Source: Hydractinia symbiolongicarpus (Eukaryota; Cnidaria; Hydrozoa; Anthoathecata; Hydractiniidae). Taken from it: a stretch of DNA of 64,000 bases. The DNA lies in NCBI RefSeq assembly GCF_029227915.1, contig NC_079878.1:6696001-6760000 (forward strand), written 5' to 3'. Positions 1 through 64,000 of this stretch are shown here, in pieces. Positions within the stretch are counted from its first letter, which is position 1; each line of letters starts with the position of its first letter. The notes beneath the pieces were generated by a model that ran no database searches, was not told the DNA's origin, and saw only the letters and a program-made list of their open reading frames with translations. Made by a program: the position numbers and the translations under genes.

Positions 1-153
1 TTTATTTTCTTTTATGTGCTGCCAAACCGGATGACACTTGCCGAATATGCTTGCCTCCGATCACTGGCACTTCTTTTCACGCACTGGTCCAGCACTGCAA
101 GCATACGATCAAGATTTTGGATTAGCTCACATCACCCAGTCATCGATGGGTGG

Positions 154-285
154 TCATGCGATCACTGATCACTGTGGCTACACTGTTGCTCTAGCCGCAC
201 GGTTTCCCTACAGATAGATAGATCTGTCATGAGATCACTGATCACTGTGACTACACTGTTGCTCTAGCCGCACGGTTTCCTTACA
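154..285. repeat. Two-copy direct repeat, about 59 nt each
   Basis: Positions 154-212 and 227-285 match almost base for base at an offset of 73 bp. Differences include C159/A232, G177/A250 and C208/T281. A 14-bp insert containing GATAGATAGATC-type sequence separates the copies. The repeat is unrelated to the tRNA unit. Its origin is unknown; a local tandem duplication or part of a dispersed repeat is possible. Confidence 0.8.
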
Positions 286-1809
286 CAACCATTTGGCTAC
301 GAGAGTTGTGAAGGTTTTTGTCCAGCGGTGGGAGCAACGGTTCATCCAATTTCCACTTGCGCTTTTACTGATGGGGATGTCGGGCTTCCTACGTCAGCCA
401 TATAACATTTGGACAGATGCGTGTGTGAGGCTTGTGTATCTTATTATTACTTGATATTATTATCACTTATTATCATTACGGTGAGGCACACCCTTTTATG
501 AATCCTGACATTATTATTATGTGGTAACACACGCTGGGCCAATACTGGACCAGCTTGTGCATTCCACCTTTAGCTCATGATTATTGATAACACATGTTTA
601 TTGGGTGCAGAAGACACCATATGTGATTATCGGTTTATGGTGAAGTGCAGTGTACCTTCATGATTGAAGTGGAAGAGAAACAATATCCTTCATGCATGAG
701 AATAAATTATTAAATAAGTATATAATTAATAAACTAAATAATTAATCATTAATTACAAGTGATAAGTAAATGTATAATTAGTTGTGAAATGTACCTCGTG
801 AATAGAGGATATGAGTATATGTAATTCATGCATGAAGAGATCTGGGTCATGCCTTGGAAATCGTTCACAATATTATGATCCATGAGGACATAAACTTGTA
901 AGGGGCAACCAAAACGTGCATACTCTTAGGAAATTACCCTCTTTGACTTGGGCAAGCATTTTGGTGTGATTACCTTGTTATGATTACTAGCAGCATGCGT
1001 TATCTGTCCTGCCTTACTTATTTATTTTCTTACCCGGCATCCCAATCCATTCCCCAAATTTACAAATTGCGTTCCATGCGTATGATGTTGTATACCAAAA
1101 TGTGACATAATACAATATTCTCGATTAATAAGTGTGTTTTTACTATGTAACCAAGACAATTCATTAATCTTCTTACTCCAAATTCTAAAGAACAAATAAA
1201 GGATTTTTAAAAAAATATTCAAATTCCTAGACAACCTTTCAAGCTCTTTCATATGAGCTCAACTTGATTTTTCACGGGAGGTAACCTTTAAAAGGAGACC
1301 ACTACAAAGTAAAGAGCTTATATGAAAGCAGTGACAACCATGGCAGCCATAGGAATTGACGGCGACATGTTATTAGAAATGACTTCGTCCACACGACAGC
1401 AAAAGATTTTCTAGTTTTTGTCCAATGAATGGGTCAAAAAAGGAAATTATTATTCTTTTACTATATTTTTTTACACAACAATGTCAATTGATTAAATTAT
1501 TTCACGTTGGCCAAAAACCAAGTTAAAATATATACAAAATTGTTGTTAAAAACCTTAACGCCCACCCACTCTATAATTTGTATAAGAATATTTGTGTTTA
1601 TGTGTTAAGTTAATTTAAGACAAATAGTTGTCTAAAATATTAAACTGGAAATAATTGTTTTGTGAATCCATTTTTAATTACTAACTTCTTGCGAAGAATT
1701 AAAATTATAATAGAACACCTAAGGTAAGAAAAACATTGTGTAAAACATGTAGCTAGAGAGCTTTACAGTACAGAAAAATCTTTGCCAAATGCCGCAGAAA
1801 GAATTCAAG

Positions 1810-1828
1810 GTCAACTTGACAAGTTGAC
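1810..1828. repeat. Perfect 19-nt palindrome
   Basis: GTCAACTTG and CAAGTTGAC flank a single central A, making a perfect inverted repeat with 9-bp arms, about 240 bp outside the array edge. It could extrude as a cruciform or bind a dimeric protein; no function is shown. GTCAACT also occurs within each unit (2183-2189 in unit 1). Confidence 0.75.
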
Positions 1829-2010
1829 AAATTATTTTATGAACTGAATATATTATTTACGTCCACAATAGACTGATTGAAGTAAAACAGAGGATGAAAC
1901 AAGAAATCAGGCAGATTAGAAGAAGTGGCAGTACAGTTCTAGATTAACCTTCTTAGTTTTTGACCTATCATAAAAACCTATCTAAATCCAGCAACAGTAG
2001 GTCCCAACGA

Positions 2011-2034
2011 CACTTGACACTTGCCACTTGCCAC
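2011..2034. repeat. Heptamer tandem repeat at the array edge
   Basis: CACTTGA, CACTTGC, CACTTGC and a partial CAC follow one another, about 3.4 copies of a 7-mer, ending 34 bp before the first repeat unit. It may mark slippage near the array boundary. Confidence 0.7.
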
Positions 2035-2073
2035 ATTTATAACATAAATATAGGCCGCTCAACACAGTCCCGT

Positions 2074-2077
2074 AAAA
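2074..2077 (-). terminator. Pol III oligo-T stop of tRNA-Ile(AAU)
   Basis: AAAA on the plus strand reads TTTT on the minus strand, immediately after discriminator A73. The 3' trailer would be only the terminal U residues. It recurs in every unit at +695 and no change was seen. Confidence 0.9.
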
Positions 2078-2151
2078 TGGCCAGTGTGGGGCTCGAACCC
2101 ACGACATTCGCGTTATTAGCACGACGCTCTAGCCGACTGAGCTAACCGGCC
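2078..2151 (-). tRNA. tRNA-Ile(AAU), unit 1; type copy
   Basis: This 74-nt gene reads isoleucine codons; A34 is expected to become inosine and read AUU, AUC and AUA. The acceptor stem GGCCGGT/ACTGGCC pairs fully with one G-U. The D stem is GCTC/GAGC, the anticodon stem TCGTG/CGCGA with one G-U, and the loop CTAATAA places AAT at 2115-2117. The T stem is GTGGG/CCCAC with loop TTCGAGC, and the discriminator is A73. The A box is at 2133-2144 (TAGCTCAGTCGG) and the B box at 2089-2099 (GGTTCGAGCCC). CCA is not encoded. The sequence closely resembles animal tRNA-Ile(AAU). An oligo-T stop abuts the 3' end. Confidence 0.98.
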
Positions 2152-2333
2152 GTGAACGCGTGGACACGGACTCACTTCCTAAGTCAACTCTAAGCAAAAT
2201 ACTTTTATTTTTTTACTCAAAACGTTACCGTCATATTTCTCACGCTTTGATACGAGTCCAAGCAATGCAAATAGCCGCAACCCGCTCGAAAGAGGAGTCA
2301 TGTTAGGCCAACTTTAAACGGACATTCCCTGAA
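2152..2333. promoter_or_regulatory. Spacer 1: 5' of Ile(AAU), 3' of Thr(UGU), 182 bp
   Basis: It holds the upstream region of Ile(AAU), including the T-rich tract (2203-2214) and CCGTCA at 2228-2233, 77-82 bp upstream of that gene. It also holds the Thr trailer, with TTTT on the minus strand at 2219-2222 and 2196-2199. Position 2163 is the most variable site of the array (G, A or C among units 1-21, A afterwards). No coding content is evident. Confidence 0.6.
2203..2214 (+). terminator. T-rich tract TTTTATTTTTTT upstream of Ile(AAU)
   Basis: The plus strand carries T4-A-T7 here. For plus-strand read-through from Ile(UAU) of the preceding unit it would be a strong fail-safe Pol III stop. On the minus strand it is an A-rich element 52-63 bp upstream of Ile(AAU), which could assist TFIIIB placement or exclude nucleosomes. 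The role is inferred. Units 84 and 85 carry G instead of T at 59899 and 60594, next to the end of the run. Confidence 0.5.
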
Positions 2334-2334
2334 A
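2331..2334 (-). terminator. Weak 3' stop of tRNA-Thr(UGU), TTTC
   Basis: On the minus strand the tRNA ends with discriminator T73 followed by TTC, so only three T residues are available. The next TTTT on this strand is at 2222-2219, about 110 nt downstream. Either Pol III stops at this short run or the Thr transcript has a long trailer. Confidence 0.5.
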
Positions 2335-2406
2335 GCCCTCGGAGAGATTTGAACTCTCGACCCCTGGTTTACAAGACCAGTGCTCTAACCCCTGAGCTAC
2401 GAAGGC
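2334..2406 (-). tRNA. tRNA-Thr(UGU), unit 1; type copy
   Basis: This 73-nt gene reads ACA (and by wobble other ACN) threonine codons. The acceptor stem is GCCTTCG/CGAGGGC with one U4-G69 wobble. The D stem is GCTC/GAGC, the anticodon stem CTGGT/ACCAG, and the loop CTTGTAA puts TGT at 2371-2373. The T stem is GAGAG/CTCTC with loop TTCAAAT. The discriminator is T73, as in animal tRNA-Thr. The A box is at 2389-2399 (TAGCTCAGGGG) and the B box at 2345-2355 (AGTTCAAATCT). The gene shares its strand with Ile(AAU) 182 bp downstream and diverges from Ile(UAU). Unlike its neighbours it has no TTTT directly downstream. Confidence 0.98.
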
Positions 2407-2555
2407 ACGCGATCCTTGCCAAATACGAAAAGTCGGTGCATCAGGCAAAACAGGCCAGTTGCAACGTGTACTTGCCATAAAGTGATACCGTCAATGCCCT
2501 ACTGGACCATGACTATTCTAATCACGGACCTCAGCTTTCCCGTTAACATCCACGG
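2407..2555. promoter_or_regulatory. Spacer 2: divergent spacer between Thr(UGU) and Ile(UAU), 149 bp
   Basis: The two genes are transcribed away from each other, so this is the shared upstream region of both. CCGTCA is at 2488-2493, 63-68 bp upstream of Ile(UAU) and 82-87 bp upstream of Thr. CCCGT (2539-2543) and ACGGG (2552-2556) form a small inverted repeat ending on the first base of Ile(UAU). No strong TATA box is apparent, and the internal A and B boxes should be the main promoters. Confidence 0.55.
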
Positions 2556-2648
2556 GCTCCAGTGGCGTAGTCGGTTAGCGCGTCGTACTTATAAGTCAGT
2601 ATCGACAAAGACATGCGAAGATCGGGAGTTCGAGCCTCCCCTGGAGCA
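2556..2648 (+). tRNA. tRNA-Ile(UAU) with 19-nt intron, unit 1; type copy
   Basis: This 93-nt gene (74 nt mature) is the minor isoacceptor that reads AUA. The acceptor stem is GCTCCAG/CTGGAGC, the D stem GCGT/GCGC, and the anticodon stem TCGTA/TGCGA, with the loop C-T-TAT-A-A interrupted by the intron after A37. The anticodon is at 2590-2592. The T stem is GGGAG/CTCCC with loop TTCGAGC, and the discriminator is A73. The A box is at 2563-2574 (TGGCGTAGTCGG) and the B box at 2627-2637 (AGTTCGAGCCT). Eukaryotic tRNA-Ile(UAU) genes typically carry an intron, and in yeast it is needed for pseudouridine in the anticodon. A Pol III stop follows 3 nt after the gene. Confidence 0.98.
2594..2612 (+). 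other. Intron of tRNA-Ile(UAU)
   Basis: Nineteen nucleotides lie between A37 (2593) and A38 (2613), the canonical position for introns removed by the tRNA splicing endonuclease. GTC (2595-2597) can pair with GAC (2610-2612), extending the anticodon-arm helix as such introns usually do. It recurs at +695 in every unit. The only change seen is A to G at 44305 in unit 61. Confidence 0.93.
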
Positions 2649-2651
2649 AGG

Positions 2652-2659
2652 TTTCTTTT
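2652..2659 (+). terminator. Pol III stop of tRNA-Ile(UAU), TTTCTTTT
   Basis: A T3-C-T4 run starts 4 nt after the last tRNA base. TTTT is the canonical Pol III stop and the preceding TTT strengthens it. It recurs in every unit and no change was seen. Confidence 0.9.
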
Positions 2660-2743
2660 CATGCGCCGTCAACACACGCCACAGCACGGGCAGATCACCA
2701 GTAAAATCTAGCAACGTGGCAGTGCACCCAGGTTGTTTTGATC

Positions 2744-2758
2744 CCGTCAACGTGACGG
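2744..2758. repeat. Inverted repeat CCGTCA-ACG-TGACGG
   Basis: Perfect 6-bp arms surround a 3-nt loop in every convergent spacer. The arms contain CGTCA/TGACG half-sites resembling CREB/ATF-type sites. Whether it is a protein site or a hairpin is not decided by sequence. Unit 86 changes the loop (G to A at 61827). Confidence 0.6.
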
Positions 2759-2763
2759 CAAAG

Positions 2764-3458
2764 CCCGTAAAATGGCCAGTGTGGGGCTCGAACCCACGAC
2801 ATTCGCGTTATTAGCACGACGCTCTAGCCGACTGAGCTAACCGGCCGTGAACGCGTGAACACGGACTCACTTCCTAAGTCAACTCTAAGCAAAATACTTT
2901 TATTTTTTTACTCAAAACGTTACCGTCATATTTCTCACGCTTTGATACGAGTCCAAGCAATGCAAATAGCCGCAACCCGCTCGAAAGAGGAGTCATGTTA
3001 GGCCAACTTTAAACGGACATTCCCTGAAAGCCCTCGGAGAGATTTGAACTCTCGACCCCTGGTTTACAAGACCAGTGCTCTAACCCCTGAGCTACGAAGG
3101 CACGCGATCCTTGCCAAATACGAAAAGTCGGTGCATCAGGCAAAACAGGCCAGTTGCAACGTGTACTTGCCATAAAGTGATACCGTCAATGCCCTACTGG
3201 ACCATGACTATTCTAATCACGGACCTCAGCTTTCCCGTTAACATCCACGGGCTCCAGTGGCGTAGTCGGTTAGCGCGTCGTACTTATAAGTCAGTATCGA
3301 CAAAGACATGCGAAGATCGGGAGTTCGAGCCTCCCCTGGAGCAAGGTTTCTTTTCATGCGCCGTCAACACACGCCACAGCACGGGCAGATCACCAGTAAA
3401 ATCTAGCAACGTGGCAGTGCACCCAGGTTGTTTTGATCCCGTCAACGTGACGGCAAAG
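2764..3458. tRNA. Unit 2 tRNA trio
   Basis: Ile(AAU) 2773-2846 minus; Thr(UGU) 3029-3101 minus; Ile(UAU) 3251-3343 plus. Consensus. Confidence 0.97.
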
Positions 3459-4153
3459 CCCGTAAAATGGCCAGTGTGGGGCTCGAACCCACGACATTCG
3501 CGTTATTAGCACGACGCTCTAGCCGACTGAGCTAACCGGCCGTGAACGCGTGGACACGGACTCACTTCCTAAGTCAACTCTAAGCAAAATACTTTTATTT
3601 TTTTACTCAAAACGTTACCGTCATATTTCTCACGCTTTGATACGAGTCCAAGCAATGCAAATAGCCGCAACCCGCTCGAAAGAGGAGTCATGTTAGGCCA
3701 ACTTTAAACGGACATTCCCTGAAAGCCCTCGGAGAGATTTGAACTCTCGACCCCTGGTTTACAAGACCAGTGCTCTAACCCCTGAGCTACGAAGGCACGC
3801 GATCCTTGCCAAATACGAAAAGTCGGTGCATCAGGCAAAACAGGCCAGTTGCAACGTGTACTTGCCATAAAGTGATACCGTCAATGCCCTACTGGACCAT
3901 GACTATTCTAATCACGGACCTCAGCTTTCCCGTTAACATCCACGGGCTCCAGTGGCGTAGTCGGTTAGCGCGTCGTACTTATAAGTCAGTATCGACAAAG
4001 ACATGCGAAGATCGGGAGTTCGAGGCTCCCCTGGAGCAAGGTTTCTTTTCATGCGCCGTCAACACACGCCACAGCACGGGCAGATCACCAGTAAAATCTA
4101 GCAACGTGGCAGTGCACCCAGGTTGTTTTGATCCCGTCAACGTGACGGCAAAG
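3459..4153. tRNA. Unit 3 tRNA trio
   Basis: Ile(AAU) 3468-3541 minus; Thr(UGU) 3724-3796 minus; Ile(UAU) 3946-4038 plus. G at 3553 (spacer 1); C60 to G in Ile(UAU) at 4025. Confidence 0.97.
3946..4038 (+). tRNA. tRNA-Ile(UAU), unit 3, T-loop C60 to G
   Basis: Position 4025 is G instead of C, changing the last T-loop residue (60), which is unpaired. The B box reads AGTTCGAGGCT instead of AGTTCGAGCCT. The effect is probably mild on folding and uncertain on TFIIIC binding. Confidence 0.9.
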
Positions 4154-4848
4154 CCCGTAAAATGGCCAGTGTGGGGCTCGAACCCACGACATTCGCGTTA
4201 TTAGCACGACGCTCTAGCCGACTGAGCTAACCGGCCGTGAACGCGTGAACACGGACTCACTTCCTAAGTCAACTCTAAGCAAAATACTTTTATTTTTTTA
4301 CTCAAAACGTTACCGTCATATTTCTCACGCTTTGATACGAGTCCAAGCAATGCAAATAGCCGCAACCCGCTCGAAAGAGGAGTCATGTTAGGCCAACTTT
4401 AAACGGACATTCCCTGAAAGCCCTCGGAGAGATTTGAACTCTCGACCCCTGGTTTACAAGACCAGTGCTCTAACCCCTGAGCTACGAAGGCACGCGATCC
4501 TTGCCAAATACGAAAAGTCGGTGCATCAGGCAAAACAGGCCAGTTGCAACGTGTACTTGCCATAAAGTGATACCGTCAATGCCCTACTGGACCATGACTA
4601 TTCTAATCACGGACCTCAGCTTTCCCGTTAACATCCACGGGCTCCAGTGGCGTAGTCGGTTAGCGCGTCGTACTTATAAGTCAGTATCGACAAAGACATG
4701 CGAAGATCGGGAGTTCGAGCCTCCCCTGGAGCAAGGTTTCTTTTCATGCGCCGTCAACACACGCCACAGCACGGGCAGATCACCAGTAAAATCTAGCAAC
4801 GTGGCAGTGCACCCAGGTTGTTTTGATCCCGTCAACGTGACGGCAAAG
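4154..4848. tRNA. Unit 4 tRNA trio
   Basis: Ile(AAU) 4163-4236 minus; Thr(UGU) 4419-4491 minus; Ile(UAU) 4641-4733 plus. Consensus. Confidence 0.97.
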
Positions 4849-5543
4849 CCCGTAAAATGGCCAGTGTGGGGCTCGAACCCACGACATTCGCGTTATTAGC
4901 ACGACGCTCTAGCCGACTGAGCTAACCGGCCGTGAACGCGTGGACACGGACTCACTTCCTAAGTCAACTCTAAGCAAAATACTTTTATTTTTTTACTCAA
5001 AACGTTACCGTCATATTTCTCACGCTTTGATACGAGTCCAAGCAATGCAAATAGCCGCAACCCGCTCGAAAGAGGAGTCATGTTAGGCCAACTTTAAACG
5101 GACATTCCCTGAAAGCCCTCGGAGAGATTTGAACTCTCGACCCCTGGTTTACAAGACCAGTGCTCTAACCCCTGAGCTACGAAGGCACGCGATCCTTGCC
5201 AAATACGAAAAGTCGGTGCATCAGGCAAAACAGGCCAGTTGCAACGTGTACTTGCCATAAAGTGATACCGTCAATGCCCTACTGGACCATGACTATTCTA
5301 ATCACGGACCTCAGCTTTCCCGTTAACGTCCACGGGCTCCAGTGGCGTAGTCGGTTAGCGCGTCGTACTTATAAGTCAGTATCGACAAAGACATGCGAAG
5401 ATCGGGAGTTCGAGCCTCCCCTGGAGCAAGGTTTCTTTTCATGCGCCGTCAACACACGCCACAGCACGGGCAGATCACCAGTAAAATCTAGCAACGTGGC
5501 AGTGCACCCAGGTTGTTTTGATCCCGTCAACGTGACGGCAAAG
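4849..5543. tRNA. Unit 5 tRNA trio
   Basis: Ile(AAU) 4858-4931 minus; Thr(UGU) 5114-5186 minus; Ile(UAU) 5336-5428 plus. G at 4943 (spacer 1) and G at 5328 (spacer 2). Confidence 0.97.
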
Positions 5544-6238
5544 CCCGTAAAATGGCCAGTGTGGGGCTCGAACCCACGACATTCGCGTTATTAGCACGAC
5601 GCTCTAGCCGACTGAGCTAACCGGCCGTGAACGCGTGAACACGGACTCACTTCCTAAGTCAACTCTAAGCAAAATACTTTTATTTTTTTACTCAAAACGT
5701 TACCGTCATATTTCTCACGCTTTGATACGAGTCCAAGCAATGCAAATAGCCGCAACCCGCTCGAAAGAGGAGTCATGTTAGGCCAACTTTAAACGGACAT
5801 TCCCTGAAAGCCCTCGGAGAGATTTGAACTCTCGACCCCTGGTTTACAAGACCAGTGCTCTAACCCCTGAGCTACGAAGGCACGCGATCCTTGCCAAATA
5901 CGAAAAGTCGGTGCATCAGGCAAAACAGGCCAGTTGCAACGTGTACTTGCCATAAAGTGATACCGTCAATGCCCTACTGGACCATGACTATTCTAATCAC
6001 GGACCTCAGCTTTCCCGTTAACATCCACGGGCTCCAGTGGCGTAGTCGGTTAGCGCGTCGTACTTATAAGTCAGTATCGACAAAGACATGCGAAGATCGG
6101 GAGTTCGAGCCTCCCCTGGAGCAAGGTTTCTTTTCATGCGCCGTCAACACACGCCACAGCACGGGCAGATCACCAGTAAAATCTAGCAACGTGGCAGTGC
6201 ACCCAGGTTGTTTTGATCCCGTCAACGTGACGGCAAAG
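5544..6238. tRNA. Unit 6 tRNA trio
   Basis: Ile(AAU) 5553-5626 minus; Thr(UGU) 5809-5881 minus; Ile(UAU) 6031-6123 plus. Consensus. Confidence 0.97.
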
Positions 6239-6933
6239 CCCGTAAAATGGCCAGTGTGGGGCTCGAACCCACGACATTCGCGTTATTAGCACGACGCTCT
6301 AGCCGACTGAGCTAACCGGCCGTGAACGCGTGAACACGGACTCACTTCCTAAGTCAACTCTAAGCAAAATACTTTTATTTTTTTACTCAAAACGTTACCG
6401 TCATATTTCTCACGCTTTGATACGAGTCCAAGCAATGCAAATAGCCGCAACCCGCTCGAAAGAGGAGTCATGTTAGGCCAACTTTAAACGGACATTCCCT
6501 GAAAGCCCTCGGAGAGATTTGAACTCTCGACCCCTGGTTTACAAGACCAGTGCTCTAACCCCTGAGCTACGAAGGCACGCGATCCTTGCCAAATACGAAA
6601 AGTCGGTGCATCAGGCAAAACAGGCCAGTTGCAACGTGTACTTGCCATAAAGTGATACCGTCAATGCCCTACTGGACCATGACTATTCTAATCACGGACC
6701 TCAGCTTTCCCGTTAACGTCCACGGGCTCCAGTGGCGTAGTCGGTTAGCGCGTCGTACTTATAAGTCAGTATCGACAAAGACATGCGAAGATCGGGAGTT
6801 CGAGCCTCCCCTGGAGCAAGGTTTCTTTTCATGCGCCGTCAACACACGCCACAGCACGGGCAGATCACCAGTAAAATCTAGCAACGTGGCAGTGCACCCA
6901 GGTTGTTTTGATCCCGTCAACGTGACGGCAAAG
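6239..6933. tRNA. Unit 7 tRNA trio
   Basis: Ile(AAU) 6248-6321 minus; Thr(UGU) 6504-6576 minus; Ile(UAU) 6726-6818 plus. G at 6718 (spacer 2). Confidence 0.97.
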
Positions 6934-7628
6934 CCCGTAAAATGGCCAGTGTGGGGCTCGAACCCACGACATTCGCGTTATTAGCACGACGCTCTAGCCG
7001 ACTGAGCTAACCGGCCGTGAACGCGTGAACACGGACTCACTTCCTAAGTCAACTCTAAGCAAAATACTTTTATTTTTTTACTCAAAACGTTACCGTCATA
7101 TTTCTCACGCTTTGATACGAGTCCAAGCAATGCAAATAGCCGCAACCCGCTCGAAAGAGGAGTCATGTTAGGCCAACTTTAAACGGACATTCCCTGAAAG
7201 CCCTCGGAGAGATTTGAACTCTCGACCCCTGGTTTACAAGACCAGTGCTCTAACCCCTGAGCTACGAAGGCACGCGATCCTTGCCAAATACGAAAAGTCG
7301 GTGCATCAGGCAAAACAGGCCAGTTGCAACGTGTACTTGCCATAAAGTGATACCGTCAATGCCCTACTGGACCATGACTATTCTAATCACGGACCTCAGC
7401 TTTCCCGTTAACATCCACGGGCTCCAGTGGCGTAGTCGGTTAGCGCGTCGTACTTATAAGTCAGTATCGACAAAGACATGCGAAGATCGGGAGTTCGAGC
7501 CTCCCCTGGAGCAAGGTTTCTTTTCATGCGCCGTCAACACACGCCACAGCACGGGCAGATCACCAGTAAAATCTAGCAACGTGGCAGTGCACCCAGGTTG
7601 TTTTGATCCCGTCAACGTGACGGCAAAG
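6934..7628. tRNA. Unit 8 tRNA trio
   Basis: Ile(AAU) 6943-7016 minus; Thr(UGU) 7199-7271 minus; Ile(UAU) 7421-7513 plus. Consensus. Confidence 0.97.
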
Positions 7629-8323
7629 CCCGTAAAATGGCCAGTGTGGGGCTCGAACCCACGACATTCGCGTTATTAGCACGACGCTCTAGCCGACTGA
7701 GCTAACCGGCCGTGAACGCGTGAACACGGACTCACTTCCTAAGTCAACTCTAAGCAAAATACTTTTATTTTTTTACTCAAAACGTTACCGTCATATTTCT
7801 CACGCTTTGATACGAGTCCAAGCAATGCAAATAGCCGCAACCCGCTCGAAAGAGGAGTCATGTTAGGCCAACTTTAAACGGACATTCCCTGAAAGCCCTC
7901 GGAGAGATTTGAACTCTCGACCCCTGGTGTACAAGACCAGTGCTCTAACCCCTGAGCTACGAAGGCACGCGATCCTTGCCAAATACGAAAAGTCGGTGCA
8001 TCAGGCAAAACAGGCCAGTTGCAACGTGTACTTGCCATAAAGTGATACCGTCAATGCCCTACTGGACCATGACTATTCTAATCACGGACCTCAGCTTTCC
8101 CGTTAACATCCACGGGCTCCAGTGGCGTAGTCGGTTAGCGCGTCGTACTTATAAGTCAGTATCGACAAAGACATGCGAAGATCGGGAGTTCGAGCCTCCC
8201 CTGGAGCAAGGTTTCTTTTCATGCGCCGTCAACACACGCCACAGCACGGGCAGATCACCAGTAAAATCTAGCAACGTGGCAGTGCACCCAGGTTGTTTTG
8301 ATCCCGTCAACGTGACGGCAAAG
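7629..8323. tRNA. Unit 9 tRNA trio
   Basis: Ile(AAU) 7638-7711 minus; Thr(UGU) 7894-7966 minus; Ile(UAU) 8116-8208 plus. Thr A38 to C (7929). Confidence 0.97.
7894..7966 (-). tRNA. tRNA-Thr(UGU), unit 9, anticodon-loop A38 to C
   Basis: Plus-strand 7929 is G instead of T, which changes loop position 38 from A to C. The anticodon and all stems are intact, so this copy could still work. Confidence 0.9.
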
Positions 8324-9018
8324 CCCGTAAAATGGCCAGTGTGGGGCTCGAACCCACGACATTCGCGTTATTAGCACGACGCTCTAGCCGACTGAGCTAA
8401 CCGGCCGTGAACGCGTGAACACGGACTCACTTCCTAAGTCAACTCTAAGCAAAATACTTTTATTTTTTTACTCAAAACGTTACCGTCATATTTCTCACGC
8501 TTTGATACGAGTCCAAGCAATGCAAATAGCCGCAACCCGCTCGAAAGAGGAGTCATGTTAGGCCAACTTTAAACGGACATTCCCTGAAAGCCCTCGGAGA
8601 GATTTGAACTCTCGACCCCTGGTTTACAAGACCAGTGCTCTAACCCCTGAGCTACGAAGGCACGCGATCCTTGCCAAATACGAAAAGTCGGTGCATCAGG
8701 CAAAACAGGCCAGTTGCAACGTGTACTTGCCATAAAGTGATACCGTCAATGCCCTACTGGACCATGACTATTCTAATCACGGACCTCAGCTTTCCCGTTA
8801 ACGTCCACGGGCTCCAGTGGCGTAGTCGGTTAGCGCGTCGTACTTATAAGTCAGTATCGACAAAGACATGCGAAGATCGGGAGTTCGAGCCTCCCCTGGA
8901 GCAAGGTTTCTTTTCATGCGCCGTCAACACACGCCACAGCACGGGCAGATCACCAGTAAAATCTAGCAACGTGGCAGTGCACCCAGGTTGTTTTGATCCC
9001 GTCAACGTGACGGCAAAG
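8324..9018. tRNA. Unit 10 tRNA trio
   Basis: Ile(AAU) 8333-8406 minus; Thr(UGU) 8589-8661 minus; Ile(UAU) 8811-8903 plus. G at 8803 (spacer 2). Confidence 0.97.
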
Positions 9019-9713
9019 CCCGTAAAATGGCCAGTGTGGGGCTCGAACCCACGACATTCGCGTTATTAGCACGACGCTCTAGCCGACTGAGCTAACCGGC
9101 CGTGAACGCGTGGACACGGACTCACTTCCTAAGTCAACTCTAAGCAAAATACTTTTATTTTTTTACTCAAAACGTTACCGTCATATTTCTCACGCTTTGA
9201 TACGAGTCCAAGCAATGCAAATAGCCGCAACCCGCTCGAAAGAGGAGTCATGTTAGGCCAACTTTAAACGGACATTCCCTGAAAGCCCTCGGAGAGATTT
9301 GAACTCTCGACCCCTGGTTTACAAGACCAGTGCTCTAACCCCTGAGCTACGAAGGCACGCGATCCTTGCCAAATACGAAAAGTCGGTGCATCAGGCAAAA
9401 CAGGCCAGTTGCAACGTGTACTTGCCATAAAGTGATACCGTCAATGCCCTACTGGACCATGACTATTCTAATCACGGACCTCAGCTTTCCCGTTAACATC
9501 CACGGGCTCCAGTGGCGTAGTCGGTTAGCGCGTCGTACTTATAAGTCAGTATCGACAAAGACATGCGAAGATCGGGAGTTCGAGCCTCCCCTGGAGCAAG
9601 GTTTCTTTTCATGCGCCGTCAACACACGCCACAGCACGGGCAGATCACCAGTAAAATCTAGCAACGTGGCAGTGCACCCAGGTTGTTTTGATCCCGTCAA
9701 CGTGACGGCAAAG
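9019..9713. tRNA. Unit 11 tRNA trio
   Basis: Ile(AAU) 9028-9101 minus; Thr(UGU) 9284-9356 minus; Ile(UAU) 9506-9598 plus. G at 9113 (spacer 1). Confidence 0.97.
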
Positions 9714-10408
9714 CCCGTAAAATGGCCAGTGTGGGGCTCGAACCCACGACATTCGCGTAATTAGCACGACGCTCTAGCCGACTGAGCTAACCGGCCGTGA
9801 ACGCGTGCACACGGACTCACTTCCTAAGTCAACTCTAAGCAAAATACTTTTATTTTTTTACTCAAAACGTTACCGTCATATTTCTCACGCTTTGATACGA
9901 GTCCAAGCAATGCAAATAGCCGCAACCCGCTCGAAAGAGGAGTCATGTTAGGCCAACTTTAAACGGACATTCCCTGAAAGCCCTCGGAGAGATTTGAACT
10001 CTCGACCCCTGGTTTACAAGACCAGTGCTCTAACCCCTGAGCTACGAAGGCACGCGATCCTTGCCAAATACGAAAAGTCGGTGCATCAGGCAAAACAGGC
10101 CAGTTGCAACGTGTACTTGCCATAAAGTGATACCGTCAATGCCCTACTGGACCATGACTATTCTAATCACGGACCTCAGCTTTCCCGTTAACATCCACGG
10201 GCTCCAGTGGCGTAGTCGGTTAGCGCGTCGTACTTATAAGTCAGTATCGACAAAGACATGCGAAGATCGGGAGTTCGAGCCTCCCCTGGAGCAAGGTTTC
10301 TTTTCATGCGCCGTCAACACACGCCACAGCACGGGCAGATCACCAGTAAAATCTAGCAACGTGGCAGTGCACCCAGGTTGTTTTGATCCCGTCAACGTGA
10401 CGGCAAAG
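9714..10408. tRNA. Unit 12 tRNA trio
   Basis: Ile(AAU) 9723-9796 minus; Thr(UGU) 9979-10051 minus; Ile(UAU) 10201-10293 plus. Ile(AAU) A37 to U (9759); unique C at 9808 (spacer 1). Confidence 0.97.
9723..9796 (-). tRNA. tRNA-Ile(AAU), unit 12, A37 to U
   Basis: Plus-strand 9759 is A instead of T, so the base 3' of the anticodon becomes U. A37 is normally t6A-modified in tRNAs reading A-starting codons, and a U there cannot carry it. The fold is intact, but decoding is probably impaired. The same change occurs in unit 16. Confidence 0.92.
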
Positions 10409-11103
10409 CCCGTAAAATGGCCAGTGTGGGGCTCGAACCCACGACATTCGCGTTATTAGCACGACGCTCTAGCCGACTGAGCTAACCGGCCGTGAACGCG
10501 TGAACACGGACTCACTTCCTAAGTCAACTCTAAGCAAAATACTTTTATTTTTTTACTCAAAACGTTACCGTCATATTTCTCACGCTTTGATACGAGTCCA
10601 AGCAATGCAAATAGCCGCAACCCGCTCGAAAGAGGAGTCATGCTAGGCCAACTTTAAACGGACATTCCCTGAAAGCCCTCGGAGAGATTTGAACTCTCGA
10701 CCCCTGGTTTACAAGACCAGTGCTCTAACCCCTGAGCTACGAAGGCACGCGATCCTTGCCAAATACGAAAAGTCGGTGCATCAGGCAAAACAGGCCAGTT
10801 GCAACGTGTACTTGCCATAAAGTGATACCGTCAATGCCCTACTGGACCATGACTATTCTAATCACGGACCTCAGCTTTCCCGTTAACATCCACGGGCTCC
10901 AGTGGCGTAGTCGGTTAGCGCGTCGTACTTATAAGTCAGTATCGACAAAGACATGCGAAGATCGGGAGTTTGAGCCTCCCCTGGAGCAAGGTTTCTTTTC
11001 ATGCGCCGTCAACACACGCCACAGCACGGGCAGATCACCAGTAAAATCTAGCAACGTGGCAGTGCACCCAGGTTGTTTTGATCCCGTCAACGTGACGGCA
11101 AAG
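10409..11103. tRNA. Unit 13 tRNA trio
   Basis: Ile(AAU) 10418-10491 minus; Thr(UGU) 10674-10746 minus; Ile(UAU) 10896-10988 plus. C at 10643 (spacer 1); Ile(UAU) C56 to U (10971). Confidence 0.97.
10896..10988 (+). tRNA. tRNA-Ile(UAU), unit 13, C56 to U
   Basis: Position 10971 is T instead of C. C56 is nearly invariant: it pairs with G19 at the elbow and is a key B-box base (TTCGA becomes TTTGA). This copy is likely weakened in transcription, folding or both. Confidence 0.9.
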
Positions 11104-11798
11104 CCCGTAAAATGGCCAGTGTGGGGCTCGAACCCACGACATTCGCGTTATTAGCACGACGCTCTAGCCGACTGAGCTAACCGGCCGTGAACGCGTGGAC
11201 ACGGACTCACTTCCTAAGTCAACTCTAAGCAAAATACTTTTATTTTTTTACTCAAAACGTTACCGTCATATTTCTCACGCTTTGATACGAGTCCAAGCAA
11301 TGCAAATAGCCGCAACCCGCTCGAAAGAGGAGTCATGTTAGGCCAACTTTAAACGGACATTCCCTGAAAGCCCTCGGAGAGATTTGAACTCTCGACCCCT
11401 GGTTTACAAGACCAGTGCTCTAACCCCTGAGCTACGAAGGCACGCGATCCTTGCCAAATACGAAAAGTCGGTGCATCAGGCAAAACAGGCCAGTTGCAAC
11501 GTGTACTTGCCATAAAGTGATACCGTCAATGCCCTACTGGACCATGACTATTCTAATCACGGACCTCAGCTTTCCCGTTAACATCCACGGGCTCCAGTGG
11601 CGTAGTCGGTTAGCGCGTCGTACTTATAAGTCAGTATCGACAAAGACATGCGAAGATCGGGAGTTCGAGCCTCCCCTGGAGCAAGGTTTCTTTTCATGCG
11701 CCGTCAACACACGCCACAGCACGGGCAGATCACCAGTAAAATCTAGCAACGTGGCAGTGCACCCAGGTTGTTTTGATCCCGTCAACGTGACGGCAAAG
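11104..11798. tRNA. Unit 14 tRNA trio
   Basis: Ile(AAU) 11113-11186 minus; Thr(UGU) 11369-11441 minus; Ile(UAU) 11591-11683 plus. G at 11198. Confidence 0.97.
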
Positions 11799-12493
11799 CC
11801 CGTAAAATGGCCAGTGTGGGGCTCGAACCCACGACATTCGCGTTATTAGCACGACGCTCTAGCCGACTGAGCTAACCGGCCGTGAACGCGTGAACACGGA
11901 CTCACTTCCTAAGTCAACTCTAAGCAAAATACTTTTATTTTTTTACTCAAAACGTTACCGTCATATTTCTCACGCTTTGATACGAGTCCAAGCAATGCAA
12001 ATAGCCGCAACCCGCTCGAAAGAGGAGTCATGTTAGGCCAACTTTAAACGGACATTCCCTGAAAGCCCTCGGAGAGATTTGAACTCTCGACCCCTGGTTT
12101 ACAAGACCAGTGCTCTAACCCCTGAGCTACGAAGGCACGCGATCCTTGCCAAATACGAAAAGTCGGTGCATCAGGCAAAACAGGCCAGTTGCAACGTGTA
12201 CTTGCCATAAAGTGATACCGTCAATGCCCTACTGGACCATGACTATTCTAATCACGGACCTCAGCTTTCCCGTTAACATCCACGGGCTCCAGTGGCGTAG
12301 TCGGTTAGCGCGTCGTACTTATAAGTCAGTATCGACAAAGACATGCGAAGATCGGGAGTTCGAGCCTCCCCTGGAGCAAGGTTTCTTTTCATGCGCCGTC
12401 AACACACGCCACAGCACGGGCAGATCACCAGTAAAATCTAGCAACGTGGCAGTGCACCCAGGTTGTTTTGATCCCGTCAACGTGACGGCAAAG
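11799..12493. tRNA. Unit 15 tRNA trio
   Basis: Ile(AAU) 11808-11881 minus; Thr(UGU) 12064-12136 minus; Ile(UAU) 12286-12378 plus. Consensus. Confidence 0.97.
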
Positions 12494-13188
12494 CCCGTAA
12501 AATGGCCAGTGTGGGGCTCGAACCCACGACATTCGCGTAATTAGCACGACGCTCTAGCCGACTGAGCTAACCGGCCGTGAACGCGTGGACACGGACTCAC
12601 TTCCTAAGTCAACTCTAAGCAAAATACTTTTATTTTTTTACTCAAAACGTTACCGTCATATTTCTCACGCTTTGATACGAGTCCAAGCAATGCAAATAGC
12701 CGCAACCCGCTCGAAAGAGGAGTCATGTTAGGCCAACTTTAAACGGACATTCCCTGAAAGCCCTCGGAGAGATTTGAACTCTCGACCCCTGGTTTACAAG
12801 ACCAGTGCTCTAACCCCTGAGCTACGAAGGCACGCGATCCTTGCCAAATACGAAAAGTCGGTGCATCAGGCAAAACAGGCCAGTTGCAACGTGTACTTGC
12901 CATAAAGTGATACCGTCAATGCCCTACTGGACCATGACTATTCTAATCACGGACCTCAGCTTTCCCGTTAACATCCACGGGCTCCAGTGGCGTAGTCGGT
13001 TAGCGCGTCGTACTTATAAGTCAGTATCGACAAAGACATGCGAAGATCGGGAGTTCGAGCCTCCCCTGGAGCAAGGTTTCTTTTCATGCGCCGTCAACAC
13101 ACGCCACAGCACGGGCAGATCACCAGTAAAATCTAGCAACGTGGCAGTGCACCCAGGTTGTTTTGATCCCGTCAACGTGACGGCAAAG
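12494..13188. tRNA. Unit 16 tRNA trio
   Basis: Ile(AAU) 12503-12576 minus; Thr(UGU) 12759-12831 minus; Ile(UAU) 12981-13073 plus. Ile(AAU) A37 to U (12539); G at 12588. Confidence 0.97.
12503..12576 (-). tRNA. tRNA-Ile(AAU), unit 16, A37 to U
   Basis: Plus-strand 12539 is A instead of T, the same loop change as unit 12 exactly 2780 bp (four units) away, so it was copied by a segmental duplication. Confidence 0.92.
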
Positions 13189-13883
13189 CCCGTAAAATGG
13201 CCAGTGTGGGGCTCGAACCCACGACATTCGCGTTATTAGCACGACGCTCTAGCCGACTGAGCTAACCGGCCGTGAACGCGTGAACACGGACTCACTTCCT
13301 AAGTCAACTCTAAGCAAAATACTTTTATTTTTTTACTCAAAACGTTACCGTCATATTTCTCACGCTTTGATACGAGTCCAAGCAATGCAAATAGCCGCAA
13401 CCCGCTCGAAAGAGGAGTCATGCTAGGCCAACTTTAAACGGACATTCCCTGAAAGCCCTCGGAGAGATTTGAACTCTCGACCCCTGGTTTACAAGACCAG
13501 TGCTCTAACCCCTGAGCTACGAAGGCACGCGATCCTTGCCAAATACGAAAAGTCGGTGCATCAGGCAAAACAGGCCAGTTGCAACGTGTACTTGCCATAA
13601 AGTGATACCGTCAATGCCCTACTGGACCATGACTATTCTAATCACGGACCTCAGCTTTCCCGTTAACATCCACGGGCTCCAGTGGCGTAGTCGGTTAGCG
13701 CGTCGTACTTATAAGTCAGTATCGACAAAGACATGCGAAGATCGGGAGTTCGAGCCTCCCCTGGAGCAAGGTTTCTTTTCATGCGCCGTCAACACACGCC
13801 ACAGCACGGGCAGATCACCAGTAAAATCTAGCAACGTGGCAGTGCACCCAGGTTGTTTTGATCCCGTCAACGTGACGGCAAAG
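13189..13883. tRNA. Unit 17 tRNA trio
   Basis: Ile(AAU) 13198-13271 minus; Thr(UGU) 13454-13526 minus; Ile(UAU) 13676-13768 plus. C at 13423 (spacer 1), shared with unit 13. Confidence 0.97.
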
Positions 13884-14578
13884 CCCGTAAAATGGCCAGT
13901 GTGGGGCTCGAACCCACGACATTCGCGTTATTAGCACGACGCTCTAGCCGACTGAGCTAACCGGCCGTGAACGCGTGGACACGGACTCACTTCCTAAGTC
14001 AACTCTAAGCAAAATACTTTTATTTTTTTACTCAAAACGTTACCGTCATATTTCTCACGCTTTGATACGAGTCCAAGCAATGCAAATAGCCGCAACCCGC
14101 TCGAAAGAGGAGTCATGTTAGGCCAACTTTAAACGGACATTCCCTGAAAGCCCTCGGAGAGATTTGAACTCTCGACCCCTGGTTTACAAGACCAGTGCTC
14201 TAACCCCTGAGCTACGAAGGCACGCGATCCTTGCCAAATACGAAAAGTCGGTGCATCAGGCAAAACAGGCCAGTTGCAACGTGTACTTGCCATAAAGTGA
14301 TACCGTCAATGCCCTACTGGACCATGACTATTCTAATCACGGACCTCAGCTTTCCCGTTAACATCCACGGGCTCCAGTGGCGTAGTCGGTTAGCGCGTCG
14401 TACTTATAAGTCAGTATCGACAAAGACATGCGAAGATCGGGAGTTCGAGCCTCCCCTGGAGCAAGGTTTCTTTTCATGCGCCGTCAACACACGCCACAGC
14501 ACGGGCAGATCACCAGTAAAATCTAGCAACGTGGCAGTGCACCCAGGTTGTTTTGATCCCGTCAACGTGACGGCAAAG
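13884..14578. tRNA. Unit 18 tRNA trio
   Basis: Ile(AAU) 13893-13966 minus; Thr(UGU) 14149-14221 minus; Ile(UAU) 14371-14463 plus. G at 13978. Confidence 0.97.
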
Positions 14579-15273
14579 CCCGTAAAATGGCCAGTGTGGG
14601 GCTCGAACCCACGACAATCGCGTTATTAGCACGACGCTCTAGCCGACTGAGCTAACCGGCCGTGAACGCGTGAACACGGACTCACTTCCTAAGTCAACTC
14701 TAAGCAAAATACTTTTATTTTTTTACTCAAAACGTTACCGTCATATTTCTCACGCTTTGATACGAGTCCAAGCAATGCAAATAGCCGCAACCCGCTCGAA
14801 AGAGGAGTCATGTTAGGCCAACTTTAAACGGACATTCCCTGAAAGCCCTCGGAGAGATTTGAACTCTCGACCCCTGGTTTACAAGACCAGTGCTCTAACC
14901 CCTGAGCTACGAAGGCACGCGATCCTTGCCAAATACGAAAAGTCGGTGCATCAGGCAAAACAGGCCAGTTGCAACGTGTACTTGCCATAAAGTGATACCG
15001 TCAATGCCCTACTGGACCATGACTATTCTAATCACGGACCTCAGCTTTCCCGTTAACATCCACGGGCTCCAGTGGCGTAGTCGGTTAGCGCGTCGTACTT
15101 ATAAGTCAGTATCGACAAAGACATGCGAAGATCGGGAGTTCGAGCCTCCCCTGGAGCAAGGTTTCTTTTCATGCGCCGTCAACACACGCCACAGCACGGG
15201 CAGATCACCAGTAAAATCTAGCAACGTGGCAGTGCACCCAGGTTGTTTTGATCCCGTCAACGTGACGGCAAAG
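14579..15273. tRNA. Unit 19 tRNA trio
   Basis: Ile(AAU) 14588-14661 minus; Thr(UGU) 14844-14916 minus; Ile(UAU) 15066-15158 plus. Ile(AAU) position 44 A to U (14617), at the unpaired start of the variable loop; probably tolerated. Confidence 0.97.
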
Positions 15274-15968
15274 CCCGTAAAATGGCCAGTGTGGGGCTCG
15301 AACCCACGACATTCGCGTTATTAGCACGACGCTCTAGCCGACTGAGCTAACCGGCCGTGAACGCGTGGACACGGACTCACTTCCTAAGTCAACTCTAAGC
15401 AAAATACTTTTATTTTTTTACTCAAAACGTTACCGTCATATTTCTCACGCTTTGATACGAGTCCAAGCAATGCAAATAGCCGCAACCCGCTCGAAAGAGG
15501 AGTCATGTTAGGCCAACTTTAAACGGACATTCCCTGAAAGCCCTCGGAGAGATTTGAACTCTCGACCCCTGGTTTACAAGACCAGTGCTCTAACCCCTGA
15601 GCTACGAAGGCACGCGATCCTTGCCAAATACGAAAAGTCGGTGCATCAGGCAAAACAGGCCAGTTGCAACGTGTACTTGCCATAAAGTGATACCGTCAAT
15701 GCCCTACTGGACCATGACTATTCTAATCACGGACCTCAGCTTTCCCGTTAACATCCACGGGCTCCAGTGGCGTAGTCGGTTAGCGCGTCGTACTTATAAG
15801 TCAGTATCGACAAAGACATGCGAAGATCGGGAGTTCGAGCCTCCCCTGGAGCAAGGTTTCTTTTCATGCGCCGTCAACACACGCCACAGCACGGGCAGAT
15901 CACCAGTAAAATCTAGCAACGTGGCAGTGCACCCAGGTTGTTTTGATCCCGTCAACGTGACGGCAAAG
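15274..15968. tRNA. Unit 20 tRNA trio
   Basis: Ile(AAU) 15283-15356 minus; Thr(UGU) 15539-15611 minus; Ile(UAU) 15761-15853 plus. G at 15368. Confidence 0.97.
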
Positions 15969-16663
15969 CCCGTAAAATGGCCAGTGTGGGGCTCGAACCC
16001 ACGACATTCGCGTTATTAGCACGACGCTCTAGCCGACTGAGCTAACCGGCCGTGAACGCGTGGACACGGACTCACTTCCTAAGTCAACTCTAAGCAAAAT
16101 ACTTTTATTTTTTTACTCAAAACGTTACCGTCATATTTCTCACGCTTTGATACGAGTCCAAGCAATGCAAATAGCCGCAACCCGCTCGAAAGAGGAGTCA
16201 TGTTAGGCCAACTTTAAACGGACATTCCCTGAAAGCCCTCGGAGAGATTTGAACTCTCGACCCCTGGTTTACAAGACCAGTGCTCTAACCCCTGAGCTAC
16301 GAAGGCACGCGATCCTTGCCAAATACGAAAAGTCGGTGCATCAGGCAAAACAGGCCAGTTGCAACGTGTACTTGCCATAAAGTGATACCGTCAATGCCCT
16401 ACTGGACCATGACTATTCTAATCACGGACCTCAGCTTTCCCGTTAACATCCACGGGCTCCAGTGGCGTAGTCGGTTAGCGCGTCGTACTTATAAGTCAGT
16501 ATCGACAAAGACATGCGAAGATCGGGAGTTCGAGCCTCCCCTGGAGCAAGGTTTCTTTTCATGCGCCGTCAACACACGCCACAGCACGGGCAGATCACCA
16601 GTAAAATCTAGCAACGTGGCAGTGCACCCAGGTTGTTTTGATCCCGTCAACGTGACGGCAAAG
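15969..16663. tRNA. Unit 21 tRNA trio
   Basis: Ile(AAU) 15978-16051 minus; Thr(UGU) 16234-16306 minus; Ile(UAU) 16456-16548 plus. G at 16063, the last unit with G at this site. Confidence 0.97.
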
Positions 16664-17358
16664 CCCGTAAAATGGCCAGTGTGGGGCTCGAACCCACGAC
16701 ATTCGCGTTATTAGCACGACGCTCTAGCCGACTGAGCTAACCGGCCGTGAACGCGTGAACACGGACTCACTTCCTAAGTCAACTCTAAGCAAAATACTTT
16801 TATTTTTTTACTCAAAACGTTACCGTCATATTTCTCACGCTTTGATACGAGTCCAAGCAATGCAAATAGCCGCAACCCGCTCGAAAGAGGAGTCATGTTA
16901 GGCCAACTTTAAACGGACATTCCCTGAAAGCCCTCGGAGAGATTTGAACTCTCGACCCCTGGTTTACAAGACCAGTGCTCTAACCCCTGAGCTACGAAGG
17001 CACGCGATCCTTGCCAAATACGAAAAGTCGGTGCATCAGGCAAAACAGGCCAGTTGCAACGTGTACTTGCCATAAAGTGATACCGTCAATGCCCTACTGG
17101 ACCATGACTATTCTAATCACGGACCTCAGCTTTCCCGTTAACATCCACGGGCTCCAGTGGCGTAGTCGGTTAGCGCGTCGTACTTATAAGTCAGTATCGA
17201 CAAAGACATGCGAAGATCGGGAGTTCGAGCCTCCCCTGGAGCAAGGTTTCTTTTCATGCGCCGTCAACACACGCCACAGCACGGGCAGATCACCAGTAAA
17301 ATCTAGCAACGTGGCAGTGCACCCAGGTTGTTTTGATCCCGTCAACGTGACGGCAAAG
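16664..17358. tRNA. Unit 22 tRNA trio
   Basis: Ile(AAU) 16673-16746 minus; Thr(UGU) 16929-17001 minus; Ile(UAU) 17151-17243 plus. Consensus. Confidence 0.97.
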
Positions 17359-18053
17359 CCCGTAAAATGGCCAGTGTGGGGCTCGAACCCACGACATTCG
17401 CGTTATTAGCACGACGCTCTAGCCGACTGAGCTAACCGGCCGTGAACGCGTGAACACGGACTCACTTCCTAAGTCAACTCTAAGCAAAATACTTTTATTT
17501 TTTTACTCAAAACGTTACCGTCATATTTCTCACGCTTTGATACGAGTCCAAGCAATGCAAATAGCCGCAACCCGCTCGAAAGAGGAGTCATGTTAGGCCA
17601 ACTTTAAACGGACATTCCCTGAAAGCCCTCGGAGAGATTTGAACTCTCGACCCCTGGTTTACAAGACCAGTGCTCTAACCCCTGAGCTACGAAGGCACGC
17701 GATCCTTGCCAAATACGAAAAGTCGGTGCATCAGGCAAAACAGGCCAGTTGCAACGTGTACTTGCCATAAAGTGATACCGTCAATGCCCTACTGGACCAT
17801 GACTATTCTAATCACGGACCTCAGCTTTCCCGTTAACATCCACGGGCTCCAGTGGCGTAGTCGGTTAGCGCGTCGTACTTATAAGTCAGTATCGACAAAG
17901 ACATGCGAAGATCGGGAGTTCGAGCCTCCCCTGGAGCAAGGTTTCTTTTCATGCGCCGTCAACACACGCCACAGCACGGGCAGATCACCAGTAAAATCTA
18001 GCAACGTGGCAGTGCACCCAGGTTGTTTTGATCCCGTCAACGTGACGGCAAAG
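17359..18053. tRNA. Unit 23 tRNA trio
   Basis: Ile(AAU) 17368-17441 minus; Thr(UGU) 17624-17696 minus; Ile(UAU) 17846-17938 plus. Consensus. Confidence 0.97.
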
Positions 18054-18748
18054 CCCGTAAAATGGCCAGTGTGGGGCTCGAACCCACGACATTCGCGTTA
18101 TTAGCACGACGCTCTAGCCGACTGAGCTAACCGGCCGTGAACGCGTGAACACGGACTCACTTCCTAAGTCAACTCTAAGCAAAATACTTTTATTTTTTTA
18201 CTCAAAACGTTACCGTCATATTTCTCACGCTTTGATACGAGTCCAAGCAATGCAAATAGCCGCAACCCGCTCGAAAGAGGAGTCATGTTAGGCCAACTTT
18301 AAACGGACATTCCCTGAAAGCCCTCGGAGAGATTTGAACTCTCGACCCCTGGTTTACAAGACCAGTGCTCTAACCCCTGAGCTACGAAGGCACGCGATCC
18401 TTGCCAAATACGAAAAGTCGGTGCATCAGGCAAAACAGGCCAGTTGCAACGTGTACTTGCCATAAAGTGATACCGTCAATGCCCTACTGGACCATGACTA
18501 TTCTAATCACGGACCTCAGCTTTCCCGTTAACGTCCACGGGCTCCAGTGGCGTAGTCGGTTAGCGCGTCGTACTTATAAGTCAGTATCGACAAAGACATG
18601 CGAAGATCGGGAGTTCGAGCCTCCCCTGGAGCAAGGTTTCTTTTCATGCGCCGTCAACACACGCCACAGCACGGGCAGATCACCAGTAAAATCTAGCAAC
18701 GTGGCAGTGCACCCAGGTTGTTTTGATCCCGTCAACGTGACGGCAAAG
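18054..18748. tRNA. Unit 24 tRNA trio
   Basis: Ile(AAU) 18063-18136 minus; Thr(UGU) 18319-18391 minus; Ile(UAU) 18541-18633 plus. G at 18533 (spacer 2), shared with unit 36. Confidence 0.97.
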
Positions 18749-19443
18749 CCCGTAAAATGGCCAGTGTGGGGCTCGAACCCACGACATTCGCGTTATTAGC
18801 ACGACGCTCTAGCCGACTGAGCTAACCGGCCGTGAACGCGTGAACACGGACTCACTTCCTAAGTCAACTCTAAGCAAAATACTTTTATTTTTTTACTCAA
18901 AACGTTACCGTCATATTTCTCACGCTTTGATACGAGTCCAAGCAATGCAAATAGCCGCAACCCGCTCGAAAGAGGAGTCATGTTAGGCCAACTTTAAACG
19001 GACATTCCCTGAAAGCCCTCGGAGAGATTTGAACTCTCGACCCCTGGTTTACAAGACCAGTGCTCTAACCCCTGAGCTACGAAGGCACGCGATCCTTGCC
19101 AAATACGAAAAGTCGGTGCATCAGGCAAAACAGGCCAGTTGCAACGTGTACTTGCCATAAAGTGATACCGTCAATGCCCTACTGGACCATGACTATTCTA
19201 ATCACGGACCTCAGCTTTCCCGTTAACATCCACGGGCTCCAGTGGCGTAGTCGGTTAGCGCGTCGTACTTATAAGTCAGTATCGACAAAGACATGCGAAG
19301 ATCGGGAGTTCGAGCCTCCCCTGGAGCAAGGTTTCTTTTCATGCGCCGTCAACACACGCCACAGCACGGGCAGATCACCAGTAAAATCTAGCAACGTGGC
19401 AGTGCACCCAGGTTGTTTTGATCCCGTCAACGTGACGGCAAAG
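18749..19443. tRNA. Unit 25 tRNA trio
   Basis: Ile(AAU) 18758-18831 minus; Thr(UGU) 19014-19086 minus; Ile(UAU) 19236-19328 plus. Consensus. Confidence 0.97.
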
Positions 19444-20138
19444 CCCGTAAAATGGCCAGTGTGGGGCTCGAACCCACGACATTCGCGTTATTAGCACGAC
19501 GCTCTAGCCGACTGAGCTAACCGGCCGTGAACGCGTGAACACGGACTCACTTCCTAAGTCAACTCTAAGCAAAATACTTTTATTTTTTTACTCAAAACGT
19601 TACCGTCATATTTCTCACGCTTTGATACGAGTCCAAGCAATGCAAATAGCCGCAACCCGCTCGAAAGAGGAGTCATGTTAGGCCAACTTTAAACGGACAT
19701 TCCCTGAAACCCCTCGGAGAGATTTGAACTCTCGACCCCTGGTTTACAAGACCAGTGCTCTAACCCCTGAGCTACGAAGGCACGCGATCCTTGCCAAATA
19801 CGAAAAGTCGGTGCATCAGGCAAAACAGGCCAGTTGCAACGTGTACTTGCCATAAAGTGATACCGTCAATGCCCTACTGGACCATGACTATTCTAATCAC
19901 GGACCTCAGCTTTCCCGTTAACATCCACGGGCTCCAGTGGCGTAGTCGGTTAGCGCGTCGTACTTATAAGTCAGTATCGACAAAGACATGCGAAGATCGG
20001 GAGTTCGAGCCTCCCCTGGAGCAAGGTTTCTTTTCATGCGCCGTCAACACACGCCACAGCACGGGCAGATCACCAGTAAAATCTAGCAACGTGGCAGTGC
20101 ACCCAGGTTGTTTTGATCCCGTCAACGTGACGGCAAAG
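19444..20138. tRNA. Unit 26 tRNA trio
   Basis: Ile(AAU) 19453-19526 minus; Thr(UGU) 19709-19781 minus; Ile(UAU) 19931-20023 plus. Thr C72 to G (19710). Confidence 0.97.
19709..19781 (-). tRNA. tRNA-Thr(UGU), unit 26, G1-G72 mismatch
   Basis: Plus-strand 19710 is C instead of G, so residue 72 becomes G opposite G1 and the terminal acceptor pair is lost. RNase P/RNase Z processing and charging could suffer. The same change occurs in unit 38. Confidence 0.9.
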
Positions 20139-20833
20139 CCCGTAAAATGGCCAGTGTGGGGCTCGAACCCACGACATTCGCGTTATTAGCACGACGCTCT
20201 AGCCGACTGAGCTAACCGGCCGTGAACGCGTGAACACGGACTCACTTCCTAAGTCAACTCTAAGCAAAATACTTTTATTTTTTTACTCAAAACGTTACCG
20301 TCATATTTCTCACGCTTTGATACGAGTCCAAGCAATGCAAATAGCCGCAACCCGCTCGAAAGAGGAGTCATGTTAGGCCAACTTTAAACGGACATTCCCT
20401 GAAAGCCCTCGGAGAGATTTGAACTCTCGACCCCTGGTTTACAAGACCAGTGCTCTAACCCCTGAGCTACGAAGGCACGCGATCCTTGCCAAATACGAAA
20501 AGTCGGTGCATCAGGCAAAACAGGCCAGTTGCAACGTGTACTTGCCATAAAGTGATACCGTCAATGCCCTACTGGACCATGACTATTCTAATCACGGACC
20601 TCAGCTTTCCCGTTAACATCCACGGGCTCCAGTGGCGTAGTCGGTTAGCGCGTCGTACTTATAAGTCAGTATCGACAAAGACATGCGAAGATCGGGAGTT
20701 CGAGCCTCCCCTGGAGCAAGGTTTCTTTTCATGCGCCGTCAACACACGCCACAGCACGGGCAGATCACCAGTAAAATCTAGCAACGTGGCAGTGCACCCA
20801 GGTTGTTTTGATCCCGTCAACGTGACGGCAAAG
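20139..20833. tRNA. Unit 27 tRNA trio
   Basis: Ile(AAU) 20148-20221 minus; Thr(UGU) 20404-20476 minus; Ile(UAU) 20626-20718 plus. Consensus. Confidence 0.97.
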
Positions 20834-21528
20834 CCCGTAAAATGGCCAGTGTGGGGCTCGAACCCACGACATTCGCGTTATTAGCACGACGCTCTAGCCG
20901 ACTGAGCTAACCGGCCGTGAACGCGTGAACACGGACTCACTTCCTAAGTCAACTCTAAGCAAAATACTTTTATTTTTTTACTCAAAACGTTACCGTCATA
21001 TTTCTCACGCTTTGATACGAGTCCAAGCAATGCAAATAGCCGCAACCCGCTCGAAAGAGGAGTCATGTTAGGCCAACTTTAAACGGACATTCCCTGAAAG
21101 CCCTCGGAGAGATTTGAACTCTCGACCCCTGGTTTACAAGACCAGTGCTCTAACCCCTGAGCTACGAAGGCACGCGATCCTTGCCAAATACGAAAAGTCG
21201 GTGCATCAGGCAAAACAGGCCAGTTGCAACGTGTACTTGCCATAAAGTGATACCGTCAATGCCCTACTGGACCATGACTATTCTAATCACGGACCTCAGC
21301 TTTCCCGTTAACATCCACGGGCTCCAGTGGCGTAGTCGGTTAGCGCGTCGTACTTATAAGTCAGTATCGACAAAGACATGCGAAGATCGGGAGTTCGAGC
21401 CTCCCCTGGAGCAAGGTTTCTTTTCATGCGCCGTCAACACACGCCACAGCACGGGCAGATCACCAGTAAAATCTAGCAACGTGGCAGTGCACCCAGGTTG
21501 TTTTGATCCCGTCAACGTGACGGCAAAG
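20834..21528. tRNA. Unit 28 tRNA trio
   Basis: Ile(AAU) 20843-20916 minus; Thr(UGU) 21099-21171 minus; Ile(UAU) 21321-21413 plus. Consensus. Confidence 0.97.
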
Positions 21529-22223
21529 CCCGTAAAATGGCCAGTGTGGGGCTCGAACCCACGACATTCGCGTTATTAGCACGACGCTCTAGCCGACTGA
21601 GCTAACCGGCCGTGAACGCGTGAACACGGACTCACTTCCTAAGTCAACTCTAAGCAAAATACTTTTATTTTTTTACGCAAAACGTTACCGTCATATTTCT
21701 CACGCTTTGATACGAGTCCAAGCAATGCAAATAGCCGCAACCCGCTCGAAAGAGGAGTCATGTTAGGCCAACTTTAAACGGACATTCCCTGAAAGCCCTC
21801 GGAGAGATTTGAACTCTCGACCCCTGGTTTACAAGACCAGTGCTCTAACCCCTGAGCTACGAAGGCACGCGATCCTTGCCAAATACGAAAAGTCGGTGCA
21901 TCAGGCAAAACAGGCCAGTTGCAACGTGTACTTGCCATAAAGTGATACCGTCAATGCCCTACTGGACCATGACTATTCTAATCACGGACCTCAGCTTTCC
22001 CGTTAACATCCACGGGCTCCAGTGGCGTAGTCGGTTAGCGCGTCGTACTTATAAGTCAGTATCGACAAAGACATGCGAAGATCGGGAGTTCGAGCCTCCC
22101 CTGGAGCAAGGTTTCTTTTCATGCGCCGTCAACACACGCCACAGCACGGGCAGATCACCAGTAAAATCTAGCAACGTGGCAGTGCACCCAGGTTGTTTTG
22201 ATCCCGTCAACGTGACGGCAAAG
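21529..22223. tRNA. Unit 29 tRNA trio
   Basis: Ile(AAU) 21538-21611 minus; Thr(UGU) 21794-21866 minus; Ile(UAU) 22016-22108 plus. Private G at 21677 (spacer 1), absent from unit 41. Confidence 0.97.
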
Positions 22224-22918
22224 CCCGTAAAATGGCCAGTGTGGGGCTCGAACCCACGACATTCGCGTTATTAGCACGACGCTCTAGCCGACTGAGCTAA
22301 CCGGCCGTGAACGCGTGAACACGGACTCACTTCCTAAGTCAACTCTAAGCAAAATACTTTTATTTTTTTACTCAAAACGTTACCGTCATATTTCTCACGC
22401 TTTGATACGAGTCCAAGCAATGCAAATAGCCGCAACCCGCTCGAAAGAGGAGTCATGTTAAGCCAACTTTAAACGGACATTCCCTGAAAGCCCTCGGAGA
22501 GATTTGAACTCTCGACCCCTGGTTTACAAGACCAGTGCTCTAACCCCTGAGCTACGAAGGCACGCGATCCTTGCCAAATACGAAAAGTCGGTGCATCAGG
22601 CAAAACAGGCCAGTTGCAACGTGTACTTGCCATAAAGTGATACCGTCAATGCCCTACTGGACCATGACTATTCTAATCACGGACCTCAGCTTTCCCGTTA
22701 ACATCCACGGGCTCCAGTGGCGTAGTCGGTTAGCGCGTCGTACTTATAAGTCAGTATCGACAAAGACATGCGAAGATCGGGAGTTCGAGCCTCCCCTGGA
22801 GCAAGGTTTCTTTTCATGCGCCGTCAACACACGCCACAGCACGGGCAGATCACCAGTAAAATCTAGCAACGTGGCAGTGCACCCAGGTTGTTTTGATCCC
22901 GTCAACGTGACGGCAAAG
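22224..22918. tRNA. Unit 30 tRNA trio
   Basis: Ile(AAU) 22233-22306 minus; Thr(UGU) 22489-22561 minus; Ile(UAU) 22711-22803 plus. A at 22461 (spacer 1), shared with unit 42. Confidence 0.97.
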
Positions 22919-23613
22919 CCCGTAAAATGGCCAGTGTGGGGCTCGAACCCACGACATTCGCGTTATTAGCACGACGCTCTAGCCGACTGAGCTAACCGGC
23001 CGTGAACGCGTGAACACGGACTCACTTCCTAAGTCAACTCTAAGCAAAATACTTTTATTTTTTTACTCAAAACGTTACCGTCATATTTCTCACGCTTTGA
23101 TACGAGTCCAAGCAATGCAAATAGCCGCAACCCGCTCGAAAGAGGAGTCATGTTAGGCCAACTTTAAACGGACATTCCCTGAAAGCCCTCGGAGAGATTT
23201 GAACTCTCGACCCCTGGTTTACAAGACCAGTGCTCTAACCCCTGAGCTACGAAGGCACGCGATCCTTGCCAAATACGAAAAGTCGGTGCATCAGGCAAAA
23301 CAGGCCAGTTGCAACGTGTACTTGCCATAAAGTGATACCGTCAATGCCCTACTGGACCATGACTATTCTAATCACGGACCTCAGCTTTCCCGTTAACATC
23401 CACGGGCTCCAGTGGCGTAGTCGGTTAGCGCGTCGTACTTATAAGTCAGTATCGACAAAGACATGCGAAGATCGGGAGTTCGAGCCTCCCCTGGAGCAAG
23501 GTTTCTTTTCATGCGCCGTCAACACACGCCACAGCACGGGCAGATCACCAGTAAAATCTAGCAACGTGGCAGTGCACCCAGGTTGTTTTGATCCCGTCAA
23601 CGTGACGGCAAAG
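22919..23613. tRNA. Unit 31 tRNA trio
   Basis: Ile(AAU) 22928-23001 minus; Thr(UGU) 23184-23256 minus; Ile(UAU) 23406-23498 plus. Consensus. Confidence 0.97.
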
Positions 23614-24308
23614 CCCGTAAAATGGCCAGTGTGGGGCTCGAACCCACGACATTCGCGTTATTAGCACGACGCTCTAGCCGACTGAGCTAACCGGCCGTGA
23701 ACGCGTGAACACGGACTCACTTCCTAAGTCAACTCTAAGCAAAATACTTTTATTTTTTTACTCAAAACGTTACCGTCATATTTCTCACGCTTTGATACGA
23801 GTCCAAGCAATGCAAATAGCCGCAACCCGCTCGAAAGAGGAGTCATGTTAGGCCAACTTTAAACGGACATTCCCTGAAAGCCCTCGGAGAGATTTGAACT
23901 CTCGACCCCTGGTTTACAAGACCAGTGCTCTAACCCCTGAGCTACGAAGGCACGCGATCCTTGCCAAATACGAAAAGTCGGTGCATCAGGCAAAACAGGC
24001 CAGTTGCAACGTGTACTTGCCATAAAGTGATACCGTCAATGCCCTACTGGACCATGACTATTCTAATCACGGACCTCAGCTTTCCCGTTAACATCCACGG
24101 GCTCCAGTGGCGTAGTCGGTTAGCGCGTCGTACTTATAAGTCAGTATCGACAAAGACATGCGAAGATCGGGAGTTCGAGCCTCCCCTGGAGCAAGGTTTC
24201 TTTTCATGCGCCGTCAACACACGCCACAGCACGGGCAGATCACCAGTAAAATCTAGCAACGTGGCAGTGCACCCAGGTTGTTTTGATCCCGTCAACGTGA
24301 CGGCAAAG
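23614..24308. tRNA. Unit 32 tRNA trio
   Basis: Ile(AAU) 23623-23696 minus; Thr(UGU) 23879-23951 minus; Ile(UAU) 24101-24193 plus. Consensus. Confidence 0.97.
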
Positions 24309-25003
24309 CCCGTAAAATGGCCAGTGTGGGGCTCGAACCCACGACATTCGCGTTATTAGCACGACGCTCTAGCCGACTGAGCTAACCGGCCGTGAACGCG
24401 TGAACACGGACTCACTTCCTAAGTCAACTCTAAGCAAAATACTTTTATTTTTTTACTCAAAACGTTACCGTCATATTTCTCACGCTTTGATACGAGTCCA
24501 AGCAATGCAAATAGCCGCAACCCGCTCGAAAGAGGAGTCATGTTAGGCCAACTTTAAACGGACATTCCCTGAAAGCCCTCGGAGAGATTTGAACTCTCGA
24601 CCCCTGGTTTACAAGACCAGTGCTCTAACCCCTGAGCTACGAAGGCACGCGATCCTTGCCAAATACGAAAAGTCGGTGCATCAGGCAAAACAGGCCAGTT
24701 GCAACGTGTACTTGCCATAAAGTGATACCGTCAATGCCCTACTGGACCATGACTATTCTAATCACGGACCTCAGCTTTCCCGTTAACATCCACGGGCTCC
24801 AGTGGCGTAGTCGGTTAGCGCGTCGTACTTATAAGTCAGTATCGACAAAGACATGCGAAGATCGGGAGTTCGAGCCTCCCCTGGAGCAAGGTTTCTTTTC
24901 ATGCGCCGTCAACACACGCCACAGCACGGGCAGATCACCAGTAAAATCTAGCAACGTGGCAGTGCACCCAGGTTGTTTTGATCCCGTCAACGTGACGGCA
25001 AAG
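24309..25003. tRNA. Unit 33 tRNA trio
   Basis: Ile(AAU) 24318-24391 minus; Thr(UGU) 24574-24646 minus; Ile(UAU) 24796-24888 plus. Consensus. Confidence 0.97.
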
Positions 25004-25698
25004 CCCGTAAAATGGCCAGTGTGGGGCTCGAACCCACGACATTCGCGTTATTAGCACGACGCTCTAGCCGACTGAGCTAACCGGCCGTGAACGCGTGAAC
25101 ACGGACTCACTTCCTAAGTCAACTCTAAGCAAAATACTTTTATTTTTTTACTCAAAACGTTACCGTCATATTTCTCACGCTTTGATACGAGTCCAAGCAA
25201 TGCAAATAGCCGCAACCCGCTCGAAAGAGGAGTCATGTTAGGCCAACTTTAAACGGACATTCCCTGAAAGCCCTCGGAGAGATTTGAACTCTCGACCCCT
25301 GGTTTACAAGACCAGTGCTCTAACCCCTGAGCTACGAAGGCACGCGATCCTTGCCAAATACGAAAAGTCGGTGCATCAGGCAAAACAGGCCAGTTGCAAC
25401 GTGTACTTGCCATAAAGTGATACCGTCAATGCCCTACTGGACCATGACTATTCTAATCACGGACCTCAGCTTTCCCGTTAACATCCACGGGCTCCAGTGG
25501 CGTAGTCGGTTAGCGCGTCGTACTTATAAGTCAGTATCGACAAAGACATGCGAAGATCGGGAGTTCGAGCCTCCCCTGGAGCAAGGTTTCTTTTCATGCG
25601 CCGTCAACACACGCCACAGCACGGGCAGATCACCAGTAAAATCTAGCAACGTGGCAGTGCACCCAGGTTGTTTTGATCCCGTCAACGTGACGGCAAAG
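25004..25698. tRNA. Unit 34 tRNA trio
   Basis: Ile(AAU) 25013-25086 minus; Thr(UGU) 25269-25341 minus; Ile(UAU) 25491-25583 plus. Consensus. Confidence 0.97.
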
Positions 25699-26393
25699 CC
25701 CGTAAAATGGCCAGTGTGGGGCTCGAACCCACGACATTCGCGTTATTAGCACGACGCTCTAGCCGACTGAGCTAACCGGCCGTGAACGCGTGAACACGGA
25801 CTCACTTCCTAAGTCAACTCTAAGCAAAATACTTTTATTTTTTTACTCAAAACGTTACCGTCATATTTCTCACGCTTTGATACGAGTCCAAGCAATGCAA
25901 ATAGCCGCAACCCGCTCGAAAGAGGAGTCATGTTAGGCCAACTTTAAACGGACATTCCCTGAAAGCCCTCGGAGAGATTTGAACTCTCGACCCCTGGTTT
26001 ACAAGACCAGTGCTCTAACCCCTGAGCTACGAAGGCACGCGATCCTTGCCAAATACGAAAAGTCGGTGCATCAGGCAAAACAGGCCAGTTGCAACGTGTA
26101 CTTGCCATAAAGTGATACCGTCAATGCCCTACTGGACCATGACTATTCTAATCACGGACCTCAGCTTTCCCGTTAACATCCACGGGCTCCAGTGGCGTAG
26201 TCGGTTAGCGCGTCGTACTTATAAGTCAGTATCGACAAAGACATGCGAAGATCGGGAGTTCGAGCCTCCCCTGGAGCAAGGTTTCTTTTCATGCGCCGTC
26301 AACACACGCCACAGCACGGGCAGATCACCAGTAAAATCTAGCAACGTGGCAGTGCACCCAGGTTGTTTTGATCCCGTCAACGTGACGGCAAAG
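25699..26393. tRNA. Unit 35 tRNA trio
   Basis: Ile(AAU) 25708-25781 minus; Thr(UGU) 25964-26036 minus; Ile(UAU) 26186-26278 plus. Consensus. Confidence 0.97.
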
Positions 26394-27088
26394 CCCGTAA
26401 AATGGCCAGTGTGGGGCTCGAACCCACGACATTCGCGTTATTAGCACGACGCTCTAGCCGACTGAGCTAACCGGCCGTGAACGCGTGAACACGGACTCAC
26501 TTCCTAAGTCAACTCTAAGCAAAATACTTTTATTTTTTTACTCAAAACGTTACCGTCATATTTCTCACGCTTTGATACGAGTCCAAGCAATGCAAATAGC
26601 CGCAACCCGCTCGAAAGAGGAGTCATGTTAGGCCAACTTTAAACGGACATTCCCTGAAAGCCCTCGGAGAGATTTGAACTCTCGACCCCTGGTTTACAAG
26701 ACCAGTGCTCTAACCCCTGAGCTACGAAGGCACGCGATCCTTGCCAAATACGAAAAGTCGGTGCATCAGGCAAAACAGGCCAGTTGCAACGTGTACTTGC
26801 CATAAAGTGATACCGTCAATGCCCTACTGGACCATGACTATTCTAATCACGGACCTCAGCTTTCCCGTTAACGTCCACGGGCTCCAGTGGCGTAGTCGGT
26901 TAGCGCGTCGTACTTATAAGTCAGTATCGACAAAGACATGCGAAGATCGGGAGTTCGAGCCTCCCCTGGAGCAAGGTTTCTTTTCATGCGCCGTCAACAC
27001 ACGCCACAGCACGGGCAGATCACCAGTAAAATCTAGCAACGTGGCAGTGCACCCAGGTTGTTTTGATCCCGTCAACGTGACGGCAAAG
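26394..27088. tRNA. Unit 36 tRNA trio
   Basis: Ile(AAU) 26403-26476 minus; Thr(UGU) 26659-26731 minus; Ile(UAU) 26881-26973 plus. G at 26873 (spacer 2), as unit 24. Confidence 0.97.
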
Positions 27089-27783
27089 CCCGTAAAATGG
27101 CCAGTGTGGGGCTCGAACCCACGACATTCGCGTTATTAGCACGACGCTCTAGCCGACTGAGCTAACCGGCCGTGAACGCGTGAACACGGACTCACTTCCT
27201 AAGTCAACTCTAAGCAAAATACTTTTATTTTTTTACTCAAAACGTTACCGTCATATTTCTCACGCTTTGATACGAGTCCAAGCAATGCAAATAGCCGCAA
27301 CCCGCTCGAAAGAGGAGTCATGTTAGGCCAACTTTAAACGGACATTCCCTGAAAGCCCTCGGAGAGATTTGAACTCTCGACCCCTGGTTTACAAGACCAG
27401 TGCTCTAACCCCTGAGCTACGAAGGCACGCGATCCTTGCCAAATACGAAAAGTCGGTGCATCAGGCAAAACAGGCCAGTTGCAACGTGTACTTGCCATAA
27501 AGTGATACCGTCAATGCCCTACTGGACCATGACTATTCTAATCACGGACCTCAGCTTTCCCGTTAACATCCACGGGCTCCAGTGGCGTAGTCGGTTAGCG
27601 CGTCGTACTTATAAGTCAGTATCGACAAAGACATGCGAAGATCGGGAGTTCGAGCCTCCCCTGGAGCAAGGTTTCTTTTCATGCGCCGTCAACACACGCC
27701 ACAGCACGGGCAGATCACCAGTAAAATCTAGCAACGTGGCAGTGCACCCAGGTTGTTTTGATCCCGTCAACGTGACGGCAAAG
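27089..27783. tRNA. Unit 37 tRNA trio
   Basis: Ile(AAU) 27098-27171 minus; Thr(UGU) 27354-27426 minus; Ile(UAU) 27576-27668 plus. Consensus. Confidence 0.97.
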
Positions 27784-28478
27784 CCCGTAAAATGGCCAGT
27801 GTGGGGCTCGAACCCACGACATTCGCGTTATTAGCACGACGCTCTAGCCGACTGAGCTAACCGGCCGTGAACGCGTGAACACGGACTCACTTCCTAAGTC
27901 AACTCTAAGCAAAATACTTTTATTTTTTTACTCAAAACGTTACCGTCATATTTCTCACGCTTTGATACGAGTCCAAGCAATGCAAATAGCCGCAACCCGC
28001 TCGAAAGAGGAGTCATGTTAGGCCAACTTTAAACGGACATTCCCTGAAACCCCTCGGAGAGATTTGAACTCTCGACCCCTGGTTTACAAGACCAGTGCTC
28101 TAACCCCTGAGCTACGAAGGCACGCGATCCTTGCCAAATACGAAAAGTCGGTGCATCAGGCAAAACAGGCCAGTTGCAACGTGTACTTGCCATAAAGTGA
28201 TACCGTCAATGCCCTACTGGACCATGACTATTCTAATCACGGACCTCAGCTTTCCCGTTAACATCCACGGGCTCCAGTGGCGTAGTCGGTTAGCGCGTCG
28301 TACTTATAAGTCAGTATCGACAAAGACATGCGAAGATCGGGAGTTCGAGCCTCCCCTGGAGCAAGGTTTCTTTTCATGCGCCGTCAACACACGCCACAGC
28401 ACGGGCAGATCACCAGTAAAATCTAGCAACGTGGCAGTGCACCCAGGTTGTTTTGATCCCGTCAACGTGACGGCAAAG
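27784..28478. tRNA. Unit 38 tRNA trio
   Basis: Ile(AAU) 27793-27866 minus; Thr(UGU) 28049-28121 minus; Ile(UAU) 28271-28363 plus. Thr C72 to G (28050). Confidence 0.97.
28049..28121 (-). tRNA. tRNA-Thr(UGU), unit 38, G1-G72 mismatch
   Basis: Plus-strand 28050 is C instead of G, identical to the unit-26 change and exactly 8340 bp (12 units) from it. Confidence 0.9.
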
Positions 28479-29173
28479 CCCGTAAAATGGCCAGTGTGGG
28501 GCTCGAACCCACGACATTCGCGTTATTAGCACGACGCTCTAGCCGACTGAGCTAACCGGCCGTGAACGCGTGAACACGGACTCACTTCCTAAGTCAACTC
28601 TAAGCAAAATACTTTTATTTTTTTACTCAAAACGTTACCGTCATATTTCTCACGCTTTGATACGAGTCCAAGCAATGCAAATAGCCGCAACCCGCTCGAA
28701 AGAGGAGTCATGTTAGGCCAACTTTAAACGGACATTCCCTGAAAGCCCTCGGAGAGATTTGAACTCTCGACCCCTGGTTTACAAGACCAGTGCTCTAACC
28801 CCTGAGCTACGAAGGCACGCGATCCTTGCCAAATACGAAAAGTCGGTGCATCAGGCAAAACAGGCCAGTTGCAACGTGTACTTGCCATAAAGTGATACCG
28901 TCAATGCCCTACTGGACCATGACTATTCTAATCACGGACCTCAGCTTTCCCGTTAACATCCACGGGCTCCAGTGGCGTAGTCGGTTAGCGCGTCGTACTT
29001 ATAAGTCAGTATCGACAAAGACATGCGAAGATCGGGAGTTCGAGCCTCCCCTGGAGCAAGGTTTCTTTTCATGCGCCGTCAACACACGCCACAGCACGGG
29101 CAGATCACCAGTAAAATCTAGCAACGTGGCAGTGCACCCAGGTTGTTTTGATCCCGTCAACGTGACGGCAAAG
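28479..29173. tRNA. Unit 39 tRNA trio
   Basis: Ile(AAU) 28488-28561 minus; Thr(UGU) 28744-28816 minus; Ile(UAU) 28966-29058 plus. Consensus. Confidence 0.97.
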
Positions 29174-29868
29174 CCCGTAAAATGGCCAGTGTGGGGCTCG
29201 AACCCACGACATTCGCGTTATTAGCACGACGCTCTAGCCGACTGAGCTAACCGGCCGTGAACGCGTGAACACGGACTCACTTCCTAAGTCAACTCTAAGC
29301 AAAATACTTTTATTTTTTTACTCAAAACGTTACCGTCATATTTCTCACGCTTTGATACGAGTCCAAGCAATGCAAATAGCCGCAACCCGCTCGAAAGAGG
29401 AGTCATGTTAGGCCAACTTTAAACGGACATTCCCTGAAAGCCCTCGGAGAGATTTGAACTCTCGACCCCTGGTTTACAAGACCAGTGCTCTAACCCCTGA
29501 GCTACGAAGGCACGCGATCCTTGCCAAATACGAAAAGTCGGTGCATCAGGCAAAACAGGCCAGTTGCAACGTGTACTTGCCATAAAGTGATACCGTCAAT
29601 GCCCTACTGGACCATGACTATTCTAATCACGGACCTCAGCTTTCCCGTTAACATCCACGGGCTCCAGTGGCGTAGTCGGTTAGCGCGTCGTACTTATAAG
29701 TCAGTATCGACAAAGACATGCGAAGATCGGGAGTTCGAGCCTCCCCTGGAGCAAGGTTTCTTTTCATGCGCCGTCAACACACGCCACAGCACGGGCAGAT
29801 CACCAGTAAAATCTAGCAACGTGGCAGTGCACCCAGGTTGTTTTGATCCCGTCAACGTGACGGCAAAG
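29174..29868. tRNA. Unit 40 tRNA trio
   Basis: Ile(AAU) 29183-29256 minus; Thr(UGU) 29439-29511 minus; Ile(UAU) 29661-29753 plus. Consensus. Confidence 0.97.
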
Positions 29869-30563
29869 CCCGTAAAATGGCCAGTGTGGGGCTCGAACCC
29901 ACGACATTCGCGTTATTAGCACGACGCTCTAGCCGACTGAGCTAACCGGCCGTGAACGCGTGAACACGGACTCACTTCCTAAGTCAACTCTAAGCAAAAT
30001 ACTTTTATTTTTTTACTCAAAACGTTACCGTCATATTTCTCACGCTTTGATACGAGTCCAAGCAATGCAAATAGCCGCAACCCGCTCGAAAGAGGAGTCA
30101 TGTTAGGCCAACTTTAAACGGACATTCCCTGAAAGCCCTCGGAGAGATTTGAACTCTCGACCCCTGGTTTACAAGACCAGTGCTCTAACCCCTGAGCTAC
30201 GAAGGCACGCGATCCTTGCCAAATACGAAAAGTCGGTGCATCAGGCAAAACAGGCCAGTTGCAACGTGTACTTGCCATAAAGTGATACCGTCAATGCCCT
30301 ACTGGACCATGACTATTCTAATCACGGACCTCAGCTTTCCCGTTAACATCCACGGGCTCCAGTGGCGTAGTCGGTTAGCGCGTCGTACTTATAAGTCAGT
30401 ATCGACAAAGACATGCGAAGATCGGGAGTTCGAGCCTCCCCTGGAGCAAGGTTTCTTTTCATGCGCCGTCAACACACGCCACAGCACGGGCAGATCACCA
30501 GTAAAATCTAGCAACGTGGCAGTGCACCCAGGTTGTTTTGATCCCGTCAACGTGACGGCAAAG
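29869..30563. tRNA. Unit 41 tRNA trio
   Basis: Ile(AAU) 29878-29951 minus; Thr(UGU) 30134-30206 minus; Ile(UAU) 30356-30448 plus. Consensus. Confidence 0.97.
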
Positions 30564-31258
30564 CCCGTAAAATGGCCAGTGTGGGGCTCGAACCCACGAC
30601 ATTCGCGTTATTAGCACGACGCTCTAGCCGACTGAGCTAACCGGCCGTGAACGCGTGAACACGGACTCACTTCCTAAGTCAACTCTAAGCAAAATACTTT
30701 TATTTTTTTACTCAAAACGTTACCGTCATATTTCTCACGCTTTGATACGAGTCCAAGCAATGCAAATAGCCGCAACCCGCTCGAAAGAGGAGTCATGTTA
30801 AGCCAACTTTAAACGGACATTCCCTGAAAGCCCTCGGAGAGATTTGAACTCTCGACCCCTGGTTTACAAGACCAGTGCTCTAACCCCTGAGCTACGAAGG
30901 CACGCGATCCTTGCCAAATACGAAAAGTCGGTGCATCAGGCAAAACAGGCCAGTTGCAACGTGTACTTGCCATAAAGTGATACCGTCAATGCCCTACTGG
31001 ACCATGACTATTCTAATCACGGACCTCAGCTTTCCCGTTAACATCCACGGGCTCCAGTGGCGTAGTCGGTTAGCGCGTCGTACTTATAAGTCAGTATCGA
31101 CAAAGACATGCGAAGATCGGGAGTTCGAGCCTCCCCTGGAGCAAGGTTTCTTTTCATGCGCCGTCAACACACGCCACAGCACGGGCAGATCACCAGTAAA
31201 ATCTAGCAACGTGGCAGTGCACCCAGGTTGTTTTGATCCCGTCAACGTGACGGCAAAG
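30564..31258. tRNA. Unit 42 tRNA trio
   Basis: Ile(AAU) 30573-30646 minus; Thr(UGU) 30829-30901 minus; Ile(UAU) 31051-31143 plus. A at 30801 (spacer 1), as unit 30. Confidence 0.97.
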
Positions 31259-31953
31259 CCCGTAAAATGGCCAGTGTGGGGCTCGAACCCACGACATTCG
31301 CGTTATTAGCACGACGCTCTAGCCGACTGAGCTAACCGGCCGTGAACGCGTGAACACGGACTCACTTCCTAAGTCAACTCTAAGCAAAATACTTTTATTT
31401 TTTTACTCAAAACGTTACCGTCATATTTCTCACGCTTTGATACGAGTCCAAGCAATGCAAATAGCCGCAACCCGCTCGAAAGAGGAGTCATGTTAGGCCA
31501 ACTTTAAACGGACATTCCCTGAAAGCCCTCGGAGAGATTTGAACTCTCGACCCCTGGTTTACAAGACCAGTGCTCTAACCCCTGAGCTACGAAGGCACGC
31601 GATCCTTGCCAAATACGAAAAGTCGGTGCATCAGGCAAAACAGGCCAGTTGCAACGTGTACTTGCCATAAAGTGATACCGTCAATGCCCTACTGGACCAT
31701 GACTATTCTAATCACGGACCTCAGCTTTCCCGTTAACATCCACGGGCTCCAGTGGCGTAGTCGGTTAGCGCGTCGTACTTATAAGTCAGTATCGACAAAG
31801 ACATGCGAAGATCGGGAGTTCGAGCCTCCCCTGGAGCAAGGTTTCTTTTCATGCGCCGTCAACACACGCCACAGCACGGGCAGATCACCAGTAAAATCTA
31901 GCAACGTGGCAGTGCACCCAGGTTGTTTTGATCCCGTCAACGTGACGGCAAAG
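31259..31953. tRNA. Unit 43 tRNA trio
   Basis: Ile(AAU) 31268-31341 minus; Thr(UGU) 31524-31596 minus; Ile(UAU) 31746-31838 plus. Consensus. Confidence 0.97.
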
Positions 31954-32648
31954 CCCGTAAAATGGCCAGTGTGGGGCTCGAACCCACGACATTCGCGTTA
32001 TTAGCACGACGCTCTAGCCGACTGAGCTAACCGGCCGTGAACGCGTGAACACGGACTCACTTCCTAAGTCAACTCTAAGCAAAATACTTTTATTTTTTTA
32101 CTCAAAACGTTACCGTCATATTTCTCACGCTTTGATACGAGTCCAAGCAATGCAAATAGCCGCAACCCGCTCGAAAGAGGAGTCATGTTAGGCCAACTTT
32201 AAACGGACATTCCCTGAAAGCCCTCGGAGAGATTTGAACTCTCGACCCCTGGTTTACAAGACCAGTGCTCTAACCCCTGAGCTACGAAGGCACGCGATCC
32301 TTGCCAAATACGAAAAGTCGGTGCATCAGGCAAAACAGGCCAGTTGCAACGTGTACTTGCCATAAAGTGATACCGTCAATGCCCTACTGGACCATGACTA
32401 TTCTAATCACGGACCTCAGCTTTCCCGTTAACATCCACGGGCTCCAGTGGCGTAGTCGGTTAGCGCGTCGTACTTATAAGTCAGTATCGACAAAGACATG
32501 CGAAGATCGGGAGTTCGAGCCTCCCCTGGAGCAAGGTTTCTTTTCATGCGCCGTCAACACACGCCACAGCACGGGCAGATCACCAGTAAAATCTAGCAAC
32601 GTGGCAGTGCACCCAGGTTGTTTTGATCCCGTCAACGTGACGGCAAAG
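31954..32648. tRNA. Unit 44 tRNA trio
   Basis: Ile(AAU) 31963-32036 minus; Thr(UGU) 32219-32291 minus; Ile(UAU) 32441-32533 plus. Consensus. Confidence 0.97.
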
Positions 32649-33343
32649 CCCGTAAAATGGCCAGTGTGGGGCTCGAACCCACGACATTCGCGTTATTAGC
32701 ACGACGCTCTAGCCGACTGAGCTAACCGGCCGTGAACGCGTGAACACGGACTCACTTCCTAAGTCAACTCTAAGCAAAATACTTTTATTTTTTTACTCAA
32801 AACGTTACCGTCATATTTCTCACGCTTTGATACGAGTCCAAGCAATGCAAATAGCCGCAACCCGCTCGAAAGAGGAGTCATGTTAGGCCAACTTTAAACG
32901 GACATTCCCTGAAAGCCCTCGGAGAGATTTGAACTCTCGACCCCTGGTTTACAAGACCAGTGCTCTAACCCCTGAGCTACGAAGGCACGCGATCCTTGCC
33001 AAATACGAAAAGTCGGTGCATCAGGCAAAACAGGCCAGTTGCAACGTGTACTTGCCATAAAGTGATACCGTCAATGCCCTACTGGACCATGACTATTCTA
33101 ATCACGGACCTCAGCTTTCCCGTTAACATCCACGGGCTCCAGTGGCGTAGTCGGTTAGCGCGTCGTACTTATAAGTCAGTATCGACAAAGACATGCGAAG
33201 ATCGGGAGTTCGAGCCTCCCCTGGAGCAAGGTTTCTTTTCATGCGCCGTCAACACACGCCACAGCACGGGCAGATCACCAGTAAAATCTAGCAACGTGGC
33301 AGTGCACCCAGGTTGTTTTGATCCCGTCAACGTGACGGCAAAG
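32649..33343. tRNA. Unit 45 tRNA trio
   Basis: Ile(AAU) 32658-32731 minus; Thr(UGU) 32914-32986 minus; Ile(UAU) 33136-33228 plus. Consensus. Confidence 0.97.
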
Positions 33344-34038
33344 CCCGTAAAATGGCCAGTGTGGGGCTCGAACCCACGACATTCGCGTTATTAGCACGAC
33401 GCTCTAGCCGACTGAGCTAACCGGCCGTGAACGCGTGAACACGGACTCACTTCCTAAGTCAACTCTAAGCAAAATACTTTTATTTTTTTACTCAAAACGT
33501 TACCGTCATATTTCTCACGCTTTGATACGAGTCCAAGCAATGCAAATAGCCGCAACCCGCTCGAAAGAGGAGTCATGTTAGGCCAACTTTAAACGGACAT
33601 TCCCTGAAAGCCCTCGGAGAGATTTGAACTCTCGACCCCTGGTTTACAAGACCAGTGCTCTAACCCCTGAGCTACGAAGGCACGCGATCCTTGCCAAATA
33701 CGAAAAGTCGGTGCATCAGGCAAAACAGGCCAGTTGCAACGTGTACTTGCCATAAAGTGATACCGTCAATGCCCTACTGGACCATGACTATTCTAATCAC
33801 GGACCTCAGCTTTCCCGTTAACATCCACGGGCTCCAGTGGCGTAGTCGGTTAGCGCGTCGTACTTATAAGTCAGTATCGACAAAGACATGCGAAGATCGG
33901 GAGTTCGAGCCTCCCCTGGAGCAAGGTTTCTTTTCATGCGCCGTCAACACACGCCACAGCACGGGCAGATCACCAGTAAAATCTAGCAACGTGGCAGTGC
34001 ACCCAGGTTGTTTTGATCCCGTCAACGTGACGGCAAAG
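33344..34038. tRNA. Unit 46 tRNA trio
   Basis: Ile(AAU) 33353-33426 minus; Thr(UGU) 33609-33681 minus; Ile(UAU) 33831-33923 plus. Consensus. Confidence 0.97.
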
Positions 34039-34733
34039 CCCGTAAAATGGCCAGTGTGGGGCTCGAACCCACGACATTCGCGTTATTAGCACGACGCTCT
34101 AGCCGACTGAGCTAACCGGCCGTGAACGCGTGAACACGGACTCACTTCCTAAGTCAACTCTAAGCAAAATACTTTTATTTTTTTACTCAAAACGTTACCG
34201 TCATATTTCTCACGCTTTGATACGAGTCCAAGCAATGCAAATAGCCGCAACCCGCTCGAAAGAGGAGTCATGTTAGGCCAACTTTAAACGGACATTCCCT
34301 GAAAGCCCTCGGAGAGATTTGAACTCTCGACCCCTGGTTTACAAGACCAGTGCTCTAACCCCTGAGCTACGAAGGCACGCGATCCTTGCCAAATACGAAA
34401 AGTCGGTGCATCAGGCAAAACAGGCCAGTTGCAACGTGTACTTGCCATAAAGTGATACCGTCAATGCCCTACTGGACCATGACTATTCTAATCACGGACC
34501 TCAGCTTTCCCGTTAACATCCACGGGCTCCAGTGGCGTAGTCGGTTAGCGCGTCGTACTTATAAGTCAGTATCGACAAAGACATGCGAAGATCGGGAGTT
34601 CGAGCCTCCCCTGGAGCAAGGTTTCTTTTCATGCGCCGTCAACACACGCCACAGCACGGGCAGATCACCAGTAAAATCTAGCAACGTGGCAGTGCACCCA
34701 GGTTGTTTTGATCCCGTCAACGTGACGGCAAAG
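34039..34733. tRNA. Unit 47 tRNA trio
   Basis: Ile(AAU) 34048-34121 minus; Thr(UGU) 34304-34376 minus; Ile(UAU) 34526-34618 plus. Consensus. Confidence 0.97.
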
Positions 34734-35428
34734 CCCGTAAAATGGCCAGTGTGGGGCTCGAACCCACGACATTCGCGTTATTAGCACGACGCTCTAGCCG
34801 ACTGAGCTAACCGGCCGTGAACGCGTGAACACGGACTCACTTCCTAAGTCAACTCTAAGCAAAATACTTTTATTTTTTTACTCAAAACGTTACCGTCATA
34901 TTTCTCACGCTTTGATACGAGTCCAAGCAATGCAAATAGCCGCAACCCGCTCGAAAGAGGAGTCATGTTAGGCCAACTTTAAACGGACATTCCCTGAAAG
35001 CCCTCGGAGAGATTTGAACTCTCGACCCCTGGTTTACAAGACCAGTGCTCTAACCCCTGAGCTACGAAGGCACGCGATCCTTGCCAAATACGAAAAGTCG
35101 GTGCATCAGGCAAAACAGGCCAGTTGCAACGTGTACTTGCCATAAAGTGATACCGTCAATGCCCTACTGGACCATGACTATTCTAATCACGGACCTCAGC
35201 TTTCCCGTTAACATCCACGGGCTCCAGTGGCGTAGTCGGTTAGCGCGTCGTACTTATAAGTCAGTATCGACAAAGACATGCGAAGATCGGGAGTTCGAGC
35301 CTCCCCTGGAGCAAGGTTTCTTTTCATGCGCCGTCAACACACGCCACAGCACGGGCAGATCACCAGTAAAATCTAGCAACGTGGCAGTGCACCCAGGTTG
35401 TTTTGATCCCGTCAACGTGACGGCAAAG
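34734..35428. tRNA. Unit 48 tRNA trio
   Basis: Ile(AAU) 34743-34816 minus; Thr(UGU) 34999-35071 minus; Ile(UAU) 35221-35313 plus. Consensus. Confidence 0.97.
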
Positions 35429-36123
35429 CCCGTAAAATGGCCAGTGTGGGGCTCGAACCCACGACATTCGCGTTATTAGCACGACGCTCTAGCCGACTGA
35501 GCTAACCGGCCGTGAACGCGTGAACACGGACTCACTTCCTAAGTCAACTCTAAGCAAAATACTTTTATTTTTTTACTCAAAACGTTACCGTCATATTTCT
35601 CACGCTTTGATACGAGTCCAAGCAATGCAAATAGCCGCAACCCGCTCGAAAGAGGAGTCATGTTAGGCCAACTTTAAAGGGACATTCCCTGAAAGCCCTC
35701 GGAGAGATTTGAACTCTCGACCCCTGGTTTACAAGACCAGTGCTCTAACCCCTGAGCTACGAAGGCACGCGATCCATGCCAAATACGAAAAGTCGGTGCA
35801 TCAGCCAAAACAGGCCAGTTGCAACGTGTACTTGCCATAAAGTGATACCGTCAATGCCCTACTGGACCATGACTATTCTAATCACGGACCTCAGCTTTCC
35901 CGTTAACATCCACGGGCTCCAGTGGCGTAGTCGGTTAGCGCGTCGTACTTATAAGTCAGTATCGACAAAGACATGCGAAGATCGGGAGTTCGAGCCTCCC
36001 CTGGAGCAAGGTTTCTTTTCATGCGCCGTCAACACACGCCACAGCACGGGCAGATCACCAGTAAAATCTAGCAACGTGGCAGTGCACCCAGGTTGTTTTG
36101 ATCCCGTCAACGTGACGGCAAAG
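35429..36123. tRNA. Unit 49 tRNA trio
   Basis: Ile(AAU) 35438-35511 minus; Thr(UGU) 35694-35766 minus; Ile(UAU) 35916-36008 plus. Spacer changes only: G at 35679, A at 35776, C at 35805. Confidence 0.97.
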
Positions 36124-36818
36124 CCCGTAAAATGGCCAGTGTGGGGCTCGAACCCACGACATTCGCGTTATTAGCACGACGCTCTAGCCGACTGAGCTAA
36201 CCGGCCGTGAACGCGTGAACACGGACTCACTTCCTAAGTCAACTCTAAGCAAAATACTTTTATTTTTTTACTCAAAACGTTACCGTCATATTTCTCACGC
36301 TTTGATACGAGTCCAAGCAATGCAAATAGCCGCAACCCGCTCGAAAGAGGAGTCATGTTAGGCCAACTTTAAACGGACATTCCCTGAAAGCCCTCGGAGA
36401 GATTTGAACTCTCGACCCCTGGTTTACAAGACCAGTGCTCTAACCCCTGAGCTACGAAGGCACGCGATCCTTGCCAAATACGAAAAGTCGGTGCATCAGC
36501 CAAAACAGGCCAGTTGCAACGTGTACTTGCCATAAAGTGATACCGTCAATGCCCTACTGGACCATGACTATTCTAATCACGGACCTCAGCTTTCCCGTTA
36601 ACATCCACGGGCTCCAGTGGCGTAGTCGGTTAGCGCGTCGTACTTATAAGTCAGTATCGACAAAGACATGCGAAGATCGGGAGTTCGAGCCTCCCCTGGA
36701 GCAAGGTTTCTTTTCATGCGCCGTCAACACACGCCACAGCACGGGCAGATCACCAGTAAAATCTAGCAACGTGGCAGTGCACCCAGGTTGTTTTGATCCC
36801 GTCAACGTGACGGCAAAG
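36124..36818. tRNA. Unit 50 tRNA trio
   Basis: Ile(AAU) 36133-36206 minus; Thr(UGU) 36389-36461 minus; Ile(UAU) 36611-36703 plus. C at 36500 (spacer 2). Confidence 0.97.
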
Positions 36819-37513
36819 CCCGTAAAATGGCCAGTGTGGGGCTCGAACCCACGACATTCGCGTTATTAGCACGACGCTCTAGCCGACTGAGCTAACCGGC
36901 CGTGAACGCGTGAACACGGACTCACTTCCTAAGTCAACTCTAAGCAAAATACTTTTATTTTTTTACTCAAAACGTTACCGTCATATTTCTCACGCTTTGA
37001 TACGAGTCCAAGCAATGCAAATAGCCGCAACCCGCTCGAAAGAGGAGTCATGTTAGGCCAACTTTAAACGGACATTCCCTGAAAGCCCTCGGAGAGATTT
37101 GAACTCTCGACCCCTGGTTTACAAGACCAGTGCTCTAACCCCTGAGCTACGAAGGCACGCGATCCTTGCCAAATACGAAAAGTCGGTGCATCAGGCAAAA
37201 CAGGCCAGTTGCAACGTGTACTTGCCATAAAGTGATACCGTCAATGCCCTACTGGACCATGACTATTCTAATCACGGACCTCAGCTTTCCCGTTAACATC
37301 CACGGGCTCCAGTGGCGTAGTCGGTTAGCGCGTCGTACTTATAAGTCAGTATCGACAAAGACATGCGAAGATCGGGAGTTCGAGCCTCCCCTGGAGCAAG
37401 GTTTCTTTTCATGCGCCGTCAACACACGCCACAGCACGGGCAGATCACCAGTAAAATCTAGCAACGTGGCAGTGCACCCAGGTTGTTTTGATCCCGTCAA
37501 CGTGACGGCAAAG
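36819..37513. tRNA. Unit 51 tRNA trio
   Basis: Ile(AAU) 36828-36901 minus; Thr(UGU) 37084-37156 minus; Ile(UAU) 37306-37398 plus. Consensus. Confidence 0.97.
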
Positions 37514-38208
37514 CCCGTAAAATGGCCAGTGTGGGGCTCGAACCCACGACATTCGCGTTATTAGCACGACGCTCTAGCCGACTGAGCTAACCGGCCGTGA
37601 ACGCGTGAACACGGACTCACTTCCTAAGTCAACTCTAAGCAAAATACTTTTATTTTTTTACTCAAAACGTTACCGTCATATTTCTCACGCTTTGATACGA
37701 GTCCAAGCAATGCAAATAGCCGCAACCCGCTCGAAAGAGGAGTCATGTTAGGCCAACTTTAAACGGACATTCCCTGAAAGCCCTCGGAGAGATTTGAACT
37801 CTCGACCCCTGGTTTACAAGACCAGTGCTCTAACCCCTGAGCTACGAAGGCACGCGATCCTTGCCAAATACGAAAAGTCGGTGCATCAGGCAAAACAGGC
37901 CAGTTGCAACGTGTACTTGCCATAAAGTGATACCGTCAATGCCCTACTGGACCATGACTATTCTAATCACGGACCTCAGCTTTCCCGTTAACATCCACGG
38001 GCTCCAGTGGCGTAGTCGGTTAGCGCGTCGTACTTATAAGTCAGTATCGACAAAGACATGCGAAGATCGGGAGTTCGAGCCTCCCCTGGAGCAAGGTTTC
38101 TTTTCATGCGCCGTCAACACACGCCACAGCACGGGCAGATCACCAGTAAAATCTAGCAACGTGGCAGTGCACCCAGGTTGTTTTGATCCCGTCAACGTGA
38201 CGGCAAAG
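37514..38208. tRNA. Unit 52 tRNA trio
   Basis: Ile(AAU) 37523-37596 minus; Thr(UGU) 37779-37851 minus; Ile(UAU) 38001-38093 plus. Consensus. Confidence 0.97.
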
Positions 38209-38903
38209 CCCGTAAAATGGCCAGTGTGGGGCTCGAACCCACGACATTCGCGTTATTAGCACGACGCTCTAGCCGACTGAGCTAACCGGCCGTGAACGCG
38301 TGAACACGGACTCACTTCCTAAGTCAACTCTAAGCAAAATACTTTTATTTTTTTACTCAAAACGTTACCGTCATATTTCTCACGCTTTGATACGAGTCCA
38401 AACAATGCAAATAGCCGCAACCCGCTCGAAAGAGGAGTCATGTTAGGCCAACTTTAAACGGACATTCCCTGAAAGCCCTCGGAGAGATTTGAACTCTCGA
38501 CCCCTGGTTTACAAGACCAGTGCTCTAACCCCTGAGCTACGAAGGCACGCGATCCTTGCCAAATACGAAAAGTCGGTGCATCAGGCAAAACAGGCCAGTT
38601 GCAACGTGTACTTGCCATAAAGTGATACCGTCAATGCCCTACTGGACCATGACTATTCTAATCACGGACCTCAGCTTTCCCGTTAACATCCACGGGCTCC
38701 AGTGGCGTAGTCGGTTAGCGCGTCGTACTTATAAGTCAGTATCGACAAAGACATGCGAAGATCGGGAGTTCGAGCCTCCCCTGGAGCAAGGTTTCTTTTC
38801 ATGCGCCGTCAACACACGCCACAGCACGGGCAGATCACCAGTAAAATCTAGCAACGTGGCAGTGCACCCAGGTTGTTTTGATCCCGTCAACGTGACGGCA
38901 AAG
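38209..38903. tRNA. Unit 53 tRNA trio
   Basis: Ile(AAU) 38218-38291 minus; Thr(UGU) 38474-38546 minus; Ile(UAU) 38696-38788 plus. A at 38402 (spacer 1). Confidence 0.97.
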
Positions 38904-39598
38904 CCCGTAAAATGGCCAGTGTGGGGCTCGAACCCACGACATTCGCGTTATTAGCACGACGCTCTAGCCGACTGAGCTAACCGGCCGTGAACGCGTGAAC
39001 ACGGACTCACTTCCTAAGTCAACTCTAAGCAAAATACTTTTATTTTTTTACTCAAAACGTTACCGTCATATTTCTCACGCTTTGATACGAGTCCAAGCAA
39101 TGCAAATAGCCGCAACCCGCTCGAAAGAGGAGTCATGTTAGGCCAACTTTAAACGGACATTCCCTGAAAGCCCTCGGAGAGATTTGAACTCTCGACCCCT
39201 GGTTTACAAGACCAGTGCTCTAACCCCTGAGCTACGAAGGCACGCGATCCTTGCCAAATACGAAAAGTCGGTGCATCAGGCAAAACAGGCCAGTTGCAAC
39301 GTGTACTTGCCATAAAGTGATACCGTCAATGCCCTACTGGACCATGACTATTCTAATCACGGACCTCAGCTTTCCCGTTAACATCCACGGGCTCCAGTGG
39401 CGTAGTCGGTTAGCGCGTCGTACTTATAAGTCAGTATCGACAAAGACATGCGAAGATCGGGAGTTCGAGCCTCCCCTGGAGCAAGGTTTCTTTTCATGCG
39501 CCGTCAACACACGCCACAGCACGGGCAGATCACCAGTAAAATCTAGCAACGTGGCAGTGCACCCAGGTTGTTTTGATCCCGTCAACGTGACGGCAAAG
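38904..39598. tRNA. Unit 54 tRNA trio
   Basis: Ile(AAU) 38913-38986 minus; Thr(UGU) 39169-39241 minus; Ile(UAU) 39391-39483 plus. Consensus. Confidence 0.97.
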
Positions 39599-40293
39599 CC
39601 CGTAAAATGGCCAGTGTGGGGCTCGAACCCACGACATTCGCGTTATTAGCACGACGCTCTAGCCGACTGAGCTAACCGGCCGTGAACGCGTGAACACGGA
39701 CTCACTTCCTAAGTCAACTCTAAGCAAAATACTTTTATTTTTTTACTCAAAACGTTACCGTCATATTTCTCACGCTTTGATACGAGTCCAAGCAATGCAA
39801 ATAGCCGCAACCCGCTCGAAAGAGGAGTCATGTTAGGCCAACTTTAAACGGACATTCCCTGAAAGCCCTCGGAGAGATTTGAACTCTCGACCCCTGGTTT
39901 ACAAGACCAGTGCTCTAACCCCTGAGCTACGAAGGCACGCGATCCTTGCCAAATACGAAAAGTCGGTGCATCAGGCAAAACAGGCCAGTTGCAACGTGTA
40001 TTTGCCATAAAGTGATACCGTCAATGCCCTACTGGACCATGACTATTCTAATCACGGACCTCAGCTTTCCCGTTAACATCCACGGGCTCCAGTGGCGTAG
40101 TCGGTTAGCGCGTCGTACTTATAAGTCAGTATCGACAAAGACATGCGAAGATCGGGAGTTCGAGCCTCCCCTGGAGCAAGGTTTCTTTTCATGCGCCGTC
40201 AACACACGCCACAGCACGGGCAGATCACCAGTAAAATCTAGCAACGTGGCAGTGCACCCAGGTTGTTTTGATCCCGTCAACGTGACGGCAAAG
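39599..40293. tRNA. Unit 55 tRNA trio
   Basis: Ile(AAU) 39608-39681 minus; Thr(UGU) 39864-39936 minus; Ile(UAU) 40086-40178 plus. T at 40001 (spacer 2). Confidence 0.97.
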
Positions 40294-40988
40294 CCCGTAA
40301 AATGGCCAGTGTGGGGCTCGAACCCACGACATTCGCGTTATTAGCACGACGCTCTAGCCGACTGAGCTAACCGGCCGTGAACGCGTGAACACGGACTCAC
40401 TTCCTAAGTCAACTCTAAGCAAAATACTTTTATTTTTTTACTCAAAACGTTACCGTCATATTTCTCACGCTTTGATACGAGTCCAAGCAATGCAAATAGC
40501 CGCAACCCGCTCGAAAGAGGAGTCATGTTAGGCCAACTTTAAACGGACATTCCCTGAAAGCCTTCGGAGAGATTTGAACTCTCGACCCCTGGTTTACAAG
40601 ACCAGTGCTCTAACCCCTGAGCTACGAAGGCACGCGATCCTTGCCAAATACGAAAAGTCGGTGCATCAGGCAAAACAGGCCAGTTGCAACGTGTACTTGC
40701 CATAAAGTGATACCGTCAATGCCCTACTGGACCATGACTATTCTAATCACGGACCTCAGCTTTCCCGTTAACATCCACGGGCTCCAGTGGCGTAGTCGGT
40801 TAGCGCGTCGTACTTATAAGTCAGTATCGACAAAGACATGCGAAGATCGGGAGTTCGAGCCTCCCCTGGAGCAAGGTTTCTTTTCATGCGCCGTCAACAC
40901 ACGCCACAGCACGGGCAGATCACCAGTAAAATCTAGCAACGTGGCAGTGCACCCAGGTTGTTTTGATCCCGTCAACGTGACGGCAAAG
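40294..40988. tRNA. Unit 56 tRNA trio
   Basis: Ile(AAU) 40303-40376 minus; Thr(UGU) 40559-40631 minus; Ile(UAU) 40781-40873 plus. Thr G69 to A (40563), which turns the U4-G69 wobble into a U-A pair, so the stem is not harmed. Confidence 0.97.
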
Positions 40989-41683
40989 CCCGTAAAATGG
41001 CCAGTGTGGGGCTCGAACCCACGACATTCGCGTTATTAGCACGACGCTCTAGCCGACTGAGCTAACCGGCCGTGAACGCGTGAACACGGACTCACTTCCT
41101 AAGTCAACTCTAAGCAAAATACTTTTATTTTTTTACTCAAAACGTTACCGTCATATTTCTCACGCTTTGATACGAGTCCAAGCAATGCAAATAGCCGCAA
41201 CCCGCTCGAAAGAGGAGTCATGTTAGGCCAACTTTAAACGGACATTCCCTGAAAGCCCTCGGAGAGATTTGAACTCTCGACCCCTGGTTTACAAGACCAG
41301 TGCTCTAACCCCTGAGCTACGAAGGCACGCGATCCTTGCCAAATACGAAAAGTCGGTGCATCAGCCAAAACAGGCCAGTTGCAACGTGTACTTGCCATAA
41401 AGTGATACCGTCAATGCCCTACTGGACCATGACTATTCTAATCACGGACCTCAGCTTTCCCGTTAACATCCACGGGCTCCAGTGGCGTAGTCGGTTAGCG
41501 CGTCGTACTTATAAGTCAGTATCGACAAAGACATGCGAAGATCGGGAGTTCGAGCCTCCCCTGGAGCAAGGTTTCTTTTCATGCGCCGTCAACACACGCC
41601 ACAGCACGGGCAGATCACCAGTAAAATCTAGCAACGTGGCAGTGCACCCAGGTTGTTTTGATCCCGTCAACGTGACGGCAAAG
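40989..41683. tRNA. Unit 57 tRNA trio
   Basis: Ile(AAU) 40998-41071 minus; Thr(UGU) 41254-41326 minus; Ile(UAU) 41476-41568 plus. C at 41365 (spacer 2), as unit 49. Confidence 0.97.
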
Positions 41684-42378
41684 CCCGTAAAATGGCCAGT
41701 GTGGGGCTCGAACCCACGACATTCGCGTTATTAGCACGACGCTCTAGCCGACTGAGCTAACCGGCCGTGAACGCGTGAACACGGACTCACTTCCTAAGTC
41801 AACTCTAAGCAAAATACTTTTATTTTTTTACTCAAAACGTTACCGTCATATTTCTCACGCTTTGATACGAGTCCAAGCAATGCAAATAGCCGCAACCCGC
41901 TCGAAAGAGGAGTCATGTTAGGCCAACTTTAAACGGACATTCCCTGAAAGCCCTCGGAGAGATTTGAACTCTCGACCCCTGGTTTACAAGACCAGTGCTC
42001 TAACCCCTGAGCTACGAAGGCACGCGATCCTTGCCAAATACGAAAAGTCGGTGCATCAGCCAAAACAGGCCAGTTGCAACGTGTACTTGCCATAAAGTGA
42101 TACCGTCAATGCCCTACTGGACCATGACTATTCTAATCACGGACCTCAGCTTTCCCGTTAACATCCACGGGCTCCAGTGGCGTAGTCGGTTAGCGCGTCG
42201 TACTTATAAGTCAGTATCGACAAAGACATGCGAAGATCGGGAGTTCGAGCCTCCCCTGGAGCAAGGTTTCTTTTCATGCGCCGTCAACACACGCCACAGC
42301 ACGGGCAGATCACCAGTAAAATCTAGCAACGTGGCAGTGCACCCAGGTTGTTTTGATCCCGTCAACGTGACGGCAAAG
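41684..42378. tRNA. Unit 58 tRNA trio
   Basis: Ile(AAU) 41693-41766 minus; Thr(UGU) 41949-42021 minus; Ile(UAU) 42171-42263 plus. C at 42060 (spacer 2), as unit 50. Confidence 0.97.
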
Positions 42379-43073
42379 CCCGTAAAATGGCCAGTGTGGG
42401 GCTCGAACCCACGACATTCGCGTTATTAGCACGACGCTCTAGCCGACTGAGCTAACCGGCCGTGAACGCGTGAACACGGACTCACTTCCTAAGTCAACTC
42501 TAAGCAAAATACTTTTATTTTTTTACTCAAAACGTTACCGTCATATTTCTCACGCTTTGATACGAGTCCAAGCAATGCAAATAGCCGCAACCCGCTCGAA
42601 AGAGGAGTCATGTTAGGCCAACTTTAAACGGACATTCCCTGAAAGCCCTCGGAGAGATTTGAACTCTCGACCCCTGGTTTACAAGACCAGTGCTCTAACC
42701 CCTGAGCTACGAAGGCACGCGATCCTTGCCAAATACGAAAAGTCGGTGCATCAGGCAAAACAGGCCAGTTGCAACGTGTACTTGCCATAAAGTGATACCG
42801 TCAATGCCCTACTGGACCATGACTATTCTAATCACGGACCTCAGCTTTCCCGTTAACATCCACGGGCTCCAGTGGCGTAGTCGGTTAGCGCGTCGTACTT
42901 ATAAGTCAGTATCGACAAAGACATGCGAAGATCGGGAGTTCGAGCCTCCCCTGGAGCAAGGTTTCTTTTCATGCGCCGTCAACACACGCCACAGCACGGG
43001 CAGATCACCAGTACAATCTAGCAACGTGGCAGTGCACCCAGGTTGTTTTGATCCCGTCAACGTGACGGCAAAG
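42379..43073. tRNA. Unit 59 tRNA trio
   Basis: Ile(AAU) 42388-42461 minus; Thr(UGU) 42644-42716 minus; Ile(UAU) 42866-42958 plus. C at 43014 (spacer 3). Confidence 0.97.
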
Positions 43074-43768
43074 CCCGTAAAATGGCCAGTGTGGGGCTCG
43101 AACCCACGACATTCGCGTTATTAGCACGACGCTCTAGCCGACTGAGCTAACCGGCCGTGAACGCGTGAACACGGACTCACTTCCTAAGTCAACTCTAAGC
43201 AAAATACTTTTATTTTTTTACTCAAAACGTTACCGTCATATTTCTCACGCTTTGATACGAGTCCAAGCAATGCAAATAGCCGCAACCCGCTCGAAAGAGG
43301 AGTCATGTTAGGCCAACTTTAAACGGACATTCCCTGAAAGCCCTCGGAGAGATTTGAACTCTCGACCCCTGGTTTACAAGACCAGTGCTCTAACCCCTGA
43401 GCTACGAAGGCACGCGATCCTTGCCAAATACGAAAAGTCGGTGCATCAGGCAAAACAGGCCAGTTGCAACGTGTACTTGCCATAAAGTGATACCGTCAAT
43501 GCCCTACTGGACCATGACTATTCTAATCACGGACCTCAGCTTTCCCGTTAACATCCACGGGCTCCAGTGGCGTAGTCGGTTAGCGCGTCGTACTTATAAG
43601 TCAGTATCGACAAAGACATGCGAAGATCGGGAGTTCGAGCCTCCCCTGGAGCAAGGTTTCTTTTCATGCGCCGTCAACACACGCCACAGCACGGGCAGAT
43701 CACCAGTAAAATCTAGCAACGTGGCAGTGCACCCAGGTTGTTTTGATCCCGTCAACGTGACGGCAAAG
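43074..43768. tRNA. Unit 60 tRNA trio
   Basis: Ile(AAU) 43083-43156 minus; Thr(UGU) 43339-43411 minus; Ile(UAU) 43561-43653 plus. Consensus. Confidence 0.97.
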
Positions 43769-44463
43769 CCCGTAAAATGGCCAGTGTGGGGCTCGAACCC
43801 ACGACATTCGCGTTATTAGCACGACGCTCTAGCCGACTGAGCTAACCGGCCGTGAACGCGTGAACACGGACTCACTTCCTAAGTCAACTCTAAGCAAAAT
43901 ACTTTTATTTTTTTACTCAAAACGTTACCGTCATATTTCTCACGCTTTGATACGAGTCCAAGCAATGCAAATAGCCGCAACCCGCTCGAAAGAGGAGTCA
44001 CGTTAGGCCAACTTTAAACGGACATTCCCTGAAAGCCCTCGGAGAGATTTGAACTCTCGACCCCTGGTTTACAAGACCAGTGCTCTAACCCCTGAGCTAC
44101 GAAGGCACGCGATCCTTGCCAAATACGAAAAGTCGGTGCATCAGGCAAAACAGGCCAGTTGCAACGTGTACTTGCCATAAAGTGATACCGTCAATGCCCT
44201 ACTGGACCATGACTATTCTAATCACGGACCTCAGCTTTCCCGTTAACATCCACGGGCTCCAGTGGCGTAGTCGGTTAGCGCGTCGTACTTATAAGTCAGT
44301 ATCGGCAAAGACATGCGAAGATCGGGAGTTCGAGCCTCCCCTGGAGCAAGGTTTCTTTTCATGCGCCGTCAACACACGCCACAGCACGGGCAGATCACCA
44401 GTAAAATCTAGCAACGTGGCAGTGCACCCAGGTTGTTTTGATCCCGTCAACGTGACGGCAAAG
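43769..44463. tRNA. Unit 61 tRNA trio
   Basis: Ile(AAU) 43778-43851 minus; Thr(UGU) 44034-44106 minus; Ile(UAU) 44256-44348 plus. C at 44001 (spacer 1); A to G at 44305 inside the Ile(UAU) intron, the only intron change seen. Confidence 0.97.
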
Positions 44464-45158
44464 CCCGTAAAATGGCCAGTGTGGGGCTCGAACCCACGAC
44501 ATTCGCGTTATTAGCACGACGCTCTAGCCGACTGAGCTAACCGGCCGTGAACGCGTGAACACGGACTCACTTCCTAAGTCAACTCTAAGCAAAATACTTT
44601 TATTTTTTTACTCAAAACGTTACCGTCATATTTCTCACGCTTTGATACGAGTCCAAGCAATGCAAATAGCCGCAACCCGCTCGAAAGAGGAGTCACGTTA
44701 GGCCAACTTTAAACGGACATTCCCTGAAAGCCCTCGGAGAGATTTGAACTCTCGACCCCTGGTTTACAAGACCAGTGCTCTAACCCCTGAGCTACGAAGG
44801 CACGCGATCCTTGCCAAATACGAAAAGTCGGTGCATCAGGCAAAACAGGCCAGTTGCAACGTGTACTTGCCATAAAGTGATACCGTCAATGCCCTACTGG
44901 ACCATGACTATTCTAATCACGGACCTCAGCTTTCCCGTTAACATCCACGGGCTCCAGTGGCGTAGTCGGTTAGCGCGTCGTACTTATAAGTCAGTATCGA
45001 CAAAGACATGCGAAGATCGGGAGTTCGAGCCTCCCCTGGAGCAAGGTTTCTTTTCATGCGCCGTCAACACACGCCACAGCACGGGCAGATCACCAGTAAA
45101 ATCTAGCAACGTGGCAGTGCACCCAGGTTGTTTTGATCCCGTCAACGTGACGGCAAAG
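44464..45158. tRNA. Unit 62 tRNA trio
   Basis: Ile(AAU) 44473-44546 minus; Thr(UGU) 44729-44801 minus; Ile(UAU) 44951-45043 plus. C at 44696 (spacer 1), as unit 61. Confidence 0.97.
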
Positions 45159-45853
45159 CCCGTAAAATGGCCAGTGTGGGGCTCGAACCCACGACATTCG
45201 CGTTATTAGCACGACGCTCTAGCCGACTGAGCTAACCGGCCGTGAACGCGTGAACACGGACTCACTTCCTAAGTCAACTCTAAGCAAAATACTTTTATTT
45301 TTTTACTCAAAACGTTACCGTCATATTTCTCACGCTTTGATACGAGTCCAAGCAATGCAAATAGCCGCAACCCGCTCGAAAGAGGAGTCATGTTAGGCCA
45401 ACTTTAAACGGACATTCCCTGAAAGCCCTCGGAGAGATTTGAACTCTCGACCCCTGGTTTACAAGACCAGTGCTCTAACCCCTGAGCTACGAAGGCACGC
45501 GATCCTTGCCAAATACGAAAAGTCGGTGCATCAGGCAAAACAGGCCAGTTGCAACGTGTACTTGCCATAAAGTGATACCGTCAATGCCCTACTGGACCAT
45601 GACTATTCTAATCACGGACCTCAGCTTTCCCGTTAACATCCACGGGCTCCAGTGGCGTAGTCGGTTAGCGCGTCGTACTTATAAGTCAGTATCGACAAAG
45701 ACATGCGAAGATCGGGAGTTCGAGCCTCCCCTGGAGCAAGGTTTCTTTTCATGCGCCGTCAACACACGCCACAGCACGGGCAGATCACCAGTAAAATCTA
45801 GCAACATGGCAGTGCACCCAGGTTGTTTTGATCCCGTCAACGTGACGGCAAAG
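45159..45853. tRNA. Unit 63 tRNA trio
   Basis: Ile(AAU) 45168-45241 minus; Thr(UGU) 45424-45496 minus; Ile(UAU) 45646-45738 plus. A at 45806 (spacer 3). Confidence 0.97.
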
Positions 45854-46548
45854 CCCGTAAAATGGCCAGTGTGGGGCTCGAACCCACGACATTCGCGTTA
45901 TTAGCACGACGCTCTAGCCGACTGAGCTAACCGGCCGTGAACGCGTGAACACGGACTCACTTCCTAAGTCAACTCTAAGCAAAATACTTTTATTTTTTTA
46001 CTCAAAACGTTACCGTCATATTTCTCACGCTTTGATACGAGTCCAAGCAATGCAAATAGCCGCAACCCGCTCGAAAGAGGAGTCATGTTAGGCCAACTTT
46101 AAACGGACATTCCCTGAAAGCCCTCGGAGAGATTTGAACTCTCGACCCCTGGTTTACAAGACCAGTGCTCTAACCCCTGAGCTACGAAGGCACGCGATCC
46201 TTGCCAAATACGAAAAGTCGGTGCATCAGGCAAAACAGGCCAGTTGCAACGTGTACTTGCCATAAAGTGATACCGTCAATGCCCTACTGGACCATGATTA
46301 TTCTAATCACGGACCTCAGCTTTCCCGTTAACATCCACGGGCTCCAGTGGCGTAGTCGGTTAGCGCGTCGTACTTATAAGTCAGTATCGACAAAGACATG
46401 CGAAGATCGGGAGTTCGAGCCTCCCCTGGAGCAAGGTTTCTTTTCATGCGCCGTCAACACACGCCACAGCACGGGCAGATCACCAGTAAAATCTAGCAAC
46501 GTGGCAGTGCACCCAGGTTGTTTTGATCCCGTCAACGTGACGGCAAAG
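45854..46548. tRNA. Unit 64 tRNA trio
   Basis: Ile(AAU) 45863-45936 minus; Thr(UGU) 46119-46191 minus; Ile(UAU) 46341-46433 plus. T at 46298 (spacer 2). Confidence 0.97.
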
Positions 46549-47243
46549 CCCGTAAAATGGCCAGTGTGGGGCTCGAACCCACGACATTCGCGTTATTAGC
46601 ACGACGCTCTAGCCGACTGAGCTAACCGGCCGTGAACGCGTGAACACGGACTCACTTCCTAAGTCAACTCTAAGCAAAATACTTTTATTTTTTTACTCAA
46701 AACGTTACCGTCATATTTCTCACGCTTTGATACGAGTCCAAGCAATGCAAATAGCCGCAACCCGCTCGAAAGAGGAGTCATGTTAGGCCAACTTTAAACG
46801 GACATTCCCTGAAAGCCCTCGGAGAGATTTGAACTCTCGACCCCTGGTTTACAAGACCAGTGCTCTAACCCCTGAGCTACGAAGGCACGCGATCCTTGCC
46901 AAATACGAAAAGTCGGTGCATCAGGCAAAACAGGCCAGTTGCAACGTGTACTTGCCATAAAGTGATACCGTCAATGCCCTACTGGACCATGACTATTCTA
47001 ATCACGGACCTCAGCTTTCCCGTTAACATCCACGGGCTCCAGTGGCGTAGTCGGTTAGCGCGTCGTACTTATAAGTCAGTATCGACAAAGACATGCGAAG
47101 ATCGGGAGTTCGAGCCTCTCCTGGAGCAAGGTTTCTTTTCATGCGCCGTCAACACACGCCACAGCACGGGCAGATCACCAGTAAAATCTAGCAACGTGGC
47201 AGTGCACCCAGGTTGTTTTGATCCCGTCAACGTGACGGCAAAG
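46549..47243. tRNA. Unit 65 tRNA trio
   Basis: Ile(AAU) 46558-46631 minus; Thr(UGU) 46814-46886 minus; Ile(UAU) 47036-47128 plus. Ile(UAU) C64 to U (47119), giving a G50-U64 wobble in the T stem; likely tolerated. Confidence 0.97.
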
Positions 47244-47938
47244 CCCGTAAAATGGCCAGTGTGGGGCTCGAACCCACGACATTCGCGTTATTAGCACGAC
47301 GCTCTAGCCGACTGAGCTAACCGGCCGTGAACGCGTGAACACGGACTCACTTCCTAAGTCAACTCTAAGCAAAATACTTTTATTTTTTTACTCAAAACGT
47401 TACCGTCATATTTCTCACGCTTTGATACGAGTCCAAGCAATGCAAATAGCCGCAACCCGCTCGAAAGAGGAGTCATGTTAGGCCAACTTTAAACGGACAT
47501 TCCCTGAAAGCCCTCGGAGAGATTTGAACTCTCGACCCCTGGTTTACAAGACCAGTGCTCTAACCCCTGAGCTACGAAGGCACGCGATCCTTGCCAAATA
47601 CGAAAAGTCGGTGCATCAGGCAAAACAGGCCAGTTGCAACGTGTACTTGCCATAAAGTGATACCGTCAATGCCCTACTGGACCATGACTATTCTAATCAC
47701 GGACCTCAGCTTTCCCGTTAACATCCACGGGCTCCAGTGGCGTAGTCGGTTAGCGCGTCGTACTTATAAGTCAGTATCGACAAAGACATGCGAAGATCGG
47801 GAGTTCGAGCCTCCCCTGGAGCAAGGTTTCTTTTCATGCGCCGTCAACACACGCCACAGCACGGGCAGATCACCAGTAAAATCTAGCAACGTGGCAGTGC
47901 ACCCAGGTTGTTTTGATCCCGTCAACGTGACGGCAAAG
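47244..47938. tRNA. Unit 66 tRNA trio
   Basis: Ile(AAU) 47253-47326 minus; Thr(UGU) 47509-47581 minus; Ile(UAU) 47731-47823 plus. Consensus. Confidence 0.97.
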
Positions 47939-48633
47939 CCCGTAAAATGGCCAGTGTGGGGCTCGAACCCACGACATTCGCGTTATTAGCACGACGCTCT
48001 AGCCGACTGAGCTAACCGGCCGTGAACGCGTGAACACGGACTCACTTCCTAAGTCAACTCTAAGCAAAATACTTTTATTTTTTTACTCAAAACGTTACCG
48101 TCATATTTCTCACGCTTTGATACGAGTCCAAGCAATGCAAATAGCCGCAACCCGCTCGAAAGAGGAGTCATGTTAGGCCAACTTTAAACGGACATTCCCT
48201 GAAAGCCCTCGGAGAGATTTGAACTCTCGACCCCTGGTTTACAAGACCAGTGCTCTAACCCCTGAGCTACGAAGGCACGCGATCCTTGCCAAATACGAAA
48301 AGTCGGTGCATCAGGCAAAACAGGCCAGTTGCAACGTGTACTTGCCATAAAGTGATACCGTCAATGCCCTACTGGACCATGACTATTCTAATCACGGACC
48401 TCAGCTTTCCCGTTAACATCCACGGGCTCCAGTGGCGTAGTCGGTTAGCGCGTCGTACTTATAAGTCAGTATCGACAAAGACATGCGAAGATCGGGAGTT
48501 CGAGCCTCCCCTGGAGCAAGGTTTCTTTTCATGCGCCGTCAACACACGCCACAGCACGGGCAGATCACCAGTAAAATCTAGCAACGTGGCAGTGCACCCA
48601 GGTTGTTTTGATCCCGTCAACGTGACGGCAAAG
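47939..48633. tRNA. Unit 67 tRNA trio
   Basis: Ile(AAU) 47948-48021 minus; Thr(UGU) 48204-48276 minus; Ile(UAU) 48426-48518 plus. Consensus. Confidence 0.97.
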
Positions 48634-49328
48634 CCCGTAAAATGGCCAGTGTGGGGCTCGAACCCACGACATTCGCGTTATTAGCACGACGCTCTAGCCG
48701 ACTGAGCTAACCGGCCGTGAACGCGTGAACACGGACTCACTTCCTAAGTCAACTCTAAGCAAAATACTTTTATTTTTTTACTCAAAACGTTACCGTCATA
48801 TTTCTCACGCTTTGATACGAGTCCAAGCAATGCAAATAGCCGCAACCCGCTCGAAAGAGGAGTCATGTTAGGCCAACTTTAAACGGACATTCCCTGAAAG
48901 GCCTCGGAGAGATTTGAACTCTCGACCCCTGGTTTACAAGACCAGTGCTCTAACCCCTGAGCTACGAAGGCACGCGATCCTTGCCAAATACGAAAAGTCG
49001 GTGCATCAGGCAAAACAGGCCAGTTGCAACGTGTACTTGCCATAAAGTGATACCGTCAATGCCCTACTGGACCATGACTATTCTAATCACGGACCTCAGC
49101 TTTCCCGTTAACATCCACGGGCTCCAGTGGCGTAGTCGGTTAGCGCGTCGTACTTATAAGTCAGTATCGACAAAGACATGCGAAGATCGGGAGTTCGAGC
49201 CTCCCCTGGAGCAAGGTTTCTTTTCATGCGCCGTCAACACACGCCACAGCACGGGCAGATGACCAGTAAAATCTAGCAACGTGGCAGTGCACCCAGGTTG
49301 TTTTGATCCCGTCAACGTGACGGCAAAG
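48634..49328. tRNA. Unit 68 tRNA trio
   Basis: Ile(AAU) 48643-48716 minus; Thr(UGU) 48899-48971 minus; Ile(UAU) 49121-49213 plus. Thr G71 to C (48901); G at 49261 (spacer 3). Confidence 0.97.
48899..48971 (-). tRNA. tRNA-Thr(UGU), unit 68, C2-C71 mismatch
   Basis: Plus-strand 48901 is G instead of C, so residue 71 becomes C opposite C2. The 2-71 pair is a recognised identity element for E. coli threonyl-tRNA synthetase, so charging may be reduced. All other arms are intact. This is the leftmost copy with the change. Confidence 0.9.
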
Positions 49329-50023
49329 CCCGTAAAATGGCCAGTGTGGGGCTCGAACCCACGACATTCGCGTTATTAGCACGACGCTCTAGCCGACTGA
49401 GCTAACCGGCCGTGAACGCGTGAACACGGACTCACTTCCTAAGTCAACTCTAAGCAAAATACTTTTATTTTTTTACTCAAAACGTTACCGTCATATTTCT
49501 CACGCTTTGATACGAGTCCAAGCAATGCAAATAGCCGCAACCCGCTCGAAAGAGGAGTCATGTTAGGCCAACTTTAAACGGACATTCCCTGAAAGCCCTC
49601 GGAGAGATTTGAACTCTCGACCCCTGGTTTACAAGACCAGTGCTCTAACCCCTGAGCTACGAAGGCACGCGATCCTTGCCAAATACGAAAAGTCGGTGCA
49701 TCAGGCAAAACAGGCCAGTTGCAACGTGTACTTGCCATAAAGTGATACCGTCAATGCCCTACTGGACCATGACTATTCTAATCACGGACCTCAGCTTTCC
49801 CGTTAACATCCACGGGCTCCAGTGGCGTAGTCGGTTAGCGCGTCGTACTTATAAGTCAGTATCGACAAAGACATGCGAAGATCGGGAGTTCGAGCCTCCC
49901 CTGGAGCAAGGTTTCTTTTCATGCGCCGTCAACACACGCCACAGCACGGGCAGATCACCAGTAAAATCTAGCAACGTGGCAGTGCACCCAGGTTGTTTTG
50001 ATCCCGTCAACGTGACGGCAAAG
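49329..50023. tRNA. Unit 69 tRNA trio
   Basis: Ile(AAU) 49338-49411 minus; Thr(UGU) 49594-49666 minus; Ile(UAU) 49816-49908 plus. Consensus. Confidence 0.97.
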
Positions 50024-50718
50024 CCCGTAAAATGGCCAGTGTGGGGCTCGAACCCACGACATTCGCGTTATTAGCACGACGCTCTAGCCGACTGAGCTAA
50101 CCGGCCGTGAACGCGTGAACACGGACTCACTTCCTAAGTCAACTCTAAGCAAAATACTTTTATTTTTTTACTCAAAACGTTACCGTCATATTTCTCACGC
50201 TTTGATACGAGTCCAAGCAATGCAAATAGCCGCAACCCGCTCGAAAGAGGAGTCATGTTAGGCCAACTTTAAACGGACATTCCCTGAAAGCCCTCGGAGA
50301 GATTTGAACTCTCGACCCCTGGTTTACAAGACCAGTGCTCTAACCCCTGAGCTACGAAGGCACGCGATCCTTGCCAAATACGAAAAGTCGGTGCATCAGG
50401 CAAAACAGGCCAGTTGCAACGTGTGCTTGCCATAAAGTGATACCGTCAATGCCCTACTGGACCATGACTATTCTAATCACGGACCTCAGCTTTCCCGTTA
50501 ACATCCACGGGCTCCAGTGGCGTAGTCGGTTAGCGCGTCGTACTTATAAGTCAGTATCGACAAAGACATGCGAAGATCGGGAGTTCGAGCCTCCCCTGGA
50601 GCAAGGTTTCTTTTCATGCGCCGTCAACACACGCCACAGCACGGGCAGATCACCAGTAAAATCTAGCAACGTGGCAGTGCACCCAGGTTGTTTTGATCCC
50701 GTCAACGTGACGGCAAAG
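50024..50718. tRNA. Unit 70 tRNA trio
   Basis: Ile(AAU) 50033-50106 minus; Thr(UGU) 50289-50361 minus; Ile(UAU) 50511-50603 plus. G at 50425 (spacer 2). Confidence 0.97.
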
Positions 50719-51413
50719 CCCGTAAAATGGCCAGTGTGGGGCTCGAACCCACGACATTCGCGTTATTAGCACGACGCTCTAGCCGACTGAGCTAACCGGC
50801 CGTGAACGCGTGAACACGGACTCACTTCCTAAGTCAACTCTAAGCAAAATACTTTTATTTTTTTACTCAAAACGTTACCGTCATATTTCTCACGCTTTGA
50901 TACGAGTCCAAGCAATGCAAATAGCCGCAACCCGCTCGAAAGAGGAGTCACGTTAGGCCAACTTTAAACGGACATTCCCTGAAAGCCCTCGGAGAGATTT
51001 GAACTCTCGACCCCTGGTTTACAAGACCAGTGCTCTAACCCCTGAGCTACGAAGGCACGCGATCCTTGCCAAATACGAAAAGTCGGTGCATCAGGCAAAA
51101 CAGGCCAGTTGCAACGTGTACTTGCCATAAAGTGATACCGTCAATGCCCTACTGGACCATGACTATTCTAATCACGGACCTCAGCTTTCCCGTTAACATC
51201 CACGGGCTCCAGTGGCGTAGTCGGTTAGCGCGTCGTACTTATAAGTCAGTATCGACAAAGACATGCGAAGATCGGGAGTTCGAGCCTCCCCTGGAGCAAG
51301 GTTTCTTTTCATGCGCCGTCAACACACGCCACAGCACGGGCAGATCACCAGTAAAATCTAGCAACGTGGCAGTGCACCCAGGTTGTTTTGATCCCGTCAA
51401 CGTGACGGCAAAG
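50719..51413. tRNA. Unit 71 tRNA trio
   Basis: Ile(AAU) 50728-50801 minus; Thr(UGU) 50984-51056 minus; Ile(UAU) 51206-51298 plus. C at 50951 (spacer 1), the variant of units 61-62. Confidence 0.97.
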
Positions 51414-52108
51414 CCCGTAAAATGGCCAGTGTGGGGCTCGAACCCACGACATTCGCGTTATTAGCACGACGCTCTAGCCGACTGAGCTAACCGGCCGTGA
51501 ACGCGTGAACACGGACTCACTTCCTAAGTCAACTCTAAGCAAAATACTTTTATTTTTTTACTCAAAACGTTACCGTCATATTTCTCACGCTTTGATACGA
51601 GTCCAAGCAATGCAAATAGCCGCAACCCGCTCGAAAGAGGAGTCATGTTAGGCCAACTTTAAACGGACATTCCCTGAAAGCCCTCGGAGAGATTTGAACT
51701 CTCGACCCCTGGTTTACAAGACCAGTGCTCTAACCCCTGAGCTACGAAGGCACGCGATCCTTGCCAAATACGAAAAGTCGGTGCATCAGGCAAAACAGGC
51801 CAGTTGCAACGTGTACTTGCCATAAAGTGATACCGTCAATGCCCTACTGGACCATGACTATTCTAATCACGGACCTCAGCTTTCCCGTTAACATCCACGG
51901 GCTCCAGTGGCGTAGTCGGTTAGCGCGTCGTACTTATAAGTCAGTATCGACAAAGACATGCGAAGATCGGGAGTTCGAGCCTCCCCTGGAGCAAGGTTTC
52001 TTTTCATGCGCCGTCAACACACGCCACAGCACGGGCAGATCACCAGTAAAATCTAGCAACGTGGCAGTGCACCCAGGTTGTTTTGATCCCGTCAACGTGA
52101 CGGCAAAG
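51414..52108. tRNA. Unit 72 tRNA trio
   Basis: Ile(AAU) 51423-51496 minus; Thr(UGU) 51679-51751 minus; Ile(UAU) 51901-51993 plus. Consensus. Confidence 0.97.
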
Positions 52109-52803
52109 CCCGTAAAATGGCCAGTGTGGGGCTCGAACCCACGACATTCGCGTTATTAGCACGACGCTCTAGCCGACTGAGCTAACCGGCCGTGAACGCG
52201 TGAACACGGACTCACTTCCTAAGTCAACTCTAAGCAAAATACTTTTATTTTTTTACTCAAAACGTTACCGTCATATTTCTCACGCTTTGATACGAGTCCA
52301 AGCAATGCAAATAGCCGCAACCCGCTCGAAAGAGGAGTCATGTTAGGCCAACTTTAAACGGACATTCCCTGAAAGGCCTCGGAGAGATTTGAACTCTCGA
52401 CCCCTGGTTTACAAGACCAGTGCTCTAACCCCTGAGCTACGAAGGCACGCGATCCTTGCCAAATGCGAAAAGTCGGTGCATCAGGCAAAACAGGCCAGTT
52501 GCAACGTGTACTTGCCATAAAGTGATACCGTCAATGCCCTACTGGACCATGACTATTCTAATCACGGACCTCAGCTTTCCCGTTAACATCCACGGGCTCC
52601 AGTGGCGTAGTCGGTTAGCGCGTCGTACTTATAAGTCAGTATCGACAAAGACATGCGAAGATCGGGAGTTCGAGCCTCCCCTGGAGCAAGGTTTCTTTTC
52701 ATGCGCCGTCAACACACGCCACAGCACGGGCAGATGACCAGTAAAATCTAGCAACGTGGCAGTGCACCCAGGTTGTTTTGATCCCGTCAACGTGACGGCA
52801 AAG
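52109..52803. tRNA. Unit 73 tRNA trio
   Basis: Ile(AAU) 52118-52191 minus; Thr(UGU) 52374-52446 minus; Ile(UAU) 52596-52688 plus. Thr G71 to C (52376; C2-C71 mismatch); G at 52465 (spacer 2) and 52736 (spacer 3). Confidence 0.97.
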
Positions 52804-53498
52804 CCCGTAAAATGGCCAGTGTGGGGCTCGAACCCACGACATTCGCGTTATTAGCACGACGCTCTAGCCGACTGAGCTAACCGGCCGTGAACGCGTGAAC
52901 ACGGACTCACTTCCTAAGTCAACTCTAAGCAAAATACTTTTATTTTTTTACTCAAAACGTTACCGTCATATTTCTCACGCTTTGATACGAGTCCAAGCAA
53001 TGCAAATAGCCGCAACCCGCTCGAAAGAGGAGTCATGTTAGGCCAACTTTAAACGGACATTCCCTGAAAGCCCTCGGAGAGATTTGAACTCTCGACCCCT
53101 GGTTTACAAGACCAGTGCTCTAACCCCTGAGCTACGAAGGCACGCGATCCTTGCCAAATACGAAAAGTCGGTGCATCAGGCAAAACAGGCCAGTTGCAAC
53201 GTGTACTTGCCATAAAGTGATACCGTCAATGCCCTACTGGACCATGACTATTCTAATCACGGACCTCAGCTTTCCCGTTAACATCCACGGGCTCCAGTGG
53301 CGTAGTCGGTTAGCGCGTCGTACTTATAAGTCAGTATCGACAAAGACATGCGAAGATCGGGAGTTCGAGCCTCCCCTGGAGCAAGGTTTCTTTTCATGCG
53401 CCGTCAACACACGCCACAGCACGGGCAGATCACCAGTAAAATCTAGCAACGTGGCAGTGCACCCAGGTTGTTTTGATCCCGTCAACGTGACGGCAAAG
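52804..53498. tRNA. Unit 74 tRNA trio
   Basis: Ile(AAU) 52813-52886 minus; Thr(UGU) 53069-53141 minus; Ile(UAU) 53291-53383 plus. Consensus. Confidence 0.97.
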
Positions 53499-54193
53499 CC
53501 CGTAAAATGGCCAGTGTGGGGCTCGAACCCACGACATTCGCGTTATTAGCACGACGCTCTAGCCGACTGAGCTAACCGGCCGTGAACGCGTGAACACGGA
53601 CTCACTTCCTAAGTCAACTCTAAGCAAAATACTTTTATTTTTTTACTCAAAACGTTACCGTCATATTTCTCACGCTTTGATACGAGTCCAAGCAATGCAA
53701 ATAGCCGCAACCCGCTCGAAAGAGGAGTCATGTTAGGCCAACTTTAAACGGACATTCCCTGAAAGCCCTCGGAGAGATTTGAACTCTCGACCCCTGGTTT
53801 ACAAGACCAGTGCTCTAACCCCTGAGCTACGAAGGCACGCGATCCTTGCCAAATACGAAAAGTCGGTGCATCAGGCAAAACAGGCCAGTTGCAACGTGTG
53901 CTTGCCATAAAGTGATACCGTCAATGCCCTACTGGACCATGACTATTCTAATCACGGACCTCAGCTTTCCCGTTAACATCCACGGGCTCCAGTGGCGTAG
54001 TCGGTTAGCGCGTCGTACTTATAAGTCAGTATCGACAAAGACATGCGAAGATCGGGAGTTCGAGCCTCCCCTGGAGCAAGGTTTCTTTTCATGCGCCGTC
54101 AACACACGCCACAGCACGGGCAGATCACCAGTAAAATCTAGCAACGTGGCAGTGCACCCAGGTTGTTTTGATCCCGTCAACGTGACGGCAAAG
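53499..54193. tRNA. Unit 75 tRNA trio
   Basis: Ile(AAU) 53508-53581 minus; Thr(UGU) 53764-53836 minus; Ile(UAU) 53986-54078 plus. G at 53900 (spacer 2), as unit 70. Confidence 0.97.
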
Positions 54194-54888
54194 CCCGTAA
54201 AATGGCCAGTGTGGGGCTCGAACCCACGACATTCGCGTTATTAGCACGACGCTCTAGCCGACTGAGCTAACCGGCCGTGAACGCGTGAACACGGACTCAC
54301 TTCCTAAGTCAACTCTAAGCAAAATACTTTTATTTTTTTACTCAAAACGTTACCGTCATATTTCTCACGCTTTGATACGAGTCCAAGCAATGCAAATAGC
54401 CGCAACCCGCTCGAAAGAGGAGTCATGTTAGGCCAACTTTAAACGGACATTCCCTGAAAGCCCTCGGAGAGATTTGAACTCTCGACCCCTGGTTTACAAG
54501 ACCAGTGCTCTAACCCCTGAGCTACGAAGGCACGCGATCCTTGCCAAATACGAAAAGTCGGTGCATCAGGCAAAACAGGCCAGTTGCAACGTGTACTTGC
54601 CATAAAGTGATACCGTCAATGCCCTACTGGACCATGACTATTCTAATCACGGACCTCAGCTTTCCCGTTAACATCCACGGGCTCCAGTGGCGTAGTCGGT
54701 TAGCGCGTCGTACTTATAAGTCAGTATCGACAAAGACATGCGAAGATCGGGAGTTCGAGCCTCCCCTGGAGCAAGGTTTCTTTTCATGCGCCGTCAACAC
54801 ACGCCACAGCACGGGCAGATCACCAGTAAAATCTAGCAACGTGGCAGTGCACCCAGGTTGTTTTGATCCCGTCAACGTGACGGCAAAG
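54194..54888. tRNA. Unit 76 tRNA trio
   Basis: Ile(AAU) 54203-54276 minus; Thr(UGU) 54459-54531 minus; Ile(UAU) 54681-54773 plus. Consensus. Confidence 0.97.
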
Positions 54889-55583
54889 CCCGTAAAATGG
54901 CCAGTGTGGGGCTCGAACCCACGACATTCGCGTTATTAGCACGACGCTCTAGCCGACTGAGCTAACCGGCCGTGAACGCGTGAACACGGACTCACTTCCT
55001 AAGTCAACTCTAAGCAAAATACTTTTATTTTTTTACTCAAAACGTTACCGTCATATTTCTCACGCTTTGATACGAGTCCAAGCAATGCAAATAGCCGCAA
55101 CCCGCTCGAAAGAGGAGTCATGTTAGGCCAACTTTAAACGGACATTCCCTGAAATGCCTCGGAGAGATTTGAACTCTCGACCCCTGGTTTACAAGACCAG
55201 TGCTCTAACCCCTGAGCTACGAAGGCACGCGATCCTTGCCAAATACGAAAAGTCGGTGCATCAGGCAAAACAGGCCAGTTGCAACGTGTACTTGCCATAA
55301 AGTGATACCGTCAATGCCCTACTGGACCATGACTATTCTAATCACGGACCTCAGCTTTCCCGTTAACATCCACGGGCTCCAGTGGCGTAGTCGGTTAGCG
55401 CGTCGTACTTATAAGTCAGTATCGACAAAGACATGCGAAGATCGGGAGTTCGAGCCTCCCCTGGAGCAAGGTTTCTTTTCATGCGCCGTCAACACACGCC
55501 ACAGCACGGGCAGATCACCAGTAAAATCTAGCAACGTGGCAGTGCACCCAGGTTGTTTTGATCCCGTCAACGTGACGGCAAAG
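54889..55583. tRNA. Unit 77 tRNA trio
   Basis: Ile(AAU) 54898-54971 minus; Thr(UGU) 55154-55226 minus; Ile(UAU) 55376-55468 plus. Thr C72 to A (55155) and G71 to C (55156). Confidence 0.97.
55154..55226 (-). tRNA. tRNA-Thr(UGU), unit 77, two terminal acceptor mismatches
   Basis: Plus-strand 55155 is T and 55156 is G, giving G1-A72 and C2-C71. Both outermost acceptor pairs are broken, making this a likely non-functional copy. It starts the uninterrupted run of C71 variants. Confidence 0.88.
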
Positions 55584-56278
55584 CCCGTAAAATGGCCAGT
55601 GTGGGGCTCGAACCCACGACATTCGCGTTATTAGCACGACGCTCTAGCCGACTGAGCTAACCGGCCGTGAACGCGTGAACACGGACTCACTTCCTAAGTC
55701 AACTCTAAGCAAAATACTTTTATTTTTTTACTCAAAACGTTACCGTCATATTTCTCACGCTTTGATACGAGTCCAAGCAATGCAAATAGCCGCAACCCGC
55801 TCGAAAGAGGAGTCATGTTAGGCCAACTTTAAACGGACATTCCCTGAAAGGCCTCGGAGAGATTTGAACTCTCGACCCCTGGTTTACAAGACCAGTGCTC
55901 TAACCCCTGAGCTACGAAGGCACGCGATCCTTGCCAAATGCGAAAAGTCGGTGCATCAGGCAAAACAGGCCAGTTGCAACGTGTACTTGCCATAAAGTGA
56001 TACCGTCAATGCCCTACTGGACCATGACTATTCTAATCACGGACCTCAGCTTTCCCGTTAACATCCACGGGCTCCAGTGGCGTAGTCGGTTAGCGCGTCG
56101 TACTTATAAGTCAGTATCGACAAAGACATGCGAAGATCGGGAGTTCGAGCCTCCCCTGGAGCAAGGTTTCTTTTCATGCGCCGTCAACACACGCCACAGC
56201 ACGGGCAGATCACCAGTAAAATCTAGCAACGTGGCAGTGCACCCAGGTTGTTTTGATCCCGTCAACGTGACGGCAAAG
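55584..56278. tRNA. Unit 78 tRNA trio
   Basis: Ile(AAU) 55593-55666 minus; Thr(UGU) 55849-55921 minus; Ile(UAU) 56071-56163 plus. Thr G71 to C (55851); G at 55940 (spacer 2), shared with unit 73. Confidence 0.97.
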
Positions 56279-56973
56279 CCCGTAAAATGGCCAGTGTGGG
56301 GCTCGAACCCACGACATTCGCGTTATTAGCACGACGCTCTAGCCGACTGAGCTAACCGGCCGTGAACGCGTGAACACGGACTCACTTCCTAAGTCAACTC
56401 TAAGCAAAATACTTTTATTTTTTTACTCAAAACGTTACCGTCATATTTCTCACGCTTTGATACGAGCCCAAGCAATGCAAATAGCCGCAACCCGCTCGAA
56501 AGAGGAGTCATGTTAGGCCAACTTTAAACGGACATTCCCTGAAAGGCCTCGGAGAGATTTGAACTCTCGACCCCTGGTTTACAAGACCAGTGCTCTAACC
56601 CCTGAGCTACGAAGGCACGCGATCCTTGCCAAATACGAAAAGTCGGTGCATCAGGCAAAACAGGCCAGTTGCAACGTGTACTTGCCATAAAGTGATACCG
56701 TCAATGCCCTACTGGACCATGACTATTCTAATCACGGACCTCAGCTTTCCCGTTAACATCCACGGGCTCCAGTGGCGTAGTCGGTTAGCGCGTCGTACTT
56801 ATAAGTCAGTATCGACAAAGACATGCGAAGATCGGGAGTTCGAGCCTCCCCTGGAGCAAGGTTTCTTTTCATGCGCCGTCAACACACGCCACAGCACGGG
56901 CAGATCACCAGTAAAATCTAGCAACGTGGCAGTGCACCCAGGTTGTTTTGATCCCGTCAACGTGACGGCAAAG
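56279..56973. tRNA. Unit 79 tRNA trio
   Basis: Ile(AAU) 56288-56361 minus; Thr(UGU) 56544-56616 minus; Ile(UAU) 56766-56858 plus. C at 56467 (spacer 1); Thr G71 to C (56546). Confidence 0.97.
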
Positions 56974-57668
56974 CCCGTAAAATGGCCAGTGTGGGGCTCG
57001 AACCCACGACATTCGCGTTATTAGCACGACGCTCTAGCCGACTGAGCTAACCGGCCGTGAACGCGTGAACACGGACTCACTTCCTAAGTCAACTCTAAGC
57101 AAAATACTTTTATTTTTTTACTCAAAACGTTACCGTCATATTTCTCACGCTTTGATACGAGTCCAAGCAATGCAAATAGCCGCAACCCGCTCGAAAGAGG
57201 AGTCATGTTAGGCCAACTTTAAACGGACATTCCCTGAAAGGCCTCGGAGAGATTTGAACTCTCGACCCCTGGTTTACAAGACCAGTGCTCTAACCCCTGA
57301 GCTACGAAGGCACGCGATCCTTGCCAAATACGAAAAGTCGGTGCATCAGGCAAAACAGGCCAGTTGCAACGTGTACTTGCCATAAAGTGATACCGTCAAT
57401 GCCCTACTGGACCATGACTATTCTAATCACGGACCTCAGCTTTCCCGTTAACATCCACGGGCTCCAGTGGCGTAGTCGGTTAGCGCGTCGTACTTATAAG
57501 TCAGTATCGACAAAGACATGCGAAGATCGGGAGTTCGAGCCTCCCCTGGAGCAAGGTTTCTTTTCATGCGCCGTCAACACACGCCACAGCACGGGCAGAT
57601 CACCAGTAAAATCTAGCAACGTGGCAGTGCACCCAGGTTGTTTTGATCCCGTCAACGTGACGGCAAAG
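56974..57668. tRNA. Unit 80 tRNA trio
   Basis: Ile(AAU) 56983-57056 minus; Thr(UGU) 57239-57311 minus; Ile(UAU) 57461-57553 plus. Thr G71 to C (57241). Confidence 0.97.
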
Positions 57669-58363
57669 CCCGTAAAATGGCCAGTGTGGGGCTCGAACCC
57701 ACGACATTCGCGTTATTAGCACGACGCTCTAGCCGACTGAGCTAACCGGCCGTGAACGCGTGAACACGGACTCACTTCCTAAGTCAACTCTAAGCAAAAT
57801 ACTTTTATTTTTTTACTCAAAACGTTACCGTCATATTTCTCACGCTTTGATACGAGTCCAAGCAATGCAAATAGCCGCAACCCGCTCGAAAGAGGAGTCA
57901 TGTTAGGCCAACTTTAAACGGACATTCCCTGAAAGGCCTCGGAGAGATTTGAACTCTCGACCCCTGGTTTACAAGACCAGTGCTCTAACCCCTGAGCTAC
58001 GAAGGCACGCGATCCTTGCCAAATACGAAAAGTCGGTGCATCAGGCAAAACAGGCCAGTTGCAACGTGTACTTGCCATAAAGTGATACCGTCAATGCCCT
58101 ACTGGACCATGACTATTCTAATCACGGACCTCAGCTTTCCCGTTAACATCCACGGGCTCCAGTGGCGTAGTCGGTTAGCGCGTCGTACTTATAAGTCAGT
58201 ATCGACAAAGACATGCGAAGATCGGGAGTTCGAGCCTCCCCTGGAGCAAGGTTTCTTTTCATGCGCCGTCAACACACGCCACAGCACGGGCAGATCACCA
58301 GTAAAATCTAGCAACGTGGCAGTGCACCCAGGTTGTTTTGATCCCGTCAACGTGACGGCAAAG
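57669..58363. tRNA. Unit 81 tRNA trio
   Basis: Ile(AAU) 57678-57751 minus; Thr(UGU) 57934-58006 minus; Ile(UAU) 58156-58248 plus. Thr G71 to C (57936). Confidence 0.97.
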
Positions 58364-59058
58364 CCCGTAAAATGGCCAGTGTGGGGCTCGAACCCACGAC
58401 ATTCGCGTTATTAGCACGACGCTCTAGCCGACTGAGCTAACCGGCCGTGAACGCGTGAACACGGACTCACTTCCTAAGTCAACTCTAAGCAAAATACTTT
58501 TATTTTTTTACTCAAAACGTTACCGTCATATTTCTCACGCTTTGATACGAGTCCAAGCAATGCAAATAGCCGCAACCCGCTCGAAAGAGGAGTCATGTTA
58601 GGCCAACTTTAAACGGACATTCCCTGAAAGGCCTCGGAGAGATTTGAACTCTCGACCCCTGGTTTACAAGACCAGTGCTCTAACCCCTGAGCTACGAAGG
58701 CACGCGATCCTTGCCAAATACGAAAAGTCGGTGCATCAGGCAAAACAGGCCAGTTGCAACGTGTACTTGCCATAAAGTGATACCGTCAATGCCCTACTGG
58801 ACCATGACTATTCTAATCACGGACCTCAGCTTTCCCGTTAACATCCACGGGCTCCAGTGGCGTAGTCGGTTAGCGCGTCGTACTTATAAGTCAGTATCGA
58901 CAAAGACATGCGAAGATCGGGAGTTCGAGCCTCCCCTGGAGCAAGGTTTCTTTTCATGCGCCGTCAACACACGCCACAGCACGGGCAGATCACCAGTAAA
59001 ATCTAGCAACGTGGCAGTGCACCCAGGTTGTTTTGATCCCGTCAACGTGACGGCAAAG
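58364..59058. tRNA. Unit 82 tRNA trio
   Basis: Ile(AAU) 58373-58446 minus; Thr(UGU) 58629-58701 minus; Ile(UAU) 58851-58943 plus. Thr G71 to C (58631). Confidence 0.97.
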
Positions 59059-59753
59059 CCCGTAAAATGGCCAGTGTGGGGCTCGAACCCACGACATTCG
59101 CGTTATTAGCACGACGCTCTAGCCGACTGAGCTAACCGGCCGTGAACGCGTGAACACGGACTCACTTCCTAAGTCAACTCTAAGCAAAATACTTTTATTT
59201 TTTTACTCAAAACGTTACCGTCATATTTCTCACGCTTTGATACGAGTCCAAGCAATGCAAATAGCCGCAACCCGCTCGAAAGAGGAGTCATGTTAGGCCA
59301 ACTTTAAACGGACATTCCCTGAAAGGCCTCGGAGAGATTTGAACTCTCGACCCCTGGTTTACAAGACCAGTGCTCTAACCCCTGAGCTACGAAGGCACGC
59401 GATCCTTGCCAAATACGAAAAGTCGGTGCATCAGGCAAAACAGGCCAGTTGCAACGTGTACTTGCCATAAAGTGATACCGTCAATGCCCTACTGGACCAT
59501 GACTATTCTAATCACGGACCTCAGCTTTCCCGTTAACATCCACGGGCTCCAGTGGCGTAGTCGGTTAGCGCGTCGTACTTATAAGTCAGTATCGACAAAG
59601 ACATGCGAAGATCGGGAGTTCGAGCCTCCCCTGGAGCAAGGTTTCTTTTCATGCGCCGTCAACACACGCCACAGCACGGGCAGATCACCAGTAAAATCTA
59701 GCAACGTGGCAGTGCACCCAGGTTGTTTTGATCCCGTCAACGTGACGGCAAAG
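59059..59753. tRNA. Unit 83 tRNA trio
   Basis: Ile(AAU) 59068-59141 minus; Thr(UGU) 59324-59396 minus; Ile(UAU) 59546-59638 plus. Thr G71 to C (59326), the last unit of the run. Confidence 0.97.
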
Positions 59754-60448
59754 CCCGTAAAATGGCCAGTGTGGGGCTCGAACCCACGACATTCGCGTTA
59801 TTAGCACGACGCTCTAGCCGACTGAGCTAACCGGCCGTGAACGCGTGAACACGGACTCACTTCCTAAGTCAACTCTAAGCAAAATACTTTTATTTTTTGA
59901 CTCAAAACGTTACCGTCATATTTCTCACGCTTTGATACGAGTCCAAGCAATGCAAATAGCCGCAACCCGCTCGAAAGAGGAGTCATGTTAGGCCAACTTT
60001 AAACGGACATTCCCTGAAAGCCCTCGGAGAGATTTGAACTCTCGACCCCTGGATTACAAGACCAGTGCTCTAACCCCTGAGCTACGAAGGCACGCGATCC
60101 TTGCCAAATACGAAAAGTCGGTGCATCAGGCAAAACAGGCCAGTTGCAACGTGTACTTGCCATAAAGTGATACCGTCAATGCCCTACTGGACCATGACTA
60201 TTCTAATCACGGACCTCAGCTTTCCCGTTAACATCCACGGGCTCCAGTGGCGTAGTCGGTTAGCGCGTCGTACTTATAAGTCAGTATCGACAAAGACATG
60301 CGAAGATCGGGAGTTCGAGCCTCCCCTGGAGCAAGGTTTCTTTTCATGCGCCGTCAACACACGCCACAGCACGGGCAGATTACCAGTAAAATCTAGCAAC
60401 GTGGCAGTGCACCCAGGTTGTTTTGATCCCGTCAACGTGACGGCAAAG
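59754..60448. tRNA. Unit 84 tRNA trio
   Basis: Ile(AAU) 59763-59836 minus; Thr(UGU) 60019-60091 minus; Ile(UAU) 60241-60333 plus. G at 59899 (spacer 1); Thr A39 to U (60053), giving a U31-U39 mismatch in the anticodon stem; T at 60381 (spacer 3). Confidence 0.97.
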
Positions 60449-61143
60449 CCCGTAAAATGGCCAGTGTGGGGCTCGAACCCACGACATTCGCGTTATTAGC
60501 ACGACGCTCTAGCCGACTGAGCTAACCGGCCGTGAACGCGTGAACACGGACTCACTTCCTAAGTCAACTCTAAGCAAAATACTTTTATTTTTTGACTCAA
60601 AACGTTACCGTCATATTTCTCACGCTTTGATACGAGTCCAAGCAATGCAAATAGCCGCAACCCGCTCGAAAGAGGAGTCATGTTAGGCCAAATTTAAACG
60701 GACATTCCCTGAAAGCCCTCGGAGAGATTTGAACTCTCGACCCCTGGTTTACAAGACCAGTGCTCTAACCCCTGAGCTACGAAGGCACGCGATCCTTGCC
60801 AAATACGAAAAGTCGGTGCATCAGGCAAAACAGGCCAGTTGCAACGTGTACTTGCCATAAAGTGATACCGTCAATGCCCTACTGGACCATGACTATTCTA
60901 ATCACGGACCTCAGCTTTCCCGTTAACATCCACAGGCTCCAGTGGCGTAGTCGGTTAGCGCGTCGTACTTATAAGTCAGTATCGACAAAGACATGCGAAG
61001 ATCGGGAGTTCGAGCCTCCCCTGGAGCAAGGTTTCTTTTCATGCGCCGTCAACACACGCCACAGCACGGGCAGATCACCAGTAAAATCTAGCAACGTGGC
61101 AGTGCACCCAGGTTGTTTTGATCCCGTCAACGTGACGGCAAAG
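60449..61143. tRNA. Unit 85 tRNA trio
   Basis: Ile(AAU) 60458-60531 minus; Thr(UGU) 60714-60786 minus; Ile(UAU) 60936-61028 plus. G at 60594 and A at 60692 (spacer 1); A at 60934, two bases before Ile(UAU). Confidence 0.97.
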
Positions 61144-61408
61144 CCCGTAAAATGGCCAGTGTGGGGCTCGAACCCACGACATTCGCGTTATTAGCACGAC
61201 GCTCTAGCCGACTGAGCTAACCGGCCGTGAACGCGTGAACACGGACTCACTTCCTAAGTCAACTCTAAGCAAAATACTTTTATTTTTTTACTCAAAACGT
61301 TACCGTCATATTTCTCACGCTTTGATACGAGTCCAAGCAATGCAAATAGCCGCAACCCGCTCGAAAGAGGAGTCATGTTAGGCCAACTTTAAACGGACAT
61401 TCCCTGAA

Positions 61409-61481
61409 AGCCCACGGAGAGATTTGAACTCTCGATCCCTTGTTTACAAGACCAGTGCTCTAACCCCTGAGCTACGAAGGC
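61409..61481 (-). pseudogene. Probable tRNA-Thr(UGU) pseudogene, unit 86
   Basis: There are three changes: 61414 (A68 to U, giving U5-U68 in the acceptor stem), 61436 (G46 to A in the variable loop) and 61441 (C41 to A, giving G29-A41 in the anticodon stem). The UGU anticodon remains. With two broken pairs and a changed tertiary-contact base, this is the most degraded gene in the window. Confidence 0.75.
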
Positions 61482-61630
61482 ACGCGATCCTTGCCAAATA
61501 CGAAAAGTCGGTGCATCAGGCAAAACAGGCCAGTTGCAACGTGTACTTGCCATAAAGTGATACCGTCAATGCCCTACTGGACCATGACTATTCTAATCAC
61601 GGACCTCAGCTTTCCCGTTAACATCCACGG

Positions 61631-61723
61631 GCTCCAGTGGCGTAGTCGGTTATCGCGTCGTACTTATAAGTCAGTATCGACAAAGACATGCGAAGATCGG
61701 GAGTTCGAGCCTCCCCTGGAGCA
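61631..61723 (+). tRNA. tRNA-Ile(UAU), unit 86, D-stem U13-U22
   Basis: Position 61653 is T instead of G, so residue 22 becomes U and the U13-G22 wobble becomes a U-U mismatch at the inner end of the D stem. The effect is uncertain, possibly mild. It is shared with unit 87. Confidence 0.88.
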
Positions 61724-61838
61724 AGGTTTCTTTTCATGCGCCGTCAACACACGCCACAGCACGGGCAGATCACCAGTAAAATCTAGCAACGTGGCAGTGC
61801 ACCCAGGTTGTTTTGATCCCGTCAACATGACGGCAAAG

Positions 61839-62533
61839 CCCGTAAAATGGCCAGTGTGGGGCTCGAACCCACGACATTCGCGTTATTAGCACGACGCTCT
61901 AGCCGACTGAGCTAACCGGCCGTGAACGCGTGAACACGGACTCACTTCCTATGTCAACTCTAAGCAAAATACTTTTATTTTTTTACTCAAAACGTTACCG
62001 TCATATTTCTCACGCTTTGATACGAGTCCAAGCAATGCAAATAGCCGCAACCCGCTCGAAAGAGGAGTCATGTTAGGCCAACTTTAAACGGACATTCCCT
62101 GAAAGCCCTCGGAGAGATTTGAACTCTCGACCCCTGGTTTACAAGACCAGTGCTCTAACCCCTGAGCTACGAAGGCACGCGATCCTTGCCAAATACGAAA
62201 AGTCGGTGCATCAGGCAAAACAGGCCAGTTGCAACGTGTACTTGCCATAAAGTGATACCGTCAATGCCCTACTGGACCATGACTATTCTAATCACGGACC
62301 TCAGCTTTCCCGTTAACATCCACGGGCTCCAGTGGCGTAGTCGGTTATCGCGTCGTACTTATAAGTCAGTATCGACAAAGACATGCGAAGATCGGGAGTT
62401 CGAGCCTCCCCTGGAGCAAGGTTTCTTTTCATGCGCCGTCAACACACGCCACAGCACGGGCAGATCACCAGTAAAATCTAGCAACGTGGCAGTGCACCCA
62501 GGTTGTTTTGATCCCGTCAACGTGACGGCAAAG
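61839..62533. tRNA. Unit 87 tRNA trio
   Basis: Ile(AAU) 61848-61921 minus; Thr(UGU) 62104-62176 minus; Ile(UAU) 62326-62418 plus with G22 to U (62348), as unit 86. T at 61952 (spacer 1). Confidence 0.96.
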
Positions 62534-63228
62534 CCCGTAAAATGGCCAGTGTGGGGCTCGAACCCACGACATTCGCGTTATTAGCACGACGCTCTAGCCG
62601 ACTGAGCTAACCGGCCGTGAACGCGTGAACACGGACTCACTTCCTATGTCAACTCTAAGCAAAATACTTTTATTTTTTTACTTAAAACGTTACCGTCATA
62701 TTTCTCACGCTTTGATACGAGTCCAAGCAATGCAAATAGCCGCAACCCGCTCGAAAGAGGAGTCATGTTAGGCCAACTTTAAACGGACATTCCCTGAAAG
62801 CCCTCGGAGAGATTTGAACTCTCGACCCCTGGTTTACAAGACCAGTGCTCTAACCCCTGAGCTACGAAGGCACGCGATCCTTGCCAAATACGAAAAGTCG
62901 GTGCATCAGGCAAAACAGGCCAGTTGCAACGTGTACTTGCCATAAAGTGATACCGTCAATGCCCTACTGGACCATGACTATTCTAATCACGGACCTCAGC
63001 TTTCCCGTTAACATCCACGGGCTCCAGTGGCGTAGTCGGTTAGCGCGTCGTACTTATAAGTCAGTATCGACAAAGACATGCGAAGATCGGGAGTTCGAGC
63101 CTCCCCTGGAGCAAGGTTTCTTTTCATGCGCCGTCAACACACGCCACAGCACGGGCAGATCACCAGTAAAATCTAGCAACGTGGCAGTGCACCCAGGTTG
63201 TTTTGATCCCGTCAACGTGACGGCAAAG
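62534..63228. tRNA. Unit 88 tRNA trio
   Basis: Ile(AAU) 62543-62616 minus; Thr(UGU) 62799-62871 minus; Ile(UAU) 63021-63113 plus. T at 62647 (as unit 87) and T at 62683, both spacer 1. Confidence 0.97.
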
Positions 63229-63923
63229 CCCGTAAAATGGCCAGTGTGGGGCTCGAACCCACGACATTCGCGTTATTAGCACGACGCTCTAGCCGACTGA
63301 GCTAACCGGCCGTGAACGCGTGAACACGGACTCACTTCCTAAGTCAACTCTAAGCAAAATACTTTTATTTTTTTACTCAAAACGTTACCGTCATATTTCT
63401 CACGCTTTGATAGGAGTCCAAGCAATGCAAATAGCCGCAACCCGCTCGAAAGAGGAGTCATGTTAGGCCAACTTTAAACGGACATTCCCTGAAAGCCCAC
63501 GGAGAGATTTGAACTCTCGACCCCTGGTTTACAAGACCAGTGCTCTAACCCCTGAGCTACGAAGGCACGCGATCCTTGCCAAATACGAAAAGTCGGTGCA
63601 TCAGGCAAAACAGGCCAGTTGCAACGTGTACTTGCCATAAAGTGATACCGTCAATGCCCTACTGGACCATGACTATTCTAATCACGGACCTCAGCTTTCC
63701 CGTTAACATCCACGGGCTCCAGTGGCGTAGTCGGTTAGCGCGTCGTACTTATAAGTCAGTATCGACAAAGACATGCGAAGATCGGGAGTTCGAGCCTCCC
63801 CTGGAGCAAGGTTTCTTTTCATGCGCCGTCAACACACGCCACAGCACGGGCAGATCACCAGTAAAATCTAGCAACGTGGCAGTGCACCCAGGTTGTTTTG
63901 ATCCCGTCAACGTGACGGCAAAG
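63229..63923. tRNA. Unit 89 tRNA trio
   Basis: Ile(AAU) 63238-63311 minus; Thr(UGU) 63494-63566 minus with A68 to U (63499; U5-U68 mismatch, as unit 86); Ile(UAU) 63716-63808 plus. G at 63413 (spacer 1). Confidence 0.96.
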
Positions 63924-63932
63924 CCCGTAAAA

Positions 63933-64000
63933 TGGCCAGTGTGGGGCTCGAACCCACGACATTCGCGTTATTAGCACGACGCTCTAGCCGACTGAGCTAA
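63933..64000 (-). tRNA. tRNA-Ile(AAU), unit 90, cut by window edge
   Basis: The 3' 68 nt of the gene are present and match consensus, including the anticodon. The first six nucleotides of the acceptor stem lie beyond 64000, so the array continues to the right. Confidence 0.95.

What the first reader, a model, noticed from the sequence alone, without database searches (positions are those of the whole stretch)
2069..64000. Giant tandem tRNA array: 267 complete tRNA genes in 62 kb
Ninety copies of a compact three-tRNA unit give one of the densest tRNA loci one could expect. Large tDNA arrays exist in a few lineages (Xenopus, Entamoeba), but this Ile(AAU)/Thr(UGU)/Ile(UAU) trio on a 695-bp period is not one I recognise. 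The array also leaves the window, so the full copy number is higher.
Basis: partly seen in the sequence, partly recalled or inferred. Interest (0 to 1): 0.88.

Follow-up and report, generated by a model that had tools for sequence, protein, structure and literature searches.

The report
Tandem array of 267 tRNA genes
A stretch of eukaryotic DNA repeats a 695-base block carrying three transfer-RNA genes at least 89 times, almost without change; such tRNA gene arrays are already known from several distant lineages, so this is a large, clean example rather than a new kind of thing.

Summary
From 2069 to the window's end there are 89 complete 695-bp units plus 77 bp of a 90th, with no indels. In eukaryotic intron mode ARAGORN finds 267 tRNA genes: 89 Ile(AAU), 89 Thr(UGU) and 89 Ile(UAU), the last with a 19-nt intron. 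Units differ from the consensus at 79 of 61,855 positions. Shared variants lie close together: 99 of 102 shared-variant pairs are within 20 units, 40.8 expected under shuffling. Runs of 3-7 units recur at lags of 4, 5 and 12 units, with private differences. This favours a real array kept uniform by local unequal exchange over an assembly expansion, but no reads were available. Variants are as dense in the tRNA genes as in the spacers (16 of 43; 14.8 expected), so single copies look dispensable. Expression was not testable. Tandem tRNA arrays are published for Phytophthora infestans (trimeric units included; copy numbers supported by read depth), Hydractinia, Nematostella, Entamoeba, Ceratodon and Arabidopsis. 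The organism was not identified; the genome search did not complete. I call it a new member of a known kind.

The parts
2069..63923 (.). 89 complete head-to-tail 695-bp units, no indels; unit k starts at 2069+695(k-1)
   Evidence: per-unit comparison with consensus; 79 mismatches of 61,855
63924..64000 (.). first 77 bp of unit 90; array leaves the window
   Evidence: Rfam tRNA cut at its 5' end at 63933-64000
2078..2151 (-). tRNA-Ile(AAU), unit 1; T4 directly 3' of the gene, no encoded CCA (same place in every unit, +695 each)
   Evidence: 89 copies; Rfam 63.7 bits; terminator in the consensus
2334..2406 (-). tRNA-Thr(UGU), unit 1; no T4 until 111 nt downstream (only TT follows the gene, TTT with its last base)
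   Evidence: 89 copies; Rfam 70.2 bits; terminator scan of the consensus
2556..2648 (+). tRNA-Ile(UAU), unit 1, with a 19-nt intron one base 3' of the anticodon; TTTCTTTT within 11 nt of the gene's end
   Evidence: 89 copies, intron 19 nt; Rfam 55.4 bits
2407..2555 (.). 149-bp divergent spacer between the 5' ends of Thr(UGU) and Ile(UAU), unit 1; no TATA in the 80 nt upstream of either gene (TATT at -19 and -42)
2649..2772 (.). 124-bp convergent spacer between the 3' ends of Ile(UAU) of unit 1 and Ile(AAU) of unit 2, with a T4 for each gene
59754..63923 (.). units 84-89: most diverged stretch, mean 2.83 changes per unit against 0.43-1.04 in the other three stretches
   Evidence: 0 of 20,000 permutations reached it; the stretch was chosen after seeing the data
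1..2068 (.). left flank, outside the array: 36% GC, CpG observed/expected 0.61, no tRNA called, no Pfam match above cut-off for the ORFs tried, no homology to the unit beyond 9-13 nt

Best explanation
This is a genuine tandem array of RNA polymerase III tRNA genes in a eukaryotic nuclear genome. One ancestral 695-bp segment with three intact tRNA genes (both isoleucine decoders and one threonine decoder) was amplified. It is kept nearly uniform by local unequal exchange and/or gene conversion reaching about 1-20 units. Shown: anatomy, near-identity, locality of shared variants, recurring runs of units. Inferred: that it is physically this long, that at least some units are transcribed and feed the ordinary Ile/Thr tRNA pool, and that copies are so redundant that single ones drift.
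For: 267 genes recognised with the expected anticodons, and the three consensus genes have normal cloverleaves. T4 close behind two of three gene types and no encoded CCA. 99 of 102 shared-variant pairs within 20 units, shuffled mean 40.8, 0 of 1000 shuffles reach it; lags 1, 2, 4, 5 reached by 0 and lag 3 by 2 of 1000. Recurring runs with private differences: units 24-30 and 36-42 (lag 12), 68-70 and 73-75 (lag 5), 12-14 and 16-18 (lag 4). Variant density in genes equals that in spacers: 16 of 43 against 14.8 expected, binomial p 0.75. CpG observed/expected 1.14 in the unit, 0.61 in the flank: no CpG decay of the kind long germline methylation leaves, though a young array would look the same. 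In P. [quoted passage not shown]
Against: No reads, RNA data or relatives were available. The Thr gene has no T4 until +111 and holds 9 of the 43 distinct changes (4.5 expected, p 0.04, not corrected for testing several regions), one of which breaks an acceptor-stem pair in 9 of 89 copies, so some Thr copies may be poor genes. In P. infestans di- and trimeric arrays were much more diverse than monomeric ones, unlike here. Lags 8 and 12 alone do not exceed shuffling (143 and 140 of 1000). Copy number cannot be verified, and the P. infestans paper warns that tRNA counts differ strongly between assemblies of one species (Peronospora effusa 7,391 against 270).
Confidence: 0.65

Rival explanations
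1. Mostly silent passenger array: tRNA genes carried along by satellite-like unequal exchange, repressed in most tissues, with a chromatin or boundary role or none.
For: No detectable purifying selection on single copies. The Arabidopsis SYY cluster is silenced in most tissues (passages). The Entamoeba authors thought many copies are probably inactive (passages). In P. infestans copy number and codon use correlate only modestly, R 0.41 (section read).
Against: The consensus genes are intact. CpG observed/expected of 1.14 argues against long germline methylation. No selection on single copies is also expected of active but redundant genes.
Confidence: 0.25
2. Assembly expansion: a shorter array inflated by the assembler.
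For: Exact repeats reach 5,613 bp, so short or noisy reads could be misplaced; no depth was available; tRNA counts vary strongly between published assemblies of one species.
Against: 38 distinct unit sequences; sharing of variants falls with distance and recurring runs differ by private changes; no indel in 89 units despite a T7 run in each. In P. infestans, high tRNA numbers agreed with read depth; that is another genome.
Confidence: 0.1

Closest known systems
Phytophthora infestans tRNA arrays (PMC9584435; section on tRNA genes read whole)
   Same: Long tandem arrays of short units (513 nt, 271 copies, Cys; 850-nt dimer, Val-Ser; Thr-Trp-Ser trimer); [quoted passage not shown] tRNA numbers agree with Illumina depth.
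   Different: Different tRNA trio; its di- and trimeric arrays are much more diverse, whereas this trimer is 99.87% uniform. Whether this window is from an oomycete was not testable.
Hydractinia and Nematostella tandem ncRNA arrays (PMC11067881, passages; PMC2888827, passages)
   Same: Evenly spaced arrays of tens to hundreds of nearly identical copies with near-identical spacers of several hundred nt or more; in Hydractinia tRNAs for all 20 amino acids.
   Different: Unit contents are in supplements I could not open; no sequence comparison was possible.
Entamoeba tRNA arrays (PMC2652664, passages)
   Same: Units with 1-5 tRNA types, homogenised, with point differences between copies.
   Different: E. 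histolytica and E. dispar units carry short tandem repeats between genes; none found here.
Arabidopsis SYY cluster (PMC12308677, passages)
   Same: Tandem triplet of tRNA genes, 27 Tyr-Tyr-Ser units (PMC12652284, passages).
   Different: Fewer copies; methylated; Tyr and Ser.
Ceratodon purpureus double and triple arrays (PMC12652284, passages)
   Same: Units of two or three tRNA genes repeated up to 37 times, including Val-Glu-Phe.
   Different: Fewer copies; in the 50 plants surveyed 86.87% of intron-bearing tRNA genes are Met or Tyr, here the intron is in Ile(UAU).
Human 1q23.3 tRNA VNTR (PMC4041453, abstract and passages)
   Same: Homogeneous CpG-rich tandem tRNA repeat.
   Different: 7.3-kb unit, 9-43 copies, CTCF site; tRNA genes under 6% of a unit against 34.5% here.

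Membership tests
Tandem tRNA gene array of a nuclear genome | Head-to-tail units each holding the same tRNA genes | tested here: met
   89 units; 267 genes, 89 of each type
Tandem tRNA gene array of a nuclear genome | Near-identity of units including spacers (concerted evolution) | tested here: met
   79 of 61,855 positions differ; 99 of 102 shared-variant pairs within 20 units
Tandem tRNA gene array of a nuclear genome | Eukaryotic-type tRNA genes: intron beside the anticodon, no encoded CCA, oligo-T terminator | tested here: inconclusive
   Intron and no CCA in the consensus; T4 near Ile(AAU) and Ile(UAU), but for Thr not until +111
Tandem tRNA gene array of a nuclear genome | Copy number confirmed independently of the assembly | not testable with these tools
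   no reads; the genome search did not complete
Tandem tRNA gene array of a nuclear genome | Transcription by Pol III | not testable with these tools
   no RNA or ChIP data
Entamoeba histolytica-type tRNA array | Short tandem repeats between the genes | tested here: not met
   TRF (periods up to 500, score 50 or more) reports one repeat in the window, at 703-746 in the flank
SINE or tRNA-derived satellite | Degenerate tRNA-like part without a working cloverleaf | tested here: not met
   three distinct intact consensus cloverleaves per unit, one with an intron

The most novel reading that the evidence does not exclude
The unit joins a full isoleucine decoding set (AAU for AUU/AUC, UAU for AUA) with Thr(UGU) at fixed 1:1:1 dosage. 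The array could be a selected, stage- or tissue-specific supply, active in the germ line (CpG-rich), for stocking eggs or making Ile/Thr-rich proteins. This would be comparable to what is hypothesised for the tRNA genes of zebrafish chromosome 4 and reported for the Arabidopsis SYY cluster in root-tip cells.
Probability: 0.12. Interest if true: 0.6.

Novelty: new member of a known kind. Interest (0 to 1): 0.38.

Why it matters
It is an unusually clean record of concerted evolution: 89 ordered units with 40 variable sites show runs of units copied over distances of 4-12 units and sharing that fades beyond about 20 units (14 kb). It also shows tRNA gene copies that vary as much as their spacers, which bears on the open question of why some genomes keep hundreds of identical tRNA genes. 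The surprise is limited because several lineages already have such arrays.

Tried and rejected
Species identification. Exact stretches of the tRNAs gave 0 matches in viral contigs and genome contigs; little was expected, as these are viral and bacterial/archaeal collections. Searching the papers for tRNA stretches hit one paper, PMC7698123, whose table lists a 20-nt 5' fragment of human Ile(AAT) identical to the first 20 nt of the window's Ile(AAU) (passage); a weak animal-like hint only. That human Ile(UAU) carries a similar short intron and a GCUCCAGUGGCG start is recalled, not tested.

Flank. 8 ORFs (of 33 listed; two of the 8 lie in the array) against Pfam gave 3 weak matches, none above the curated cut-off, so no gene or transposon was recognised. 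Idea that the flank keeps a decayed unit: no support, matches of 9-13 nt only.

Extra RNA genes in the unit: in 1-3500 Rfam at E up to 1 gave, besides tRNA, only S-element and Plastid-ycf2, both far below gathering scores.

Dead Ile(UAU) in unit 13 (T-loop C to U): the bacterial mode missed it, Rfam scores it 52.8 bits against 55.4 and the intron mode finds it; it may be weakened, not shown dead.

Lag 12 among shared variants: not significant alone (140 of 1000 shuffles); that match rests on three changes in the same order and a 5,613-bp exact repeat, noticed after the fact. Excess of changes in Thr: p 0.04 uncorrected, so not claimed. Xenopus tDNA arrays are recalled; the library gave only a mention of methylated tRNA gene repeats in Xenopus and mouse embryos, and two further searches listed no dedicated paper.
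Full report
What was checked. The window was read from 1 to 5000, scanned for tRNAs and cut into 695-bp units from 2069. There are 89 complete units and a 77-bp stub, and no unit needs a gap. 35 of 89 equal the consensus and 38 distinct sequences occur. The find_trnas tool gave 266 genes; ARAGORN with introns and the standard code gave 267: 89 Ile(AAU), 89 Thr(UGU), 89 Ile(UAU) with a 19-nt intron. Rfam agrees in the three stretches scanned.

Anatomy of the unit. On the minus strand lie Ile(AAU), 74 nt, and Thr(UGU), 73 nt; on the plus strand lies Ile(UAU), 93 nt with its intron. Thr and Ile(UAU) start back to back across 149 bp; Ile(UAU) and the next Ile(AAU) end face to face across 124 bp, each with its own T4. 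tRNA genes fill 240 of 695 bp (34.5%). Behind Thr there is no T4 for 111 nt, so it may terminate poorly; this is inference. The intron sits one base 3' of the anticodon, which PMC4090602 calls the canonical place (abstract); in yeast the Ile(UAU) intron is needed for pseudouridylation of the anticodon (same paper, passages).

Is the array real? Units differ from the consensus at 79 of 61,855 positions, mean pairwise difference 0.25%. 43 distinct changes fall on 40 sites. Changes shared by several units (16 of 43) are local: the mean gap between carriers is 4.6 units against 25.1 in 5000 shuffles, none as low; 99 of 102 shared pairs are within 20 units, 40.8 expected, 0 of 1000 shuffles. Runs recur in order: units 24-30 and 36-42 share three changes, while unit 29 has a private one; 68-70 and 73-75 share three changes with one private; 12-14 and 16-18 share three with private ones. 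This is what repeated unequal exchange leaves; a plain assembly expansion would copy private changes too (inference). The longest exact repeat is 5,613 bp, so accurate reads longer than that could order the array. Against this: no reads were seen, lags 8 and 12 alone are not beyond shuffling (143 and 140 of 1000), and the runs were picked after looking. The last six units are the most diverged (2.83 changes each, 0 of 20,000 permutations, stretch chosen after looking); in P. infestans monomeric arrays variants often sit near one edge, so the right end may be near. That is a guess.

Selection. 16 of 43 distinct changes lie in tRNA genes, 14.8 expected from length (p 0.75). By gene: Ile(AAU) 2 (4.6 expected), Thr 9 (4.5), Ile(UAU) 5 (5.8). 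Consensus-identical copies: 86, 73 and 83 of 89. In Thr, nine units carry C at position 71 opposite C2, and others change 72 or 68. The C71 copies score 63.0 bits in Rfam against 70.2, and the lowest Thr in the scanned stretches, unit 86 with three changes, 57.7. So I see no purifying selection on single copies; with 43 changes the test has little power for a weak effect.

CpG. The unit has CpG observed/expected 1.14, the 2,068-bp flank 0.61. The array has not lost CpG as long-methylated DNA does; either it is not methylated in the germ line or it is young. The flank is a short comparison.

How it most likely works. A segment with three tRNA genes was amplified, and unequal exchange or conversion over 1-20 units spreads and removes variants. 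tRNA genes carry their Pol III promoter inside the gene (established knowledge; I ran no motif scan), so each unit could be transcribed by itself; how many are is unknown. Nothing beyond redundant supply is needed to explain what is seen, but a mostly silent array is a serious rival.

Compared with what is known. In P. infestans 7,519 tRNA genes lie on the chromosomes, about 64% in tandem arrays of one gene and 36% in dimeric or trimeric arrays, with numbers agreeing with read depth (section read whole; passages elsewhere). Hydractinia has arrays for tRNAs of all 20 amino acids, and arrays were also seen in Nematostella but not in other cnidarian genomes then available (passages); in Nematostella 89% of more than 17,000 tDNAs are clustered (passages). 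Entamoeba, plants, Arabidopsis, human, the tRNA-rich zebrafish chromosome 4 and the cat flea with over 4,000 tRNA genes were read as passages. The exact trio was not seen in nine paper searches, of which I saw listings; supplements and most subscription papers were out of reach, so it may already be described. The organism stays unknown. An animal is my leading guess, from the intron-bearing Ile(UAU) (recalled as animal-like) and a 20-nt match to a human Ile(AAT) fragment; both are weak.

Verdict. Well supported as real from the sequence, large and clean; a new member of a known kind.

Noticed in passing
window 153-212 and 226-285: A 60-nt direct repeat (95% identical, 73-bp spacing) in the left flank, outside the array.
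   Followed up: no
window 1246-1260 and 1314-1328: A 15-nt inverted repeat (93%) with 53 nt between the arms in the flank; could be a small element end or chance.
   Followed up: no
window 2219-2333 (same place in each unit): Downstream of tRNA-Thr(UGU) the first T4 comes after 111 nt, upstream of Ile(AAU); a long trailer or read-through is possible.
   Followed up: partly
window 48634-59753, units 68, 73 and 77-83: One change (G71 to C in tRNA-Thr, breaking the 2-71 pair) is in 9 units, 7 of them in a row: a damaged gene version being spread by homogenisation.
   Followed up: partly
window 59754-63923, units 84-89: Variants pile up in the last six complete units of the window, perhaps because the right end of the array is near.
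   Followed up: partly
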